From positions 744,001 through 808,000 of the forward strand of contig NZ_LR733817.1 in NCBI RefSeq assembly GCF_902506165.1: 64,000 bases of DNA, given 5' to 3'. The position numbers were made by a program, and so were the translations under genes. How positions within the stretch are numbered: position 1 is the first letter of the stretch; each line of letters starts with the position of its first letter. The stretch comes from Bosea sp. 29B. Lineage in GTDB: Bacteria; Pseudomonadota; Alphaproteobacteria; Rhizobiales; Beijerinckiaceae. Shown here piece by piece: positions 1-64,000 of the stretch. The notes under the pieces were generated by a model, which saw only the letters and a list, made by a program, of their open reading frames with translations, was not told the DNA's origin and searched no databases.

Positions 1-1065
1 CGCGCTGAGACGATGCTTCTTGACGCGGCGACCGACCCCGACGCCTGGCAGGCGGCGCTCGAAATGATGGCTCGCGCCACCGGCTCGAAGGGTGCAGCCC
101 TCTTCACCGTAGAAGGACACGGCCCGCTCATTCTGCCGACAGAGGGAGCGGGCGAGCTTGCCGAACGCTACGTCAAGGACGGCTGGCATCAACGCGATTT
201 CCGCCATGCCGGCGTGCCATTGATGAAGCAGCGCGGCATCATGGTCGATCAGGACTTCGTCGCACCGGATCGAATGGCCCGGCTAGACTTCTATGCCGAC
301 TTCCTGCGCCCGCTGGGTTTCGGCTGGTTCGCCGGGCTACGCGTCACCACTGGCGACGACCTGTGGTGCCTGACCTTCCAGCGCGGCGAGGACGCAGGAG
401 CTTATCTCGCGGAGGAGCAGCTTCGCCTGGCCCGCCTAGGGGATGTCGCCTCCCGCGCGGCGACCATCGCCCGGCGGCTCGAGTTCGCCAGGCTCGACGG
501 CGCGGTCGACGCCGCCAATGCAATGACGGGTGCCTGCCTGTTCATCGACAGGTTCTGCCGGGTCGTCAGAATGACCGACGCAGCCGGGCGCATGGTCGGC
601 AAGGTTTTTCAGCTTCAGCAGGGACGCGTGCGCCTGCCGCACGGCAGCGCAATGCTCGACCGGCACCTCGCTGCATCGGTCTGGCCAGATCTCGCTCCGG
701 ACGCTGCCGCGTTGCGACCGGTAACGATCCCCCGCCCTGGCAAGAGACCTCTGATCTTCCACGCGCTTCGCCTGCGAGGAAACGCGCTCGGCTTCCTAGC
801 CCCCGCGTTCGCAATGGTGACAGTTAAAGATCTGGAAGAAACCTCTCGACCCGACCTGGCAACATTCGGACAGCACTATCAGCTGACGCCGTCCGAGACG
901 CGGGTGGCTCAAGCGATCATCGAGCGGCATGGGGTTGTCGAGGCGGCCGCAGCGCTCGGCATCTCCCACGAGACGGCAAGGACCCACGCGAAAGCGCTCT
1001 ATGCCAAGACGTCGACGGCGAACCAGGTCGAACTCGTCGGCCTCATCGCGCGGTTTCGGCAATGA
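1..1065 (+). CDS. LuxR-family transcriptional regulator (5' end outside window)
   Basis: The C-terminal 60 residues carry a LuxR-type helix-turn-helix: LTPSETRVAQAII, then ALGISHETARTHAKALYAKT, the usual recognition-helix pattern followed by a hydrophobic end. The N-terminal 250 residues look like a PAS/GAF-like sensor seen in stand-alone LuxR regulators, and no phosphoacceptor receiver domain is present. The frame is open through base 1 (codons R-A-E-T before the first ATG at 13), and the protein starts abruptly in a region that in relatives follows about 15-20 more residues, so the true start probably lies outside the window. The ligand and targets cannot be read from the sequence. The next gene, hemC, lies 286 bp downstream. 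Confidence 0.8.
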   Translation, partial: RAETMLLDAATDPDAWQAALEMMARATGSKGAALFTVEGHGPLILPTEGAGELAERYVKDGWHQRDFRHAGVPLMKQRGIMVDQDFVAPDRMARLDFYADFLRPLGFGWFAGLRVTTGDDLWCLTFQRGEDAGAYLAEEQLRLARLGDVASRAATIARRLEFARLDGAVDAANAMTGACLFIDRFCRVVRMTDAAGRMVGKVFQLQQGRVRLPHGSAMLDRHLAASVWPDLAPDAAALRPVTIPRPGKRPLIFHALRLRGNALGFLAPAFAMVTVKDLEETSRPDLATFGQHYQLTPSETRVAQAIIERHGVVEAAAALGISHETARTHAKALYAKTSTANQVELVGLIARFRQ

Positions 1066-1351
1066 GGTTTGCCCCCGAAGACGGCGCGACCTGCTTTGGG
1101 TTGGGACCCGAGTCGGTCCACGCCCGAAGGCTTGATTGTTAGTGCATGGTCCGCCGCGCTGCCAGTACGGAAAGCTGTCTCAACCGCGCCATCAAGGGCA
1201 CCATCCACCCGGTTTCCGGCCCTGACGGCCTGGCGGAGAAGCGCATCTTCGAGCCCCCGAGCCGGCGAATCTGCCGCACTTTCACTCCGGGATCGCAACT
1301 GCTAGACGGGGGCCGATCGCGCGTGCACGGCGCAAACAGGTTACACGAATT

Positions 1352-2296
1352 ATGCTTCTTCGCGTTGGCACCCGCCGCAGCCCCCTTGCCATGACGCAAA
1401 CCAACTTTGTAATTGGTTCAATTCAGGCATTGCATCCGCACATCGAATTCGAGATCTGCCCGATTTCCACGGTCGCCGATCGCGACAGGGTCTCCGAGTT
1501 CCACCAGTTCGGCATGATCGGCGTCTTCACGACCGAGCATGAGGAGCAATTGCTCCGCAAGGACGTCGATTTCGTCGTCCATTCCCTCAAGGATCTGCCG
1601 ACCCTCCTTCGTGACGGACTCGTCCTGGCGTCAGTGCCCAAGCGCGAGGATCCGCGCGATGTCCTGTGTGGCTCGGCGCTCGAAGACCTGCCGGAAGGTG
1701 CGCGGGTCGGAACCGGCTCGCTGCGCCGCCGCGCGCAGATCCTCAGCCTGCGGCCCGACGTCACCGTCGTTCCCATCCGCGGCAACATCGGCCCGCGGCT
1801 CGCCAAGATCGAAGGTGACGATGCGCTCGACGCCGTCATCCTGGCCCATGCCGGGCTGGAGCGGCTTGGTCTCGGGAGCAAGTCGTCGGCATTCCTCGAC
1901 CCCGTCGCGTTTCCCTATGCCGTCGGCCAGGGCGCGCTGGGCATCGAGGCGCGCGGCGAAGATACCGAGCTGGTCGAGATCCTGCGCTCGATCGAGTGCC
2001 GCAAGACCAGGGCCGAGGTCGATGCCGAGCGCGAGATGATGCATGCGCTCGGGGCCGGCTGCAGCCTGCCCGTCGGCGCCGTCTGCAACTGGCAGGACGA
2101 GCGGCTGAGCCTGCAGGCCCAGATCACCTCGCTCGACGGCCATGAACGGGTCGTCGCGACGCAGGACGAGCCGGGAGAGCAGGCGAAGGAGCTCGGTCTC
2201 GCCGTCGCCGAAACGCTGAAGATCCGCGGCGGCGAGAAGATCCTGCAGTCGAGCTACCGGGAATTCTGCAGCCACTTCAAGATGCTGCAGTCCTGA
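1352..2296 (+). CDS. hemC: Hydroxymethylbilane synthase (porphobilinogen deaminase)
   Basis: HemC joins four porphobilinogens into hydroxymethylbilane in cytoplasmic tetrapyrrole synthesis. The 314-residue length fits the family. Visible motifs are VGTRRSPLAMTQ near the start, HSLKDLPT (Lys80-Asp81, the catalytic region), GTGSLRRRAQ, RGNIGPRLAKIE, and LGAGCSLPVGAV, in which Cys237 should attach the dipyrromethane cofactor. Two motifs deviate from the consensus I know: GTSSLRRQ is GTGSLRRR here, and RGNVxTRL is RGNIGPRL. The gene stands alone with no hemD or hemE beside it, so it may be a second, divergent copy. The Shine-Dalgarno is weak (ACAGG about 15 nt upstream). It is convergent with the aminotransferase gene, with a palindromic repeat between them. 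Confidence 0.88.
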   Translation: MLLRVGTRRSPLAMTQTNFVIGSIQALHPHIEFEICPISTVADRDRVSEFHQFGMIGVFTTEHEEQLLRKDVDFVVHSLKDLPTLLRDGLVLASVPKREDPRDVLCGSALEDLPEGARVGTGSLRRRAQILSLRPDVTVVPIRGNIGPRLAKIEGDDALDAVILAHAGLERLGLGSKSSAFLDPVAFPYAVGQGALGIEARGEDTELVEILRSIECRKTRAEVDAEREMMHALGAGCSLPVGAVCNWQDERLSLQAQITSLDGHERVVATQDEPGEQAKELGLAVAETLKIRGGEKILQSSYREFCSHFKMLQS

Positions 2297-2430
2297 GAGC
2301 CTGAGCGAAAAATCATCGATCCCTCATCCTTCGAGACGGCCCTTCGGGCCTCCTCAGGGCGAGGGCTGCAGGTCTGAACAGATTTTGAGACGGCTGCAGC
2401 GCCCGCCGAACGCGCTGCGACCAGGCCGTC
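2297..2430. repeat. Short intergenic palindromic repeat, also a possible bidirectional terminator
   Basis: Bases 2321-2366 form an imperfect palindrome opening CCCTCATCCTTCGAGACGG and closing with CCTCCTCAGGGCGAGGG around a TTC loop. The 15-mer CATCCTTCGAGACGG recurs at 12771-12785. It sits between the convergent hemC and aminotransferase genes. There is no T-run, so a termination role is only a possibility. Confidence 0.6.
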
Positions 2431-3747
<1,317 letters not shown>

Positions 3748-3780
3748 ATAGGTGTCAATTGGGCGTCAAAGGCAGCAAAT

Positions 3781-3815
3781 AAGTATCAATGATATAAACA
3801 TAATACAACATACTT
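3781..3815. promoter_or_regulatory. AT-rich inverted repeats in the aminotransferase/GntR divergent control region
   Basis: The 146-bp divergent region is locally AT-rich. It holds a perfect 11-bp palindrome TATCAATGATA (3784-3794). It also holds an outer inverted repeat, AAGTAT at 3781-3786 and ATACTT at 3810-3815. Outward-facing promoters and a site for the adjacent GntR regulator are expected here, but which repeat is the operator is inference. Confidence 0.45.
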
Positions 3816-3893
3816 CCGCGAGCAGCCGGCCTGATTGGTATTCCAGACCATACATGCTAGCGATTCCCCACGACGAATCCGGGAAGGCAATCC

Positions 3894-4706
3894 ATGGCGA
3901 GACCGCAGACGGGTACGGCGGCTGAGCGGCCTTCGTCGGAACGGGATGTCATCCCGCTCTATCACCGCGTCTACGTCATGCTGCTTCAGAAGATCATGGA
4001 CGGCTCCTATCCGCAGGGCTCCCCGATCCCGAGCGAGGACGACCTCGCCGAGACCTTCAGCGTGTCGCGCGTCACCATCCGCAAGGCGATGGAGAGGCTG
4101 GAGCGCGAGGGGCGCGTCCTGCGCCAGCGCGGTCGCGGCACCTTTCCGCTGACGCCGGCGAACGAGGCGGGCGAGCCCGCAAGCCAGCTGCTCAACAACC
4201 AGATCTCCCTCGCCCGCAAGACGAAGATCGCCTTGCTCGCCTATGATTTCGTCCGGCCCTCGCCCTTGCTCGCCCAGACCTTCGAGATCGCCGATGGCAC
4301 GGAGCTCTTGCGGATCGAGCGCGTCCGGGGCGACGAGCGCTCGCCGATCTCGCACACGCTCTGCTACCTCCCCGCCGACCTCGCTCCGCTGGTGCCGCGC
4401 ACCGCGATCTCCTCGCTGCCGGTCTCCGCCACGCTCGCCGCAGCGGGCGTCAAGCTCGCCCGCTTCGAAGAAAAGATCACGGCCGTGCTCGCCGATTCCG
4501 ATGTGGCGCCGCATCTCGACGTCGCGATCGGCACGCCGCTGGTGGCGATGACCCGCCATGTCCGCGACGAGGACGGACGCCTGATCGAGTTGCTGCAGGC
4601 GCTCTACCGGCCCGATCGTTACGAATACCGCGTGCAGTACTCGATCGACGGCCAGAATCTCGGCACGCCCTGGAAGGCGATGATCACCGACAGCGGCGCC
4701 GCCTAG
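3894..4706 (+). CDS. GntR-family regulator, HutC/UTRA type
   Basis: A 270-residue regulator. Residues 20-90 are a GntR winged helix: PLYHRVYVMLLQKIMDG, then PIPSEDDLAETFSVSRVTIRKAMERLE and a wing ending GRGTFPL. Residues about 110-260 match a UTRA ligand-binding domain (SHTLCYLPADLAPLV, TPLVAMTRHVRDEDG). UTRA regulators bind small metabolites such as sugars, histidine-pathway acids or amines, and usually repress adjacent operons. It is divergent from the aminotransferase and lies upstream of the leftward aldehyde dehydrogenase, so it probably controls the 2431-10644 amine uptake/oxidation genes. The ATG at 3894 was used because the winged helix is complete and homology begins just after it. 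Confidence 0.87.
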   Translation: MARPQTGTAAERPSSERDVIPLYHRVYVMLLQKIMDGSYPQGSPIPSEDDLAETFSVSRVTIRKAMERLEREGRVLRQRGRGTFPLTPANEAGEPASQLLNNQISLARKTKIALLAYDFVRPSPLLAQTFEIADGTELLRIERVRGDERSPISHTLCYLPADLAPLVPRTAISSLPVSATLAAAGVKLARFEEKITAVLADSDVAPHLDVAIGTPLVAMTRHVRDEDGRLIELLQALYRPDRYEYRVQYSIDGQNLGTPWKAMITDSGAA

Positions 4707-4727
4707 GACGCCGCTGCCAGTTTCGCG

Positions 4728-6278
4728 TCAGCGCCGGATGAACGGGTTCGGGATGTCCGTCGCCGTCGAGATCCAGACGCTCTTGGTCTCCATGTACTCC
4801 CTGATGCCGGCAATGCCGCCCTCGCGGCCGACACCGCTCATCTTGAAGCCGCCGAAGGGCGAGGTCGTGCTGGTCGAGCGGTAGTTGTTGACCCAGACCG
4901 TTCCGGCGCGGACCCGGTTCGCCATGGTCAGTGCCCGGCGCATCGACTGCGTCCAGATGCCGGCAGCGAGGCCGAACTGCGTGTCGTTGGCGATGCGGAC
5001 CGCCTCGTCCTCGTCCTTGAAGCGGATCACCGACAGGACCGGGCCGAACACCTCCTCCTGGGCGATACGCATGCTGTTCTTCACGTCGACGAAGATGGTC
5101 GGCTTGAAGAAGAGTCCCTTCGGATAGCCCGGCACCGAGGCCGGCTCGCCGCCGGCAACAAGGCGCGCGCCCTCGGATTTGGCGATCTCGACATAGGACT
5201 TGATCTTCTCAAGCTGCGGCCTGGTCGAGATCGGCGCGACCTGCGTTGCCGGATCGGAGGGGTGGCCGAACCTGACATCGGCGATGAAGGCCTTGAGCTG
5301 CTCGACGAAGGCGTCGTGGATCGTGTCCTGTACCAGAAGGCGCGAGCCGGCGACGCAGGTCTGGCCCGAGGCCGCGAAGATGCCGGCGACAGCGCCCTTC
5401 ACCGCCTGGTCGAGCTCGGCATCGTCAAAGATAATGTTCGGCGACTTGCCGCCGAGCTCCAGCGTCACTCGCTTCATGTGGCGGGCGGCCTTCTCGTTGA
5501 TCATCCGCCCGGCTTCGGGGCCACCGGTGAAGGCGATGCGCTCGACCAGCGGGTGGCTGATCAGCGCGTCGCCGACCTCGGCGCCATAGCCGGTGATGAC
5601 GTTGACGACACCCTTGGGGAAACCGGCTGCCTCGACCAGCTTGACGAATTCGAGCAGCGAGGCCGAGGTGAACTCGGACGGCTTCAGCACGACGGTGCAG
5701 CCGGCCGCCAGCGCCGGCGCCAGCTTCAGGCTGGTCAGCGGCAGCGGCGAGTTCCACGGCATGATACAGGCGACGACGCCGATCGGTTCCGGCTTGGTGT
5801 AGTTGAACACGCCGGGCTTGTCGGTCGGGATCACCGTGCCTTCGATCTTATCGGCCAGGCCGCCATAGTAGTAATAATAGTTCGCCATATAGCGCATCTG
5901 CATCGACAGCTCGGCGTAGAGTTTGCCGTTGTCGCGCATCTCGACCCGCGCCAGCCAGTCGGCGTTCTCGGTGATGAGGTCGCCGAGCTTGCGCATCAGC
6001 GCGCCGCGGCCCGAAGCCGACAAAGCCGGCCAGGCTCCTTCGGAGAAGGCGCGATGCGCCGCGGTGACCGCCTGCTCGACGTCGGCGGCATCGCCCCGCG
6101 CCACCCAGGCCCAGTCCTCGCCCGTCACCGGATCCGAAGTCTCCAGCCAGGCATTGCTCGCCGGATCGACGAAGGCGCCGTCGATATAGTGCTGATAGCG
6201 ATAGCGCTGGTCCGAATCCTGCTGGGTCGGGCGGATTGCGGGCGAGATCGGATCGAGCGAAAGCGTGGCTGCGGTCAT
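4728..6278 (-). CDS. NAD(P)-dependent aldehyde dehydrogenase
   Basis: A 516-residue ALDH-superfamily protein that should oxidise an aldehyde to its acid. It has PWNSPLPLTSLKLAPALAAG in the cofactor domain, VTLELGGKSPNI with the general-base Glu274, and GQTCVAGSR with the nucleophile Cys308. FGPVLSVIRF and the C-terminal FGGFKMSGVGREGG complete the fold. The N-terminus is about 20 residues longer than usual, and residues 134-138 form an odd five-tyrosine run (NYYYYYGG). It is divergent from the ABC transporter operon and near an aminotransferase, an arrangement typical of catabolism in which transamination yields an aldehyde for oxidation. The substrate is unknown. Confidence 0.88.
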   Translation of the reverse strand: MTAATLSLDPISPAIRPTQQDSDQRYRYQHYIDGAFVDPASNAWLETSDPVTGEDWAWVARGDAADVEQAVTAAHRAFSEGAWPALSASGRGALMRKLGDLITENADWLARVEMRDNGKLYAELSMQMRYMANYYYYYGGLADKIEGTVIPTDKPGVFNYTKPEPIGVVACIMPWNSPLPLTSLKLAPALAAGCTVVLKPSEFTSASLLEFVKLVEAAGFPKGVVNVITGYGAEVGDALISHPLVERIAFTGGPEAGRMINEKAARHMKRVTLELGGKSPNIIFDDAELDQAVKGAVAGIFAASGQTCVAGSRLLVQDTIHDAFVEQLKAFIADVRFGHPSDPATQVAPISTRPQLEKIKSYVEIAKSEGARLVAGGEPASVPGYPKGLFFKPTIFVDVKNSMRIAQEEVFGPVLSVIRFKDEDEAVRIANDTQFGLAAGIWTQSMRRALTMANRVRAGTVWVNNYRSTSTTSPFGGFKMSGVGREGGIAGIREYMETKSVWISTATDIPNPFIRR

Positions 6279-6313
6279 CGGAGGTCCCTGGAGAGCACGG
6301 CGTCGGGTAGCCG

Positions 6314-6342
6314 TTGACAGATATGTATCATCATCATATCAA
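6314..6342 (+). promoter_or_regulatory. Sigma70-type promoter for the ABC transporter operon, with overlapping inverted repeat
   Basis: TTGACA (6314-6319), a 17-bp spacer, and TATCAA (6337-6342) fit a sigma70 promoter reading towards the binding-protein gene at 6455. An inverted repeat, ATATG (6321-6325) and CATAT (6335-6339), lies inside the spacer and -10, where a repressor such as the nearby GntR/UTRA protein would block transcription. This is a prediction from sequence pattern only. Confidence 0.5.
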
Positions 6343-6454
6343 AAATACCAATACGCTTGTCACGCGGGTGGCTGGCGGCTTAACGCGGCAGCGCGACTGC
6401 CGTCGACGGCCGTCGAAATCCGGGCTTGATATCCATAAGAACGAGGGGATGAGC

Positions 6455-7492
6455 ATGAAGACGACGAGATTTGCCTGCGCGGGACTGTTCGCGCTCGGGC
6501 TGGCCGCTGCAGCGGCTCCCGCTTTGGCGCGCGACCTGATGGTGGTCGGCTTCGGCGGCGGCTTCCAGGACAATGCCCGCAAGCACCTGTTCCAGGGCTA
6601 TGCCGCCGAGAAGGGCATCAAGGTCGCCGACGACGTCTACAATGGCGAGATGGCCAAGATCTATTCGATGGTGAAGTCGAACGACGTCACCTACGACGTG
6701 ATCATGGTCGAGGCGCCCGAGCTCGCCCGCGGCTGCGAGGACGGCGTCTTCGAGAAGCTCGACTGGAGCGTCATCGACCAGAAGAAGTTCATCCCCGGCG
6801 GTACCACCGCCTGCGGCGCGGGCGCCGTCGGCTGGGGCGTCAGCCTGTTCTACGACCAGGCCCGTAACCCCACCGGCCCGGCCAACTATGCCGAGCTCTG
6901 GGATGTCCAGAAGTTCCCCGGCAAGCGCTCGCTGCGCTCTGGCGCCAAGATGACGCTGGAGATCGCCCTGCTCGCCGACGGCGTGCCGGCCGCCGATGTC
7001 TACAAGGTGCTGGCCACGCCGGACGGGCAGAAGCGCGCCTTCGCCAAGCTCGACCAGATCAAGCCGCATGTCGTCTGGTGGAAGTCGGGCACGCAGCCGC
7101 TGCAGCTCGTCGGCTCGGGCGAAGCCGCCTATGCGGTCGGTTATGTCGGGCGCACGATCCGCGCCAATGAGGGCGGCGCCAAGTACCCGGTGCAGTGGAA
7201 CACGCTGCTGTTCTCGTTCGACTACTGGACGGTGGTACGCAACTCGCCGAACAAGGCCGAGGGCATGAAGCTGATCAGCTACATGACCGACGAGAAGCCG
7301 CTGACCAGCCTGGCGCAGGACTGGGCGGTGTCGCCGGCCAACACCGCCGTTGCCAACAACCCCGAGGTCATCAAGAAGAACCCCGGCATGGTCGCCAACC
7401 ACGCCAAGGAAGGGCTCTTCATCAACACCGAGTTCTGGGTCGAGCACGGTGAGGATCTCGAGGCCCGCTTCAACGCCTGGCTGGCGAAGTAA
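6455..7492 (+). CDS. ABC transporter substrate-binding protein, spermidine/putrescine type
   Basis: A periplasmic binding protein of the PotD/PotF-like group. A clear signal peptide opens it (MKTTRFACAGLFALGLAAA, cleavage after APALA). The mature part starts RDLMVVGFGGGFQDNARKHL, and the domain contains DVIMVEAPELARGCEDG and the WTVVRNSPNKAEGMKLI stretch typical of the family. I chose the ATG at 6455 because GAGGGG at 6443-6448 lies six bases upstream; the ATG at 6449 is too close to that site, and upstream codons in the same frame lie in the promoter. It is the first gene of an operon with two permeases and an ATPase. The ligand is probably an amine or amino-acid derivative. Confidence 0.87.
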   Translation: MKTTRFACAGLFALGLAAAAAPALARDLMVVGFGGGFQDNARKHLFQGYAAEKGIKVADDVYNGEMAKIYSMVKSNDVTYDVIMVEAPELARGCEDGVFEKLDWSVIDQKKFIPGGTTACGAGAVGWGVSLFYDQARNPTGPANYAELWDVQKFPGKRSLRSGAKMTLEIALLADGVPAADVYKVLATPDGQKRAFAKLDQIKPHVVWWKSGTQPLQLVGSGEAAYAVGYVGRTIRANEGGAKYPVQWNTLLFSFDYWTVVRNSPNKAEGMKLISYMTDEKPLTSLAQDWAVSPANTAVANNPEVIKKNPGMVANHAKEGLFINTEFWVEHGEDLEARFNAWLAK

Positions 7493-7519
7493 GCCGTCGC
7501 GCGGGCACGGGGACTCGGC

Positions 7520-8698
7520 ATGTCACGACGGAACCTGCTGGCGGCGGCGCTGATCGCGCCCCTCCTGCTCCTGGTCACGCTGAGCTTCCTCGTCCCGCTC
7601 GGGGCAACGCTCTATCGGGCGGTCGACGATTCCGAATTTTCGACCGCCCTGCCCCGCACCGCGACGCTTCTGCGCGCCTGGGACGGCAACGACCTGCCGC
7701 CCGACGAGGCCTTCGCCGCCATCGTCGAGGAACTGCGGACCGCGCAGCAGAACCAGGAGGCCGGGGCCGTCCTCAGCCGCCTGAACTTCGAGGAGACCGG
7801 CCTGCGCAGCCTTTTGCTGCAGGCCGCCCGCGCCTCGGCGCGCCTGGCTCCGCCGGTAAAGGACAGCCTGATCGCGCTCAATCCACGCTGGGGCGAGCCT
7901 GAGCTCTGGCGGATGTTCAAGCGCGCGACCGGCCCCTGGACCTCGCTCTATCTGCTGCGCTCGCTCGATATGCGGCCGACCGACAAGGGCATCGTCCATG
8001 CCGGTGCCGAGGATGCTGTCTTCCTGCCGCTGTTCTGGCGCACCTTCGAGATCAGCCTGATCGTCACGGTGATCTGCGCGCTGCTGGCCTATCCGGTCGC
8101 CTACACCCTCTCGATCCTGCCGCAGGGCTGGGCCAATGCCGGGATGATGCTGGTGCTGATCCCGTTCTGGACCTCGATCCTGGTGCGGACGACGGCCTGG
8201 TTCATCATCCTGCAGCGCGAGGGACCGATCAACGCGCTGCTGCTCGCCTTCGACATCGTCAACCAGCCGCTGACGATGATCTTCACGCGCTTCGCCGTCT
8301 ATCTCGCCATGGTCCATGTGCTGCTGCCCTTCGCCATCCTGCCGCTCTACGGCGTGATGAAGGGGATCAAGCCGGACTATATGCGCGCCGCCGCCTCGCT
8401 CGGCGCGCCGGGCTGGCGCCGCTTCCTGCGCATCTATCTGCCGCTGACCATGCCCGGCGTCGCCGCGGGATCGCTGATGGTGTTCATGCTCTCGGTCGGC
8501 TTCTACATCACGCCCGCTCTGGTCGGCGGCTCCGGCGACCAGATGGTCAGCTACTTCATCGCCTTCTTCACCAACACCTCGGTGAACTGGGGCATGGCCG
8601 CCGCGCTGGCGACGCTGCTGATGACGATGACCGCGCTGCTCGTCATCGTCGCGCGGCTGATCGTGCCCGGCTTCCGCTCCGGCAATGTGAAGGTCTGA
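7520..8698 (+). CDS. ABC transporter permease, PotB-like, with long periplasmic loop
   Basis: An inner-membrane permease of the polyamine-type importer. Membrane segments are evident at residues 5-32 and then from about 175 on (FEISLIVTVICALLAYPVAYTLSIL). The EAA-type coupling loop to the ATPase is visible as MRAAASLGAPGWRRFLRIYLPLTMPG. It is 392 residues, about 100 more than most PotB proteins; the surplus is a hydrophilic stretch of roughly 140 residues between the first and second membrane segments that would face the periplasm. It lies 27 bp after the binding protein and 3 bp before the second permease. Confidence 0.88.
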   Translation: MSRRNLLAAALIAPLLLLVTLSFLVPLGATLYRAVDDSEFSTALPRTATLLRAWDGNDLPPDEAFAAIVEELRTAQQNQEAGAVLSRLNFEETGLRSLLLQAARASARLAPPVKDSLIALNPRWGEPELWRMFKRATGPWTSLYLLRSLDMRPTDKGIVHAGAEDAVFLPLFWRTFEISLIVTVICALLAYPVAYTLSILPQGWANAGMMLVLIPFWTSILVRTTAWFIILQREGPINALLLAFDIVNQPLTMIFTRFAVYLAMVHVLLPFAILPLYGVMKGIKPDYMRAAASLGAPGWRRFLRIYLPLTMPGVAAGSLMVFMLSVGFYITPALVGGSGDQMVSYFIAFFTNTSVNWGMAAALATLLMTMTALLVIVARLIVPGFRSGNVKV

Positions 8699-8701
8699 GC
8701 G

Positions 8702-9547
8702 ATGGCCGGCACCGCTTCCTCCTCCCCTGCACGCAAGCTCTCGGCCGGACGCCTCGCGCTGGCGCTCGCCACGGCCCTGATCCTGCTCTTCCTGGTGGCG
8801 CCGATCGTCGTCGTCTTCCCGCTCTCGCTCTCCTCGGGCGAATTGCTGGTGCTGCCGACGCCGGGCTACTCGCTGCGCTGGTACGAGGACTTCTTCAGCT
8901 CCAGCCGCTGGCTCAGCGCCACCTGGAACAGCTTCGTCGTCGGCATCGCCACCATGATCCTGGCGACGCTGCTCGGCACCCTCGCCGCCTTCGGCATCTT
9001 CCTCGGCCGCTTCCCCGGCAAGGCTTTGCTGCTCGCCATCCTGTCGCTGCCGATGGTGACGCCGGTCATCGTCACGGCGATCGCCATGTATTTCTCGCTG
9101 TCGCTTGTCGGCCTCGGCTCGACGCTAACCGGCCTGATCCTCGCCCATACCGTGCTGTCGGTGCCCTTCGTGCTGCTGACGGTGCTGGCCTCGCTGCAGA
9201 CCTTCGACCAGAACCTGCTGCGCGCCGCCGCCAGCCTCGGCGCCAATCCGGCGATCGCCTTCCGCCGCGTCGTGCTGCCGCTGATCGCGCCGGGCGTGGC
9301 GACGGGCGCGCTCTTCGCCTTCGCCACCTCCTTCGACGAGCTGATCGTGGCGCTGTTCATCGCCAGCCCCGGCCAGTTCACGCTGCCGCGCCAGATGTAT
9401 GCCGGCCTGCGCGAGTTCCTGAGCCCGACCATCGCCGCCGCCGCCGTGCTGCTGATCCTCTTCTCGGTGCTGCTGCTGGCCCTGAACGAATTCATCCGGA
9501 AGCGCGCCCAGGCCCGCGGGGCCTCTCCCTCCGGACCGACCGCATGA
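8702..9547 (+). CDS. ABC transporter permease, PotC-like
   Basis: The second permease of the importer, 281 residues with six predicted membrane segments beginning LALALATALILLFLVAPIVV. The coupling loop LLRAAASLGANPAIAFRRVVLP (residues about 175-196) fits the EAA motif of family members such as PotC. The gene starts 3 bp after the previous stop and overlaps the ATPase gene by 4 bp, so the two are probably translationally coupled. Confidence 0.88.
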   Translation: MAGTASSSPARKLSAGRLALALATALILLFLVAPIVVVFPLSLSSGELLVLPTPGYSLRWYEDFFSSSRWLSATWNSFVVGIATMILATLLGTLAAFGIFLGRFPGKALLLAILSLPMVTPVIVTAIAMYFSLSLVGLGSTLTGLILAHTVLSVPFVLLTVLASLQTFDQNLLRAAASLGANPAIAFRRVVLPLIAPGVATGALFAFATSFDELIVALFIASPGQFTLPRQMYAGLREFLSPTIAAAAVLLILFSVLLLALNEFIRKRAQARGASPSGPTA

Positions 9548-10644
9548 GCCCGAGCATGAGCGACCCCATCATCGTCTTCGACAAGGTCACCAAGAGCTAT
9601 GACGGCGCGACGCAGGTCGTGAAGTCGCTCGACTTCGCGGTCGAGCGCGGCGAGTTCGTCACGCTGCTCGGCCCTTCCGGCTCGGGCAAGACCACGACGC
9701 TGATGATGCTGGCCGGCTTCGAGGATCCCTCCGGCGGCACCATCACCTTCGACGGCCGCCCGCTGAACAACGTCCCCGCCCATCGGCGCGGCATCGGCGT
9801 GGTCTTCCAGAACTATGCGCTGTTCCCGCATATGAGCGTTGCCGCCAACCTCTCCTTCCCGATGGAGATGCAGAGCGTCGGCCGGGCTGAGCGCGAGGAA
9901 AGGGTTCGCGGCGCGCTCGACATGGTCAAGCTCGGCCATCTCGCCGACCGGCGGCCGACGCAGCTCTCCGGCGGCCAGCAGCAGCGCATCGCCTTGGCGC
10001 GGGCGCTGGTCTTCCGGCCCAAGCTCGTGCTGATGGACGAGCCGCTCGGCGCGCTCGACAAGCAATTGCGCGAGCACATGCAGCTCGAGATCAAGCACAT
10101 CCACGAGCAGCTCGGCGTCACCGTGGTCTACGTCACCCATGACCAGGGCGAGGCGCTGACCATGTCGAACCGCGTCGCCGTCTTCCATCATGGCCGCATC
10201 CAGCAACTGGCGCCGCCGACCGAGATCTACGAGAAGCCGGCCAATGCCTTCGTCGCCTCCTTCATCGGCGAGAACAACAAGCTCGACGGCACCATTGCCG
10301 AGCGCGACGGCGCCCAATGCCGCCTGCGCCTCTCCGATGGCAGCGAGGTCCACGCCATGGCGGGCACCGATCTGCCGGTCGGCGCACCCGCCGTGCTGGC
10401 GCTGCGGCCCGAGAAGGTCCTGATCGGCCCGGCCGCCGCCGGCGAGAACCGCTTCGACGCCGTGATCGAGGAACTCGTCTATTACGGCGACCATACCCGC
10501 CTGCGCCTGCGCCTCGGCAGCTCCGACAGCTTCACCGCCCGCCTGACCTTCCGCGACGGGCTGCCCGCTCTGCAGCGCGGCGAGCGCATCCCGGTCGGCT
10601 GGGCGACGGCGAACTGTCTCGTGCTCGGCCCCGAAGAGACCTGA
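9544..10644 (+). CDS. ABC transporter ATP-binding protein, PotA-like
   Basis: The 366-residue ATPase of the importer. Walker A is GPSGSGKT (43-50), the Q-loop region is VVFQNYALFPHM, the signature is LSGGQQQR (141-148), and Walker B is LVLMDE (161-166) with the D-loop GALD and switch histidine VTHDQ. The C-terminal 120 residues form a TOBE-type regulatory domain (LRPEKVLIGPAA onwards). The length matches PotA and related polyamine/iron-type ATPases. It is the last gene of the transporter operon, and the downstream monooxygenase is separated from it by a palindrome-bearing gap. Confidence 0.92.
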   Translation: MSPSMSDPIIVFDKVTKSYDGATQVVKSLDFAVERGEFVTLLGPSGSGKTTTLMMLAGFEDPSGGTITFDGRPLNNVPAHRRGIGVVFQNYALFPHMSVAANLSFPMEMQSVGRAEREERVRGALDMVKLGHLADRRPTQLSGGQQQRIALARALVFRPKLVLMDEPLGALDKQLREHMQLEIKHIHEQLGVTVVYVTHDQGEALTMSNRVAVFHHGRIQQLAPPTEIYEKPANAFVASFIGENNKLDGTIAERDGAQCRLRLSDGSEVHAMAGTDLPVGAPAVLALRPEKVLIGPAAAGENRFDAVIEELVYYGDHTRLRLRLGSSDSFTARLTFRDGLPALQRGERIPVGWATANCLVLGPEET

Positions 10645-10674
10645 CGGCCGACTCTGGCCGCTCTTGCTAAAACA

Positions 10675-10695
10675 TATTAAGTAGCATACTTAATA
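10675..10695. promoter_or_regulatory. Perfect 8-bp inverted repeat, candidate repressor operator
   Basis: TATTAAGT (10675-10682), a 5-bp spacer AGCAT, and ACTTAATA (10688-10695) form a perfect dyad of 21 bp in an otherwise GC-rich region, 37 bp before the monooxygenase start. The GT-N5-AC core is compatible with a GntR-family operator, and the gene at 3894 encodes a candidate regulator. The assignment to that protein is inference. Confidence 0.55.
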
Positions 10696-10731
10696 CAAAT
10701 AGATGCGCGGCGCTCGGCGCCGCTGCGGAGG

Positions 10732-11916
10732 ATGTCCATGACCACCAGCCTGACAACGCAAGTGATCGTAGCCGGCGCCGGGCCGGTCGGCCTCGTCGCG
10801 GCCCTGATCCTTGCCAGAGCGGGCGTCGACATCGTCGTGCTCGAAAAGCGCGCCGCCCTCACCGCGGCCTCCAAGGCCTCGACCTTCCACCCGGCGACGC
10901 TGGAGATCCTCGACGATCTCGGCGTGCTCGCGCCGATGCTGGCCGAGGGCGAGATCGTCAAGCGCATCCAGTACCGCACGCCGGAAGGCCCCTTCGCCGA
11001 GTTCGTCCTGGCCGATCTTTCCGAGCGCACCCCCTTCCCCTTCCGGCTGCATCTGGAGCAGGCGAGGCTGACGCCGCTGCTGCTGGCTCAGATCGAGGCC
11101 CTCCCCAATGCCCGCGTGCTGTTCGGCACCGGCTTCGAGGCAGTTACGCAGGACGAGAATAGCGTCTCCGTCACCGCCGATCGCGATGGGCAGAAGCTGA
11201 CCATCGCCGCGGACTATTTGCTCGGCACCGACGGCGCCCGCAGCGCCGTGCGCGAAGCGCTCGGCATCGCCTTCGACGGCATGGTCTATCCGCACAAGGT
11301 CCTGCGCGTGATGACCTCGGACGATCTCGACGAGGTGCTGCCGGGGATCGCCTCGATCACCTATCTGCACAATGGCTCGAAGTCCCTGAGCTTCCTCAAG
11401 ATGCCGGATTGCTGGCGCATCATCATCCGCGTGCCGGGCGATGTGCCGGACGAGACCGCCCTGCAGGACGGCTGGTTCGCCGACCGCATCCGCGAGGTCA
11501 TGCCGAGCTGGACCACGCCGCCAACGGTGCTCGGACGCGACGTCTACGGCGCCAGCCGCCGCGTCGCCTCGCACTACCATGTCGGCCGCGCTTTCCTCGC
11601 CGGCGACGGCGCCCATGTCACCAACACCCGCGGCGGCATGAACATGAATTGCGGCATCCACGATGCGAAGGCGCTTGCCGAGGCGATGATCCGCGCCCTG
11701 CGCGAGCACCGGCCGGAACTGGTCGTCGCAGCCGCCGCCGAGCGCAAGCGCGTCGCCGAAGAGATGCTGATCCCGCGCACCGACCGCAACGTCGCCGGCG
11801 GCGAGGACTGGCTGCAGAAGGTGCGCGACCTCGCCGCCTCGCGCAGCAGTGCCATCGACTATCTCGCCGCCGCCGCGATGCTCGACATGCTCGAGCGCCC
11901 TGCCCGCGCCGCCTGA
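10732..11916 (+). CDS. FAD-dependent aromatic monooxygenase (PHBH/UbiH type)
   Basis: A 394-residue group A flavoprotein monooxygenase that should hydroxylate an aromatic or heteroaromatic ring with NAD(P)H and O2. VIVAGAGPVGLVAALILARAG (residues about 8-28) is the FAD Rossmann motif. LLGTDGARSAVREALG contains the DG motif, and FLAGDGAHVTNTRGGMNMNCGIHDA is the GD motif that binds the FAD ribityl chain. The start may be the ATG at 10732 or 10738. It shares a short gap (8 bp) with the racemase-like gene downstream, so the two are probably co-transcribed from the 10675 palindrome region. Nicotinate-type pathways pair such an enzyme (NicC) with a maleate isomerase (NicE), but the ring dioxygenase of that pathway is absent here. 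Confidence 0.86.
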   Translation: MSMTTSLTTQVIVAGAGPVGLVAALILARAGVDIVVLEKRAALTAASKASTFHPATLEILDDLGVLAPMLAEGEIVKRIQYRTPEGPFAEFVLADLSERTPFPFRLHLEQARLTPLLLAQIEALPNARVLFGTGFEAVTQDENSVSVTADRDGQKLTIAADYLLGTDGARSAVREALGIAFDGMVYPHKVLRVMTSDDLDEVLPGIASITYLHNGSKSLSFLKMPDCWRIIIRVPGDVPDETALQDGWFADRIREVMPSWTTPPTVLGRDVYGASRRVASHYHVGRAFLAGDGAHVTNTRGGMNMNCGIHDAKALAEAMIRALREHRPELVVAAAAERKRVAEEMLIPRTDRNVAGGEDWLQKVRDLAASRSSAIDYLAAAAMLDMLERPARAA

Positions 11917-11924
11917 GGGACACC

Positions 11925-12662
11925 ATGGATCTCGCCCAACTCGCCGCGCAGCCTGCACTCGGCCTGCTCGTCCCGCCGGCCAATCCCACCGTCGAGCCGG
12001 AGATGAACCGGCTGGTCTCCTCGGGTGCCCGGCTCTACGCCACGCGCCTGCCGGTGATGCCGGACACGACGCTGGAGCAGCGCAACCGCGCCTATATCGC
12101 CTCCTACCAACCGGCGCTGAAAACCTTCGGCAGCTTGAAGCTCGACGCTGCCACCGTCGCGCTGACCGGGCCGAGCTACCGGCTCGGCGCCAGCGCCGAC
12201 GACGCGCTAGCCGCATGCCTCTCCGAAGCCGCGGGCTTTCCCGTCGAGACGGCAAGCGGCGCGATCCGCCATGCCCTGAAGGCGATCGGCGCCAAGCGCA
12301 TCTGCCTGTTCTCGCCCTACCCTGCCTGGCTGACCGAGGAGGCCGCTGGCTACTGGACCGGCGCCGGCTTCACCGTCGCTCAGGTGGTCAAGGTCTCCGA
12401 GGCCTTCCGCGCTTACGAGCTGACCACGGAAGAGGTCGAGGAGGCCCTGCGCCAGGTCGAGACCGCCGGCATCGACGCCATCGTCATGAGCGGCACCGGC
12501 ATGATCACCCTGCCGGCCATGCTGGCCCGCCCCGAAGGCTCGGCCCCGCCGCTGCTCTCGTCCAATCTCTGCTGCGCCTGGTGGATGATGAAGCAGGCCG
12601 GCGTGAAGCCCGGTGCGCTGTTCACGCGGGCCTGCGCCAGATTGAGCGCGACGCTGGGCTAA
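11925..12662 (+). CDS. Asp/Glu racemase superfamily protein, maleate isomerase/arylmalonate decarboxylase-like
   Basis: A 245-residue protein whose opening GLLVPPANPTVEPEMNRLV matches the maleate isomerase and arylmalonate decarboxylase branch, which isomerises or decarboxylates dicarboxylic acids with cysteine chemistry. In my recollection the two catalytic cysteines lie in an ACTS-like loop and a later SCTNL-like loop. Here the corresponding stretches read ALTGPSYRLG and VMSGTGMITL, with no cysteine in either; the only nearby pair is in SSNLCCAWW. The activity may therefore differ from both families. The ATG at 11925 follows GAGG at 11915-11918. It is convergent with the RidA gene, with a 116-bp palindromic element between them. 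Confidence 0.72.
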   Translation: MDLAQLAAQPALGLLVPPANPTVEPEMNRLVSSGARLYATRLPVMPDTTLEQRNRAYIASYQPALKTFGSLKLDAATVALTGPSYRLGASADDALAACLSEAAGFPVETASGAIRHALKAIGAKRICLFSPYPAWLTEEAAGYWTGAGFTVAQVVKVSEAFRAYELTTEEVEEALRQVETAGIDAIVMSGTGMITLPAMLARPEGSAPPLLSSNLCCAWWMMKQAGVKPGALFTRACARLSATLG

Positions 12663-12700
12663 GCGAGGCCCGGCTCAGAGTCTATTCGGGCGTTCTCTGA

Positions 12701-12816
12701 GCCCTCATCCTGAGGAGTCGCGAAGCGGCGCCTCGAAGGATGTTTCAGGAGGCTCCGGAACCAGCTGGAACATCCTTCGAGACGGAACCTGACGGCTGCT
12801 CCTCAGGATGAGGGCT
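12701..12816. repeat. 116-bp nested palindromic element
   Basis: The ends are a perfect 18-bp inverted repeat: AGCCCTCATCCTGAGGAG (12701-12718) and its complement at 12799-12816. Inside is a second perfect 13-bp pair, CTCGAAGGATGTT (12732-12744) and its complement at 12769-12781. The core CATCCTTCGAGACGG is shared with the 2321-2366 element. It lies between two convergent genes and looks like a miniature repeat family or REP-like element. Confidence 0.75.
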
Positions 12817-12834
12817 GAGTTTCCAGAAAGTCTC

Positions 12835-13233
12835 TCAGCGCCCGGGCCGGTGGGCGACGCATTTGATCTCGACCAAGAGGCCGGGATGGGCAAGCTCGGA
12901 GACGCCGATCCGCGTCCAGGCATAGCCTTCGCGCGGGACGAGGCGATTCTTGACCTCGCGGAACACATCCATGTGGCGCGCCATCCCGACATGGTAGGTG
13001 GTGACGTCGACCATGTCGGCGAAGCTGCAGCCGGCCGCCTCCAGCACGATCCGGACATTCTCCCAGGCAGCAGCGAACTGCTCCGCCGGGTCGTCGATCA
13101 CCTGAAGATCGGCGGTGCGGCCGACCTGGCCGACCACATAGACGATCTCGCCGACGCGCACGGCCGGCGCATAGCCGGCCCGCTCGACGATGGCACGCAT
13201 CGATTCCGGGACGATGATCTCGCGATCGGCCAT
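12835..13233 (-). CDS. RidA/YjgF-family protein
   Basis: A 132-residue protein of the RidA superfamily, whose best-known members hydrolyse reactive enamine/imine intermediates. The core VGEIVYVVGQVGRTADLQVI, the AAAWENVRIVLEAAGCSFADMVDVTTY helix, and the end PGLLVEIKCVAHRP fit the family, and the terminal EIKCVA corresponds to the usual IEIEAIA. The arginine normally expected before the terminal strand is not obvious, so this may be an Rid subfamily other than RidA. The start at 13233 is preceded by GAGAGGA; the longer reading from 13302 would run into a repeat element. It is the last gene of the leftward operon with the amidase, amidohydrolase and aconitase. Confidence 0.85.
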   Translation of the reverse strand: MADREIIVPESMRAIVERAGYAPAVRVGEIVYVVGQVGRTADLQVIDDPAEQFAAAWENVRIVLEAAGCSFADMVDVTTYHVGMARHMDVFREVKNRLVPREGYAWTRIGVSELAHPGLLVEIKCVAHRPGR

Positions 13234-13248
13234 AAGGGTCCTCTCAGG

Positions 13249-13352
13249 CGTCATGCTCGGGCCTGTCCCGAGCATCTCATGCCGAATGGGGCTCTGGAGC
13301 ACACTCGTCCAGAGATTCCCGGCTCTCCGCTGCGCTTCGGCCGAGAATGACG
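13249..13352. repeat. Palindromic repeat element of a second type
   Basis: Its ends, CGTCATGCTCGG (13249-13260) and CCGAGAATGACG (13341-13352), are inverted repeats with 11 of 12 matches. The left end folds by itself into a perfect 9-bp hairpin, ATGCTCGGG (13253-13261) and CCCGAGCAT (13267-13275). It lies between the isochorismatase-type gene and the RidA gene inside a probable operon. Confidence 0.65.
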
Positions 13353-13365
13353 TCTGGCGAAAGCC

Positions 13366-14097
13366 TCAGCCCTGCACGCCGGTCGGCAAATCGTCGCGAA
13401 CCGCAAGCCCGCCGAGATAATCCTTCACCTCGGCCGACGGAATCACGTCGGCATATTTGCAGTTGAGGTCGAACAGGTTGATCGCATGGCTCGCCTGGAA
13501 GCGGTCGAACGCCGTCTCCTCCGGGATCACCACCTTGAAATTATAGGAATAGGCGTCGACCGCCGTCGCCCGCAGGCAGCCCGAGGTGGTGCAGCCGGTC
13601 AGGATCAGCGTATCGACGTCGAAGAAGTTGAGATGGCTCATGAAGATGGTGCCGAAGAAGCAGGACGGCTTGCGCTTGCCGATGCGGATGTCCTGCGGGC
13701 GCGGCGCCAGCGGTGCGACCGTCTGGGTCGCATGCGTGCCTTCGGTCGAGGTCTTCTCGGCGCCGCGATGGTTCTTGCCGACCTGCACGCCGGAATCGAT
13801 CATGTCCGGCCGGCGGGCGCTCTCGGTGTAGAAGACCGGAATGTTCTTCTCGCGGGCCATCTCCAGCAGCGGCACGATGTGTTCGACCGCCGCCCAGGCT
13901 TCGGGGCCGCAATGGGTGCGGTACTGCTTGAGGCCTTCCAGGATGTCCTCCGGCTTGTCGCCGCAGAAATTGTACTGGACGTCGATGATGAACAGGGCCG
14001 GACGCTTGCCGAAGCCGCCGCGCTTGCCATAGCCGGCCTGCGCATAGACCTGCTTGTCGCGCTCGGTCAGGAAATCGTCCCAGATTCGCTTGGTCAT
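13366..14097 (-). CDS. Isochorismatase-family amidohydrolase, N-carbamoylsarcosine amidase/RutB-like
   Basis: A 243-residue cysteine hydrolase expected to cleave an amide or carbamoyl bond. The catalytic triad is visible: Asp39 in LFIIDVQYNF, Lys141 in IGKRKPSCFFGT, and Cys174 in GCTTSGCLRATAVDAY. The length and the N-terminal extension resemble N-carbamoylsarcosine amidase and maleamate amidase. It lies 18 bp downstream of a cyclic-amide hydrolase, the arrangement seen in ring-opening followed by amide-hydrolysis pathways, and is in the same operon as aconitase and RidA. Substrates to consider are N-carbamoyl amino acids, maleamate-like acids or cis-aconitamide. Confidence 0.85.
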   Translation of the reverse strand: MTKRIWDDFLTERDKQVYAQAGYGKRGGFGKRPALFIIDVQYNFCGDKPEDILEGLKQYRTHCGPEAWAAVEHIVPLLEMAREKNIPVFYTESARRPDMIDSGVQVGKNHRGAEKTSTEGTHATQTVAPLAPRPQDIRIGKRKPSCFFGTIFMSHLNFFDVDTLILTGCTTSGCLRATAVDAYSYNFKVVIPEETAFDRFQASHAINLFDLNCKYADVIPSAEVKDYLGGLAVRDDLPTGVQG

Positions 14098-14115
14098 CGT
14101 CTTCAGCTTTCGGTC

Positions 14116-15477
14116 TTAGGAGCGGTGCAGGTAGCGGCCGGCCGGCGTCGCGCGGGCCTGGGGATCGACAACGCCGTCGCTGGCGATGACGCGGCCGCGC
14201 AGGATGGTACGCACGGGCGCGCCCTTGAAGCGCATGCCCTCATAGGGCGAGTAGTCGGAGTGCGATTCCTGCGTCGCCGGATCGATCAGGACCTCCCTGT
14301 CCGGATCGACGACGACGAGGTCGGCATCCATGCCGACGGCGATACCGCCCTTGTTCGGGATCGAATAGAGCTTCGCGACATTGGCGCTGGTCGCAGCGGC
14401 GATCTGCTCGATCGGCAGGCCGCGCTTGTGCACGCCCTCATGGATCAGGACCGGCAGCAGCGTGCCGATGCCGGGAAAGCCGGCGCTGGCCTTCCAGATG
14501 TCCGGCCCCTTGGTCTCGCGCTTGCGCGGCACATGGTCGGAGCCGATGGTCGAGATCGTGCCGTCGCGCACGCCCTCCCACAGCGCCTCGACATCGTTTT
14601 CAGACCGTAGCGGCGGATTGACCTTGCCGAGGAAGCCGATCGGCGACTGGCTGGTCAGCGCAAGGTAATGGCTGCAGGTCTCGACATGGATCGGCGCGCG
14701 GCCGGGCCGCTTCGCCCGGCGCACGATCTCCAGACTCTCGGCGCTCGACATGTGCACGATATTGACCGGGCACCCGGCCTTCTCGCCGAAATAGATCACC
14801 CGGAAGACGTTCTCGGCCTCGAGGAAGCCGGGGCTCTGCTCGTCCCAGACGGGCAGGTCGTTGCGGCCGGCTTCCTTCAGCGGCTCGCGGAAGACCGGGA
14901 TGACCTCGACATTCTCGCAATGCACGCCGACGACGCCGCCCTTGATGCGCGCGCCCTGCAGCAGCGCCCGGTAGAGCAGGCCGTCATCGATCTCGGTGAA
15001 GCCCTTCGCCGCGCCCGAGGCGCCCTTGTACATCAGGTAGACCTTGATCGAGGTCACGCCGAAGCGCTCGGCGCATTCCGGCAGCGTCTCGATGTGCAGC
15101 TTGCTGGTGACGCCGAAATGGAAGCCGAAATCGATCAGCGACTGGCTCTCGCCGCGCTCCTTCCAAGGCCCGGTCGACTGGCGCAAATCGTTGGAGCGGT
15201 GGAAGGTCATCATCCCGGTGACGCCGCCAATGGCGGCCGAGCGCGATTCGGTCTCGAAATCGGTCTCGTTCGAGCCGAAGCCGATATGGGTGTGCGGGTC
15301 GATCAGCCCCGGCATCACCCATTTGCCGCGGCAGTCGATCACCTCCCTGGCGCTCGCCTGCTCGCCCGGCGCCAGCAGCGCGGCGATGCGCCCGTCCTTG
15401 ACCGCGACCGAGCCGGTGCGGACCCCGACGCCCGGGAAGACGATCTCGCCCCCCGCCAGCAAGAGATCGAAACTCAT
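14116..15477 (-). CDS. Dihydropyrimidinase/hydantoinase/dihydroorotase-type amidohydrolase
   Basis: A 453-residue binuclear metal amidohydrolase that opens cyclic amides. The metal ligands are all visible: His62 and His64 (PGLIDPHTHIGFG), Lys145 expected to be carbamylated (TSIKVYLMY), His186 (VGVHCENV), His242 (NIVHMSSAES) and Asp314 (TIGSDHVPR). SCSHYLALT-like CSHYLALT supports the family. The C-terminus SDYSPYEGMRFKGAPVRTILRG resembles dihydropyrimidinases and allantoinases. It overlaps the aconitase stop by 4 bp (ATGA), which indicates coupled translation with a tricarboxylate enzyme. That partnership is unusual and is the basis of a finding below. Confidence 0.9.
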   Translation of the reverse strand: MSFDLLLAGGEIVFPGVGVRTGSVAVKDGRIAALLAPGEQASAREVIDCRGKWVMPGLIDPHTHIGFGSNETDFETESRSAAIGGVTGMMTFHRSNDLRQSTGPWKERGESQSLIDFGFHFGVTSKLHIETLPECAERFGVTSIKVYLMYKGASGAAKGFTEIDDGLLYRALLQGARIKGGVVGVHCENVEVIPVFREPLKEAGRNDLPVWDEQSPGFLEAENVFRVIYFGEKAGCPVNIVHMSSAESLEIVRRAKRPGRAPIHVETCSHYLALTSQSPIGFLGKVNPPLRSENDVEALWEGVRDGTISTIGSDHVPRKRETKGPDIWKASAGFPGIGTLLPVLIHEGVHKRGLPIEQIAAATSANVAKLYSIPNKGGIAVGMDADLVVVDPDREVLIDPATQESHSDYSPYEGMRFKGAPVRTILRGRVIASDGVVDPQARATPAGRYLHRS

Positions 15478-18179
15478 GGATGCTCCGTGACCAGGGCTGG
15501 CGCGGCGCGCCGGATGAAGAAGGCAAGGACTTCGGCCATGATGCCGCCGGCCCGCAGGCAGGCACGCTCGCTCATGGTCGAAACATCGGCCGTGACCGAG
15601 AAGCGGATCGACCCAGAAGCGCCGGTGGCGGTGACCGTGGCCGAGCCGATGCCGTCGATCGCGGCCGACAACCCCTCGATATCCAAGCTCTCGCTGCCGT
15701 CGAGGCCGAGCTGGCGCCAGCCCTGCCCTTCCGCGAAGCGCAGCGGCACCACACCCATGCCGATCAGGTTGGAGCGGTGGATGCGCTCATAGCTCTCGGC
15801 GACGACGGCGCGCACGCCGAGCAGAGCCGAACCCTTGGCCGCCCAGTCGCGGCTGGAGCCCATGCCGTAGTCCTTGCCGCCCAGCACGACCAGCGGCACG
15901 CCGCGCTCGCCATAGGCGCTTGCCGCCTCATGGACGGAGACAACCTGGCCCTCCGGCTGCAGTTGCGTCCAGCCACCCTCGCGGCCGGGCACCATCTGGT
16001 TCTTGATCCGCAGATTGGCGAAGGTCGCGCGCGCCATCACCTCGTGATTGCAGCGCCGACCGACATAGGTGTTGAACGCTTTCGGCTCGATGCCGAGTCC
16101 GATCAGATAGCGCCCCGCCGGGCTGTCGACCGGAATCTCGCCGCTCGGCGAAATGTGGTCGGTGGTCAGCGAGTCGCCGTACACGCCGAGAACGCGCGCA
16201 CTATGCAGCGCCTCCGGTACGCCCTCGCGCGCTCGCTCGCGAGCGAGTTCCAGGAAGGGCGGCTCGACCAGATAGCTCGATTGCGGATTCCAGCCGAAGC
16301 GGAGCCCGGTCGGCGCGGCAAGCTCGTCCCAGAGCAGGCTGGAGGGCATATCGCCATAGACCTCGCGGAACAGGCGCGCATCGCCGGCACGTGCCGCCAA
16401 CGTGGCGATCTCGGCTTCGTCCGGCCAGAGATCGGCGAGGCGGATCGCCCTTTCCGCATCCGCGCCGTTGAGCGGCTCGCTTTCGAGATCGATGTCGATC
16501 CGCCCGGCCAGCGCGAAGGCGACGACCAGCGGCGGCGACATGATGTAGTTGGCCCGCACTTGGCGATGGATGCGGCCCTCGAAATTCCGATTGCCCGACA
16601 GCGCGGCGGCGGCAACCAGCCCGCCAGCATCGATCGCCTGCGCCATCACCGGCAGCAGCGGCCCCGACTTGCCGCCGCAGGTGGTGCAGCCATAGCCGAC
16701 CACGCCGAAGCCGAGCTGCTCCAGCGGCGCCAGCAGGCCGAGCTCGTCGAGATAGCGCGTCACCACGCGCGAGCCCGGCGCCAGCGAGGTCTTGACCCAG
16801 TCTGGGACCGTGAGCCCGGCAGCGACCGCATTGCGCGCCAGCAACCCGGCCGCGATCATCACCGCCGGGTTGGACGTGTTGGTGCAGGCGGTGATCGCCG
16901 CGATCGCCAGCGCGCCGTGCCGGAGCTCGGCTGAACCTGCTGGTGTCGAGACCGGAACGGCCGCGGCGGGGTCGGCGGCGAAACCGCCATCCGCCAGCGG
17001 TTGCGGTAGCCGGCCCACGAAATCCGTCGCGACTGCAGCAAGATCGAGCCGGTCCTGCGGGCGGCGCGGCCCGGCGACGCTACGACCGACCCTGGCGAGG
17101 TCGATCTCGACGACACGGGAATAAGCGGGGTCGGGCAGTCCGGGCTCGCGGAACATGGCATTGGCCCGCGCATAGGCCTCGACGAAGGCGACCTGCTCCG
17201 GCGAGCGCGTGCGGGCGAGATAGGCGATGGTCTGCGCGTCGATCGGGAAGAAGCCGGCGGTGGCGCCGTATTCCGGCGCCATATTGGCGAGCGTCGCCCT
17301 GGACGGCACCGACAGCGTCGCCGCGCCCGGCCCGAAATACTCGATCACAGTCGAAACGACACGCTCGCGCCGCAGCCGCTCGGTGACGGTGAGGACGAGG
17401 TCGGTGGTGGTCGCGCCGGCGGGCAGCGCCCCGACCAGCCTGACGCCGACGAATTCCGGCACTGGGAAGACATAGGGCTGGCCGAGCATCGCCGCCTGCG
17501 CCTCGATACCGCCGACGCCCCAGCCGAGCACGCCGATGCCATTGATCATCGGCGTGTGGGAATCGCCGCCGATGACGAAGTCCGCGCAGGCGATCTCACC
17601 GAGCGGCGTCGCGACCCGGGTGACGACCGGGGCGATGTGCTCCAGATTGACCTGATGGATGATGCCGGTGCCGGGCGGATAGACGCGGACGGAGCGAAAC
17701 GCCTGCTGCGCCCATTTCAGGAAGCTGTAGCGCTCGCCATTGCGCTCGAACTCGCGCGCCATGTTGCGCGCCATCGCATCGGGCGTGGCGGAGACGTCGA
17801 CCTGCAGGGAATGGTCGACGATGACGTCGACAGGAATGCGCGGCTCGACGCTGGCCGGATCGCAGCCGGCCTCGGCAACGGCGTCGCGCAGCGAAGCCAG
17901 GTCGAGCAGCACCGGCAGGCCGCTCGAATCCGGCAGGATGACGCGGCCGACGGTCAGCGGCACGCCGACGCCGTGGTTGTCGCGCCAACGCAGCATCGCC
18001 GCAACGGCGTCCGCACCGATATTGGGATCGCAGAGCCTGCCCCGTTCGAGATTCTCGACGAAGACGCGGCAGGCGTAGGGTAGCGTGGCGAGGCCTACGC
18101 CGGCACGCTCGGCCGCGCGGGCGACCGAGACATAAGCCCCGGCCGCGGCATCAGTTTTCAGGCTGTCATCGGACATCAT
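15474..18179 (-). CDS. Aconitase-family hydratase (AcnA-like), first copy
   Basis: An Fe-S hydro-lyase of the aconitase A type, about 901 residues, that isomerises citrate/isocitrate through cis-aconitate or acts on a related tricarboxylate. Cluster cysteines lie in TACTNTSNPAVM and in [39 protein letters not shown] is the substrate-binding block, and [19 protein letters not shown] is the swivel-domain active-site motif. The frame is open to 18392, but homology begins only after about residue 75 of that reading, so I place the start at 18179 (or 18176/18191). It begins the operon that continues into the amidohydrolase. A second aconitase is at 56629, so this copy is probably pathway-specific. 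Confidence 0.9.
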   Translation of the reverse strand: MMSDDSLKTDAAAGAYVSVARAAERAGVGLATLPYACRVFVENLERGRLCDPNIGADAVAAMLRWRDNHGVGVPLTVGRVILPDSSGLPVLLDLASLRDAVAEAGCDPASVEPRIPVDVIVDHSLQVDVSATPDAMARNMAREFERNGERYSFLKWAQQAFRSVRVYPPGTGIIHQVNLEHIAPVVTRVATPLGEIACADFVIGGDSHTPMINGIGVLGWGVGGIEAQAAMLGQPYVFPVPEFVGVRLVGALPAGATTTDLVLTVTERLRRERVVSTVIEYFGPGAATLSVPSRATLANMAPEYGATAGFFPIDAQTIAYLARTRSPEQVAFVEAYARANAMFREPGLPDPAYSRVVEIDLARVGRSVAGPRRPQDRLDLAAVATDFVGRLPQPLADGGFAADPAAAVPVSTPAGSAELRHGALAIAAITACTNTSNPAVMIAAGLLARNAVAAGLTVPDWVKTSLAPGSRVVTRYLDELGLLAPLEQLGFGVVGYGCTTCGGKSGPLLPVMAQAIDAGGLVAAAALSGNRNFEGRIHRQVRANYIMSPPLVVAFALAGRIDIDLESEPLNGADAERAIRLADLWPDEAEIATLAARAGDARLFREVYGDMPSSLLWDELAAPTGLRFGWNPQSSYLVEPPFLELARERAREGVPEALHSARVLGVYGDSLTTDHISPSGEIPVDSPAGRYLIGLGIEPKAFNTYVGRRCNHEVMARATFANLRIKNQMVPGREGGWTQLQPEGQVVSVHEAASAYGERGVPLVVLGGKDYGMGSSRDWAAKGSALLGVRAVVAESYERIHRSNLIGMGVVPLRFAEGQGWRQLGLDGSESLDIEGLSAAIDGIGSATVTATGASGSIRFSVTADVSTMSERACLRAGGIMAEVLAFFIRRAAPALVTEHP

Positions 18180-18191
18180 GACGCCGGCCAT

Positions 18192-18420
18192 TCCGCGGCT
18201 CGCATCGTTCAACACGCCCGGAAAATGCGAGGAGGGCCAATTAATGTCAACACTTTCAGAAAAGTATTTTTCTACAGACATTTTGATTTTCGACTGGCCG
18301 GCAGCTAAATCAAAGTCGCGGTATTTACGGGACCGGTCGTGCGAGGTCCTGCTTGCGGGCTTCCAGCGAGCACTCTTCAAAACTGTTGACACATTTTTGA
18401 GCCGCTCCTAACGTTCACGC
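18192..18420. promoter_or_regulatory. Divergent control region with two TGTTGACA boxes and a promoter for the FCD regulator
   Basis: The 8-mer TGTTGACA is at 18384-18391 on the plus strand, and on the minus strand at 18245-18252 (TGTCAACA). TGT-TG-ACA is the half-site spacing seen for FCD-type GntR proteins. In the plus direction TTGACA (18386-18391), 17 bp, TAACGT (18409-18414) form a promoter whose start point would be at or near the ATG at 18421, which suggests a leaderless message. In the minus direction a TTGACA from the other box precedes a weak -10 (CATTTT at 18222-18227) reading to the aconitase gene. Confidence 0.6.
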
Positions 18421-19119
18421 ATGGACCTGCAGGAACCGGCAACCGGCGAACGGCGCCCCGAGACGCTCGGCGAAGGGATCTTCGGCCGCATTCTCGAGCT
18501 GATCTACAGCACCGAGCTCGCCCCCGGCATGGTCGTCAACGAATCCGTGCTGGCCACGCGCTTCGGTGTCAGCCGCGGGCCGGTCCGCGAGGCCATCCGC
18601 CGTCTCCAGGGCATCCAGCTCGTCTCGCGCGAGCCCTTCCTGCGGGCGCGCGTCGTCTCCCTGTCCGCCCAGGCGATCCTGGAGCTCTTCCAGATGCGCG
18701 AGGCGCTCGAAGGCTACGCCTGCCGCCTCGCCGCCCAGCGGATGAGCGAGACCGAGATCGATGCGTTGATCGCCGATCTCGAAGCCGCCCATTCCGGGCG
18801 CCAGCCGGAAGGCGCGCACTTCGACTTCCACGAGCGGGTCGTCCGCGCCAGCGGCAACAGCCGCATCATCGATAGCCTTTGCGGCGATCTCTACCACCTG
18901 CTGCGCATCTACCGGCGCATCTCCGGCGCCGTGCCGGAGCGCAAGGAACTCGCCTTCACCGAGCACTGGCAGATCCTGCGCGCCATCAAGATGCGCGATG
19001 GCGCCCTCGCCGAATCCCTGATGCGCTCGCATGTCGAGCGCGCCGGCCGCCATGTGCTGGCCCAGGTTCCCGAAACCCCATCCATTGCTGCCGCCGATGC
19101 GGAGAAACGAGCATCATGA
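18421..19119 (+). CDS. GntR-family regulator, FCD type
   Basis: A 232-residue regulator. The winged helix lies at residues 15-85 (LAPGMVVNESVLATRFGVSR, then GPVREAIRRLQ). An all-helical FCD ligand domain follows, with the metal-type residues DFHERVVRASGN, FTEHWQILRAIKMRD and SLMRSHVERAGRH. FCD regulators commonly sense organic acids such as dicarboxylates, aldonates or tricarboxylates. It opens a rightward operon with the PrpB-like lyase (ATGA overlap), a flavoprotein and a LysR gene. The four TGTTGACA boxes in the two nearby control regions are the likely binding sites, which would make it autoregulatory and a regulator of the aconitase and transport operons. Confidence 0.88.
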   Translation: MDLQEPATGERRPETLGEGIFGRILELIYSTELAPGMVVNESVLATRFGVSRGPVREAIRRLQGIQLVSREPFLRARVVSLSAQAILELFQMREALEGYACRLAAQRMSETEIDALIADLEAAHSGRQPEGAHFDFHERVVRASGNSRIIDSLCGDLYHLLRIYRRISGAVPERKELAFTEHWQILRAIKMRDGALAESLMRSHVERAGRHVLAQVPETPSIAAADAEKRAS

Positions 19120-20066
19120 TCGCCAGACGCGAGATTTCGGCTCCGGCCGCCTTCCGGGCCCTGCTCAATTCCGGCGAGTTCCTGGTCTCGCCCGGCGTCT
19201 ATGACGGCTACAGCGCCCGCCTGGTCGAGGCCGCCGGCTTCAAGAGCGCCTGCACCAGCGGCGCCGCCATCGCCAACTCGATCCTCGGCGTCGAGGATCT
19301 CGGCATGATGGGGCTGAACGAGAACGTCAATCACTGCCGCCAGCTCGCCCGCTCGATCGCGATCCCGCTGACCTGCGACGCCGACAACGGCTACGGCAAC
19401 CCGATGAACGTGCACTACACCGTGCAAATGTTCGAGGAGGCGGGCGTCGCCGGCGTCAACCTGGAAGACCAGGTCAGCCCGAAGCGCTGCGGCCACATGC
19501 CGGGCAAGGAGGTCGTCTCCAAGGAGGAGATGGTCAAGAAGATCGAGGCCGCCTGCCTCGCCCGCCGCGACGACGATTTCGTCATCATCGCCCGCACCGA
19601 CGCCCTCGCGGTCGAGGGCATCGACGCGACGCTGGAGCGCATCCGCGCCTATGTCGCCGCCGGCGCCGACGCGATCTTCCCCGACGCCGTCAAGACCGAG
19701 GACCAGATCGCCCGTGTCGTCGAGGCGGCCGGCGGCAAGCCAGTCTCGATCAATATGGGTTTCGGTATCCGCCCGCGCCCGACCACGCCGCTGATCCCGC
19801 TGCCGCGCCTCAAGGAGCTCGGCGTGCGCCGCATCAGCCTGCCGCGCATGCTGCCGGCCGCCGCGATCAAGGCGATGCAGGAGGCGCTCTCGGTGATGCG
19901 CGGCGTGATGGAAACCGGCATCCCGGCTGATCGCTCCGACCTGCTGGTCGGCATCGAGGAGATCTGGAACCTGATGGGCTTCCCGGCCATGCAGGCGCTG
20001 GAGAAGCAGCTCCTCACCACCGACCATTACGAGACCAAGTACAAGGCGACGGCGAAGGCTTCCTGA
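19116..20066 (+). CDS. Isocitrate lyase/PEP mutase superfamily lyase, PrpB (2-methylisocitrate lyase)-like
   Basis: A 316-residue TIM-barrel lyase of the ICL/PEP mutase superfamily. LTCDADNGYG carries the metal-binding aspartates. KRCGHMPGKEVVSKEEMV holds the catalytic Cys125 in the KRCGH motif of isocitrate and methylisocitrate lyases. FVIIARTDALAVEGIDATLER is nearly identical in pattern to PrpB. Such enzymes cleave a 2-hydroxy-tricarboxylate into succinate (or analogue) plus a 2-oxoacid. No PrpC or other methylcitrate-cycle gene is present, so the substrate may be isocitrate-like. The ATG overlaps the regulator's stop by 4 bp, and the next gene starts 13 bp later. Confidence 0.87.
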   Translation: MIARREISAPAAFRALLNSGEFLVSPGVYDGYSARLVEAAGFKSACTSGAAIANSILGVEDLGMMGLNENVNHCRQLARSIAIPLTCDADNGYGNPMNVHYTVQMFEEAGVAGVNLEDQVSPKRCGHMPGKEVVSKEEMVKKIEAACLARRDDDFVIIARTDALAVEGIDATLERIRAYVAAGADAIFPDAVKTEDQIARVVEAAGGKPVSINMGFGIRPRPTTPLIPLPRLKELGVRRISLPRMLPAAAIKAMQEALSVMRGVMETGIPADRSDLLVGIEEIWNLMGFPAMQALEKQLLTTDHYETKYKATAKAS

Positions 20067-20079
20067 GGCGGGGCCGGCC

Positions 20080-21465
20080 ATGGCCTCCCCCGAGCCCGAC
20101 CTCGAAGTCGACGTCCTGGTGATCGGCGCCGGCGGCTGCGGCCTCGTCGCGGCGCTCGCCGCGCATGAGGCGGGCGCCGAAGTCGCGGTCGTCGAGAAGC
20201 TGCCGCGCCTTGCCGGCAACACCATGCTGTCGAGCGGCTCGATCCCCGCCGCCGGCACCCGCTTCCAGGCTGCAGCCGGCATCGCCGACGATCCAGCCCG
20301 CTTCGCCGCCGACCTGCGCCGCACAGCCGGTCCGCACGAGGCCGAGGCGCTGGTCGACAGTCTCGCCGCCATCTCGGCGCCGATGGTCGAATGGCTCGCC
20401 GATACCATCGGCCTGCCGATCGAATTGATCGGCGCCTATCGGCATGTCGGACACAGCGTCAACCGCCTGCACGCCGTGCCCTCGCGCCGCGGCGCCGATC
20501 TGATGCAGGGCCTCTGGCAGGCGGCCGAAGCGCGCGGCATTCCGGTGGCGCTGGCCACCCCTGCAACCGCCCTTCTCGCCGAGGACGGCATCGTCCGCGG
20601 CGCGCGCATACAAACCCAAGGCAGCGCGGAGAGCCTGATCACGGCCAAGGCCGTGATCCTCGCCTGCAACGGCTTTGGTCATGACCGGGAATTGCTTGCC
20701 CGCCACGCCCCCGACATCGCCGGCGCCGAGTATTTCGGCGCGCTCGGCAGCGATGGCGAGGCCGTGCGTTGGGGCGAGGCGCTCGGGGCGCGCCTCGCCA
20801 ATATGGGCGCCTACCAGGCTCATTCCGCCATCGCCCAGCCGCATGGCGAGCTCGTCACCTGGACGGTTGTCGAGAAGGGCGGTGTCATCGTCGACGAGAC
20901 CGGCCGCCGCTTCGCCGACGAGACCCTCGGCTACTCTGCCTTCGCCGCCCCGGCCCTTGCACGCGGCGGACGCCTGTTCGCGATCTATGACAGCCGCATC
21001 CGTGAGGCCACCGCCGCCGGCCAGCCGGATTTCGGCGTGCTCGTCGCCCATGGTGGCGCGCCCGATTTCGCCGATACCGACGCGCTCGCCTCTGCCTGCC
21101 GGCTGCCGCCGGATGCGCTCGCCGAAACGCTGGCGCTGGCAGCCGGCGTAGCCACTGGCGATCGGCCGGATGCCCTCGGCCGCAAGGCCTGGGGCATGGG
21201 GCCGCTGCAGGCGCCGTTCGTGGCGACAAGGATCGCCCCGGCGCTGTTCCACACCCAGGGCGGCCCGCTGGTCGACGAGGAGGCGCGGGTGCTGCGCCAG
21301 GACGGCGGCATCGTGCCGGGCCTCTATGCTGGCGGCGGCGCCGCGGCCGGCGTCAGCGGACGGGCGGGCGGCGCCGGCTATGCCTCCGGAAACGGCCTGC
21401 TCGCCGCGCTCGGCCTCGGCTTCATCGCCGGGCGAGCTGCGGCTAGCCACGCGCAATCGACCTAG
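20080..21465 (+). CDS. FAD-dependent dehydrogenase, fumarate-reductase/tricarballylate-dehydrogenase-like flavoprotein
   Basis: A 461-residue FAD_binding_2 flavoprotein. DVLVIGAGGCGLVAALAAHEAG (11-32) binds the ADP part of FAD. LAGNTMLSSGSIPAAGTRFQ is the next FAD contact, and the C-terminal HTQGGPLVDE plus GYASGNGLLAALGLGFIAGR complete the domain. Family members oxidise or reduce C-C bonds of di- and tricarboxylates; the closest named type by pattern is TcuA, which oxidises tricarballylate to cis-aconitate. Like TcuA, it neighbours a LysR gene (16 bp downstream). No TcuB-type electron-transfer partner is in the window. The assignment to tricarballylate is inference. Confidence 0.8.
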   Translation: MASPEPDLEVDVLVIGAGGCGLVAALAAHEAGAEVAVVEKLPRLAGNTMLSSGSIPAAGTRFQAAAGIADDPARFAADLRRTAGPHEAEALVDSLAAISAPMVEWLADTIGLPIELIGAYRHVGHSVNRLHAVPSRRGADLMQGLWQAAEARGIPVALATPATALLAEDGIVRGARIQTQGSAESLITAKAVILACNGFGHDRELLARHAPDIAGAEYFGALGSDGEAVRWGEALGARLANMGAYQAHSAIAQPHGELVTWTVVEKGGVIVDETGRRFADETLGYSAFAAPALARGGRLFAIYDSRIREATAAGQPDFGVLVAHGGAPDFADTDALASACRLPPDALAETLALAAGVATGDRPDALGRKAWGMGPLQAPFVATRIAPALFHTQGGPLVDEEARVLRQDGGIVPGLYAGGGAAAGVSGRAGGAGYASGNGLLAALGLGFIAGRAAASHAQST

Positions 21466-21481
21466 AGCGCAGGCGCAGCCG

Positions 21482-22408
21482 ATGGACCTCAGGGCGCTGC
21501 GCTATTTCCGGACGGTCGCAGAATGCGGCAGCTTCAGCCGCGCCTCGGAGATGCTGCGCATCTCGCAGCCCGCCGTAAGCCGCACCATCCGCGAACTGGA
21601 GGCCGAGCTCGGCAAGGAACTGCTTGAACGTGGCCGCGACGGCGCCCGGCTGACCGAGGCCGGCCGCATCCTGTTCGAGCACTCCGCTCAGCTCCTGCGC
21701 CAGGTCGAGCAGGCCGCCAGCGACGTTCGCCGCGGCTCGGCCGCCCTGACCGGCCGCCTCACCATCGGCATGCCGCCGGGCGTCGGCCATCTCTTGGCGC
21801 CGCCTCTGCTCGCCCGCTTCAGCGCCGCGCATGAGCAGGTCGAGGTCAAGATCGTGGGCGGCTTTTCGAGCCAGCTGCACGACCTGCTCGCCCGTCGCCA
21901 GCTCGATCTCGCCTTCGCCCATGATCCGCTGCCGCAGCGCGGCCTCAGGGTTACGCCCCTGCTGCGCGAGGAGGTCTTCGTCGTCGGGCTCCCTGGCAGC
22001 CTCGGCGATGGCATCGGCGAATTGCCGTCGGCCGAGATCGTCAAGCTGCCGCTGATCCTGCCGAGCCGGCCGAACGCCTCACGCCGACTGCTCGACGCCT
22101 GGGCCGCGCGTGAGGGCCTGTGGGTCGATGCCCGCTACGAGGTCGACGACCACGTCATCACCAGCGGGCTGGTCAGGCGCGGCCTCGGCGTCAGCCTGAT
22201 GACGCGCGCCACCCTTGCCGCCGGCATGCTCGCCGGGGAGATCGACATCCGCCCGATCGCGCCGCGCGCCTATTGGCCGCTGGCGCTGGTCGAGCTCGAT
22301 TTGCCCTCACCCTCGACCATCGCGACCGAGTTCGCCCGCATCGCACTCGGGATCATACGCGAGATGACCGAGCAGGGAGGCTGGCCCGGCGCGATCGGGC
22401 CGGAGTGA
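21482..22408 (+). CDS. LysR-family transcriptional regulator
   Basis: A 308-residue LysR protein. MDLRALRYFRTVAECGSFSRASEMLRISQPAVSRTIRELEAEL is the N-terminal winged helix, followed by GRLTIGMPPGVGHLLAPPLL, the start of the periplasmic-binding-like effector domain. The effector should be a small acid. The start at ATG 21482 follows the flavoprotein stop by 16 bp, so it is the fourth gene of the FCD operon. Because LysR proteins usually control the neighbour upstream or divergent, the adjacent flavoprotein or the leftward SDR/LLM operon is a likely target. Confidence 0.9.
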   Translation: MDLRALRYFRTVAECGSFSRASEMLRISQPAVSRTIRELEAELGKELLERGRDGARLTEAGRILFEHSAQLLRQVEQAASDVRRGSAALTGRLTIGMPPGVGHLLAPPLLARFSAAHEQVEVKIVGGFSSQLHDLLARRQLDLAFAHDPLPQRGLRVTPLLREEVFVVGLPGSLGDGIGELPSAEIVKLPLILPSRPNASRRLLDAWAAREGLWVDARYEVDDHVITSGLVRRGLGVSLMTRATLAAGMLAGEIDIRPIAPRAYWPLALVELDLPSPSTIATEFARIALGIIREMTEQGGWPGAIGPE

Positions 22409-22415
22409 AAAGCTT

Positions 22416-23135
22416 CTAGCCCGGCGCCACCAGCGAGGCCCCACCGCAGACATAAAGCGTCTGGCCGGTGATCGCCCCGGCCTCCGGCGCCAGCAGGCAC
22501 TGCACGAGATAGGCGACCTCGTCCGGCGCAATCAGCCGGCCGATCGGCAGCGAGACGGACGGCGCCTCGCCGCGGCTGGGGTCGCGCAGCATCGGCGTGT
22601 CGGTCGCGGCCGGCGCCACGACATTGACGGTGATGCCGCGCGGCGCCAGCTCCAGTGCCAGGCTGCGGGCAAGGCCGTGCAGCGCCGCCTTGGTCGCGGC
22701 ATAGGCGCCGCGCCCCGGCCGACCGAGCGCACCGCGGCTCGACAGCAGCACGATGCGGCCGCGCCCCTCGGGCAAGGCCGGCGCGAGTTCGCGCAGGATG
22801 GCGATGGCGGCACCGACATGCAGCCGCCAGAGCATCTCGACATCCTCGTCGCGGATCTCGGTGATGCGCCCGGTCCGCATCACCCCGGCGCAGTGCACGA
22901 AGGCGTCCGGCCGCTCCGCCAGGATCTCCGGCAGGACACCTGCCAGAGCTGATGCATCGAGCAGGTCGAGCGGGATCGTGCGCAGGCCGGCAGCCTCCGC
23001 CTCAGTCGGCGCCGGCTGGCGGTCGAACCCGGTGACGCGCCAGCCTGCCGCAAGCAGGCGCTGCGCCAGCGCAAGACCGATCCCGGACGAGCTGCCGGTG
23101 ATCAGAGCATGGCGGGGTGTCACCACCTCAGCCAT
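22416..23135 (-). CDS. Short-chain dehydrogenase/reductase
   Basis: A classical SDR of 239 residues from the ATG at 23135. HALITGSSSGIGLALAQRLL is the glycine motif, VHCAGVM is the NNAG-type motif, IVLLSSRGALG supplies the catalytic serine, and GAYAATKAALHG is the YxxxK pair. QTLYVCGGASLVAPG at the end is typical. The start overlaps the LLM monooxygenase stop by 8 bp (ATGGCTGA), which supports ATG 23135 over the longer reading from 23165. It probably oxidises or reduces a hydroxyl/keto intermediate of the LLM reaction. It is the last gene of a three-gene leftward operon. Confidence 0.88.
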   Translation of the reverse strand: MAEVVTPRHALITGSSSGIGLALAQRLLAAGWRVTGFDRQPAPTEAEAAGLRTIPLDLLDASALAGVLPEILAERPDAFVHCAGVMRTGRITEIRDEDVEMLWRLHVGAAIAILRELAPALPEGRGRIVLLSSRGALGRPGRGAYAATKAALHGLARSLALELAPRGITVNVVAPAATDTPMLRDPSRGEAPSVSLPIGRLIAPDEVAYLVQCLLAPEAGAITGQTLYVCGGASLVAPG

Positions 23136-24183
23136 AAGCCGGCTCCGGCTGCATCGCCCCAGCATCGATGACGAGCCGCTCGCGCAGCAGCGGGACGACC
23201 TTGTCCGCGAAGTTCGCGAGCCCCTCCGCCATCGGGTGGAAGCGCAGCATCAGGCAATCGACGCCGATGCGCTGATAGGTCTCGATCCGTTGCGCCAGCA
23301 GCTCCGGCGTGCCGACGAGGCCGGCGCCGAGCCCGCGCGCCGCCACCGCCGCGATCCGGCTGCGCTTGCCATAGTCCAGCATCTCCTCGGCCTGGGCATG
23401 GGCATCGTCCAACGTATCGGCGCAGATCACATGCGCGCTGAGGCCGATCCCGAGCTCGCGGCCATGACCGGCGGCAAGCGCCTTCATCTCCGCGATCTCC
23501 TGCGTCATCACCGCGAGATTATCGTCGTAGAGCCGATAGTCGGGCACGTAATCGGCGAACCAGACATCGCAGCTTTCCGCCACCAGCGCCTTGCCCTCTG
23601 GCGAGCGGCTGGCGGCATAGATCGGCGGCGGCGAGCGGCGCACCTTCAGGGGCAGGCTCGCCTTGTCGACCGTGTAATAGCGGCCGCTGAACGAGAACGC
23701 ATCTTGCGTCCACAGGCCGCGCAGCACCCGGACGAACTCGCCGAGGCGCGCGGCGCGATCGGCGCTGCTCTCCAGCCAGCCGCCATTGCCGAACAGATTG
23801 AGCTCGTCCGGCCACCAGCCATTGACCAAGTTGATCGCGAAGCGCCCGCCGCTGATCCGGTCGAGCGAGGCGCCCATCTTGGCCACGGCCTGCGGCGTGA
23901 CGATGCCGGGGTGAGCCGCGACCATCAACTCCATCCGCCGCGTGCGCTGCGACAGCGCCGAGGCCATCACCCAGGATTCGAGGTCGGGCCCGAGCCAGCG
24001 CTCGGCGATCAGCGAGATCGAGAAGCCGGCCTCCTCGGCCTGCTGCAGGATGCGCGCGGCGAACTCGAAGGAGGTATCGGCCAACCCGCCGGCGCCGGCC
24101 GTGCCGAGTTCGGCGATCGCGCGCTCCATCTCGGGTTCGGCCCGGATGGTGTGGGGCAAGGGAGCCCAGATTCCCAGTCTCAT
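23128..24183 (-). CDS. LLM-class flavin-dependent monooxygenase, SsuD/RutA-like
   Basis: A 351-residue bacterial luciferase-like monooxygenase that should use FMNH2 supplied by a separate reductase. RMELMVAAHPGIVTPQAVAKM, then RFAINLVNGWWPDE, and later RRSPPPIYAASRSPEGKALVAE match the SsuD/RutA group, which opens sulfonate, pyrimidine or related bonds with O2. The upstream gene (24-kb position) encodes a matching FMN reductase with a 4-bp stop/start overlap, a classic two-component pair. The substrate is unknown; in this locus a sulfonated or nitrogen-ring carboxylate is plausible. An SDR follows in the same operon. Confidence 0.87.
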   Translation of the reverse strand: MRLGIWAPLPHTIRAEPEMERAIAELGTAGAGGLADTSFEFAARILQQAEEAGFSISLIAERWLGPDLESWVMASALSQRTRRMELMVAAHPGIVTPQAVAKMGASLDRISGGRFAINLVNGWWPDELNLFGNGGWLESSADRAARLGEFVRVLRGLWTQDAFSFSGRYYTVDKASLPLKVRRSPPPIYAASRSPEGKALVAESCDVWFADYVPDYRLYDDNLAVMTQEIAEMKALAAGHGRELGIGLSAHVICADTLDDAHAQAEEMLDYGKRSRIAAVAARGLGAGLVGTPELLAQRIETYQRIGVDCLMLRFHPMAEGLANFADKVVPLLRERLVIDAGAMQPEPAYG

Positions 24184-24929
24184 GGCCTGCTCTCAGTTGG
24201 CACGAAGGTCGTGGCACGTTGCACGGAGGCCAGTCCGACCAGCGCCGCCGCCTGCCTTTGGGCGAAGGTGAGGACCTGCTCGCCGACGCGGACGAGATCG
24301 GCAGCGACCACCGGGTCGTGGCAGGTTCCGCCTGCGAACAGTCCGGGCGTGGTGCGGATCGTCGCGCCATAGGGCGTCGGCCAGCCGCGCAGGGCATGCG
24401 CGATCGTCCGCAGCGTCGCCAGCGTCTGGCCGGCGGCCTGCGAGCCGGCGGCGCAGGCGATCAGCCCGATAGGCACGCCGTCGAGATAGGGCCGCGCCTC
24501 CCCCGAGAGCTCTTCGGCATAGTCGAGCGCGTTCTTGATCAGGCCGGAGACACTGCCGTGATAGGCCGGGCTCGCGATGATCAGCCCGTCGCAATGCATC
24601 AGCGCCGAGACCAGCGCTGCAGCACCCGCATCGCGGCTCGCGACGCCCGGCTGGTAGAGCGGCAGCAGCAGGTCGCGCCCGGCGAAGATGCGGATCTCGG
24701 CTTCGTCCCCGATCGCCTCGCAGGCATGGCGCAAGGCGAGTTCGGTCGAGGATTGCTCACGGGGCGTGCCGCCGATGCCGACGATCAGCGGCTTGACGGC
24801 GGGTGTTCCGGCGGGAGGGGACGTGGCCAGCATGGTCTCCGCTCGAACAGGACAGATCGGCATCACGAAACCGGGTTGGCGAGCTGACGTCCAAGGCCGT
24901 TTCGTCATCGCCCCATAAGCGGATTGCAT
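24180..24929 (-). CDS. NADPH-dependent FMN reductase, SsuE-like
   Basis: A flavodoxin-fold reductase providing FMNH2 to the LLM monooxygenase. PLIVGIGGTPREQSSTELALRH begins the flavin site, LIIASPAYHGSVSGLIKNALDY is the family signature, and PIGLIACAAGSQAAGQTLATLR follows. Two starts are possible. ATG 24929 has a strong Shine-Dalgarno (GGAGG six bases upstream) just below a TGTTGACA box, and adds a 32-residue N-terminal extension; ATG 24833 gives a 217-residue protein closer to the usual length. I use 24929 because of the ribosome site. It is the first gene of the operon. Confidence 0.85.
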   Translation of the reverse strand: MQSAYGAMTKRPWTSARQPGFVMPICPVRAETMLATSPPAGTPAVKPLIVGIGGTPREQSSTELALRHACEAIGDEAEIRIFAGRDLLLPLYQPGVASRDAGAAALVSALMHCDGLIIASPAYHGSVSGLIKNALDYAEELSGEARPYLDGVPIGLIACAAGSQAAGQTLATLRTIAHALRGWPTPYGATIRTTPGLFAGGTCHDPVVAADLVRVGEQVLTFAQRQAAALVGLASVQRATTFVPTESRP

Positions 24930-25231
24930 GCAGCCTCCATCAATACTGTTGACACTAATCACTACCAGCCCGCTCAACCTCCAACGCGCAGCGTCCGTGG
25001 ATCGCATTGGCTTCAGCGAGGAATGGCCGCGCGACAACGTCGGGTTGCGACTTCTCTTGCCCGCAGTGACTTGACCGGCTGCCTTTTGAAATAAATGCCG
25101 AAATATGCGCCAGCCGGCGCAGCAAGAAGTGTTGACATTTTTTTGCATACAGCAAAGGCTCAGGCATCGCGCCTGGCCCGGGCACCTTGCCCGCCACGCG
25201 CCGATCAGGGCGGAACGAAGGAAGAAGACCG
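24930..25231. promoter_or_regulatory. Divergent control region of the FMN-reductase and TctCBA operons with two TGTTGACA boxes
   Basis: The 302-bp gap has no gene. TGTTGACA is present at 24947-24954 and at 25130-25137. Both lie on the plus strand; flanking bases are similar in all four boxes of the locus (A followed by C or G before the box, C or T after it). The box at 24947 is 18-25 bp upstream of the FMN-reductase start and would overlap its promoter. The other is about 100 bp upstream of the tctC start. Confidence 0.55.
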
Positions 25232-26215
25232 ATGAGCGGGATGGACGATGCGGGGATCGGGAGGCGCGCCCTCCTCGGCGGGTTGGCCGCGACGGCCGGG
25301 CTCGGCCTGGCGAGCCGTACAGCCTGGGCCTTTCCGACGCAGCCGATCACCTTCGTCGTGCCCTATGCCCCCGGCTCGACCGACCAGTTCGCCCGTGCCT
25401 TCGGCACCGAGATGGAGAAGATCCTCGGCAAGAACGTGCTGGTCGAGACCCGGCCCGGCGCCGGCGGCACGATCGGCGCGAACTACGTCGCCAAATCGGC
25501 CAAGCCCGACGGCCACACCTTGCTGTTCTCGACCTCGGCGCCGCTCTCGGTCGCCCCGCACCAGAACCAGCTTCCCTATGCGGTCTCGGACCTGCGGCCG
25601 GTCGCCCGCGTCGGCCTCGGCCCCAACGTGATGGGAGCGCGCATCGGCGCGCCCTTCAACGATGTGAAGAGCCTCGTCGCCTATGCCAAGGCCAATCCGG
25701 AGAAGGTCACCTTCGGCAGCGCCGGCACCGGCGGCGGCACGCATCTCTCCGGCGAGGCGTTCGCCCTAGCCGCCGACATCAAGCTGACCCATGTGCCCTT
25801 CCCCGGCGCGACGCCCGCGGTGGCGGCGACAGTCGGCGGCACCATCGACCTCGCGCTCGGCTTCGCCCAGTCGATCGTACCGCAGGCCAAGGGCGGCCGC
25901 ATGGTCGCCATCGCCCAGTTCGGCAAGACGCGCGCCAAGATCCTGCCGGATGTGCCGACCTTCGCCGAATCCGGCGTCGATCTCGCCCTCTCGCCGCTGG
26001 TCGGCATCTGGGCGCCGAAGGCCACACCCGACGCCGTGGTGCAGCAGCTCGCCGCCGCGATCGAGAAGGCCGCCATCGGCCCGGCCGTCGTCGCCTTCGC
26101 GCAGAGCACGATGACCGAGGTCGAGTTCGCCGGCCCAGACGTCTTCGGCCGCGAGATCGCCGAGGAAAGCGCAATGATGAAGCCGCTTCTCGTCAAACTC
26201 GGCCTGGCCAAGTGA
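25232..26215 (+). CDS. tctC: Tripartite tricarboxylate transporter substrate-binding protein (TctC/Bug family)
   Basis: A 327-residue periplasmic binding protein with a twin-arginine-type leader (IGRRALLGGLAATAGLGLA) ending near WAFPTQPITFVVPYAPGSTDQFAR. That mature opening and the following GAGGTIGANYVAKSAKPDGHTLL are the Bug/TctC signature for carboxylate capture. The ATG at 25232 follows GAAGGAAGAAG. It is the first gene of a four-gene operon, and its stop overlaps the GTG start of TctB. Likely ligands are di- or tricarboxylates related to the aconitase/lyase genes nearby. Confidence 0.88.
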   Translation: MSGMDDAGIGRRALLGGLAATAGLGLASRTAWAFPTQPITFVVPYAPGSTDQFARAFGTEMEKILGKNVLVETRPGAGGTIGANYVAKSAKPDGHTLLFSTSAPLSVAPHQNQLPYAVSDLRPVARVGLGPNVMGARIGAPFNDVKSLVAYAKANPEKVTFGSAGTGGGTHLSGEAFALAADIKLTHVPFPGATPAVAATVGGTIDLALGFAQSIVPQAKGGRMVAIAQFGKTRAKILPDVPTFAESGVDLALSPLVGIWAPKATPDAVVQQLAAAIEKAAIGPAVVAFAQSTMTEVEFAGPDVFGREIAEESAMMKPLLVKLGLAK

Positions 26216-26697
26216 CCGGAAAGACGAACGGCCTGGCCGAGACCCTGCGACCGCGCCTCGGCGCGGTCGTCGGCATCATCTGCGGCCTGATCGGCACCTT
26301 CGCCTCGCTGCAATTACCGCTCGGCACGAGCCGATTGCTCGGCCCCGGCGCGGTGCCGCTGCTGCTCTCCCTGGCGATGACCGGCCTGAGCCTCGCGCTG
26401 CTCCTCAAGCCGGGTGCGGACGAGACCGACGCGGATGAGGACGATGGCGGCCTGCACGGCGCGGCGATGGTCGCGCTCGTCGCGCTGATGATCGGCGCCT
26501 TCGCGCTGCTGCTGACAAGCCTCGGCTTCATCGTCGCCGGCACCGCGCTGATGTACGGCCTCTATGCCATCGGCGAGGAGAAACTGGTCTCGGCCAAAGC
26601 CCTGGTCCGGGCCGTGCTGACCGCCCTCGCCGCCTATCTGCTCTTCGTCGTCGCGCTCTCGGTCAACATGCCGGCCGGCTCGCTCTGGGGTTACTGA
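26212..26697 (+). CDS. tctB: Tripartite tricarboxylate transporter small membrane subunit (TctB)
   Basis: A 161-residue membrane protein with about four hydrophobic segments (LGAVVGIICGLIGTFASLQL, PLLLSLAMTGLSLALLL, MVALVALMIGAFALLL, VLTALAAYLLFVVALSV). This is the DUF1468/TctB pattern. The start is GTG at 26212, sharing GTGA with the stop of TctC; upstream in-frame codons overlap TctC and are not coding. The stop at 26695-26697 overlaps the TctA ATG by one base. Confidence 0.83.
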   Translation: MTGKTNGLAETLRPRLGAVVGIICGLIGTFASLQLPLGTSRLLGPGAVPLLLSLAMTGLSLALLLKPGADETDADEDDGGLHGAAMVALVALMIGAFALLLTSLGFIVAGTALMYGLYAIGEEKLVSAKALVRAVLTALAAYLLFVVALSVNMPAGSLWGY

Positions 26698-28196
26698 TGG
26701 AAGGCTTGCTCGGAGGGTTCATCGTCGCCCTGAAGCCGATGAACCTGGTCTTCTGCTTCGGCGGCGCGCTGATCGGCACGCTGATCGGCGTCCTGCCCGG
26801 GCTCGGGCCGACGGCGGCGATCGCGATGCTGCTGCCGCTAACCATCGGGCTCGACCCGGTCTCGGCGATCATCATGATCGCCGGCATCTATTACGGCGCC
26901 AGCTATGGCGGCTCGACCACGGCGATCCTCGTCAAGATACCCGGCGAGGCCCAGAGCGTCGTCACCTGCCTCGACGGCTACAAGATGGCGCAGCAGGGCC
27001 GCGCCGGCAGCGCCATCGCCATCGCCGCGATCGGCTCCTTCGTCGCCGGCACGGTCGGCGCGCTCGCCATCGGCCTGATCAGCATGCCGCTGGTCGAGTT
27101 CGCCATCCGCTTCGGGCCGGCCGAGAACCTGTCGCTGCTGCTGCTCGGCTTCATCGTCATCCTGGTCCTGGCCAAGGGCAATGTCGTCAAGTCGCTGATC
27201 ATGATCGCCGCCGGCCTGCTGCTCGCCATGGTCGGGCAGGACGTCATCACCGGCCAGCCGCGCTTCACCCTCGGCATCCCCGAGCTGACCGACGGCTTCG
27301 GCGTCGTCGTCGTCGCCATGGGCATCTTCGGCCTGGGCGAGGTCTTCGAGAACGTCGAGAAGTTCCGCACCCGCTCGATGCAGGCGGTGCCCGTCGGCAG
27401 CCTGATGCCGACCAAGGAGGACTGGAAGCGCTCGGCCATGCCGATCGCCCGCGGCTCGGTGCTCGGCTTCCTGATCGGCCTCTTGCCGGGCGGCGGAGCG
27501 ACGCTCGCCTCCTTCATCTCCTATGGCGTCGAGAAGAAGTTCACGAAGCACCCGGAGGAGTTCGGCAACGGCGCGGTCGAGGGCGTCGCCGGGCCGGAAG
27601 CCGCCAACAATGCCGGCGCGGCCGGCTCCTTCATCCCGCTGCTAGCGCTCGGCCTGCCCGGCAACCCCGTCACGGCCCTGCTGCTCGGCGCCCTGATCGT
27701 CCACAACGTCACGCCCGGCCCGCTGATGATCCAGGAGCGGCCGGAGATCTTCTGGGGCGTGATCGCCTCGATGTATGTCGGCAACGTCATGCTGGTGCTG
27801 CTCAACCTGCCGCTGATCGGCATCTGGGTGCAGCTCCTGAAGGTGCCCTACCGCGCACTCTACGCCGCGCTGATCCTGTTCATGATCATCGGCGCCTATT
27901 CGCTCAACAACAACCCGGTCGAGGTCCTGCTCCTGCTGCTGTTCGGCGTGCTCGGCTACGGCCTGCGCAAGCTGCGCTTCGATACCGCGCCGCTGATCCT
28001 CGCCTTCGTGCTCGGCGGGCCGATCGAGTTCAACCTGCGCCAGACCATGATGCTGGCGCGCGATCCGCTCGACTATCTGATGGGCCGGCCGATCGCTTTG
28101 ACCATCCTGGCCTTCGGCCTGCTGCTGATCGTGCTGCCGATGTTCTCGAAAGTCCGCCAGAAGCTGATGGTGGCGCGGGCGGTCAATGAGCTCTGA
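26697..28196 (+). CDS. tctA: Tripartite tricarboxylate transporter large membrane subunit (TctA)
   Basis: A 499-residue permease with about 11-12 hydrophobic segments and the TctA core LIGTLIGVLPGLGPTAAIAMLLPLTIGLDPVSAI. The second repeat holds FLIGLLPGGGATLASFISY and EAANNAGAAGSFIPLLALGLPG, as in typical TctA. It uses the ion gradient to import the carboxylate delivered by TctC. The ATG follows TctB immediately (TGATG). Confidence 0.93.
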   Translation: MEGLLGGFIVALKPMNLVFCFGGALIGTLIGVLPGLGPTAAIAMLLPLTIGLDPVSAIIMIAGIYYGASYGGSTTAILVKIPGEAQSVVTCLDGYKMAQQGRAGSAIAIAAIGSFVAGTVGALAIGLISMPLVEFAIRFGPAENLSLLLLGFIVILVLAKGNVVKSLIMIAAGLLLAMVGQDVITGQPRFTLGIPELTDGFGVVVVAMGIFGLGEVFENVEKFRTRSMQAVPVGSLMPTKEDWKRSAMPIARGSVLGFLIGLLPGGGATLASFISYGVEKKFTKHPEEFGNGAVEGVAGPEAANNAGAAGSFIPLLALGLPGNPVTALLLGALIVHNVTPGPLMIQERPEIFWGVIASMYVGNVMLVLLNLPLIGIWVQLLKVPYRALYAALILFMIIGAYSLNNNPVEVLLLLLFGVLGYGLRKLRFDTAPLILAFVLGGPIEFNLRQTMMLARDPLDYLMGRPIALTILAFGLLLIVLPMFSKVRQKLMVARAVNEL

Positions 28197-28626
28197 CGCG
28201 ATCCTCTCCCCTGCCCTCGCGGCCGAGCGCCATGACGGGCCACAGGCCCTCGCGCTCCGCTATCTCGCCGCAATGGAGCGGCGCGATCTCGATGCCGCCC
28301 GTGGCTTCGTCATTGCGAATGCCGAGTTCATCTTCCCCGGCGGCGCAAGGCACAGCGATCTTTCCGCGATCGTCGCCGGCTCGTCCGGCCGCTATCGCAG
28401 CATCGCCAAGCATGTCGAGCGCTGCGACCTCTGCGAGCGAGTGGACGGGGCGGCGATCGTCTACGTCCTCGGCAGCCTCTATGGCCAATGGCCTGATGGC
28501 AGCGCCTTCTCCGGCATCCGCTTCGTCGACCGCTTCGAGATTTCCAGCGGATTGATCCGGCGCCAGGAAGTCTGGAACGACAGCGGCGAGACACGGCTGG
28601 CCGCACAGATCCCGAGTCCCTGCTGA
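28186..28626 (+). CDS. SnoaL/NTF2-like domain protein
   Basis: A 146-residue protein with an NTF2-like alpha+beta pattern: LALRYLAAMERRDLDAARGFV as helix 1, FIFPGGARHSDLSAIV, and a C-terminal strand series ending IRFVDRFEISSGLIRRQEVWND. Such folds can be isomerases, dehydratases or binding subunits. The start overlaps the end of TctA by 11 bp, so it belongs to the transporter operon and probably acts on the imported compound. The catalytic role is not predictable. Confidence 0.75.
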   Translation: MSSDAILSPALAAERHDGPQALALRYLAAMERRDLDAARGFVIANAEFIFPGGARHSDLSAIVAGSSGRYRSIAKHVERCDLCERVDGAAIVYVLGSLYGQWPDGSAFSGIRFVDRFEISSGLIRRQEVWNDSGETRLAAQIPSPC

Positions 28627-28670
28627 AGCCGCCTCATCCACCCGCTCCCGGCCGAATGCTGTAACCGCGT

Positions 28671-28691
28671 CTGCCTCGCGATCCGAGGCAG
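28671..28691. terminator. Hairpin after the TctCBA operon
   Basis: CTGCCTCG (28671-28678), a 5-bp loop, and CGAGGCAG (28684-28691) form a perfect 8-bp stem 45 bp after the operon stop. No T-run follows, so it is a possible rho-dependent or processing site rather than a clear intrinsic terminator. Confidence 0.4.
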
Positions 28692-28853
28692 GATGATGTC
28701 GCCTGTCGGTAGATGTGGCCACCAGACAGGGCCGAGCCAAGGCGACTGCGGCAGATTTGCAACAAATTATTTTATCTAGAGATGTGAACGGCTGTTCATT
28801 GCCTCCTGCCCTTACCCGCCTAAGCCTGTGCCGCGGTTGGGTTGGGCATTCTC

Positions 28854-31800
28854 ATGATATCGGTCACCACTCCTGCGCTCGGCGGGACATCTCGTACGCG
28901 GCTCGCCTCGCGCCTGCTCGCGGGCACGGCGCTCGTGCTGCTCCTGTCCGCCGGGCAGGCGCTCGCCAATGGCGGCCGCGGCGGCGACCGAAGCAGCGCG
29001 CAACCCGGCTCCGGCGGCGCGGGCGGCATCGACAACCCGACGGGTGCCGGTGGTGCGGGCGCCAGGGGGCAAATAGCGCCAGGAGGCAACGCGGGCGGTG
29101 GCGGCGGTGGCGCCGGCGCTATTACCGGCGGAACTGGCGGGCTCGCTGGCGATGGCAACCCCAGCGAGGGCCGAGGCGGCGATGGCGGCGTGCATGGCGC
29201 CGTCGGCGCGGCCCTGCCGGCCGGTGCCAATACCGGCAGCAATGGCGGCGACGGTACCTCCGGCTATTTCTACTCGGGCGGCGGCGGTGGCGCCGGCGGC
29301 TTTGGTGCCGTGGTCACGGGCGCGGGTGCGACGGGAGCGATCGCCGGCACGCTCACCGGCGGTAATGGCGGCCATGGCGGTGGTAGCTTTTATGGTTTCG
29401 GCGGCGGTGGCGGCTCCGGCGGCACCGGCCTGCTCTTCACCGATGGCAGCGCGGCCCAGACCCTGTTCATCGATGGCACGATCCAGGGCGGCAAGGGCGG
29501 AAATGGCGGCTCGTATGTGTCGGATGGTACTGGCGCCGCCGGCGCGGCCGGCGTTGGCGGCGCCGGGCTGGTCTTCACCAATGGCGGCGCGACGACGACG
29601 CTGACCGTCAACGGCACGGTCCGCGGTGGCGATGGCGGGCGCGGCGGCTCGAATTTGCCGACGTCTTTTGGTCGTACCCCTAATCCAGGCGAAGAGGCGA
29701 ACGGCGTCGGCGCTGCCGGCGGCGAGGCCATCGTCGGTGCCGACCTGATCATCACCAATAACGGCACGATCGAGGGCGGCCTCTCGGGCGACGGCACGAC
29801 GCGCGCCGCGGCGCTCCACTTCACCGGCGGCAGCAACAAGCTCACCATCGGCTCCGCCTCGGCGACCATCAATGGCGGCATCGTCATCGACACCGGCACA
29901 CTGACCTTCGACCAGACGATCGCCGCGACGATCAGCAGCGTCGTCAGCGGCGGCGGCAGCGTGGCCAAAGAGGGCTCGGGCACGCTGACCTTGACCGGCG
30001 AAAACACCTATACCGGCGGGACGACACTTTCCGCAGGCAAGCTCTCAGTCTCGCAGGATACCAATCTCGGCGACGTATCGGGTGGGCTCACCTTCAACGG
30101 CGGCGCCTTGCAGGTGACGGCGAGCTTCTCGACGGCGCGGGCGGTCACGCTCAACGCCAACGGCACGGTCGAAGTGACCGCCGACCAGACTTTCACCATG
30201 GATGGCGCGATCACTGGCACCGGTGGCATCGCCAAGACGGGGACCGGCACGCTGGTCCTGACCGGCACGAATTTCTACACCGGCGGGACGACGATCTCGG
30301 CTGGCACGCTCTCGATCTCGTCCGATGCCAATCTCGGCAATGCCGGCACCGGCATCACGCTTTCCAACACCACGATCGTCGGCGGGGCCGGCACCGGTGC
30401 TGACGCTGTCCTGCGCACCATGTCGACCTTCTCCAGCGGTCGGAGCATCGCCTTCACCACCGGCGGTGGGCGGATCGAGACCGATGCGGGCACGACGCTG
30501 ACGCTCACCGGTTCGATCACCACCAGCGGCAGCGCCAGCTTCATCAAGCAGGGCGCCGGCACGCTGGTTCTGACCGGCAACAGCTCGGGAGGCTATAATG
30601 GCCGGACCTGGGTCAACGAGGGCACGCTGCGGATCGAGGGCGGCGGCAAGCTCGGCAACGTTGGCACCAGCGGACAGGCCTATATCAGCAACGGCGCCAC
30701 CGCGATCGTCACCGGCACGGGCTCGAGCTGGGAGACCTTCGGCCAGATGCGGGTCGGCGAGATCGGCTCGGGCACATTGCTGATCGAGAATGGCGGCTCG
30801 GTGAGGACCGGCAGCGGCTCCGGCACTGTCGGCATCGTCGGCGTCGACGGCGACAGCTCGGTGACGATCACCGGGGCGGGCTCGCAATGGGTCGGCAGCG
30901 GAACGCACCTCTATGTCGGCCATGCCAATGCCGGCACCTTGACACTGTCCGAGGGCGGAACGCTGCAGCTGACCGTGGGCGGCATCGAGAGCGGCGGCAG
31001 CAACACCACGCTCGATCTCGGCCTCGTCGGCGGCAGCGCCGGCGGCACAGTCAATATCGGCGCAGCCGAGGGCAGCACCGCCACGGCGGCAGGCAACCTC
31101 ATCGTCAGCACCGTTGCGCTGAACACCAGCGCCAGCAAGCTGGTCTTCAACCACACCGAGGCCAGCTACAGCTTCTCGCCGTCGATCACCGGTACCGGCT
31201 CGGTGCGCCAGCTCGCGGGAACGACGATCCTGAAGAGCGCCAGCAGCTATTCGGGCGCGACGACGGTCTCGGGGGGAACGCTGCGGGCGGGCGTCGCCGG
31301 CGCGTTCTCGCAGAACTCGGCCTTCACGGTGGCATCAGGCGCGACGCTCGATCTCGCCAGTCTCAACCAGACGATCGCCTCGCTCGCCGGCGCCGGCATG
31401 GTCACGCTCGGCTCGGGCACGCTGACGGCGGGCTCGGACAACAGCTCGACCACCTTCTCCGGCACGATCACCGGCACGGGCGGGGTCACCAAGACCGGCA
31501 CGGGCACGCTGACGCTGACCGGCACGAACACCTACACGGGTTCGACCAAGGTCTCGTCCGGCAAGCTGGTCGTCAACGGCTCGCTGGCGAGCACGGTGGT
31601 GCTCGATGGCGGCACGCTCGGCGGCTCGGGCACGATCGCCGGCGTGAGCGTCGGCAACGGCGCGACTGTTGCGCCCGGCAATTCGATCGGGACGTTGACG
31701 GTGTCGGGCAATGTCTCGTTCGCCTCGGGCTCGACCTATCAGGTCGAGGTCAATGCCGCCGGGCAGGGCGACAGGATCGTGGCCTCCGGCTCGGCGACGA

Positions 31801-33182
31801 TCTCGGGCGGCACGGTGCAAGTGCTGGCCGAGAACGGCAACTACGCGGCGAGCACGAACTATACGATCCTGACCGCCTCGGGCGGGGTGAACGGAACCTT
31901 CACCAGCGTCACGTCGAACCTCGCCTTCCTGACGCCCTCGCTGAGCTATGGCGGCACGAACGTCACGCTGACGATGACGCGCAACGACACCTCGTTCGGC
32001 CCCGACAATAGTGGCGGCAGCTCTGGCGGAACCTCTGTCGCCGCGACCCGCAACCAGGGCTTCATCGCGATGGCGGCGGAGCGGCTCGGGGGCGGCAACC
32101 CGGTCTATGACGTGCTGATCTCGGCGACGGCCGATCAGGCCCGCGCCGGCTTCGACCTGCTCTCGGGCGAAGCGCATGCCCAGGCGGTCTCGGTGATGAT
32201 CGACGAGAGCCGGCTGGTGCGCGACACCATCCTCAGCCATCTGCGCGGCCCGCTGCTGACGCAAGCCCCCGGTCAGGTCGCGGCGAGCTTCACTGCCGAT
32301 CTGCCCGGCCGCAAAAGCGGGATCGTGATGCCCGCCCCGGTGCCGCAGCCGCGCTATGCACTCTGGGGCACGGCCTTCGGCAGCACCGGCAACACCGACG
32401 GCGACGGCAATGCCGCGAGCATGAGCCGCCGCAGCGGCGGCGCCCTGCTCGGTGCGGACGTCATGCTCTACGATGCGCCGGGCTCCTCGCTGAAGGTTGG
32501 CGTCGCCGGTGGCTACAGCCAGTCGCGCTTCGACCTCGACGCCCGCCGCTCCAGCGGCAAGCTCGAGAGCGGCCATGCCGCGCTCTATGCCGGGGCGCGC
32601 TTCGGCCAGCTCAGGCTCGATGCCGGCGCAGCCTACACATGGTCCGAGAGCGACATCCGCCGCCAGATCGCGGTCCGCGGTTTTGGCGATCTCCTGCGGC
32701 TGCAGCGTCCGGGTTCGGTGACGCAAGGCTTCGCCGAGCTCGGCTATGCCTTCGCCTTCAGTGGGGTCGCGCTGGAGCCGTTCGCCCAGTTGGCGCTGAT
32801 CCGGGTCAGCACCGACGCCGGCACCGAGCGTGGCGGGGCGGCGGCCCTGCGTGTTCTCTCTTCCGACCAGACGCTCGGCTTCACTACGCTCGGCTTGCGG
32901 GCCGAGGCGCAGCTCGGGGCGATGCCGCTGTTCGCCCGGGCCATGCTCGGCTGGCGCCACGGCTTTGGCGAGCTCACCCCGCAGGCGCGCACCGCCTTCG
33001 TCGCCGGCACCACGCCGGCGCAGGTCTTCGCCGCCCGGATCGACCGCGAAGCCCTCGTCGCCGAAGCCGGGCTCGACTGGCGCATCTCCTCGGCCACCGC
33101 GCTCGGCCTGACCTACTCCGCCGCAATCGGCGAACGCTCCCGCGACCACGCCCTCAAGGGCAGGGTCGAGATGAGGTTCTGA
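28854..33182 (+). CDS. Autotransporter (type V secretion) with glycine-rich and PATR repeat passenger
   Basis: About 1442 residues. A leader (SRLLAGTALVLLLSAGQALA) is followed by a roughly 250-residue glycine/alanine/asparagine-rich region. PATR-like repeats follow: GTLTLTGENTYTGGTTLSAG near residue 375, GTLVLTGTNFYTGGTTISAG near 463, GTLVLTGNSSGGYNG near 567 and GTLTLTGTNTYTGSTKVSSG near 883. The C-terminal 280 residues (from about RYALWGTAFGS) form the beta-barrel, ending in phenylalanine (EMRF) as required by the BAM machinery. It should be displayed on or released from the cell surface; its target is unknown. The ATG at 28854 was used; a TTG at 28842 is possible. It is monocistronic. Confidence 0.92.
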   Translation: MISVTTPALGGTSRTRLASRLLAGTALVLLLSAGQALANGGRGGDRSSAQPGSGGAGGIDNPTGAGGAGARGQIAPGGNAGGGGGGAGAITGGTGGLAGDGNPSEGRGGDGGVHGAVGAALPAGANTGSNGGDGTSGYFYSGGGGGAGGFGAVVTGAGATGAIAGTLTGGNGGHGGGSFYGFGGGGGSGGTGLLFTDGSAAQTLFIDGTIQGGKGGNGGSYVSDGTGAAGAAGVGGAGLVFTNGGATTTLTVNGTVRGGDGGRGGSNLPTSFGRTPNPGEEANGVGAAGGEAIVGADLIITNNGTIEGGLSGDGTTRAAALHFTGGSNKLTIGSASATINGGIVIDTGTLTFDQTIAATISSVVSGGGSVAKEGSGTLTLTGENTYTGGTTLSAGKLSVSQDTNLGDVSGGLTFNGGALQVTASFSTARAVTLNANGTVEVTADQTFTMDGAITGTGGIAKTGTGTLVLTGTNFYTGGTTISAGTLSISSDANLGNAGTGITLSNTTIVGGAGTGADAVLRTMSTFSSGRSIAFTTGGGRIETDAGTTLTLTGSITTSGSASFIKQGAGTLVLTGNSSGGYNGRTWVNEGTLRIEGGGKLGNVGTSGQAYISNGATAIVTGTGSSWETFGQMRVGEIGSGTLLIENGGSVRTGSGSGTVGIVGVDGDSSVTITGAGSQWVGSGTHLYVGHANAGTLTLSEGGTLQLTVGGIESGGSNTTLDLGLVGGSAGGTVNIGAAEGSTATAAGNLIVSTVALNTSASKLVFNHTEASYSFSPSITGTGSVRQLAGTTILKSASSYSGATTVSGGTLRAGVAGAFSQNSAFTVASGATLDLASLNQTIASLAGAGMVTLGSGTLTAGSDNSSTTFSGTITGTGGVTKTGTGTLTLTGTNTYTGSTKVSSGKLVVNGSLASTVVLDGGTLGGSGTIAGVSVGNGATVAPGNSIGTLTVSGNVSFASGSTYQVEVNAAGQGDRIVASGSATISGGTVQVLAENGNYAASTNYTILTASGGVNGTFTSVTSNLAFLTPSLSYGGTNVTLTMTRNDTSFGPDNSGGSSGGTSVAATRNQGFIAMAAERLGGGNPVYDVLISATADQARAGFDLLSGEAHAQAVSVMIDESRLVRDTILSHLRGPLLTQAPGQVAASFTADLPGRKSGIVMPAPVPQPRYALWGTAFGSTGNTDGDGNAASMSRRSGGALLGADVMLYDAPGSSLKVGVAGGYSQSRFDLDARRSSGKLESGHAALYAGARFGQLRLDAGAAYTWSESDIRRQIAVRGFGDLLRLQRPGSVTQGFAELGYAFAFSGVALEPFAQLALIRVSTDAGTERGGAAALRVLSSDQTLGFTTLGLRAEAQLGAMPLFARAMLGWRHGFGELTPQARTAFVAGTTPAQVFAARIDREALVAEAGLDWRISSATALGLTYSAAIGERSRDHALKGRVEMRF

Positions 33183-33216
33183 AGGAAGGAGCTTTCCAAA
33201 GCAGTAGCGGCAACGG

Positions 33217-33365
33217 TTGACAGAGCCGAGATTTCGGCACGTACTGAGTCCGCTAGGTGACTTGTGCTGGAGGCCCTTCTCAAAGGCGGGCTTCCAGGGG
33301 AGCAATTCGAACCGGCGCTTTTCCTCTGAGCCCGCAAGGGCCGGAGCGGAAGCGCCGGTTTTTTT
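33217..33365 (+). ncRNA. Structured leader or small RNA ending in a strong intrinsic terminator
   Basis: After TTGACA (33217-33222) come three hairpins. The first is GCCGA/TCGGC (33225-33229, 33234-33238). The second pairs CTGGAGGCCC (33267-33276) with GGGCTTCCAG (33288-33297), ten pairs including one G-U. The third is a perfect 11-bp stem, AACCGGCGCTT (33310-33320) and AAGCGCCGGTT (33350-33360), followed by a T tract to 33365. The apical part of the last hairpin carries GCCC-GCAA-GGGC, a GNRA tetraloop. The transcript start is uncertain. It precedes the amidohydrolase start by only 38 bp, so it may be an attenuator, a terminator of the autotransporter gene, or a small RNA. Confidence 0.5.
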
Positions 33366-33402
33366 GTTTGGGTCACCCGACACCGCTTTGGAGGGGACAG
33401 GG

Positions 33403-35073
33403 ATGACCGATAGGCCGAATGCAGCAAGGCCCGGCCCCGTGGCCGAAACGATCCTATACAACGGGGTGATCCGCACAATGGACGCGGCGAACCCCGTGGC
33501 GGAGGCCCTTGCTGTCTCCGGCGGCCGGATCGTAAGGCTCGGCACGCAGACCGAGGTCATGGCTCTGCGGACAGAAGCGACCGATCTCGTTGACCTCGGC
33601 GGCCGCATGCTGATGCCGGGGTTGATCGACTTCCATGTCCACCTCCTCTCCAGCATGATCGCACGCCTCCATACGACAGCGCTCGACACGGCCGACGATT
33701 TCGACACGATCCTGGGCAAGATCGAAGCGGCCTGCGCCCGCCAGGACGGGCGCGATTGGGTCGTCGCCGGCGCCTATGGAGCGCGTGCCCTCGGTCGGAT
33801 GCGCGAGCCCGGCGCGCTGGCGGCCCTGGATGCGGTCAGTCGCGGCCGGCCCGTTGCGATGCAGCACCTCAGCGGCCATGGCTATTTCGCCAACTCCGCC
33901 GCCTTGCGGATCGCCGGCATCGATGCCGCGACGCCGAACCCGCCGGATGGTGAGATCGTCAAGGATGCCGCAGGACAGCCGACCGGCCTGCTCATCGAGT
34001 CCGGTGCCTGGCCTGTCACCGACGCCATCCCCGAACTCACCGCAGCCGGGAAGGCCGAGGCGGCGCGCGCCTCGATCGCCTATCTCAACAGCCTCGGCAT
34101 CACCGGCTTCGCCGATGCGTCAGCGAGCCTGGAGGCGCTGCAGTTCTACCGGGCCCTCGACGATGCCGGCGCTTTGACCTGCTGGGCCGCCTTCCATCTC
34201 GCTTTGAGCCCGACCTGCTCCGGTTATGCGGCCGATGAGGTCAAGGTCATGCGCGAGCAGCGCCGCGAGCTTTGCGGCCCGCATATGAATGCCGATTTCG
34301 CCAAGATCTTCCTCGACGGCGTGCCGTCGTTGCGCACCGCCGCTATGCTCGCCCCCTATGCCAGCGCGCCCGACGAACCGCCAGTCGCGACCTCGCTGAC
34401 CCTGGACGAGCTGACCGAGGCGATCGCCGATTTCGACGGGGACGGCCTCGGCGTGAAAGTGCACGCGGTGGGCGATCGCGCCATCCGCATGGTGCTCGAT
34501 GCCGTCGAGCAGGTGCGCCGCCGCAACGGCCCCGATGGGCCACAGCACCAGATCGCCCATGGCCAGTTCATCACCGCAGCGGACATTCCGCGCCTGGCCG
34601 AGCTGAATGTCCTCCACGACATGTGCCCGCCGCTCTGGCATCCCAATTCGGCGAGCCTGACGCATGAGAGGATGGTCGGCGCTGAGCGCTATGCAACGGT
34701 CTGGCCGGTTCGCGACATCCTCGCCGCCGGCGCGGCCGTCGTCGCTGCCTCCGACTGGCGTACGATCGCGCCCGACCTCGATCCCTGGGAGGCGATGTGC
34801 GGCCTCGTCACCCGCCGCGATCCGACCGGACGCCACGAGGGCGTGCATGCGCCCGATCAGGCCGTGAGCATCACCGAGGTCCTGCCGCTCTATACGACCA
34901 ATCCGGCGGCAGCGATGCGCCTCGGCCACCGCACCGGCCGGCTCGCACCGGGATTGTCGGCGGACATGGTCATGCTGGACCGCGATCTGATGACGATTGA
35001 GCCGCTGGCGATCGCACAGACGAAGGTTTTGGCCACCTGGTTCGAGGGAAGGCTCGTGCACGGCAGCGCCTGA
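33403..35073 (+). CDS. Amidohydrolase, YtcJ-like
   Basis: A 556-residue metal-dependent amidohydrolase of the amidohydrolase_3 (YtcJ) group. GRMLMPGLIDFHVHLL holds the first metal pair in the HxH motif, LGVKVHAVGDRAIRMVLDAVE a later histidine, and AAVVAASDWRTIAPD the catalytic aspartate. The end RTGRLAPGLSADMVMLD is typical. The ATG at 33403 follows GGAGGGG. It shares a short gap with the peptide-type binding protein downstream (65 bp), so a coupled uptake/hydrolysis role for an amide or N-acyl compound is possible. Confidence 0.86.
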   Translation: MTDRPNAARPGPVAETILYNGVIRTMDAANPVAEALAVSGGRIVRLGTQTEVMALRTEATDLVDLGGRMLMPGLIDFHVHLLSSMIARLHTTALDTADDFDTILGKIEAACARQDGRDWVVAGAYGARALGRMREPGALAALDAVSRGRPVAMQHLSGHGYFANSAALRIAGIDAATPNPPDGEIVKDAAGQPTGLLIESGAWPVTDAIPELTAAGKAEAARASIAYLNSLGITGFADASASLEALQFYRALDDAGALTCWAAFHLALSPTCSGYAADEVKVMREQRRELCGPHMNADFAKIFLDGVPSLRTAAMLAPYASAPDEPPVATSLTLDELTEAIADFDGDGLGVKVHAVGDRAIRMVLDAVEQVRRRNGPDGPQHQIAHGQFITAADIPRLAELNVLHDMCPPLWHPNSASLTHERMVGAERYATVWPVRDILAAGAAVVAASDWRTIAPDLDPWEAMCGLVTRRDPTGRHEGVHAPDQAVSITEVLPLYTTNPAAAMRLGHRTGRLAPGLSADMVMLDRDLMTIEPLAIAQTKVLATWFEGRLVHGSA

Positions 35074-35138
35074 AGAAACCGCCGCGGCACAGCCGGAACG
35101 AGATGACGATACAATCGACAAAAGGGAAGATCGGAAGC

Positions 35139-36725
35139 ATGCACCGCCGCCACTTCATCGCCGGAGCGAGCGCCGCCGCCGCAGGGCTTGCCATGCCGCG
35201 CCTCGGCCAGGCCCAGGCGAACCGCGCCCGCACCTTGCGCTTTGCCCCGCATGCCGATCTCAGCTTCGTCGATCCCGGCTGGACGCTGGCCTATATCGCG
35301 CGGAACCACGGCTTCATGGTGTTCGACACGCTCTACGGGCTGGATTCCGGGTTCGAGCCGCAGCCCCAGATGGTGGCGGGACATGTGGTCGAGAACGATG
35401 GCCTGCTGTGGCGGCTGACCTTACGCGACGGGCTGCTCTTCCATGACGGCACGCCGGTGCGCGCCCAGGATTGCGTCGCCAGCATCCGGCGCTGGGCGTC
35501 TGCCGACGCGTTCGGCCAGAAGCTGATGGCTGTGACGGACGAGCTCTCGGCCGCTTCCGATCGCGAGATCCGCTTTCAGCTGAAGCGTCCTTTCCCGCTC
35601 CTGCCGGCGGCGCTGGGCAAGGCCAGCCCGTATATGTGCGCGATCATGCCGGAGCGGATCGCCCTCACCCCGCAGACGACGCAGATCACCGAGGTCATCG
35701 GCAGCGGCCCGTTCCGCTTCCTCGCTTCGGAGCGGGTGCCCGGAGCCTCGGCGGCCTATGCCAAGTTCGACCGCTATGTCCCGGCTCCCGGCAAGCCGAG
35801 CTTCGTCGCCGGCGCCAAAGTCGTCCATTTCGACCGGGTCGAGTGGGTCACCATTCCCGATGCCGGCACAGCCGCGGGCGCGCTCCAGTCGGGCGAGATC
35901 GATTGGTGGGAGGCTCCGCCGCCCGACCTGATCCCGCTGCTGAAGGGCAACGGCAAGGTCGCCGTCGAGACGCTTGACCCGGCCGGCTCGATCGGCGTGT
36001 TCCGGTTCAACCATCTCCAGCCCCCCTTCAACAATCCGGCAATCCGGCGCGCCGTGCTCGCCGCGGTCGACCAGGCCCCGTTCATGCAGGCGATTGCGGG
36101 CGACGATCGGGCGATGTGGAACGACCGGGTTGGCTATTTCACGCCCGGTACGCCGATGGCGAACGATGCGGGCATGGCCGGGCTGTTCGGCCCACGCGAC
36201 CTTGCCAAGGCCAAGCGCGACCTTGCCGCCGCCGGCTATCGCGGCGAGAGGGTCGTCCTGCTCGCCGCCTCGAACATCGACGCGATCAATGCGCTCGCTC
36301 TGGTCGCGCAGGATCTGCTCACCCGCATCGGCATGAATGTCGACTATGTCTCGACCGATTGGGGCACGGTGATGCAGCGGCGAACCAGCCAGCAGCCGGT
36401 CGAGAACGGCGGCTGGAGCGCCTTCATCGGCACCTGGTCCGGCAATGATCTGGTGAACCCGGCGGTCAGCATCAGCCTGCGCGGCGACGGCAAGGCGGCC
36501 GGCGGCTGGCTGACCTCACCCGAGATCGAGCGGCTGCGCGACTCCTGGTTCGAGGCGTCCGACCTCGCTGAGCGCCAGCGCGTCTGCCGGGCGATCCAGG
36601 AGCAGGCCTGGCAGGACGTGCCCTTCATCCCGCTCGGCCAGTGGAAGACCCAGAGCGCCTGGCGCACCAGCATCACCGATCTGCCGCGCGGCATCCCCCT
36701 CTTTTGGGGCGCGCGGCCAAGCTGA
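35139..36725 (+). CDS. Orphan ABC transporter substrate-binding protein, family 5 (peptide/nickel type)
   Basis: A 528-residue periplasmic binding protein. The leader MHRRHFIAGASAAAAGLAMP is twin-arginine-like, ending near GQAQA. The body has the family 5 elements FDTLYGLDSGFEPQPQMVAGH, WRLTLRDGLLFHDGTPVRAQD, GSGPFRF and FNNPAIRRAVLAAVDQ. No permease or ATPase genes of the peptide-type transporter are in the window, so it is an orphan that would use components encoded elsewhere. The ATG at 35139 was chosen because the leader begins there. Confidence 0.85.
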   Translation: MHRRHFIAGASAAAAGLAMPRLGQAQANRARTLRFAPHADLSFVDPGWTLAYIARNHGFMVFDTLYGLDSGFEPQPQMVAGHVVENDGLLWRLTLRDGLLFHDGTPVRAQDCVASIRRWASADAFGQKLMAVTDELSAASDREIRFQLKRPFPLLPAALGKASPYMCAIMPERIALTPQTTQITEVIGSGPFRFLASERVPGASAAYAKFDRYVPAPGKPSFVAGAKVVHFDRVEWVTIPDAGTAAGALQSGEIDWWEAPPPDLIPLLKGNGKVAVETLDPAGSIGVFRFNHLQPPFNNPAIRRAVLAAVDQAPFMQAIAGDDRAMWNDRVGYFTPGTPMANDAGMAGLFGPRDLAKAKRDLAAAGYRGERVVLLAASNIDAINALALVAQDLLTRIGMNVDYVSTDWGTVMQRRTSQQPVENGGWSAFIGTWSGNDLVNPAVSISLRGDGKAAGGWLTSPEIERLRDSWFEASDLAERQRVCRAIQEQAWQDVPFIPLGQWKTQSAWRTSITDLPRGIPLFWGARPS

Positions 36726-36746
36726 GCGGGGCAGCCGCAGCCCCGC
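36726..36746. terminator. Perfect 7-bp hairpin between convergent genes
   Basis: GCGGGGC (36726-36732), AGCCGCA, GCCCCGC (36740-36746) directly after the stop of the binding-protein gene, followed by CCTTCTTGT. It may terminate transcription from both sides, since the receptor gene ends at 36755 in the opposite direction. Confidence 0.55.
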
Positions 36747-36754
36747 CCTTCTTG

Positions 36755-38338
36755 TCACACCGCGACAATGCCTGTGGTGAAGGTCTCGACGACGCCAGCA
36801 AGATCGCGCGTCGAGCGATCGACATGGCCGGCGGCCTCAGAGACATGGGCGCCCTGGCTCAAGGTCTGGGCCGTCCGCGAGGCAACCTCCTCGATCGTCA
36901 GGGCAGCGCGCTCAGCCGCCGCGACCCCTTGCGTCACCGCCTCGACGATCGACGCCACGCCGTTCGCCTGCAGATCGGCCGCGACGATGATGTCGTTGCT
37001 GACATTCACGATCGCCTTCGCCGAGTTGCCGATGGTCCGGCTCGCCGAAAGGGAATCCTCCGCGGCGGATCGAACGACTTTGATCCGGCCGCAGATCTCC
37101 TCCGTCGCCGCCTCCGTCCGTGAAGCCAGGAGCTTCACCTCCCGCGCGACCACGACGAACCCTTTGCCCTCCGGCCCCGCACGCGCCGCCTCGATCGTGG
37201 CGTTGAGGGCGAGCAGGTTGGTTTGCCTGGCGATATCGCTGATCAGGTCCGCGATCCGCTCGATGTCGCGGACGGCGCAACCGAGTTGCTCCTTGACGGC
37301 GATTGAGGACGCGACCTCGGCGGCAGCGACCTGGACGAGGGCAGTGGTGTTGCGCGCGGCGTCGAGAACCATGGCAATGCTCTCGGACAGCCTGAGGGAT
37401 TCGGCTTCGACCAGCCGCATGCCCCCCTTCGTCTCCGCAACGGTCGCGAGCAGCTCTTCCAATCCCAGACGGGAGGTCGTCGAGATCTCCGACAATTGGG
37501 TGGCCGCGCCGTTCATCTGGTCGACGGCCTGGGACATCTGCTGCAGGGGCCGGCTGACGGTCTCCTTGAAGTCGCCGGCCAGGTGCTGCACCTGCGAGCG
37601 CCGCCACTCCTCATGACTCGCACGCTCCTGCGCCTCCTCGCCAAGGGAGGTGATCACCGCGGAAGCCTGGACATGCTCGATGAAGAGCTGCGCCATAGTC
37701 CGCAACGCCAGCACCAGCGCCAGGCCGTACATCGCCTGCTGCACCAGATTGGGGATGGCGTGGTCGAGCGGCGTGAAGCCGAGCTGAACGATGCGTCCGA
37801 TCATCAGCATGGCGAGAAACAGCACTCCGGCCGAGGGAATGATCGCCATGATGAAAACGCCGGCGCAGGCCAGCCCGGCCAGCATGGTCGCGATGATCAC
37901 CTCCATCTCCGGCGCGATGCCCGGATTGACGACGATCGGCAGCACCGCCCACGGCATCGCGACGACCGCGGTGTCGAGGATGATCCGGGCGACGAAACGT
38001 TGCGACGGCGCATCGGTCCGGCGCCGCTCCCGGACCCGCCGGATCCGCGCGATGCCTACCCAGGCGGTGACGATCACCCAGGAGGCCCAGGCCAGCGGAA
38101 AAAGCCGCCAGCCGTAATAGAGCGCGACGACGGCGATGGTGGCGGCGGAGAGCATGGCCGAAACCAGGATCGGCGGCAGGGTCTGGAGATAGCGGGCGGC
38201 TTGCGCCTGGCGCAGCGCAGCGGCGGCGTAGCCCGTCAACAGTGGAAGACGGAGCGATCGGACGACCCAGGCGTCGTAGCTCAGGAGCGAGCGCGTGTGC
38301 CAGCTCATCTCACGATGAATAGTGGTTCGCTCCATCAC
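36755..38338 (-). CDS. Methyl-accepting chemotaxis-type protein with integral-membrane sensor
   Basis: A 527-residue receptor. The N-terminal 220 residues have about six hydrophobic segments (for example [22 protein letters not shown] and [30 protein letters not shown]) and no periplasmic ligand domain. A long alpha-helical cytoplasmic domain follows, with the hairpin [21 protein letters not shown] and [22 protein letters not shown], which interacts with CheW/CheA. The hairpin is slightly divergent from the usual LNAAIEAARAGEQGRGF. No che genes or flagellar genes are nearby. It might sense membrane energy state. Confidence 0.85.
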
Positions 38339-38649
38339 TCACACTCTGAAACGAGAGCACCCGGCGGGGAACGCAATCCCCGTCTCGGACCAGCCCGTGC
38401 TTTGACAAGATGGGGCGCCAATTGCGGCCCCGGGGGCGGATGGCGATCTCGCGACTCCGCAACCTGGGCGGCCGGGGGCCTGTCGCTGGAAGCGAGCGGA
38501 TGACGGCCCCGCCCGCCCGAGGACGCAAGGCCGATGCCCACTTCGGTTCCCGCCTGCGCCAAGATCAGGTGTCCGTGGTGTCGAACTCGATGATCGCCTG
38601 CGTCCGACGGATCGCGGCCGCCTCGGTCGGCCAGCGGCCGATCAGCAGG

Positions 38650-38982
38650 TCAATTGCCATGGTCCGCCGCATCGGTACGCGGAGAAGCGCCGGATTGCTC
38701 GCCACCGTCAGCGGCCGAGTGGTCGCCCGCAGCGGTGAATTGCTCGGCGAGATCCTTGTAGGCAACGGAATAATACGTCACCAGTGACTTGAACGACAAT
38801 TCGAAGATGCGGATGAAATTCGACAGGATGGCGATCTTGTCGTCGTCATTGATCTGCGCTCTCTCGATGATGTCCTTCATGAATTTTATTTCGGAATTCA
38901 CCTTCGCGATCGACTGGGTGAACGCCTCGACGCCCCTGCTCTTTTTGAGAAGGACATGACTTTGCAGATCGATGACCGACAT
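38650..38982 (-). CDS. Small uncharacterised protein
   Basis: A 110-residue frame, MSVIDLQSHVLLKKSRG at the start, then a largely helical central region (IKFMKDIIERAQINDDDK, SNFIRIFELSFKSLVTYYSV) and a disordered, Ala/Gly/Ser-rich end. Base composition is clearly more AT-rich than neighbouring genes (for example around 38880-38920), which suggests recent acquisition or a different origin. I do not recognise a family. The following 440 bp upstream are AT-rich and gene-free. The frame could be a small unannotated gene; support is moderate. Confidence 0.5.
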   Translation of the reverse strand: MSVIDLQSHVLLKKSRGVEAFTQSIAKVNSEIKFMKDIIERAQINDDDKIAILSNFIRIFELSFKSLVTYYSVAYKDLAEQFTAAGDHSAADGGEQSGASPRTDAADHGN

Positions 38983-39422
38983 CTTGCTTATCCGATCAAA
39001 TTCGGCACTTCAGTGCTGCTTTTCGCTTGAAATCCTGCAGAGAATAAAACACAGACACTGTTACGTTCATTTTCCAAAAACAAAATAACCAAATAATATT
39101 TGAAATACAACTTGCGCACACCAGATACGATTCTCGCATCAATTCCGCAACATCACCCGGAAATTCAATCTAGCTGGCGCTGGGAAAATGGGACAACCGG
39201 GCAAACACCCGAGTATTGCGCCACTATTCCCCTAGGGCTTACCTCGGCCAGCTGACATTGCAGATCGGCCGGAAAGCAGGTCTTTCGACGCGAAGCGCCT
39301 CTCCCCTCATTTTAATCGACGCATCTCCCAACGTGTCATCATCGGAGCCATGCCATGGCTTCGCCGTGAGGTGCCCGCCGAGGCAGGACAGTCCCCAATA
39401 TCGCGCTCGATCAAATCCGTGG
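38983..39422. other. Gene-free, AT-rich region
   Basis: About 440 bp between the small gene and the response regulator. The first 200 bp are strikingly AT-rich for this genome (AAAAACAAAATAACC near 39075). No open frame with convincing codon use was seen. It presumably holds the promoter of the small leftward gene at 38650 and the 3' flank of the response-regulator operon. Confidence 0.6.
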
Positions 39423-40073
39423 CTAGGGTTCGATCAGCCTGTTTCGGATCGCGTAACGGGCCAGATCGACCGCCGTGCGCAGATTGAGCTTCTTCATCGC
39501 CGAAGTGCGGTGCGTGTCGACGGTCTTGATGCTGAGGCCCCAGCGGCGCGCGATGGATTTGTTCGATTCCCCTTCCGCGACGAGTTGCACCACCTCGCGC
39601 TCACGGGCCGTCAATGTCTGCGATGCCACTATCTTTTCGCCGCTGAGGAGCTGATCCAGCAGGCATTTCGCCACGCGCTGCGAGAAATAGGTTTTCCCCT
39701 CCGCCAGCGCCCGGACGCTGGCGACGACCTCCCCGTCGTCCTCGGACTTGAGCAGATAGCCGCGTGCACCAGCCTTCAGCGCATCGTAGATCAGCCCGTC
39801 ATCGTCATGCATCGTATAGATCAGCATCCGGATGTCGGGCAGGGCCTTGAGAACCTGTCGAACCGCTTCCAACCCGTTCAGCACCGGCAGGGAGTGATCG
39901 ATTACCACGATGTCGGGGACATGTTCGAGCGTGAGACGCACCGCCTCTTCGCCATTCCCGGCTTCGGCGCAAACATGCCAACCCGGCTGAGTTTCGAGGA
40001 TTGCCCTCAGTCCCCCACGGACGATGGGATGGTCGTCCACGACCAGTATTCTCAGCTCTCGTCTACCCATCAT
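39423..40073 (-). CDS. NarL/FixJ-family response regulator
   Basis: A 216-residue two-component regulator. The receiver domain has the acidic pair VVDDHP (Asp13-Asp14), phosphoacceptor Asp59 in VVIDHSLPVLNG, and Lys109 in YLLKSEDDG. The C-terminal LuxR-type helix-turn-helix is LTAREREVVQLVAEGESNKSIARRWGLSIKTVDTHR. It is 50 bp downstream of the histidine kinase gene in the same direction, so the two form a pair. The genes it controls are not evident from the window. Confidence 0.92.
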   Translation of the reverse strand: MMGRRELRILVVDDHPIVRGGLRAILETQPGWHVCAEAGNGEEAVRLTLEHVPDIVVIDHSLPVLNGLEAVRQVLKALPDIRMLIYTMHDDDGLIYDALKAGARGYLLKSEDDGEVVASVRALAEGKTYFSQRVAKCLLDQLLSGEKIVASQTLTAREREVVQLVAEGESNKSIARRWGLSIKTVDTHRTSAMKKLNLRTAVDLARYAIRNRLIEP

Positions 40074-40123
40074 GTTCGGGTCTCGACTTGCTCATCGCAG
40101 TCTCGGTTGTCGATCTCGCAGAA

Positions 40124-41827
40124 TCAAGCGGGCCGGCGCGCCGTATCCGGGACGGATGGCAGTGCGCGTGACCCGGCCTCTTCAGTCGCGTCGATCTCGG
40201 CCAGCGGCAGACGCAGGCGGATCGTCGTTCCTTTTCCTTGCTCGCTCGTGATCTCCAGCCCTCCCCGGCTGTCGTCGATGAAGGTCTGGACCTGGCTGAG
40301 TCCCAGGCCGCTGCCCTGCCCGGCCGTCTTGGTCGTGAAGAACGGGTCCAAGGCCTGGCCGAGGACCGTTTCCGACATGCCCTGCCCGTTGTCCGACACG
40401 CGGACTTCGCTCCAGCCCGGCCCGCCCTGCCCCGGAGGACGCTCGTCCCTGACATCGAGCGACACCCTTCCCCCATCCGGCATCGCGTCGCGCGCATTCA
40501 GGATCAGGTTCAGCAGGACGGCGAGAAGCTGGGGACGGTCGATCCGGCACGGCAAGGCCGATGCCGCGGTCGACAGGCGGACCTCCACCTTCGGCCCCGC
40601 AGCGCGATGAAGCATCGGCAGCGCCTCGGTTAGGACGAGATTCAGGTCATTGACCCCAGGCGCGCGGCTGCCAGTGCGGGCATGCGACAGCAATTGGGTG
40701 ACCAGCTCGCCGCCGACGGTGAGGGTGGCGTCGATCTGATCCAGTAATTCGCTCGCCTTGGGCCGGTCGGCCGTTTGCGGGCGCAGCAGCAGGACGGCGG
40801 ATCGAAGGATCCTCTGCAGGTTTCCAACATCATGCGCCACTCCCGCCGCGAACCGGCCGATCGATTCGAGCCGCTCCGCTTCCGCCAGGCGCGCCCTGGC
40901 CCGCTCCTCTTGCAGCCGATGATCCCGTGTCAGCGCTTCCATGCCGGCGAACATCACGATGATGATGGCCGCCCCGACGCTCGTCACGGTCATATGCGAG
41001 CGCCAGGAGCGCATGACGACAGCCTCCCGCATCGTTACGAGCATGACGAGCGGCAGGTTTTCGAGAGCCCTGAAGCTTGCGACCCGCTCATTGCCGTCGA
41101 TCGGACTCGTCCCCCAGAAGACCTCCGGAGCGCTCCCGTCGCGAAATCGCCTGAAGGTTTCCCGTCCAGCGGCCGAGGTGCCGATCAAGGCGTGGATATG
41201 CGGAGAACGGGCGAGTTCGACGCCGTCTCTATGAAACAGGGCGACCGTGCCGCCATTGACCCAGAGCTGGCTGTAGAAGCGCTCGAAATACATCGGGTCG
41301 ATCACAGCCACCGTGGCCCCGGCGAAGCTGCCGTCGAGCCCCTCGATCCGGCGCGACAGCGCGACGATCCAGGCCCCCGACGCGCGGCTGCGCAGGGGAG
41401 CATCGATATGCAGCCCCACGGACGGGCTGTCCTTCTGGACCGTAAAATAGGGTCGATCCGCCAGGCTGGTTCGTGGCGATGCCGGGTAGCTGGTGCTCTG
41501 CGACACGAAGCCGTCGGCTCCGACCACGAACAGCGCGCGCACATAGGGCAAGACACTCAGCCGCTTGCGCAGATCGGCGACGAAGCGCGGATCATTGTCG
41601 GCGAGGTTGGGCGTGCCTGCCGCCTCCGCCGCCATGCCTTGAAGGCTCAGATCGATCGATTGGATGGTGCGGCCCGTCTGCTCGGACAACAGCTTCACCA
41701 GGTTGACGACGTTGCGCTCTGCGTCCTCCTGTGCTGCCCGGTGACTCCGCCAGGCCTCGAATGCCAGCAAGCTCAGGATGCCCAGCACCAGAAAGAGCGC
41801 CGATGTCGGGCGTCGGAACACTGTCAC
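40124..41827 (-). CDS. Sensor histidine kinase with periplasmic Cache-type domain
   Basis: A 567-residue kinase. Residues 10-27 and about 280-298 are membrane segments enclosing a periplasmic domain of 250 residues that has a double-Cache pattern (YVRALFVVGADGFVSQSTSY, FTVQKDSPSVGLHIDAPL, WIVALSRRIEGLDGSFAGATVAVI). The cytoplasmic part has His332 in RFAAGVAHDVGNLQR, then the N box LNLILNARDAM, the G1 box VRVSDNGQGM and the G2 box GSGLGLSQVQTF. It partners with the response regulator at 39423. Cache domains bind small organic ligands, so an organic acid signal is possible. Confidence 0.9.
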   Translation of the reverse strand: MTVFRRPTSALFLVLGILSLLAFEAWRSHRAAQEDAERNVVNLVKLLSEQTGRTIQSIDLSLQGMAAEAAGTPNLADNDPRFVADLRKRLSVLPYVRALFVVGADGFVSQSTSYPASPRTSLADRPYFTVQKDSPSVGLHIDAPLRSRASGAWIVALSRRIEGLDGSFAGATVAVIDPMYFERFYSQLWVNGGTVALFHRDGVELARSPHIHALIGTSAAGRETFRRFRDGSAPEVFWGTSPIDGNERVASFRALENLPLVMLVTMREAVVMRSWRSHMTVTSVGAAIIIVMFAGMEALTRDHRLQEERARARLAEAERLESIGRFAAGVAHDVGNLQRILRSAVLLLRPQTADRPKASELLDQIDATLTVGGELVTQLLSHARTGSRAPGVNDLNLVLTEALPMLHRAAGPKVEVRLSTAASALPCRIDRPQLLAVLLNLILNARDAMPDGGRVSLDVRDERPPGQGGPGWSEVRVSDNGQGMSETVLGQALDPFFTTKTAGQGSGLGLSQVQTFIDDSRGGLEITSEQGKGTTIRLRLPLAEIDATEEAGSRALPSVPDTARRPA

Positions 41828-42240
41828 CAGGGGCGCCGCCGATCACGATGCGGCAGATATCGCAGCATGCCCATCACTTCAAAAAGTTGGGATTGTCATG
41901 AAACGTAGAAGTGTGCCGATCCTCGCCCCTATCCATCACCTTCGCGCAAGCCGATATCCACTTTGCGCGGGACCATACTGACAGGCATTCATCGCCGCTC
42001 AAAATCAGGTCGATACCTGAGGCCGTCTCAGCCGACCTTAGGGCAGCGGTCTGCGCCGGTCATCCCATCGGCGAGACCACAGCCGAGATCGAGGCGGTCA
42101 TCGCCGCGGCGCAGCGTGTCTTGAACCAGGCGCCGCTTCTGCCACGGCCTCCGGGCGCTTGGCTCCGACACGCCGCCGATTGAATTGGGGCCCGGCCGCT
42201 CACTCCCCCCTCGCCCTCGAAATGGAACGAGAATTCTGCT
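41828..42240. other. Intergenic region with one doubtful small frame
   Basis: A 413-bp gap between the kinase and the aminotransferase. A plus-strand frame at 41911-42183 (90 codons) has a plausible tail (EAVSADLRAAVCAGHPIGET, then EIEAVIAAAQRVLNQ), but no clear ribosome site and no recognised family. I regard it as unproven. The kinase promoter is expected here. Confidence 0.4.
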
Positions 42241-43446
42241 CTATCGCGCGACGCGATCCTCCGCCCGCGCTGTGCAGTCCCGCAGCACCTTCGCCAGGCG
42301 CCGCACGCCCTCTTCCATGCGATCGAGCGGGGCGGCCGAAAAGCTGAGGCGCAGCGACGCTGTCGCCTGCCCATCGGGCTGGAAGGCCGAGCCCGGAACA
42401 TAGGTCACCCCTGCGACCGCAGCCCGGCTCAAGAGCGCATGCGCATCGATATCGGCATTGAGATTCAGCCAGATGAAGAACCCGCCCTGGGGAGCGACCC
42501 AGCTGGCATGGTTGCCGAGTTCCAATTGGAGTGCCGACAGCATCGTGTCCCGCCGGATGCGGTAAGCGTCGCGCAAGCGGTTCGCATGGCTGTCGAGGAT
42601 GCCGTCGAACAGGCCGCGCAAGCAGGCCTGGGCCAGGCTGCCGGCCTGCAGGTCCTCGCTCTGCTTCATCAGGGCGAGCTTGGCGACCACGGAGCTCGGC
42701 GCCACCAGCCAGCCGACGCGAAAGCCGGGCGCAATCGCCTTTGAGAAGGTGCCGAGATAGATCGTCCGCGCCTCCTCGATCGAGCACGCCTCGATGTCGA
42801 CGGCCAGGAGCGGCGGCAGCGCCGCGCCCTCATAGCGCAGCACTTCGTAGGGATCGTCCTCGACCAGGACCGTATCCAGCTCCTGCGCCAGGGCGATGAG
42901 CTCGCGGCGCTGGGCGAGCGACAGCGTGGCCCCGGTCGGATTGTGGAAATTCGACATCGCGTAGATCAGCGCGGGCCTTTCATCGGCAGCGCGCCCTGCC
43001 ATCTCCAGCGATTGCACTCTTGCGCCGTGCGCGAAGAAGATCTGCAGCGCGCCAGGATAGGTCGGGCTCTGGACCAGAACGCTCGCGCCGGGCTCGGCGA
43101 ACAGCTCGGTGACGAGATCGAGCGCCTGCTGAGCGCCGTTCGTCAGCAGGATGTTCTGCCGTTCACACGCCACGCCTTTGGCGCGCATATAGGCGCAGAT
43201 CCGTTCGCGCAGAGCCGGGTCGCCCTCGCTCGGGCCATATTGCAGGGCAGCCCGGGTCCGCTCCGGCTGAGACAGGATCCGGGCGAGACTGTCGCGGATT
43301 TCAGCCACGGGAAAGAGCGAGGAATCGGGCTCGCCGGGACCGAACGATATGCAATCGGCTGCCTTGGCCATGGTCGCCAGGCCGCGGATGGCGGACGGCA
43401 CGATACGGTTCGCATAGCGCGAGAAGCGCTGTTCCATCTGGATCAT
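42241..43446 (-). CDS. PLP-dependent aminotransferase, class I/II, 2-aminoadipate/aromatic type
   Basis: A 401-residue fold-type I PLP aminotransferase. ALQYGPSEGDPALRERICAYM is the substrate/cofactor region of LysN/ARO8-type transaminases. NFHNPTGATLSLAQRRELI and VLVEDDPYEVLRYEG follow, and GTFSKAIAPGFRVGWLVAP holds the Schiff-base Lys236. It converts an amino acid and 2-oxoacid. The start overlaps the IclR stop by 4 bp (ATGA), so the two are coupled. In this locus, with benzoylformate decarboxylase nearby, an aromatic amino acid such as phenylglycine could be a substrate. The substrate cannot be established from sequence. Confidence 0.85.
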   Translation of the reverse strand: MIQMEQRFSRYANRIVPSAIRGLATMAKAADCISFGPGEPDSSLFPVAEIRDSLARILSQPERTRAALQYGPSEGDPALRERICAYMRAKGVACERQNILLTNGAQQALDLVTELFAEPGASVLVQSPTYPGALQIFFAHGARVQSLEMAGRAADERPALIYAMSNFHNPTGATLSLAQRRELIALAQELDTVLVEDDPYEVLRYEGAALPPLLAVDIEACSIEEARTIYLGTFSKAIAPGFRVGWLVAPSSVVAKLALMKQSEDLQAGSLAQACLRGLFDGILDSHANRLRDAYRIRRDTMLSALQLELGNHASWVAPQGGFFIWLNLNADIDAHALLSRAAVAGVTYVPGSAFQPDGQATASLRLSFSAAPLDRMEEGVRRLAKVLRDCTARAEDRVAR

Positions 43447-44252
43447 TCGACGTCCCGAAGGCTCGAGGTTGCGCGTGGGGCGGAGGGCGCACGCAGGCCC
43501 GTCAACTGGTCGACCAGCAGGCTGGCTGACGCGACGAGCTGGAGCACGAGGCGATGCTCAAGCTTCTCGTCGAGGCTACGGGCATCGAGGACGAGACTGA
43601 CGCTGGCGGTGATGCCGAGCCCCGTCGCCGCAATCGGCACGGCAATGCCGACGAGCCCGTCATCGATCTCGCCGCGGGTGATGCAGTATCCAGACCGGCG
43701 TATGCCTGCGAGCACACCACGCAGCTCCCCGAGCTCTGCCCGCGCTGCAGCTTCGTCGGCCCCGGTCGTACCGGCGAGGCTGTCGGTCACGAGCCGGGAC
43801 AATCGGCGAGCGGGCAGCAGCGACAGGATCGTCTTCGAGGTTGCGCCCCGGGTCAGCGGCATCGGCCGCCCACGCTCATAGGACGGGCGCGCCGGCAGGC
43901 TGCCAAAGGCCGCATCGGCGACGCAGAGCACGGTATCGCCGTACAGACGCGCCAGCAGTGCGAGGCATGGCACACCAGCTTGAGTGACGAGATCATGCAG
44001 GTGGGAGTGCCCGGCCCGGACCAATGGATCGGTCAAGCGGACGAGCCGGTCGAACTCGACGAAGGCCGGGCCAAGACGGTAATGCGCCTCATAGGCCGGC
44101 TCGAGAAAGCCCTCGCCCACCAGGTCCCTCACCGTCCGGTAGATCGTGCTTGGCGGCCTGCCGAGCGCCTCCGCCATCTCCTGCACCGTCCAGCTGCCCT
44201 TTGCCTCCCCGAACAGCCGAAGCAGCTTGATATAGCGCCCGAGGCTGCTCAC
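43443..44252 (-). CDS. IclR-family transcriptional regulator
   Basis: A 269-residue regulator. The N-terminal winged helix is WTVQEMAEALGRPPSTIYRTVRDLVGEGFL. The C-terminal 170 residues are the IclR effector domain (HDLVTQAGVPCLALLARLYG, GYCITRGEIDDGLVGIAVPI). IclR regulators respond to aromatic or short-chain acids and often control catabolic operons. It is the first gene of a pair with the aminotransferase and is divergent from LysR at 44572, with a 319-bp control region between them. Confidence 0.9.
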   Translation of the reverse strand: MSSLGRYIKLLRLFGEAKGSWTVQEMAEALGRPPSTIYRTVRDLVGEGFLEPAYEAHYRLGPAFVEFDRLVRLTDPLVRAGHSHLHDLVTQAGVPCLALLARLYGDTVLCVADAAFGSLPARPSYERGRPMPLTRGATSKTILSLLPARRLSRLVTDSLAGTTGADEAAARAELGELRGVLAGIRRSGYCITRGEIDDGLVGIAVPIAATGLGITASVSLVLDARSLDEKLEHRLVLQLVASASLLVDQLTGLRAPSAPRATSSLRDVE

Positions 44253-44571
44253 GGCTCGCCCCGGCTCGTCTTGGTCACGACCTGGTCGGCCAGATGACCG
44301 ACGGGCCTAGCCCGGCAGGCCTCGACATCGGCTTGCGCAAGGCCGGGCCTCTCATCCAGCCCTTCGCACGGGACCGTTCCTGGCCCGCACGAACAGGGGC
44401 CGCGGTGCTGCCGGCTCCACAAAGTCGGGCGCATAAATCGACTTCTCCATTTTCTTGCTTTGTCGATATTACTGATACATTGGTCCAGTCAATTTCTCAT
44501 ATTTTGAGATTTCAGCAAATCTTGTACGCTTGACGGCAAGGCTGCCCGACCGCCGCTCCCGGGAGATCGTC
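44253..44571. promoter_or_regulatory. IclR/LysR divergent control region with inverted repeat
   Basis: The last 150 bp are AT-rich. The inverted repeat TCTCA (44495-44499), TATTT, TGAGA (44505-44509) lies about 65-75 bp before the LysR ATG and has the T-N-A dyad layout of LysR operators. No gene was found in the gap. Confidence 0.45.
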
Positions 44572-45525
44572 ATGGTGAAGCTCAACGACCGGCTCAGCCT
44601 CAAGACCATGAAGCTGATCGCCGGCATCGAACGTCACGGCAACCTCTCGCTGGCGGCCGAGGAGCTCCATATCGTGGTTTCGGCAGCGAGCCGCCGCATC
44701 CGCTTCCTCGAGGATTCTCTGGGTTTCCGCCTCATCGAGCGAGCCGGCCGCGGCATCGGCTTGACAGTGCCAGGGCGCGCGATTGCCACACATGCGCACA
44801 AGATCCTTGCCGATATCGACCAGCTCGAAGGTGAGCTGCAGGACATCACGGATGGCGTCCTGGAGCAGATTCGGCTGAGCGTTTCGGGGCCAGCCCTTTT
44901 TCATGACTTGCCCGAGCAATTGCGGACATTCCTCGGCAGCTATCCCTATGTCCGACTCTCGGTTGAAGAACAGACCAGCAATGCGGTCGCCGAGAGCGTG
45001 CTCGATGGCCGGGCGGAGCTGGGCATCCTGCTTGGCGCCGAAGTCAGTCCCGGCCTGCGTCTTCGGCCCTATCGATGCGACGCGCTCGGGATCGTGGTTC
45101 CTCCGGCGCATCCGCTCGCCGGCCGGACCACAGTTCGGTTCGCAGAGCTGCTCGACCAGGATTGGGTGCTGCCGCCGGATTCCGCGATCGGCAACTTGCT
45201 GGCCCAGAAGGCAGCAAGCCATGGCGCCGAGCTGGTCACGCGCATTCGCGTGCATGGCATCGCCTCGACCAGCCGAGTGGTGCAGGGAGGGCTGGGTATA
45301 ACGGTGCTGCCGATGCGCAGTGCCGCGCGGGAGGTCGCCAGCCGCGGCCTCGTCAGCATTCCGCTGGCGGAGAGCTGGGCCTCCTGCAACCTGCACCTCG
45401 CGACCTTGCGCAACGCGATCCTCTCACCGGCCATGGCCGCACTGGTCGACATCCTGACGGCGCAGCCGGAACGATCGGTGCGGCCGCCGGTGTGCAGCAG
45501 CGGTCCCGATCTGGGCGGCCGCTGA
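44572..45525 (+). CDS. LysR-family transcriptional regulator
   Basis: A 317-residue LysR protein: LSLKTMKLIAGIERHGNLSLAAEELHIVVSAASRRIRFLED is the winged helix, followed by the effector domain (IRLSVSGPALFHDLPEQLRTFL). The ATG at 44572 has GGGAG seven bases upstream. The TTG-initiated longer frame lacks support. It lies divergent from IclR and ahead of the MFS/decarboxylase/dehydrogenase run at 45678-50208, which is the likely target set. Confidence 0.88.
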   Translation: MVKLNDRLSLKTMKLIAGIERHGNLSLAAEELHIVVSAASRRIRFLEDSLGFRLIERAGRGIGLTVPGRAIATHAHKILADIDQLEGELQDITDGVLEQIRLSVSGPALFHDLPEQLRTFLGSYPYVRLSVEEQTSNAVAESVLDGRAELGILLGAEVSPGLRLRPYRCDALGIVVPPAHPLAGRTTVRFAELLDQDWVLPPDSAIGNLLAQKAASHGAELVTRIRVHGIASTSRVVQGGLGITVLPMRSAAREVASRGLVSIPLAESWASCNLHLATLRNAILSPAMAALVDILTAQPERSVRPPVCSSGPDLGGR

Positions 45526-45677
45526 TCGGGCCTCCGGCGTCGGTTTCCCGAATGCGAACAATGCTTGACGAAATGCCGCTCGACGCCCGGCGGCGCGGAC
45601 GGCCATGCTTTGCCTCACGATAATCGCTTCGCAGGCGAACAGCTTTGCGAATGCCATAATATTCGCGGGGGAAGACC

Positions 45678-46982
45678 ATGTCGGCAGCGGCCATCGGCAA
45701 GCAATTTGCGCTTGGCAGGAAAGACCGTTCCAAAGTCGCGCTGTCCTGTTTTCTAGGCTCGGCGATCGAATGGTATGATTTCATGCTGTACGGTTTCCTC
45801 GCGCCGTTGGTGTTCGACAAGCTGTTCTTTCCCAATGCGGACCCGGTTGCGGGTACGATCGCCGTGCTCGGCATCTTTGCCGTCGGCTTCGTGGCAAGGC
45901 CCCTTGGCGGCCTGTTCTTCGGCCATTTCGGCGACCGCCTCGGTCGCAAGCCGGTGATGGCGGCGACGTTGATCCTGATGGGGCTGTCGACGACGGCGAT
46001 CGGCCTCTTGCCGACCTACGGCTCGCTGGGGATCTGGGCGGCGGTTCTGCTGCTGGTCCTGCGCTTCCTGCAGGGGTTCGCCCTTGGCGGCGAGTCCACC
46101 GGGGCGCCGGTGCTGATGCTGGAGAGCGCGCCGGAGGGCAAGCGCGGCGTCTTCGCCTCGATCGCCCAGTCCGGCAACTTCGCCGGCGTCGTGATCGCCA
46201 CCTTGGTGGTCTCCTTCGTGGCGACGCTGCCCAGTGGCATTCTGCTGGACTGGGGCTGGCGCGTGCCATTCCTGTTCAGCATCGTGCTCGTGGCCCTCGG
46301 CTTCTATGTCCGGCTCAAAGTCGAGGAATCGCCGGTATTCGAGGCTGCGCGGACGGCGCCGACGCGAATTCCACTGCTCCAGGTGCTCGACAACTACAAG
46401 CGGCCGGCCTTCATCGTGTTCTGCTGCGCGCTGGCCGAATCCGGCGTCTTCTATCTCACCTCGATCTTCGGCCTCTCCTATGGCGTGAAGACGCTGGGGC
46501 TTGATCAGGCCACGCTGCTGCGTGGCGTCCTGATCGGCAATGTCATCGCGATCGGAATGGTGCCGCTTTTCGGCAGCCTGTCGGACCGTATCGGCCGACG
46601 CCTGGTATTGGGCACCGGCTTCGTCTTGGCCGGGCTCTACGTGGCCTTTTTCTTCTTTCCGCTGCTGCAGACCCGCGACACCCTGCTCGTCATGCTCGCC
46701 ATGGCCATCCCGGGGGCGCTCATCCAGCCCATGCATATCGGGGTCACCTCGAGCTTCTATCCCGAGCTGTTCTCGGACACCCGCATTCGCTTCAGCGGCG
46801 TGTCGCTAGGCCGGCAGTTCGGCACGATCTTCGGCGGCGGCGCCATGCCTGTGATCGCAGCCAGCCTGCTCGCCTGGAGCGGCGGCAGCCTTGTGCCCAT
46901 CGTGATCTATTTCAGCATCGTCTCGATCATCGCCGTCACGGCCGTGGTCGTCGCCGACGAAACCAGGCTCCGCTCGATCTGA
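45678..46982 (+). CDS. MFS metabolite:H+ symporter
   Basis: A 434-residue permease with about 12 hydrophobic segments of the metabolite/H+ symporter (ProP/ShiA/KgtP) group. SCFLGSAIEWYDFMLYGFLAPLVF is the first segment with the characteristic EWYDF motif. GHFGDRLGRKPVMAATLILMG is the loop-2 MFS signature, and LRFLQGFALGGESTGAPVLMLE is the GGE motif. RBS GGGGAAG precedes the start. It probably imports the aromatic or organic acid processed by the decarboxylase and dehydrogenase that follow. Confidence 0.9.
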   Translation: MSAAAIGKQFALGRKDRSKVALSCFLGSAIEWYDFMLYGFLAPLVFDKLFFPNADPVAGTIAVLGIFAVGFVARPLGGLFFGHFGDRLGRKPVMAATLILMGLSTTAIGLLPTYGSLGIWAAVLLLVLRFLQGFALGGESTGAPVLMLESAPEGKRGVFASIAQSGNFAGVVIATLVVSFVATLPSGILLDWGWRVPFLFSIVLVALGFYVRLKVEESPVFEAARTAPTRIPLLQVLDNYKRPAFIVFCCALAESGVFYLTSIFGLSYGVKTLGLDQATLLRGVLIGNVIAIGMVPLFGSLSDRIGRRLVLGTGFVLAGLYVAFFFFPLLQTRDTLLVMLAMAIPGALIQPMHIGVTSSFYPELFSDTRIRFSGVSLGRQFGTIFGGGAMPVIAASLLAWSGGSLVPIVIYFSIVSIIAVTAVVVADETRLRSI

Positions 46983-46999
46983 GCGAGCCGCCGGCCCCC

Positions 47000-47017
47000 G
47001 CCCGGATCAGTCCGGGC
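47000..47017. terminator. Small hairpin between the symporter and decarboxylase genes
   Basis: GCCCGGA (47000-47006), TCAG, TCCGGGC (47011-47017): a perfect 7-bp stem with a tetraloop in the 67-bp gap. It may give partial termination or RNA processing inside the operon. There is no T-run. Confidence 0.4.
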
Positions 47018-47049
47018 CCGCGCAGGGCCGGATCCAGCTAGGAACCACC

Positions 47050-48690
47050 ATGCAGCCAACAGACAAGGCCGGCGCTCCGGGCCCGCAGCGCGCGGAGCCG
47101 GCCGGCACCGTTCGCGATGCGACCATCTCGCTTCTGCGCGCGCTCGGCATGACCACGGTGTTCGGCAATCCCGGCTCGACCGAACTCGCCTTCCTGCATG
47201 ATTGGCCAGGCGATTTCCGCTATGTGCTTGGCCTGCAGGAGAGCAGCGTCGTCGGGATGGCCGACGGCTATGCCCAGGTCACCGGCACCGCGGCATTCGT
47301 CAACCTGCATTCCGCCGCCGGCGTCGGCCATGCGCTCGGCAGCATCTACACGGCCTACCGGAACCAGACGCCGCTCGTCATCACCGCCGGCCAGCAGGCT
47401 CGGCCGCTGCTTCCGTTGCGCCCTTTTCTCGGCGCCACCTCGGCGACGGAGTTTCCGAAGCCCTATGTGAAATGGAGCTGCGAGCCCGCGCGCGCCGAGG
47501 ACGTGCCGCTCGCCATCGCACAGGCCCACGCCATCGCGATGCAGAAGCCCTGCGGCCCGACCTTCGTCTCCATCCCCGCAGACGACTGGCAGGCCCCCTG
47601 CCCCCCGGTGCTGCCCCGGCAGACCAGTCGTGACTTCGGCCCCAACCTCGAGCTGCTGCAAGACTTCGCCGCGGCGCTCGACGCCAGCGAGCGGCCAGCC
47701 ATCGTCGTCGGAGCGGGCGTCGCACGGGACGATGCCTCGGCGCTCGTCGTCACGCTCGCCGAGCGTCTCCAGGCGGCAGTCTGGACCGCACCGGTCGCGA
47801 GCCGCGCCTCATTCCCGGAAGACCACCCGCTCTTCAATGGCTTCCTGCCGGCTGCACCCGAACCTCTCGCCAAGCGGCTCGGGCAATACGACCTGGTGCT
47901 CGTTCTCGGCGCGCCCGCCTTCACCTTCCATGTCGCCGGCGATCTGGCCGGGTTGCAGTCGGGACCGCCGATCCTCCAGATCACCGACGACGGCGATGCC
48001 GCCGCCTCCGCAGCAGCCGGCGCCAGCCTGCTGTCGTCCATGCGCCCTGCGGTCTCCGAGCTGCTGGCGCGGCTGCCACAACGAGAGCGCCTGCCCGCTG
48101 GCGCCGGGCGCTCTCCGGCACCGCGGATCACCATCGCCGACCTGATCCCGGCGAGCCTCGTTATGCAGACGATCGCGGATCTGCGTGCCGCTGGCAGCGT
48201 GATCGTCGAGGAAGCGCCCTCCCACAAGGAGGCGCTCCAACGCCACCTGCCGATCCACGACAACGGCTTCTACTGCATGGCGAGCGGCGGGCTGGGTTTT
48301 GCCTTGCCTGCATCGGTCGGCATCGGGCTCGCCGAGCCGACACGACCGGTGATCTGCATCATCGGCGACGGCTCGGCGATGTACTCCGTCCAGGCCTTGT
48401 GGACAGCGGCGCAACACCGGCTGCCGCTCACCGTGGTGGTCCTGAACAATGGCGGCTACGGCGCCATGCGCGCCTTCAGCCAATTGATGAAAAGCCCTGC
48501 CCCGCCTGGCATCGACCTGCCCGGGCTGGACTTCCCGGCCCTAGCCACCGGGCATGGCTGCGAGGCGATGCGCGTCGAGCGCGCCGCCGATCTGGCGCCT
48601 GCTCTCGCGCAGGCATTCGCCAGCACCTCACCGACACTCGTCGAAGTCGTGGTCGATCGGGCCGTGCCCGGCCTCTACGGGCTCGACTGA
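47050..48690 (+). CDS. mdlC: Benzoylformate decarboxylase (ThDP-dependent)
   Basis: A 546-residue ThDP enzyme that decarboxylates phenylglyoxylate to benzaldehyde in the mandelate pathway. Compared from memory with Pseudomonas putida BFD, the active-site residues are conserved: Ser43 in GNPGSTEL, catalytic Glu64 in GLQESSVVGMADGYA, His87 in FVNLHSAAGVGHALG, and the later histidine in PAFTFHVAGDL. The cofactor block IIGDGSAMYSVQALWTAA, then VVLNNGGYGAMRAF, is also in place. The flanking text RNQTPLVITAGQQARPLL matches BFD closely. The following gene is an aldehyde dehydrogenase, which would oxidise the benzaldehyde. Confidence 0.9.
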   Translation: MQPTDKAGAPGPQRAEPAGTVRDATISLLRALGMTTVFGNPGSTELAFLHDWPGDFRYVLGLQESSVVGMADGYAQVTGTAAFVNLHSAAGVGHALGSIYTAYRNQTPLVITAGQQARPLLPLRPFLGATSATEFPKPYVKWSCEPARAEDVPLAIAQAHAIAMQKPCGPTFVSIPADDWQAPCPPVLPRQTSRDFGPNLELLQDFAAALDASERPAIVVGAGVARDDASALVVTLAERLQAAVWTAPVASRASFPEDHPLFNGFLPAAPEPLAKRLGQYDLVLVLGAPAFTFHVAGDLAGLQSGPPILQITDDGDAAASAAAGASLLSSMRPAVSELLARLPQRERLPAGAGRSPAPRITIADLIPASLVMQTIADLRAAGSVIVEEAPSHKEALQRHLPIHDNGFYCMASGGLGFALPASVGIGLAEPTRPVICIIGDGSAMYSVQALWTAAQHRLPLTVVVLNNGGYGAMRAFSQLMKSPAPPGIDLPGLDFPALATGHGCEAMRVERAADLAPALAQAFASTSPTLVEVVVDRAVPGLYGLD

Positions 48691-48738
48691 CAGCGACCGC
48701 TGCCACGGCTTGCCACCAACCAATCAGGAAATCGTCCC

Positions 48739-50208
48739 GTGACACAGCTGCCGCATGCCTTGAACTGGATCGATGGGGAGTGGAGCGATAGCCCCATCAA
48801 GGCTTCGAGCGTCGATCCGGCTACCGGAGGAACCATCGGGTCATTCGCGGATGCGACGCTGGGCGATGCAGAGCGTGCCGTGGCCGCGGCGCGAAGGGCC
48901 TTTCTGCACAGTCCCTGGCGCGATGACCGGCGCTTGCGCGCCCGCGTCCTCAATGCGATCGCCGACCGTATCGAGGCACGAGCCGACGAGTTGGCGCAGA
49001 TCCTGGCAACCGAGAACGGCAAGATCCTGCCGGAAGCCCGGTTCGAGGTCGCGACCGTCCCGTCGAAGCTGCGCTATTGCGCTGCCCTGGCGCTCGCCCA
49101 GCACGGCCGCGCCTTGGCGGTCCGGCCGAATGCCTATTCGATGGTCTTGCACGAGCCGGTCGGCGTTGCCGGCCTGATCGTGCCGTGGAACAGCCCCGTG
49201 GTCCTGCTGATGCGCTCGCTTGGTCCGGCACTCGCCGCCGGCACCACCGTCGTCGCAAAGATGCCCGGCCAGACCGCGCAGGTGAACGCCTTCATCGCGC
49301 GCATCCTGTCGGAGATCCCTGAGCTGCCGGCGGGCGTCGTCAACATCTTCTCCGAGAGCGGCATCGCCGGCTCGGCCTTCCTGGTCGAGGCGCCCGACGT
49401 TCCGGTGATCAGCTTCACGGGCAGCACCCGGACCGGCCGCGCGATCGCGGCCGCCGGCGCCGCCCGCCTGAAACGCTTCGGCCTGGAGCTCGGCGGCAAG
49501 ACACCGATGATCGTGTTCGACGATGCCGATATCGAGGCCGCGCTACCCGTGCTCGAAAAGGCCGTCACCGTCTTCGCCGGCCAGTTCTGCATGGCCGGCA
49601 GCCGAATCCTGGCGGAACGCGGGATCGCCGACCGGCTGCGGCAGGCCCTTGCGGAGCGGCTCGCCAAAGTCCGGCTCGGCCCGGCCTCCGACCCGGCGAG
49701 CGAGATGGGTCCGCTGATCGACCAGCAAAGCGTGGCGCGCATCAACGCCGTGGTGGAAAAGGCACTGGCCGAAGGCGCCCGTGCCATCGTCCGTGGCGGC
49801 CCTGCGAACGACCCGGCGCTCGCCGCGGGAGCGTTCTATCGGCCCACGCTGCTCGAGGTTTCCAGCCCGGAGCTGGCGATCGTTCAGGAAGAGGTCTTCG
49901 GGCCGGTGGCGACCTTCCAGGTTTTCGAGGGCGAGGCTGCCGCCATCGCCCTCGCCAACAACAGCGATTTCGGCTTGGCAGCCAGCATCTGGAGCCGCAA
50001 CCCGGATCGGCAGCTTCGCCTCGCCCGCGCGCTCCAGGTCGGCACGGTCTGGATCAATGACTGGGCCGCCATCCACGACGAGTTCGAGGAAGGCGGCTTC
50101 AAGCAGAGCGGCCTCGGCCGGTTGAACGGCCTCGCCTCTCTGCACGATTTTCAGGAGGTCAAGCACATCGCTCTGAAGGCAACTGAGCTGCTTCCAGTTT
50201 TGTCGTAG
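48739..50208 (+). CDS. Aldehyde dehydrogenase, probably benzaldehyde dehydrogenase
   Basis: A 489-residue ALDH. PWNSPVVLLMRSLGPALAAG, GLELGGKTPMIVFDDADI (general base Glu250) and VFAGQFCMAGSR (nucleophile Cys284) are present, and the end FEEGGFKQSGLGRLNG is typical. It starts with GTG at 48739, preceded by AGGAA. Because it lies 48 bp after benzoylformate decarboxylase, oxidation of benzaldehyde or a related aldehyde is the best inference. The next gene is convergent, and the operon ends here. Confidence 0.85.
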   Translation: MTQLPHALNWIDGEWSDSPIKASSVDPATGGTIGSFADATLGDAERAVAAARRAFLHSPWRDDRRLRARVLNAIADRIEARADELAQILATENGKILPEARFEVATVPSKLRYCAALALAQHGRALAVRPNAYSMVLHEPVGVAGLIVPWNSPVVLLMRSLGPALAAGTTVVAKMPGQTAQVNAFIARILSEIPELPAGVVNIFSESGIAGSAFLVEAPDVPVISFTGSTRTGRAIAAAGAARLKRFGLELGGKTPMIVFDDADIEAALPVLEKAVTVFAGQFCMAGSRILAERGIADRLRQALAERLAKVRLGPASDPASEMGPLIDQQSVARINAVVEKALAEGARAIVRGGPANDPALAAGAFYRPTLLEVSSPELAIVQEEVFGPVATFQVFEGEAAAIALANNSDFGLAASIWSRNPDRQLRLARALQVGTVWINDWAAIHDEFEEGGFKQSGLGRLNGLASLHDFQEVKHIALKATELLPVLS

Positions 50209-50299
50209 CCCGGTCCGCGAGAGGATGGGGCCGTGACGAAGAAGGCGACGAACGCGTCATCGCCTGAGCTCCCGCGAGGCCGTCTTGCGAAGCCGATTC

Positions 50300-51250
50300 C
50301 TATGCGGCCGCCAGGAAGCCCTTCACTGCGTCAAGGAATTCCGCAGGTCGCTCGACATTGAGCATATGAACGCCCGGCATCAGCACCAGCTTGGCGCCGG
50401 GAATCGTCGCTGCGATTTCCTCGCTATGGCTCGCCAGGGTCACCTTGTCGTCTATGCCGCCGATCACCAGCGTCGGCGCCTTGATCAGCGCGATCGTCCG
50501 GCGCAGATCGTTATCACGCAGAGCGGCGAAACAGCCGGCGAGACCTCGCGGCGGCGTCGCGAGGACCATGGCCCGGAAGGTGTCGACGATCTCGTTCGGA
50601 CCCGCCAGCATCGAGGCGGGGAACCAGTTGCGCATGAACTGGTCCGCCGTGTCCGACATGTCCTTGACCGCGAGCACCGCCCGGATCTGCGCATCGAAAT
50701 TGGAGGGCGGTCCGAGATAAGCCGCGGTGTTGGAGAGGATGAGCCGGCCGATCCGATCAGGTGCATGGACGGCGAGCCATTGCCCGACCCAGCCCCCCAT
50801 CGACAGGCCGCAGAAATGCGCCTGCTTGATCTCTAGTGAATCGAGCAGCTCGATCACATCGCGCCCCAGCCGGTCGATCGAATAGGCACCGGCCGGCGTA
50901 TCGGACTTGCCGTGGCCGCGAAAATCATAGCGCAGCACGCGGTATGTCTCCGACAGCGTCTGCACCTGCCCGTCCCACATGTGGAGCGAGGTTGCGATCG
51001 AATTCGACAGCATCAGGACCGGCCGGTCGGCAGCGCCGGTCAGCTGATAGGCGATGCGGCAGCCGTCGCCGGCGGTGAAATGACGGGTCTCGGTCATCTT
51101 GCTCTCATTCCTGGTCTGGTTTGGGTTGGCAGCGTTCCGCGCTGCGCCGGCGCTGGATCCGCCGGCCGACTGGGCTGCGGCCAGACCTGGCGCCATAAGG
51201 GCGGAGCCACCTAGCGCGATTGCGCTGCGACGCGTGACGAAACCGGCCAT
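50300..51250 (-). CDS. Alpha/beta hydrolase, 3-oxoadipate enol-lactonase-like, with an export-type leader
   Basis: A 316-residue protein. Residues 1-28 (TRRSAIALGGSALMAPGLAAA) look like a twin-arginine leader; residues 29-50 form a low-complexity linker. From Met52 on, the protein matches PcaD-type enol-lactonases: MLSNSIATSLHMWDGQ, YDFRGHGKSDTPAGAYS, catalytic Ser150 in FCGLSMGGWVGQ, and PAEFLDAVKGFL at the end with a histidine in GVHMLNVERP. The usual cytoplasmic enzymes begin exactly where Met52 begins, and a second start (ATG at 51097, with AGGAA upstream) would give one. Dual localisation is possible. It is divergent from LysR at 51385. Confidence 0.85.
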   Translation of the reverse strand: MAGFVTRRSAIALGGSALMAPGLAAAQSAGGSSAGAARNAANPNQTRNESKMTETRHFTAGDGCRIAYQLTGAADRPVLMLSNSIATSLHMWDGQVQTLSETYRVLRYDFRGHGKSDTPAGAYSIDRLGRDVIELLDSLEIKQAHFCGLSMGGWVGQWLAVHAPDRIGRLILSNTAAYLGPPSNFDAQIRAVLAVKDMSDTADQFMRNWFPASMLAGPNEIVDTFRAMVLATPPRGLAGCFAALRDNDLRRTIALIKAPTLVIGGIDDKVTLASHSEEIAATIPGAKLVLMPGVHMLNVERPAEFLDAVKGFLAAA

Positions 51251-51348
51251 GCCGCATGTCCTTCCGATCGAACGGGAGCCTGTCCGGCCGCCCTGGGGCC
51301 GGCGGAATGCGCGCCGGTCGCAGATATCGCTAGGCCATGTCAGTGTCG

Positions 51349-51361
51349 TAGAATATTACTA
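51349..51361 (+). promoter_or_regulatory. LysR-type box between the hydrolase and LysR genes
   Basis: TAGAATATTACTA has the T-N11-A layout with short inverted ends (TAG and CTA), 23 bp upstream of the LysR ATG. It is in the only AT-rich patch of the 134-bp divergent gap and may be an autoregulatory site. Confidence 0.4.
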
Positions 51362-51384
51362 TGTTCTGACAATCTCTGTCGAAA

Positions 51385-52299
51385 ATGAAGACATTGAGTG
51401 ATCTGAAGCTTCACGATCTCAGGTGTTTCGACGCCGTCGCCAGCCAAGGCAGCTTTCAGGCCGCGGCGCTCGCCTTGAACCGCTCGCATCCATCCGTGTT
51501 CGCGGCCGTCGCCCGCCTCGAACATGTGCTGAAGCTGACCTTGCTCGACCGCAGCGGCTACAGGGTAGCTCTGACCGAGGCGGGGGCGCTGTTTCATGCA
51601 CGCGCCCGGCTGATGCTGCGCGAGTTCGACCATCTGCACGGCTATGCCGATCAACTGGCGAGCGGCGAGGAAACGATCCTGCGCGTCGTGCTGGGCGATG
51701 TCTGTCCGAGGCCCTCCGCCCTGCGCCTGCTCGGCCGGTTCTTCGCCGGCCACAACCGGACGCGCCTCCATCTGGAGTATGAGACTATCAACGGACCGCT
51801 CGAGCGCCTGCTGGAGGGCCAGGCCGACCTGATCCTGCATCACGCCGATCCGTCGGATCCGCGTCTCGAGCGGGTCGATCTCTGCGCCGTGGAGTTCGTT
51901 CCAGTGGTGGCGCCAGGGTTCCTGTCAGTCGCCTTAGGACCGGCCACCACGCCTGAGCAGATGCGGCCCTACACCCAATGCGTCATCCGCGACACGGCGC
52001 GGCAGCCCTCGCCGGACAGCTATTTCCTCGTCGAGGGCTCGCAGCGCTGCTCCGTCCCCGACCACCAGATGAAGAAGGAGCTGATCCTTCACGGACTTGC
52101 CTGGGGGCATCTGCCGGCATGGCTCATCCGCGAGGAGCTCAAGGATGGCCGGTTGCTCTCGATCGCTGGCGAACATCTGCCCGGCCGGGTCGAAACCGTG
52201 GCGGCCATACGCCGGCGCGATCGGCTCCATGGCCCCGTCGCGGAGGCGCTGTGGCAGCACCTGCGGGCGCGGTCCGCATCGTTCACCGGCGATTTCTAG
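51385..52299 (+). CDS. LysR-family transcriptional regulator
   Basis: A 304-residue LysR protein. The winged helix is LKLHDLRCFDAVASQGSFQAAALALNRSHPSVFAAVARLE; the substitution VFAAVA for the usual VS-x-I pattern is a mild divergence. The effector domain begins LRVVLGDVCPRPSALRLLG. It is divergent from the enol-lactonase-like gene and probably controls it. The end is followed by a 249-bp gap with no convincing gene. Confidence 0.87.
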   Translation: MKTLSDLKLHDLRCFDAVASQGSFQAAALALNRSHPSVFAAVARLEHVLKLTLLDRSGYRVALTEAGALFHARARLMLREFDHLHGYADQLASGEETILRVVLGDVCPRPSALRLLGRFFAGHNRTRLHLEYETINGPLERLLEGQADLILHHADPSDPRLERVDLCAVEFVPVVAPGFLSVALGPATTPEQMRPYTQCVIRDTARQPSPDSYFLVEGSQRCSVPDHQMKKELILHGLAWGHLPAWLIREELKDGRLLSIAGEHLPGRVETVAAIRRRDRLHGPVAEALWQHLRARSASFTGDF

Positions 52300-52548
52300 G
52301 ACCGTTCATCTGAACGCCATTGCCCGGCGCTTGATACGTGGCCGCTTCTTGCGCTCGCGCAAAGCTTCGTCGAACACGACGCTGGGCCAATAACCGGCTC
52401 GAATTGGCCGGCGCACGCTCAGAAGGTTTGACGCGCGACGGCAAGGCTCCAAAATGTCCCGCACCTGCCCACGCCGAGCGCCCCCAGTCACCTCAGGGGC
52501 CTCTTTCACGCGCGTGGTCGCGACGTTGAGCGGCTTCGGCGCCGCCGC

Positions 52549-54258
52549 TCAGGGCGACGCCTGCGCCCGCTGGGTCGCGCGCAGTATCTCCCGCGGCAGC
52601 ACGCCGGTCTGACGCTCGACCATGCGGTGCACGACCGGCGGCTCGGGCCCGATATGCAGATCCCTGACCCTGTCGCCGATCTCGGCGTCAGCCTGGGTGA
52701 CGCGCTGGGCCTGGCGAACATATTCGACCCAGGTCGGGCTGTCGTAGCGCTCGATCCAGAGTTCGGCATCGGTCAGGTCGCGCAGCAGCGACCAGTGGCG
52801 GGCGCCGTCGCGGCGGCGGATGCGCCGGCGTTCCTCCATTGCCTTCAGGAACTCGACCACGTCCTCCTGCCGGATCCGCCATTCGATGGTGACGAAGACC
52901 GGGCCGCTGCGCGGCTCGATATCGACCGCGACCTCGGGCTTTCGCCAGCGGCCGAGCGGATCGAGATTGAGCGCCTCAAGCGGGGGCAGCTGGTACCGCA
53001 GCCCGGCGGCCGCGCCGAAGACCAGTGCGACCGCCGCCGCGGTGAGGCCGCCGGCCGGACCGGAATGGAGGGTGACCCAGCCCCAGGCCCAGCTGCCCGC
53101 GGCCATGCCGCCGAAGGCCGCCATCTGGTAGAGCGCAAGCGCGCGCCCCACCACCCAGCGCGGCGCCGATAGCTGCACCGTCGAATTGAAGGTCGAGAGC
53201 GCCAGCACCCAGCAGGCGCCGCCGACCGCAAGCGCAGGCATGGTGAGCCATAGGGTCGGGCTCAGTGCCACAATCAGGGCCGCAGCCGCATAGGCCAGGA
53301 AGGTCAGGCGCACGAGGGTCTCGGTGCTGAAACGACGGCGCAACCGGGCGCTGACGAAGGCTCCGGCGACCGCGCCGGCGCCGAAGGCTCCCAGCAGGAT
53401 GCCGTATGTCAGCGGGCCGCCGCGCACGAGATCGCGCGCAACCAGCGGCATCAAAGCGAGACCGACGATGCCGCCAAAGCCGAAGAGGGAGGCTCGCAGG
53501 ATGACGGCGCGGATATTGGGCGACATCGCGACATAGCGCAGACCGGCGCTCATCGCGATCAAGAACGTCTCGCGCGGCAGCACGCGCTCAACGCGCGGCG
53601 GCTGCCAGCGCGCCAGCACGACGAGCAGGCCGATATAGCTGAAGGCATTAACGACGAAGGCCGCGACCGCGCCGAAGGCGGCGACAATGGCGCCGCCGAT
53701 TGCCGGGCCGACGCTACGAGCGATGTTGAAGGCGACGCTGTTCAGCGTCACCGCCGCCGGCACTTCGGGGCGCGGCACCATGTCGCCGACCGAAGACTGC
53801 CAGGCCGGGTTGTTGAGCGCGTTGCCACAACCGAGCAGGAAGGTGAAGGTCAGGAGCAGCCAGGGCGAGAGCAGCCCATACCAGGCGAAAACCGCCAGCA
53901 TGACCGAAACAGCGAGCATGAAGCCCTGCGCCGTCAGCAGGATGCGGCGACGGTCGTAATTGTCCGCGATCGCGCCGGCGGCAAGCGAGAACAGCATCAC
54001 CGGCAGCGCGGTCGAGGCCTGGACGAGCGCGACCATGTCCGGCGAATTGGAGAGCGAGGTCATCAGCCAGGCCGCGCCCACCATCTGGACCAGGCCACCG
54101 AAGTTCGAGGCAAGGCTAGCGATCCAGACCGCACGGAAGATCGGCTGGCGCAACGGCGCAAAAGCCGAATAGCGCCCGTCATCAGGCTTCAGGCCCTCGG
54201 CCGCGAGGTCGGCTTCGGCGGTTTCGGCAGTGGTCTGCGTGGCGGGCTCTTGCGGCAT
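52549..54258 (-). CDS. MFS exporter (MFS_3/EntS-like) with C-terminal soluble domain
   Basis: A 569-residue permease with about 11-12 hydrophobic segments: QPIFRAVWIASLASNFGG at the start, LVQASTALPVMLFSLAAGAIADNYDRRRILL as the MFS loop, and DMVPRPEVPAAVTLNSVAFNIARSVGPAIGGAIVA typical of the enterobactin-exporter branch. The final 145 residues (PVFVTIEWRIRQEDVVEFLKAM on) are soluble and look like a dimeric alpha-beta barrel of the kind found in full-length MFS_3 proteins. No siderophore genes are nearby. The substrate is unknown. Confidence 0.85.
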   Translation of the reverse strand: MPQEPATQTTAETAEADLAAEGLKPDDGRYSAFAPLRQPIFRAVWIASLASNFGGLVQMVGAAWLMTSLSNSPDMVALVQASTALPVMLFSLAAGAIADNYDRRRILLTAQGFMLAVSVMLAVFAWYGLLSPWLLLTFTFLLGCGNALNNPAWQSSVGDMVPRPEVPAAVTLNSVAFNIARSVGPAIGGAIVAAFGAVAAFVVNAFSYIGLLVVLARWQPPRVERVLPRETFLIAMSAGLRYVAMSPNIRAVILRASLFGFGGIVGLALMPLVARDLVRGGPLTYGILLGAFGAGAVAGAFVSARLRRRFSTETLVRLTFLAYAAAALIVALSPTLWLTMPALAVGGACWVLALSTFNSTVQLSAPRWVVGRALALYQMAAFGGMAAGSWAWGWVTLHSGPAGGLTAAAVALVFGAAAGLRYQLPPLEALNLDPLGRWRKPEVAVDIEPRSGPVFVTIEWRIRQEDVVEFLKAMEERRRIRRRDGARHWSLLRDLTDAELWIERYDSPTWVEYVRQAQRVTQADAEIGDRVRDLHIGPEPPVVHRMVERQTGVLPREILRATQRAQASP

Positions 54259-54651
54259 GCCACAGTTAGAGCATGCCGGCGGGCGATGGGAAGCGGCACT
54301 GCGCCATTGTCCATCATCAGATGATTTGAGACTGCTTTCGGGTTTCAGGAACGGAGGCTGTGGCTCATCTGGGGTTCAGGGGCGGCTTCGGGCCGATGAT
54401 ACGCCCTATATTCCAGGCTGACGCCGATGGGCCGGTTGAGCTTCGACAAGCATGCCGCATCCGAAACCTATATGCTGCGCCCGTCACTCGCCTGATGCGC
54501 CACAAGAGGGCGTTGGCATCTTGCCCAGAAGCGGCCCGTCGCCGCGGCAGCGCCGTGATCAATCTTCCCAAATCGATTGGTCGATATTTAACATATTTGC
54601 ATCAATAAATGCAATATTGCTTCTCAACCATCGCAATGGAAAGGCCATGCT
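54259..54651. other. Intergenic region with nested palindromes
   Basis: A 393-bp gap downstream of the FCD regulator and upstream of the exporter. Near the regulator end are the dyad TTGCAT (54597-54602), CAATAA, ATGCAA (54609-54614), and the perfect palindrome GCAATATTGC (54611-54620) overlapping it. No gene was found. The exporter promoter is presumably in the AT-poor half near 54260-54350. Confidence 0.5.
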
Positions 54652-55554
54652 TCAGCGCGACAGGATCGGGCGAATGCGCGCCAGATCCTCGATCGTGTGG
54701 AGCAGATGGGCACGCAGTCGGTCGGCAGCTTCGTCCTGATCGCGGCGCGCGAGGCTGTCGAGGATGGCGAGGTGCTCCTCGCATTGCGCGCGGTAACGCT
54801 TGCGGTCCAGCATCGACCGGTAGGACAGCAAGCGGCGCACGCGATTGAGCCGCCTGATCGTATCGAGGAAGAACGGGTTGCCGCTCGCTCCGACGATCGT
54901 CTCATGGAAGCGCACCCCGCGCTCGTGCAGCGCGTCAGCGGAGTCGGTCTCGATGGCACCCGCGAGCAGCCTCTCCTCGGCATGGCGGCAGATGGCTATC
55001 TGCTCGGGCGGAAGGTCGTAGCCCGACTCGAGGAGGGCCGCAGGCTCGAGGACAAGACGGAGCCGGTAGCTCTGCTCCAGGCTTTCCGGCGTGTTCAGGA
55101 CGGGCAGGAAAGTCCAGCCATAGCCGGCGCGTCGCTCGGCCCAGCCCTCGGAGCTGATGCGCGTCAGCACCATCGTGAGCTTGGCTCGCGTCAACCCGTA
55201 GCGCTCGCGCAGCTCGGCTTCTGTGATCTGGTCGGGAAGCACGCCGCCAAGACGATCCTCCGCGATCCGGAAATAGATCGCGTCGCGGCCGTCGGTGCCG
55301 GCGAGCCCCAGCTCCTCTGCGCTGGGAGGTTCGCTCTCGCCGACAAAATAGCCGCGGTTGGGCTCATGGCGCAGCACGCCCTTGCCGGCGAGCAGTTGAA
55401 GAGCCTGGCCCACCGGGAAACGCGAGACGCCGAGGCGGGTCGCGAGATCCTGTGCGCGCAGATGCGTCCCGGCGGCGAGCCGCAACTCCCGGATCTCTCC
55501 GAGCAGCTTCGCCGCCAGCGTCTCTCCGAGGTCCTGTCCGCCCGCCCGTGCCAC
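54652..55554 (-). CDS. GntR/FCD-family regulator with two apparent winged-helix domains
   Basis: A 300-residue regulator, about 60-70 longer than common FCD proteins. A first winged helix spans residues 12-74 (GTHLRAQDLATRLGVSRFPVGQALQLLAGKGVL, wing RGYFVG). A second, similar one spans about 90-152 (LPDQITEAELRERYGLTRAKLTMVLTRISSEGWAERR). The FCD domain occupies 155-295 (LRLVLEPAALLESGY, RGVRFHETIVGASGNPFFLD, EEHLAILDSLARRDQDEA). Two DNA-binding domains in one chain are unusual in my knowledge. It is the last gene of a leftward operon with a Bug protein and aconitase. Confidence 0.85.
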   Translation of the reverse strand: MARAGGQDLGETLAAKLLGEIRELRLAAGTHLRAQDLATRLGVSRFPVGQALQLLAGKGVLRHEPNRGYFVGESEPPSAEELGLAGTDGRDAIYFRIAEDRLGGVLPDQITEAELRERYGLTRAKLTMVLTRISSEGWAERRAGYGWTFLPVLNTPESLEQSYRLRLVLEPAALLESGYDLPPEQIAICRHAEERLLAGAIETDSADALHERGVRFHETIVGASGNPFFLDTIRRLNRVRRLLSYRSMLDRKRYRAQCEEHLAILDSLARRDQDEAADRLRAHLLHTIEDLARIRPILSR

Positions 55555-55623
55555 GATGCGCTCCCTCCGGCCGACGAAGCCGCCGACGAGAGCATCTACC
55601 CGAGGCAGGCGGCGATTCGAAGC

Positions 55624-56580
55624 TTATTTGACGAGTCCGATCGAGCGCAGAACGTCAGCGACGCGGACCTGCTCCTCCTTGAGGAAGGCAGCGAAAGGCT
55701 CTCCGGCAAGGTAGTAATCGTCCCAGCCGCGGACCTTCAGTACCTCCGCCCATTCCTTCGACTTGACCATCTTGTCGAAGACGGCGGTGAGCTCCTGCCG
55801 TTGCTGAGCCGAGATACCGGGCGCCGCCATGACGGCGCGCCAGTTGACGACCTCGACGTCCATGCCCAGCTCCTTCAGCGTCGGGACATCCGCGCCGTCG
55901 AGACGCTTGCCCGAGGACAGGGCGATGGCCCTCAGCTTGCCTGCCTTGATCTGGCTCTCAAACTCGCCATAGCCCGACACGCCGGCCGTCACCCGCCCCC
56001 CGAGCATGGCCGCGAGCGCCTCGCCGCCTCCCGAGAAGGCGACATAGTTGAGCTTGCCAGGATCGCTGCCGGCCGCTTTCGTCACGAGCGCGGCGAGGAT
56101 GTGGTCGGCTCCGCCGGCCGATCCACCGGCCCAGATGAAGCGCGAGGGATCGGCCTTGATGGCTGCGGCCACGTCCTTGATCGTCTTGTGCGGCGAGTTC
56201 TCCGGCACGACGATGACCAACGGATCGCCCGTCAGGCGCGCGAGCGGGGTGACCTGGTCGAGGCTGACCGGCGCCTTGTTGGTCAGGATCGCCCCCACCG
56301 TGGTGATGCCGTTGACCATCAGCTGGGACGGATCGCCCTTCGATCCGTTGATGAACTGGGCAAGGCCCACGGTGCCGCCCGCGCCCGTGACGTTCTGGAC
56401 CTGGACGCTCTTGGCGAGGCCAGTGCTGGCCAGGACCTGCTGGATCGAGCGCGCGGCCGTGTCCCAGCCACCGCCTGGTCCGGCCGGGGCTATGATCTTG
56501 AGTTCAGCCGGGGCCTGGGCCATGGCCGGAGCGGCGATGAAGACGGTGGCGCAGGCGAGTAGAAGTCGACGATCGATCAT
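55624..56580 (-). CDS. Tripartite tricarboxylate transporter substrate-binding protein (Bug family), orphan
   Basis: A 318-residue periplasmic protein with signal peptide [21 protein letters not shown] and the Bug fold: [46 protein letters not shown] and [19 protein letters not shown]. It is 48 bp downstream of the aconitase gene and 69 bp upstream of the FCD gene, in the same direction, so the three form one operon. No TctA/TctB pair is next to it; it may feed the TctAB pair of the 26-28 kb operon or act as a sensor. Confidence 0.87.
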
Positions 56581-56628
56581 GGACTTTCCTCCGTTTGTGG
56601 TCTGGTGTGGTCGAGACGCAAGGCGCCG

Positions 56629-59274
56629 TCAGGCGTGGCGGCGTTCGCTCGCATCGCCTTCACCCGGCGGGTGATCTCCGTGATCGGGCAGGAAGCGCCG
56701 CAGGATCAGCGGCAGCATGCCGCCGGCGCGCAGCGTCTCGCATTCGAGTTCCGTCTCGACCGCAAGGTGCATTGGGATCGACAGGCGCTCGCCGCCCGCG
56801 CGAGCGAGCGTGACCTGCGTCGCGAGACGCGGCACGAGCAGGCTCTCGGGCACCGCGATCTCGATGCGGTCGCCGGGCCGGAGCGACAGGCCGGCACCTT
56901 GCGCGGCATCGTCGAAGGTGAGCGGCAGGATACCCATGCCGATCAGGTTCGAACGGTGGATGCGCTCGAAGCTCGCCGCGAGCACAGCGCGGACGCCGAG
57001 AAGGCCGAGGCCCTTCGCCGCCCAGTCGCGCGAGGAGCCCGTGCCATAGCGCTCGCCTGCGACGATCACGATGGCTTCGCCCGCCGCCCGATAGCGCTCC
57101 GCGGCGACCCAGAGCGGCAGCACCTCGCAGCTGGCCGCGTGCCGGGTCGACCCCGGCGGGAGGTCGGGTTCCAGCCGGTTGAGCACCGTTCGGTTGGTGA
57201 ACAGGCCGCGCAGCATGACCTCCCAATTGCCACGCCGCGAGGCGTAGACGTTGAGGTCGCGCGGATTCTCGCCATGCTCGATCAGCCACCGCCCCGCTTG
57301 GCTCGCAGCAGGGGTCTGCCCGGCGGGCGAGATATGATCGGTGGTGATGTCGTCGCCGAGAACCAGGATCGGGTGGGCGCTGAACCGGCCGAGGGAGATG
57401 GGCGCGTCGGTACGGGCGAAAGGAGGCCGGCGCAGATAGGTCGACGACGGGTCCCACGGGAAACGCGGCGTCGACGGCGCGTCGAGCCCGACCCAGTTCG
57501 GATCGGCGGAAGCGTGCGCGAACGCGTCACGGAAGTCGCCGCGATCGAGCCCGGCAGCCAAAGCTGCATCGATCTCCTCGCCCGACGGCCAGAGGTCGGA
57601 CAGGTGGATTGCAATGTCACCGGCCCGGCCGATCGCGTCGCGTGAGAGGTCGCGCGTCGCGTCTCCTGCGAGGGCATAGGCGACAACGAGCGGCGGCGAG
57701 GCGAGGAAGCCGACCTCAACCTGGCCATGGACGCGTCCGGGGAAGTTGCGATTGCCCGAGAGGATCGCGACCGGAAGCGTCTCACCGGCCGAGACTGCCT
57801 GCTCCATCACCGGCAGCAGCGGCCCCGAATTGCCGATGCAGGTGGTGCAGCCATAGCCGACGATCCCGAAGCCGAGAGATTCGAGATCGTCGAGGAGGCC
57901 GGAGCGGCGCAAGAAACGCTCGGCCGCCGGCGAGCCCGGCGCGAGCGAGGTCTTGACCCAGGGCAGCGGAAGAAGGCCAAGCGCACGGGCCTTGCGCGCC
58001 ACCAGCCCCGCCGCGACAAGCAGGCGCGGGTCGCTGGTGTTGGTGCAGCTCGTGATCGCGGCGATCGCGACCGGATGGCGTGGCAAACCCGCCGCCAGCG
58101 TCGTCGGCTGCGGAAGCGCGGCCAGCGCCGCCGGCACGCCGGAGAGCGGCAGCCGGTCCTGCGGCCGGAAGGGGCCGGCAAGGCTCGTCTCGACCGTCCC
58201 GAGATCAAGTGCCACGGTGTCGGTGAAGCGCGGCTCGGCGGCTGGGTCGAACCACAGCCCCTGCGCCTTGGCGTAGGCGTCGACCAGCGCGACGGCCCGC
58301 GCGTCACGGCCGGTCTGAGTCAGATAGGCGAGCGTGCGCTCGTCAATGGGGAAGAAGGCCGTCGACGCTCCGAATTCGGGCGTCATGTTCGCGACGACCG
58401 CGCGTTCGCCGGCTGACAGGGTCGAGACACCCGGTCCGAAGAACTCGACGAAAGCCCCGGTCACCCTGCGCTCGCGCAGGAGCTGCGTGACGGTGAGCGC
58501 CAGATCCGTTGCCAGGACGCCCTCGCGCAACCGGCCGTCCAGGCGCACGCCGATCACATCGGGCAGCCGCATCATCACCGGCATGCCGAACATCACGCTT
58601 TCGGCCTCGAGCCCGCCAACGCCCCAGGCCAGCACGCCGATCCCGTTGATCATCGGCGTATGGCTGTCGGTCCCGATCAGCGTGTCGGGCACGGCAACCG
58701 TGCGGCCCTCGATCACGGTCGTGCCGACGACCGTCGCGAGCTGCTCGAGGTTGATCGTGTGCATGATGCCGGTACCGGGCGGATTGACCCGCACCCCGAG
58801 CATCGCCTGCGTCGCCCATTTGAGGAAGCGGTAGCGCTCGCCGTTGCGGCGATATTCGCGCTCCTTGTTGAGATCGGCCGCGCCCGGCAGAGCCGAGACG
58901 TCGACACCCAGCGAATGATCGACGGAGACGTCGACCGGCATGACGGGGCTGAGCGCCTCGGGATCGCCGCCCGCATCGGCGAGCGCGTCGCGCATCCCGG
59001 CAATGTCGACCAGCGCCGGCGTGCAGGTGGTGTCGTGCATCAGCACCCGCGAGGGCTGAAAGGCAATCTCCGCGCTGCTCGTCCCAGCCTTCAGCCAGTC
59101 GCGGATCGCTGCGATGGCCGCATCGCGCTCTGCCGAGGAGGGCGCGTTTCGGGCGACGTTCTCGGCCAGTATGCGAAAGGTGTGCGGCAGGCGAGCGTAC
59201 TCAGAACCGACCCCGCTGGCGGCGTCTACCCGGATTGCATTCCCGACTGCAGAGATCGCTGAGAACCGAAGCAT
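56629..59274 (-). CDS. acnA: Aconitate hydratase (AcnA), second copy
   Basis: An 881-residue AcnA-type enzyme that interconverts citrate and isocitrate through cis-aconitate. Visible motifs are [46 protein letters not shown] and [16 protein letters not shown] (cluster cysteines), and [18 protein letters not shown] (swivel domain). [19 protein letters not shown] and INGIGV match housekeeping aconitases. It has about 20 residues fewer at the N-terminus than the copy at 15474 after start correction. It is in an operon with a Bug binding protein and an FCD regulator, so it may be a dedicated copy for a carboxylate degradation route. A housekeeping acnA elsewhere in the genome is likely. Confidence 0.9.
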
Positions 59275-59309
59275 GATGGATATTGCATATAGAAGATATA
59301 AAATGGAAT
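59275..59309. promoter_or_regulatory. AT-rich upstream region of the aconitase operon
   Basis: The 35 bp upstream of the leftward aconitase start are strongly AT-rich (GGATATTGCATATAGAAG, then ATATAAAATGG), unlike the surroundings. A leftward promoter and regulator site are likely, but no clear hexamers were assigned. The dyad TTGCAT also appears in part here. Confidence 0.35.
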
Positions 59310-59557
59310 ATGTGGATCGACGTGCAACCTGTTGAGTTCCTGCTCGACGTCATCCCCGACACGGTCGTCGACGCCTTAGCCAAGGGCGACCTCCTGTCGG
59401 TGGCGCTGGTCTCGATCCTGTTCGGCTATGTGCTCCCGCATCTCGGCGAGCACACAAGCCCGTCCGCGGCGTCATCGACGCCGGCGCGCATCTCGTCTTC
59501 GGCGCGATCCACGTGATCGTGAAGCTCGCCCCGATCGGCGAGCATTCCGCTCCTTGA
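59310..59557 (+). pseudogene. Truncated, frameshifted DctA (C4-dicarboxylate:H+ symporter) remnant
   Basis: The reading VEFLLDVIPDTVVDALAKGDL, then SVALVSILFGYVLPHLGEH, matches a mid-protein block of DctA. After the codons for GEHT the frame shifts, and a neighbouring frame continues KPVRGVIDAGAHLVFGAIHV, then IVKLAPIGEHSA, before a TGA at 59555-59557. Both halves align with DctA, so a single frameshift is visible. The N-terminal third and the C-terminal half of the gene are absent. The next bases up to 59710 hold nothing recognisable. Confidence 0.75.
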
Positions 59558-59710
59558 TGTCGAACGTCTCCTCCGCGAGCGCCAGGCATGCGCTATGCAC
59601 ATTCAGCGGGTGTAAGGTCATACCCGCCGTGATTGCCACTCCGGGGAGGCTTGCTCGACATTGCCGTCCGGGACCTGATTCACGATCGCTAGGCTTGGGA
59701 CTGAAAGTCG

Positions 59711-60598
59711 ATGACCGAGGGACGACAGTCCGATATCCGCATTCTCGTCAGCGGCGGAAGCGGCCGGCTTGCCAGTGTGCTGTCGCTCGTCGGCGGGGAT
59801 CGTGTACAGGCCCTGTCGCGCGCCGAACTCGACATCTCCGATGCCTTCGCCTTTCAGGCCGCGCTCGCGAGGCTGAAACCGGACGTCGTCATCAATGTGG
59901 CGGCGATCGCCAGCCTCGAAGCCTGCGAGCGCACGCCGGAGCGGGCCCAGGCCATCAACGCGCTGGCGCCCGGTCAGATGGCCCGCGCCTGCGCCCAGGC
60001 TGGAACGCCGTTCATCCAGATCTCGACGGATTATGTCTTCGGTGCCCCAACGCACCGTCCGTGGCGCGAAAGCGATCCGGTGTCGCCGGTCAACCTGTAT
60101 GGCGAGCTGAAGGCCGAGGCCGAACGACAGGTCCTCGCCGCCGGCGGGGAGGTCTGCATCGCTCGGGTGGCCTGGCTGTTCGGCGACGGCAAGGACTTCA
60201 TCGCCCATCTCCTGCGCGGACAGGACGATAGCGTCAGGATCGCCCGCGATCAGATCGGCTCTCCGACGCCGATCGTTCCGCTCGCCGGGCGGCTGCTGGA
60301 CCTGGCCGAACGCATGGCGGCCAGAGAGCCCATCCCGCGCCTGCTCCATCTCACCGGCTCGCCGGCCGTGTCGCGGGCCGACTGGGTCGCCACGGCCTTC
60401 GACGCGCTTCGCCGCGCCGGACGGCGGACACCCGAACTGGTCCCTGTCCCGATGAGCGATCTCGGCTCCTCGGTCGTCCGCCCCCATTACAGCGCCCTCG
60501 ACTCCGGCCTGGCGGCGGAGCTGTTCGGCGGCGAACTCGATTGGCGCGCCGTGGCCATGCAGGTCGAAACCTTCGCCGAGCGACCGGCGTCGAGCTAG
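59711..60598 (+). CDS. dTDP-4-dehydrorhamnose reductase-like extended SDR (RmlD family)
   Basis: A 295-residue protein. RILVSGGSGRLASVLSLVG is the NAD(P) motif of RmlD. PDVVINVAAIASLEACERTPERAQAIN and FIQISTDYVFGAPTHRPWRESDPVSPVNLYGELKAEAE (which holds the YxxxK pair) are characteristic of the family, as is VARVAWLFGDGKDF-like IARVAWLFGDGKDF. It reduces a nucleotide-sugar keto group; other members act as methionine adenosyltransferase regulators or sugar reductases. It is isolated from rhamnose synthesis genes, and it is convergent with glucokinase. Confidence 0.83.
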   Translation: MTEGRQSDIRILVSGGSGRLASVLSLVGGDRVQALSRAELDISDAFAFQAALARLKPDVVINVAAIASLEACERTPERAQAINALAPGQMARACAQAGTPFIQISTDYVFGAPTHRPWRESDPVSPVNLYGELKAEAERQVLAAGGEVCIARVAWLFGDGKDFIAHLLRGQDDSVRIARDQIGSPTPIVPLAGRLLDLAERMAAREPIPRLLHLTGSPAVSRADWVATAFDALRRAGRRTPELVPVPMSDLGSSVVRPHYSALDSGLAAELFGGELDWRAVAMQVETFAERPASS

Positions 60599-60610
60599 GA
60601 GCCCCGATAT

Positions 60611-61597
60611 TCACACCGGGCAGGCGCGCGACGCGTCCGCGATCCGCAGCCATTCGACGCAACCGATCAGGGCGACACGATCGTCGAGCAGGAGATGCGC
60701 GTCGAAATCCGCCATGAACGGACCCATCCGACCTTTGGCACGGAAGGCATCGCGAAAAGTGTCGGTACCGACAAGGAGAGGCGCGAGCGCCCGGCAAACG
60801 CCGCCATAGAGATAGATGCCGCCATGCGGCAGGAAGGTCAGGGCGAGATCGCCCGCGACCCGCCCGAGCAAGCGCAGGAAAAGATGGGCGGCCGCGACCG
60901 CCTGCTCATCGGTTCCCGCGACCGCGGCGCTGGTGATCTCGGCGCTCGTCCTGGCTCGGCACGGCCGACCATCGCGATGGCAGACCCAGGCATGGATCTC
61001 GCGCAAGCCATTGCCGGACAAGGCTCGCTCGACCGAGGCGCGGCCCCGGCCTGCCGCCAGCGCGGCCTGGAGCCCGCATTCCTCCTCGCCCTCGATCGCC
61101 AGTGTCGTGTGCCCGCATTCGGCGGCCGCGACATGGGGCACCCGTCCGAACGCCGGCCAATGGCAGGCGGCGGCGTTGAAGCCGGTGCCGGCACCCAGGA
61201 CCATGCGGGTGGCACGCAGTGGCAGCGACACGGCCGATGCGAGAACCGGCTGCGTCTCCAATCGTTCAGGCGCGATGAGCGAATACCCCAGCGCCTCGAA
61301 ATCGTTCAGGAAGCCGACGGAGGGCGCGCCGGTCAGCGCCTGCAGACCGCTCCGGGCGATCATCCAGTCGCGGTTCGTCAATTGCGCCCCGTCCGGCGTC
61401 GGAACCCCGGCCAGCGCGATGCAGCAGGCATCGAGGCGCCGCTGGCCGAGCCGGTCCAGATAGGTCTCGACCACCGCTTCATAGCTGTCGAAATCGCCAT
61501 TGGCGAAGCTGCCCAGACTTTCCGGGACGAGCTCGCCATCCTCGACGACGCCGAGCCTCGTATTCGTGCCGCCGATATCGGAGACCAGTGCCATCAT
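60611..61597 (-). CDS. glk: Glucokinase
   Basis: A 328-residue cytoplasmic kinase of the bacterial Glk family. VSDIGGTNTRLGVV is the phosphate-binding loop. GFLNDFEALGYSLI carries the catalytic aspartate (LNDF). MVLGAGTGFNAAA is the second phosphate motif and EGEEECGLQAALAAGRGRASVERALSG the ATP-site region. IYLYGGVCRALAPLL is the final motif. It phosphorylates glucose to glucose-6-phosphate. The start is the ATG at 61597 or the next one at 61594. Two Gfo/Idh/MocA oxidoreductases lie upstream in the same direction, so a sugar catabolism role is consistent. Confidence 0.88.
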   Translation of the reverse strand: MMALVSDIGGTNTRLGVVEDGELVPESLGSFANGDFDSYEAVVETYLDRLGQRRLDACCIALAGVPTPDGAQLTNRDWMIARSGLQALTGAPSVGFLNDFEALGYSLIAPERLETQPVLASAVSLPLRATRMVLGAGTGFNAAACHWPAFGRVPHVAAAECGHTTLAIEGEEECGLQAALAAGRGRASVERALSGNGLREIHAWVCHRDGRPCRARTSAEITSAAVAGTDEQAVAAAHLFLRLLGRVAGDLALTFLPHGGIYLYGGVCRALAPLLVGTDTFRDAFRAKGRMGPFMADFDAHLLLDDRVALIGCVEWLRIADASRACPV

Positions 61598-61669
61598 CGG
61601 GGCGCGCTCATTGCGCCGCTGCGCTCGTCGAGCATCTGGCTCGCCATGGCGTTGCTCGCTTCTCTTCGT

Positions 61670-62701
61670 TCAGGCTCTGACCGGCTCGGCGCGGCCGGAG
61701 CGCACCGAGCGATAGGCCGCGTCGATCATCGCGAAGGCATGGCGGCCATCGTCCAGGGTGACGGGCATGGGCCCGCCCTCCTTGAGGGCCTTCACGAACG
61801 CCCAGGCGACATGCTCGTGGAAGACGCCGGTCTTGAAATGCGGAACGGTCGGCGACGACGCCCAACGCCCACCACCCTCCTCACGGCGGAACACCCTGAG
61901 GAATTCGCTCTCGCGCGTCGGACGCGAGGCGATGTCGACGCCGCCGAGCAGGATCGTGCCCTCGGTGCCGTAGATCTCGATCGAGGTGTCGGCGGCGGCG
62001 AACGCCCAGCTCGTCGTGACCTCGGCGATCATCCCGTTCCCGTAGCGGAAGACCGCCGCGGCAGTATCCTCGACCGGCAGGCCGAAGGTGTCGGACGAGC
62101 TCGTCGCATAGGCGCTCTCCGGCATCCCGAACAGCCAGTGCAGGAAATCGGCGGCGTGCACGCCTTCGTCGAGCAAGGTGCCGCCGCCCGATTGCGCGGG
62201 ATCGACGAACCAGCCCTTGCGGAAATTCGGGTCGAAACCGTGGCTGTGTCCGTGCCTGATGCGCACCAGCGTGATGCGGCCGACGACACCCTCGCGCAGC
62301 AGATCGGCGATCTCGTGGTTCACCGGGTCGAAGCGCTTCGGGAAGCTCTGCATGAAGCGGATGCCGGTCTCCGCCACGATCGCGGCGATGGCGTCGCACT
62401 GCTCCATGGTGGCGCCGAGCGGCTTCTCGCACAGCACCGGCAGCCCCTTCTCCGCAGCGGCGCGGACCAGCGCCGGATGGTTCACGGTTTCCGAGCAGAT
62501 CGCGACCGCATCACTGCCGGCGAGCAGCGTGGCGAGATCGGCGACGGCTGCGATGCCGTGCTGCCTGGCGAAAGCCTCCAGGCGCGCAGGGTCGGCATCG
62601 CAGGCGCCGGCGACGGCGACGCCCTCGCTCGCCAGGAAGGCCTTCGTCCAGAAATTGGCGTGGTAGTGAGCGACCCCCAGGATCGCGATCCGCAGGCTCA
62701 T
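61670..62701 (-). CDS. Gfo/Idh/MocA-family oxidoreductase
   Basis: A 343-residue NAD(P)-dependent sugar/polyol oxidoreductase. RIAILGVAHYHANFWTKAF is an unusual but recognisable Rossmann opening, and VLCEKPLGATMEQC is the EKP signature. The C-terminal domain holds GGTLLDEGVHAADFLHWLFG, the GxHxxD-type metal/active-site motif. It follows its neighbour with a 4-bp ATGA overlap. The pair probably act on a sugar or inositol derivative, perhaps feeding the glucokinase gene. Confidence 0.88.
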   Translation of the reverse strand: MSLRIAILGVAHYHANFWTKAFLASEGVAVAGACDADPARLEAFARQHGIAAVADLATLLAGSDAVAICSETVNHPALVRAAAEKGLPVLCEKPLGATMEQCDAIAAIVAETGIRFMQSFPKRFDPVNHEIADLLREGVVGRITLVRIRHGHSHGFDPNFRKGWFVDPAQSGGGTLLDEGVHAADFLHWLFGMPESAYATSSSDTFGLPVEDTAAAVFRYGNGMIAEVTTSWAFAAADTSIEIYGTEGTILLGGVDIASRPTRESEFLRVFRREEGGGRWASSPTVPHFKTGVFHEHVAWAFVKALKEGGPMPVTLDDGRHAFAMIDAAYRSVRSGRAEPVRA

Positions 62702-63762
62702 CTCGGCTCCATTGGTGCTGTGGGCGCGGTCGGCACACGCTGCCCGGTCCGCGCCGCCTGATAGATCGCCTCGGCAACCTCGACCGAGCGCAGGCCGGCC
62801 TCGGCGGTGCCGTCAGCCGGCGCGAGCCCGCGCACGACATCGAGCCAATGGCGGTGATGGGCTTGCCCGAGCGGCACGTCGATGAGCGGCGGCGCGACCC
62901 AGGCCTTCTCGCCGGTCAGGTCGGGCGCGAAGAGCGCGGCCGAGCCCCGCTCCGTGCGCAGGAAGACCGTGCCGGCGTCGGTATAGAGCTCGAGCCGGAA
63001 ACGGTCGCAGCCCGCCCGCTCGGTATAGCTCATCTCATGGCTGGCGATCGCGCCGTCGGCCAGGCCGTAGGTCGCGGCGACGGTGTCCTCCAGCGCGGTG
63101 CGGACGGTGCGGCCGTCTGCCAGCCGCCGCTCCGGCCGCGCTGTCCGCGCACGTGCCGCGACATCGCCGATCTCGCCGAAGAGATGGCGGCACAGGTCGA
63201 TCCCATGCACGCCAAGCTGCATCACGACCCCGCCCGAGACCTCGCCGGGCCGGAAGAACCAGTCGGCCCAGTCGGCGCCGGGCGTGGCGTTGCGCAGTCG
63301 CAGCGAATGAACCCTGCCGAGCCTGCCGCTCGCCAGCAGCTCGCGCAGCCAGAGCACTTCGGGAAAGTAGCGGTGCATGAAGCTGACGCTCAGCGGCGCT
63401 GAGGCTTTCGCCGCTGCAGCGAGGATCGCGCGGCATTGCGCGCTGTCGAGCGCCATCGGCTTTTGCAGCAGCACCGCCTTGCCGGCGCCAAGCGCATCGA
63501 TGGCGATACGCTCATGGGTGTTGTCGGGCGAGGCGATGACGACGGCGTCGATCGCGGGATCGTCGAGCACCGTCCGATAGTCGGTCTCGACGCGGGCGAT
63601 GCCGAGCGCGGCAGCGCGCGTCTCGGCAACCTCGCGCCGCCGCCCGACGAGAGTCGCAATCTGCGCCCCGCCCGCGGCCCGGAGACCGCCGACATGATAG
63701 TCGGCGATGAAGCCTGCGCCGATCAGCGCCACGCAGACCTTGTCCGACGGGGAGCGGCTCAT
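62698..63762 (-). CDS. Gfo/Idh/MocA-family oxidoreductase
   Basis: A 354-residue oxidoreductase. VCVALIGAGFIADYHVGGLRAAG is the Rossmann motif. VLLQKPMALDSAQC replaces the usual EKP glutamate with glutamine (QKP), and GGVVMQLGVHGIDLCRHLFGEIGD provides the GxHxxD motif. The gene overlaps the next one by 4 bp (ATGA). It is the first gene in this pair after a partial gene at the window end. Substrate: probably a sugar, inositol or aminosugar derivative. Confidence 0.88.
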   Translation of the reverse strand: MSRSPSDKVCVALIGAGFIADYHVGGLRAAGGAQIATLVGRRREVAETRAAALGIARVETDYRTVLDDPAIDAVVIASPDNTHERIAIDALGAGKAVLLQKPMALDSAQCRAILAAAAKASAPLSVSFMHRYFPEVLWLRELLASGRLGRVHSLRLRNATPGADWADWFFRPGEVSGGVVMQLGVHGIDLCRHLFGEIGDVAARARTARPERRLADGRTVRTALEDTVAATYGLADGAIASHEMSYTERAGCDRFRLELYTDAGTVFLRTERGSAALFAPDLTGEKAWVAPPLIDVPLGQAHHRHWLDVVRGLAPADGTAEAGLRSVEVAEAIYQAARTGQRVPTAPTAPMEPR

Positions 63763-63803
63763 GATGCCTCGCGCAAAGACGTCAGTTCAGGAGAGATGAG
63801 CGA

Positions 63804-63827
63804 GGCGGCCTCCAGGAGAAAGCCGCC
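63804..63827. terminator. Hairpin between the partial gene and the oxidoreductase gene
   Basis: GGCGGC (63804-63809) and GCCGCC (63822-63827) form a 6-bp GC stem with a 12-base loop. No T-run follows on the minus strand. It lies in the 76-bp gap upstream of the leftward oxidoreductase gene. Confidence 0.35.
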
Positions 63828-63838
63828 CCGTCCGGCGA

Positions 63839-64000
63839 TCAGGGCTTCCATCGGCCCTCGATCGCGACCAGAGCCGGATCCACCGCCTTCAGCGGAGCGG
63901 TATAGGTGTAGGTCAGCGCGTCGATGGGCTGGCCCGGGATGCGGTTGGTCGCCTTCAGGAAGCCGACGATCGCCGCCATGTCGTCGACATAGGCCTGATC
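63839..64000 (-). CDS. Partial C-terminal end of a protein, perhaps an ABC substrate-binding protein
   Basis: The last 53 codons of a leftward gene, reading DQAYVDDMAAIVGFLKATNR, then IPGQPIDALTYTYTAPLKAV, and ending IEGRWKP. The stop is TGA at 63841-63839. The C-terminal pattern resembles binding proteins of the NMT1/sulfonate type, in which a final helix of this kind occurs, but the fragment is too short to be sure. The rest lies outside the window. Confidence 0.45.
   Translation of the reverse strand, partial: DQAYVDDMAAIVGFLKATNRIPGQPIDALTYTYTAPLKAVDPALVAIEGRWKP

Follow-up and report, generated by a model that had tools for sequence, protein, structure and literature searches.

A conserved hydantoinase and isochorismatase gene cluster of Bosea sp. 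29B as a candidate module for cyclic imide catabolism

A gene cluster of the soil bacterium Bosea sp. 29B combines an aconitase-type hydratase and a C-C lyase with a cyclic amidohydrolase and an amidase, which raises the question of the compound it degrades. Gene families at this locus were assigned with Pfam and NCBIfam models in the window, i.e., the whole 64-kb stretch of DNA analyzed. The first divergent unit, on the minus strand, encoded a RidA-family protein (12835..13233; Ribonuc_L-PSP, 80 bits), an isochorismatase-fold amidohydrolase (13366..14097), a hydantoinase/dihydroorotase-type cyclic amidohydrolase (14116..15477), and an AcnA-type Fe-S hydratase with a CGGK motif (15474..18191). 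On the plus strand, it was followed by genes for a GntR/FCD regulator (18421..19119), a PEP-mutase/ICL-type C-C lyase with an NMGFGIRxRPT loop (19116..20066), an FAD_binding_2 flavoprotein (20080..21465), and a LysR regulator (21482..22408). An SDR oxidoreductase (22416..23135), an LLM flavin monooxygenase resembling SfnG and SsuD below their cut-offs (23128..24159), and its NADPH-dependent FMN reductase partner (24180..24833) were encoded on the minus strand. Further, the plus strand carried a tripartite transporter (25232..28196; TctC, 25232-26215; TctB, 26212-26697; TctA, 26697-28196) and an SnoaL/NTF2-like protein (28186..28626; Pfam 23.9 bits, under the cut-off of 27). Every gene named in an earlier, sequence-only reading of this DNA was recovered by gene calls and Pfam/NCBIfam, and the four operons that it described matched four divergent units, as judged by gene direction and spacing, not transcripts. 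The hydantoinase, isochorismatase, RidA, and SDR genes were missing from its gene list, though they lie within the region that it covered.

The hydantoinase and the isochorismatase are the two most telling genes of the locus. The hydantoinase missed the TIGR02033 equivalog cut-off (289.9 against 393.25 bits), and its nearest relative in the PDB was an L-hydantoinase. Its HxH, Lys, His, His, and Asp motifs, which we take to be metal ligands, were kept (HTH, KVYLMYKG, VHCEN, NIVHMSS, and SDHVP). For the isochorismatase, the nearest PDB entries were N-carbamoylsarcosine amidohydrolase (111 bits) and then 4l07 and 4l08 (91 and 87 bits), which we take to be maleamate amidase. The Asp/Lys/Cys positions, presumably the catalytic triad, were conserved (FIIDVQ, IGKRKPS, and TSGC) in the rows that reached them, the L021 sequence being short. 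Neither tricarballylate nor methylcitrate catabolism needs a hydantoinase or an isochorismatase, to our knowledge.

With the flavoprotein as bait, 20 loci were fetched, so its presence there is by construction. Relatives of the aconitase, hydantoinase, isochorismatase, GntR regulator, and lyase were also encoded within the fetched stretch in 16 of the 20, and conservation of the gene set, proposed as a check in the sequence-only reading, was thus found for a six-gene core beyond chance. L020 carried four of the six core genes, with the remaining two a few kb beyond the fetched stretch (L067), and L027 carried three together with LeuCD and gave no match to the window's lyase. In L018 and L022, the flavoprotein was present and the other core genes were absent from the fetched stretch. 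The flavoprotein stood alone in L018, whose genome gave no isochorismatase match at E<=1e-30. Orthologues were few in class- and phylum-wide screens: 26 of 385 genomes matched at E<=1e-40 and 2 at >60% identity, and in 398 genomes there was a single match at E<=1e-85, the window's own. The protein database nevertheless contained many relatives (1891 at E<=1e-60).

The hydantoinase and isochorismatase pair, usually with the flavoprotein, was found in Bosea, Betaproteobacteria, Calidifontibacillus, and Haloarchaea. Its usual partners were a hydratase, either AcnA-like or LeuCD, and a C-C lyase, either PrpB-like or a CoA-transferase with HMG-CoA lyase; either or both partners were missing in some clusters. 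Calidifontibacillus combined the pair and the flavoprotein with LeuCD, and plasmids of Haloferax, Natrinema, and Halorubrum combined them with LeuCD, CoA-transferase, and HMG-CoA lyase (identified by product names in the records). Identity between Haloferax and the window was 41% for the flavoprotein, 40% for the isochorismatase, and 35% for the hydantoinase, and no BLAST similarity at E<=1e-5 was found between their LLM proteins. The LeuD specificity loop was mixed (RFIVSSD in Haloferax, KYTKTLN in Calidifontibacillus). Methylobacterium nodulans carried the pair and flavoprotein with a PrpB-like lyase, MmgE/PrpD, and a Liv ABC transporter, with no annotated aconitase-family gene in the stretch, and Variovorax carried them with MmgE/PrpD and a GTP-binding protein, with neither an annotated hydratase nor a lyase in the stretch. 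MmgE/PrpD and CobW occurred in several relatives and were absent from the Bosea locus. No flavoprotein match >90 bits was found in the Shinella and Antarctobacter stretches, and neither genus was among the matches listed in the plasmid search with the flavoprotein (30 of 33 records). Since two aconitase-superfamily subfamilies and two unrelated lyase systems fill these places, the exchangeable types point to hydration followed by C-C cleavage. The pair, usually joined by a distinctive flavoprotein and common to Archaea and Bacteria, looks like a widespread catabolic module.

The sequence-only reading had the aconitase-type hydratase feeding an ICL/PrpB-type lyase, which remains a sound interpretation of these two genes. 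The aconitase cleared the general AcnA equivalog of NCBIfam (1039.7 against 945 bits), with its three Fe-S cysteines aligned, and missed AcnD (756.2 bits, and 755.6 in a second comparison, against 1419.85). After the third cysteine, C-[GAS]-G-K was present in all 22 cluster rows, which represent 21 distinct loci because L067 repeats L020, whereas no Lys stood at this CIGN-motif site among 18 AcnA-family rows from outside the cluster (9 CIGN, 5 CNGM, 1 CGGN, 1 CAGA, and 2 CGGG). The five AcnD rows had CNGM. The genome's other two AcnA-type proteins had CIGN, so that the cluster copy is probably specialized. Loss of the equivalent of mitochondrial-aconitase R580, which we take to correspond to IRP1 R699, was dropped as proof against a cis-aconitate substrate because the control failed: this column holds His in the genome's other AcnA-type protein (L002) and Met in AcnD. 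That argument had drawn on a paper in which an R-to-K change at such a site of yeast Aco1p/Aco2p moves activity from aconitate to homoaconitate (PMC3556520). The lyase missed both PrpB equivalog cut-offs (243 against 354.4 and 221.8 against 353 bits). In the PDB it scored 161.8 bits to 3fa3, 2,3-dimethylmalate lyase, against 180.3 bits to the best PrpB, and thus appears to resemble the former nearly as much as the latter.

The flavoprotein had been read as a TcuA-like enzyme making cis-aconitate. This assignment was not upheld: it missed both TcuA equivalog cut-offs (134 against 369 and 74.4 against 372.55 bits), and in pairwise alignment Fcc3 fumarate reductase R402, H504, and R544, presumably the Arg/His residues that bind carboxylate in fumarate reductases and their family, were replaced by Y, F, and Y, and E378/R381 by W/V. 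Judged by alignment to Fcc3, whose ligand set may not be that of TcuA, the protein lacks the fumarate-reductase carboxylate ligands. GYS, FHTQGG, and GYxSGNGL were invariant in 15 aligned rows, six near-identical rows being excluded.

The shared regulatory boxes described earlier were confirmed. The box TGTTGACA/TGTCAACA/TGTTAACA occurred four times in the window, whereas 20 random sequences built on its dinucleotide steps averaged 0.25. Each of the four copies of TGTTGACA (18245..18252 on the minus strand; 18384..18391, 24947..24954, and 25130..25137 on the plus strand) sat between divergent units of the locus, a layout identical in the six Bosea-type loci L009-L014. Moreover, all 19 related loci tested, of which 18 are distinct since L067 overlaps L020, had a box no more than 450 bases upstream of their aconitase gene, and of the 17 loci having both GntR and acn, 13 had them as divergent neighbors. 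The GntR/FCD regulator is likely the reader of these boxes and would thereby govern all four units.

On balance, the sequence evidence somewhat favors a module that breaks down a cyclic imide, either a substituted maleimide or a lactam oxidized to one. Gene content, conservation, boxes, motifs, and the exchangeable hydratase and lyase types are observed; each reaction and its place in the order, what the regulator does, and which compound is degraded are inferred. The substrate would be imported by TctCBA, and the LLM/FMN-reductase pair, the SDR, and the flavoprotein as putative ring dehydrogenase would oxidize the ring to an unsaturated imide; the flavoprotein's position in this order is a guess. 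The hydantoinase-type enzyme would then open the ring to a half-amide (substituted maleamate), the isochorismatase-type enzyme, as a putative maleamate-type amidase, would release ammonia to give a substituted maleate, the AcnA-type enzyme would hydrate it to a substituted malate, and the lyase would cleave the latter to a 2-oxoacid and a carboxylic acid. Against the imide reading, the hydratase and lyase slots are not always filled and the flavoprotein is not universal; moreover, a hydantoinase with a carbamoylase suits a hydantoin or ureido compound equally.

An upstream module adjoined the core in Bosea-type genomes, with genes for an HspB-like monooxygenase, an AMDase-like protein, an aldehyde dehydrogenase, a HemL-like aminotransferase, and an intact HemC. 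In the window, these were the FAD_binding_3 monooxygenase (10732..11916, plus strand), whose closest solved relatives were PnpA and HspB; a protein of the AMDase/Asp-Glu-racemase fold (11925..12662, plus; Pfam Amdase, 62.5 bits against a cut-off of 25.9), scoring under both NCBIfam equivalogs; the aldehyde dehydrogenase (4728..6278, minus), with 72-73% identical copies beside the core in Shinella and Verticiella; the class III aminotransferase (2431..3738, minus), which missed the HemL equivalog (322.2 against 527.3 bits); and hydroxymethylbilane synthase/porphobilinogen deaminase, HemC (1352..2296, plus; frame open from 1226, first ATG at 1352). A polyamine-type ABC transporter (binding protein, two permeases, and ATPase; 6524..10644, plus) and a GntR/UTRA regulator (3978..4706, plus) were also encoded; the latter, with a 42% identical relative adjoining the aldehyde dehydrogenase gene in Verticiella L068, may serve the upstream module.

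These genes allow a hydroxypyridine pathway to be considered, similar to nicotinate or nicotine degradation, in which the FAD monooxygenase would take the part of HspB/NicC, the AMDase-like protein that of maleate isomerase, and the amidase that of maleamate amidase. The kinship of the monooxygenase to PnpA and HspB and the maleamate-amidase-like isochorismatase agree with it, but we regard it as quite improbable: no ring-cleaving dioxygenase turned up in the set of genes compared with Pfam, the monooxygenase was matched at 48% or more in 6 of the 20 genomes or records searched, and the hydantoinase would be superfluous. A hydantoin or ureido route, by which ring opening yields an N-carbamoyl compound, the isochorismatase removes the carbamoyl group, and other enzymes process the acid set free, would account for the hydantoinases and N-carbamoylsarcosine amidohydrolase being the closest solved relatives. 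It is nevertheless unlikely, as it yields amino acids, for which the core has no processing gene, and has no call for the hydratase/lyase pair.

Two further routes pass through cis-aconitate, the hub on which the sequence-only reading had the locus converge. In the tricarballylate route, a TcuA-like enzyme would form cis-aconitate from tricarballylate and related acids, and aconitase would turn it into isocitrate for cleavage by the lyase. TctCBA, the weak TcuA similarity of the flavoprotein, and the cleared AcnA model fit this scheme, and the locus shares its enzyme superfamilies with TcuA/TcuB tricarballylate oxidation and the 2-methylcitrate cycle (AcnD, PrpB), but the TcuA, AcnD, and PrpB cut-offs were missed, those of TcuA and PrpB by wide margins, and no TcuB-like family match was found in the locus. 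In addition, the aconitase has CGGK in place of CIGN, the conserved hydantoinase and isochorismatase are left unexplained, and the haloarchaeal versions with LeuCD and CoA-transferase/HMG-CoA lyase are ill-suited to an isocitrate route. The hub is thus not supported, and this route is the least probable of all. A cis-aconitate hub would be rescued if the hydantoinase opened citrazinate to cis-aconitamide, with deamidation to cis-aconitate, hydration, and cleavage to follow. Older work on isonicotinate describes last steps with such enzyme types, which the locus fits. This citrazinate route is very unlikely, however, given that no molybdenum hydroxylase was found among the window and neighbor genes given to Pfam, that an extra set of enzymes for isocitrate cleavage would duplicate what the housekeeping aconitase already allows, that the haloarchaeal version finishes with HMG-CoA lyase, and that nothing on point was found in the open-licence literature searched.

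The imide reading has partial precedents. The nicotinate fermentation of Eubacterium barkeri ends with the dimethylmaleate hydratase DmdAB and 2,3-dimethylmalate lyase, so that, as proposed for Bosea, an aconitase-superfamily enzyme hydrates a substituted maleate and an ICL-family enzyme cleaves the product. E. barkeri is an anaerobe with a LeuCD-type hydratase and removes nitrogen by other enzymes, whereas here the hydantoinase and isochorismatase would do so and Proteobacteria have an AcnA-type hydratase. The metabolism of cyclic imides by an imidase and a half-amidase likewise opens the imide ring before the amide is hydrolyzed; we know of no dedicated hydratase/lyase pair or GntR-box regulon for it. 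Fungal nicotinate breakdown employs the imidase HxnM and the amide hydrolase HxnN, and HxnM is described as yielding hydroxyglutaramate and as closest in structure to a peptidoglycan-deacetylase-like protein, not a hydantoinase (PMC9304392). The Rut pyrimidine pathway shares the LLM monooxygenase, isochorismatase, RidA, and flavin reductase superfamilies with the locus, but the three Rut models that gave matches were missed (RutA, 91.3 against 498.3; RutB, 33.9 against 377.95; RutC, 34.3 against 169.1), and it lacks the hydantoinase and hydratase/lyase present in Bosea. By title or abstract start, none of the open-licence papers matched on citrazinate/isonicotinate, cyclic imides, dimethylmaleate, porphobilinogen catabolism, hematinic acid, or this set of genes described such a pathway or combination. 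Genes of such clusters are easily misnamed as aconitase, methylisocitrate lyase, tricarballylate dehydrogenase, or nicotinamidase-related amidase.

HemC and the aminotransferase were also paired beside the core on Shinella plasmids, where the gene adjoining hemC encodes a protein 58% identical to the window's aminotransferase. HemC cleared TIGR00212 (302.5 bits, cut-off 164) as the single match in the genome. Its translation carried HSLKDLP, RRRAQ, and GAGCSLPVG, presumably the catalytic Asp motif and cofactor Cys of hydroxymethylbilane synthase. A dedicated catabolic role for HemC was set aside; since these motifs are kept and no other HemC was found in the genome, it presumably also serves heme synthesis. 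Both genes lie beside the core and therefore raise tetrapyrrole-derived pyrroles or maleimides as possible substrates; the heme-pathway neighbors hint at, but do not prove, an origin of the rings in degraded heme- or chlorophyll-like pigments. It is conceivable, though less likely than not, that the cluster consumes such monopyrroles (porphobilinogen or other pyrroles/maleimides). Hematinic-acid-like maleimides are end products of chlorophyll and heme. The upstream module of Bosea-type and Shinella clusters would convert porphobilinogen to a maleimide: the aminotransferase would turn the amine into an aldehyde, the aldehyde dehydrogenase would give a pyrrole carboxylate, the HspB-like monooxygenase would perform ipso-hydroxylation, the AMDase-like protein would perhaps decarboxylate the acetate arm, and LLM/SDR would yield the imide, although the Shinella stretch showed no LLM gene. 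For heme, HemC would tap this porphobilinogen as well. Hematinic-acid-like maleimides would be processed by the core to maleates, malates, and central metabolites (for instance, 2-oxoglutarate or pyruvate together with a short acid), and organisms with the core only would use imported maleimides. No gene for bacterial hematinic acid use was found in matching open-licence literature by title or abstract start; if the tetrapyrrole proposal is true, these would be the first genes assigned to the final stage of chlorophyll/heme breakdown in bacteria. One paper puts the turnover of chlorophyll at 10^12 kg a year and reports hematinic acid, but not the other maleimides, from leaves (PMC7318184).

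Among the accessory genes, LysR relatives at E<=1e-10 were confined to Bosea-type loci among the loci compared. In Antarctobacter (L076), a 61% identical SDR copy adjoined an LLM gene whose product was 55% identical to that of the window, and SnoaL-like relatives adjoined the core in L015, L017, L023, L028, L059, L067, and L076.

The genome holding the window comprises 6.33 Mb on seven contigs. Gene calls and family searches recovered in place all genes that a sequence-only reading had named for the locus at 12835..28626, together with four that were missing from its list: RidA (12835-13233), an isochorismatase-type gene (13366-14097), a hydantoinase-type gene (14116-15477), and an SDR gene (22416-23135). 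The regulatory boxes described there as shared were also confirmed: the window has four TGTTGACA-type octamers where 0.25 would be expected, and each lies in a gap between divergent units of the locus. In all 19 related loci tested (18 distinct, as L067 overlaps L020), the 450 bases preceding the aconitase gene contained at least one such box.

Genome contigs were searched with the flavoprotein as bait, yielding 20 loci that all have this gene because of how they were found. Sixteen of the 20 also had aconitase, hydantoinase, isochorismatase, GntR, and lyase within the fetched stretch; another (L020) contained four of the six core genes, with the remaining two a few kb further on (L067). LeuCD accompanied flavoprotein, isochorismatase, and hydantoinase in the Calidifontibacillus locus (L027). 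The L018 and L022 stretches carried the flavoprotein without the remaining core genes; the aconitase-hydantoinase-isochorismatase part was located on a different contig in the L022 genome, and no isochorismatase match was found in the L018 genome. The window has Bosea as its nearest named relatives; the term Bosea-type is used because two of the six closest loci are filed under different names (L010 as 'Rhizobiales bacterium 2SD', L013 as a Methylobacterium MAG). One of the Bosea-type loci (L009) is from Bosea lupini LMG 26383. Outside these loci, isochorismatase was the most conserved gene, with 79-88% identity in ten loci (L015-L017, L019, L021, L023-L026, L028). Searches with isochorismatase detected plasmid clusters in Shinella, Antarctobacter (diatom culture), Methylobacterium nodulans, Variovorax, and Haloarchaea; nothing in the Shinella and Antarctobacter stretches matched the flavoprotein at more than 90 bits. 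Bosea-type loci had both LLM monooxygenase and FMN reductase. Antarctobacter encoded an LLM protein 55% identical to that of the window, and the Haloferax and Halorubrum records name LLM proteins as well, that of Haloferax showing no BLAST similarity to the window's. MmgE/PrpD (L022, L026, L027, L059, L061) and CobW (L026) were confirmed elsewhere and were both absent from the window's locus. The steadiest pair across clusters is the cyclic amidohydrolase and the amidase, usually with the flavoprotein.

The genes had been read as converging on cis-aconitate, with a TcuA-like flavoprotein and a PrpB-like lyase; this convergence is not supported. The flavoprotein failed both TcuA models and was without the carboxylate ligands of fumarate reductase, in whose places the motifs GYS, FHTQGG, and GYxSGNGL were constant in 15 aligned rows and in Haloferax. 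Given the failed models, the lost ligands, and the constancy of the replacing motifs, its substrate is more likely an uncharged ring than a di- or tricarboxylate. The lyase failed PrpB and has a loop of its own, NMGFGIRxRPT, present in all 13 rows aligned once five near-identical ones had been removed. This loop was absent from a related lyase in L061.

The assignment of the aconitase held in part: the protein passed the AcnA model, while its motif C-[GAS]-G-K instead of CIGN speaks against a cis-aconitate hub. This motif was found in 22 of 22 cluster aconitase rows. At the same position, nine other AcnA-type rows had CIGN and five AcnD rows above the family cut-off had CNGM, and lysine occurred in none of 18 non-cluster rows. 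We tested a further argument against cis-aconitate, based on the R580 column, and abandoned it. An interpretation as imide/substituted-maleate catabolism largely supersedes the cis-aconitate one.

Two further AcnA-type genes were present in the genome, one of them within the window (56629-59046; CIGN motif, 48% identical to the locus aconitase), in a small cluster of its own (54652-59046) that also encodes a GntR/FCD regulator and a TctC-type binding protein. Genomes G385, G387, G388, G389, G390, G392, G395, and G761 each had numerous aconitase-superfamily matches, those to the AcnD model at up to 17 places (G389), and the AcnA-type rows aligned from these genomes had varied third-cysteine motifs (CIGN, CNGM, CGGN, CAGA, CGGG). 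The position after the third cysteine may be a handy specificity marker in this superfamily. On the Shinella plasmid, upstream of the core (L077, 7463-11553), MmgE/PrpD has as its neighbour an additional AcnA-type gene, whose motif is CVGA and which perhaps encodes a further specialised hydratase.

In the proposed route, a cyclic imide would be opened to a half-amide and converted to a substituted maleate, a substituted malate, and finally a 2-oxoacid plus an acid, with hydratase and C-C lyase acting behind the amidohydrolase/amidase pair in full clusters. In full clusters, the lyase partner of an AcnA-like hydratase was PrpB-like, and that of LeuCD was the combination of CoA-transferase and HMG-CoA lyase. 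The two hydratase types are members of a single superfamily; the two lyase systems are unrelated. We infer each reaction from family chemistry, and propose this route because full clusters hold the enzyme kinds that it would need. Some clusters were partial: L027 had LeuCD and no detectable relative of the window's lyase, M. nodulans had a PrpB-like lyase and no annotated aconitase-family gene, and neither hydratase nor lyase was annotated in the Variovorax stretch. All three encoded MmgE/PrpD proteins, which may carry out some of these steps. Imide/substituted-maleate catabolism is the best explanation of the module, held at slightly better than even confidence, which the partial clusters and missing flavoproteins lowered. 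No description of such a module was found in open-licence papers, and it is best regarded as a variant of this catabolism not yet described.

A Hydrogenophaga plasmid (L161, 9547-13597) carried CobW-amidohydrolase-isochorismatase-PrpB and TctC genes, with flavoprotein and aconitase not annotated, and probably encodes a related, smaller pathway. An apparently paralogous cluster in an alphaproteobacterium (L061, 3531-12836) comprised MmgE/PrpD, PrpB-like lyase (38%), isochorismatase (45%), hydantoinase (41%), and a CobW-like GTPase recognised by eye.

Before the core, the window contained an HspB/PnpA-like FAD monooxygenase and an AMDase-like gene and, further upstream, a polyamine-type ABC transporter, aldehyde dehydrogenase, GntR/UTRA regulator, HemL-like aminotransferase, and HemC. 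Verticiella had aldehyde dehydrogenase, regulator, monooxygenase, and AMDase-like gene beside its core, and no aminotransferase match was found there. The Shinella plasmid encoded aldehyde dehydrogenase, monooxygenase, AMDase-like gene, aminotransferase, and hemC. In a search of 24 genomes or records (E≤1e-70; whole core-less Bosea genomes lay outside it), aminotransferases at least 58% identical were found only in the seven Bosea-type genomes and the Shinella record; remaining matches were at most 43% identical.

HemC (1352-2296), the only one found in the window's genome, lies at the edge of the catabolic cluster. It adjoined the aminotransferase in all eight core-bearing Bosea-type genomes (G000, the window's own, G755-G760, and G786; G766, G768, G798, and G800 were taken as repeats of four of these), and was the sole HemC found in six. 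Of 40 additional genomes from the genus, five carried the core isochorismatase. HemC loci were fetched from 24 of the 35 genomes lacking it, and in none of these 24 did the cluster aminotransferase stand beside HemC; one (L147) had a 31% identical aminotransferase there. In several other fetched genomes, HemC adjoined a TsaD-like gene, recognised by eye. In 11 other core genomes with both genes located (G096, G385-G390, G392-G395), HemC was single-copy and on a different contig from isochorismatase; the link is therefore not general.

The HemC tree joined the cluster HemCs in one supported clade (95/86), nested in a Bosea-type group that is itself set off by a long branch; second HemCs fell in the ordinary Bosea clade (G760) and in another alphaproteobacterial group (G758). 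The hemC of the Shinella plasmid was placed with this last group, also on a long branch and with its exact position uncertain; if this placement is right, either the pairing has two origins or the gene was exchanged in situ. Among 72,556 plasmid records, hemC was found on 77 (E≤1e-30), some chromosome-sized, and the cluster aminotransferase on two (E≤1e-100), both hemC-bearing Shinella plasmids of equal length and therefore probably one event. Since porphobilinogen is the sole known substrate of HemC, the linkage gives the best clue to the class of substrate; it remains a clue because the sole copy in the window's genome presumably makes heme and the linkage may have arisen by chance in the Bosea ancestor. 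Leaves are reported to contain hematinic acid, a maleimide, as a product of chlorophyll (PMC7318184).

At 12700-12820, the gap separating the AMDase-like gene from RidA contains an imperfect inverted repeat (ctcatcctgagga... / ...tcctcaggatgag) that resembles a dispersed palindromic element. The cluster is followed immediately downstream by a very long open frame (28842-33182) with many Gly/Thr repeats, autotransporter-like in appearance when judged by eye; a stretch 32% identical to it was found near the cluster of L012, a Bosea-type locus.
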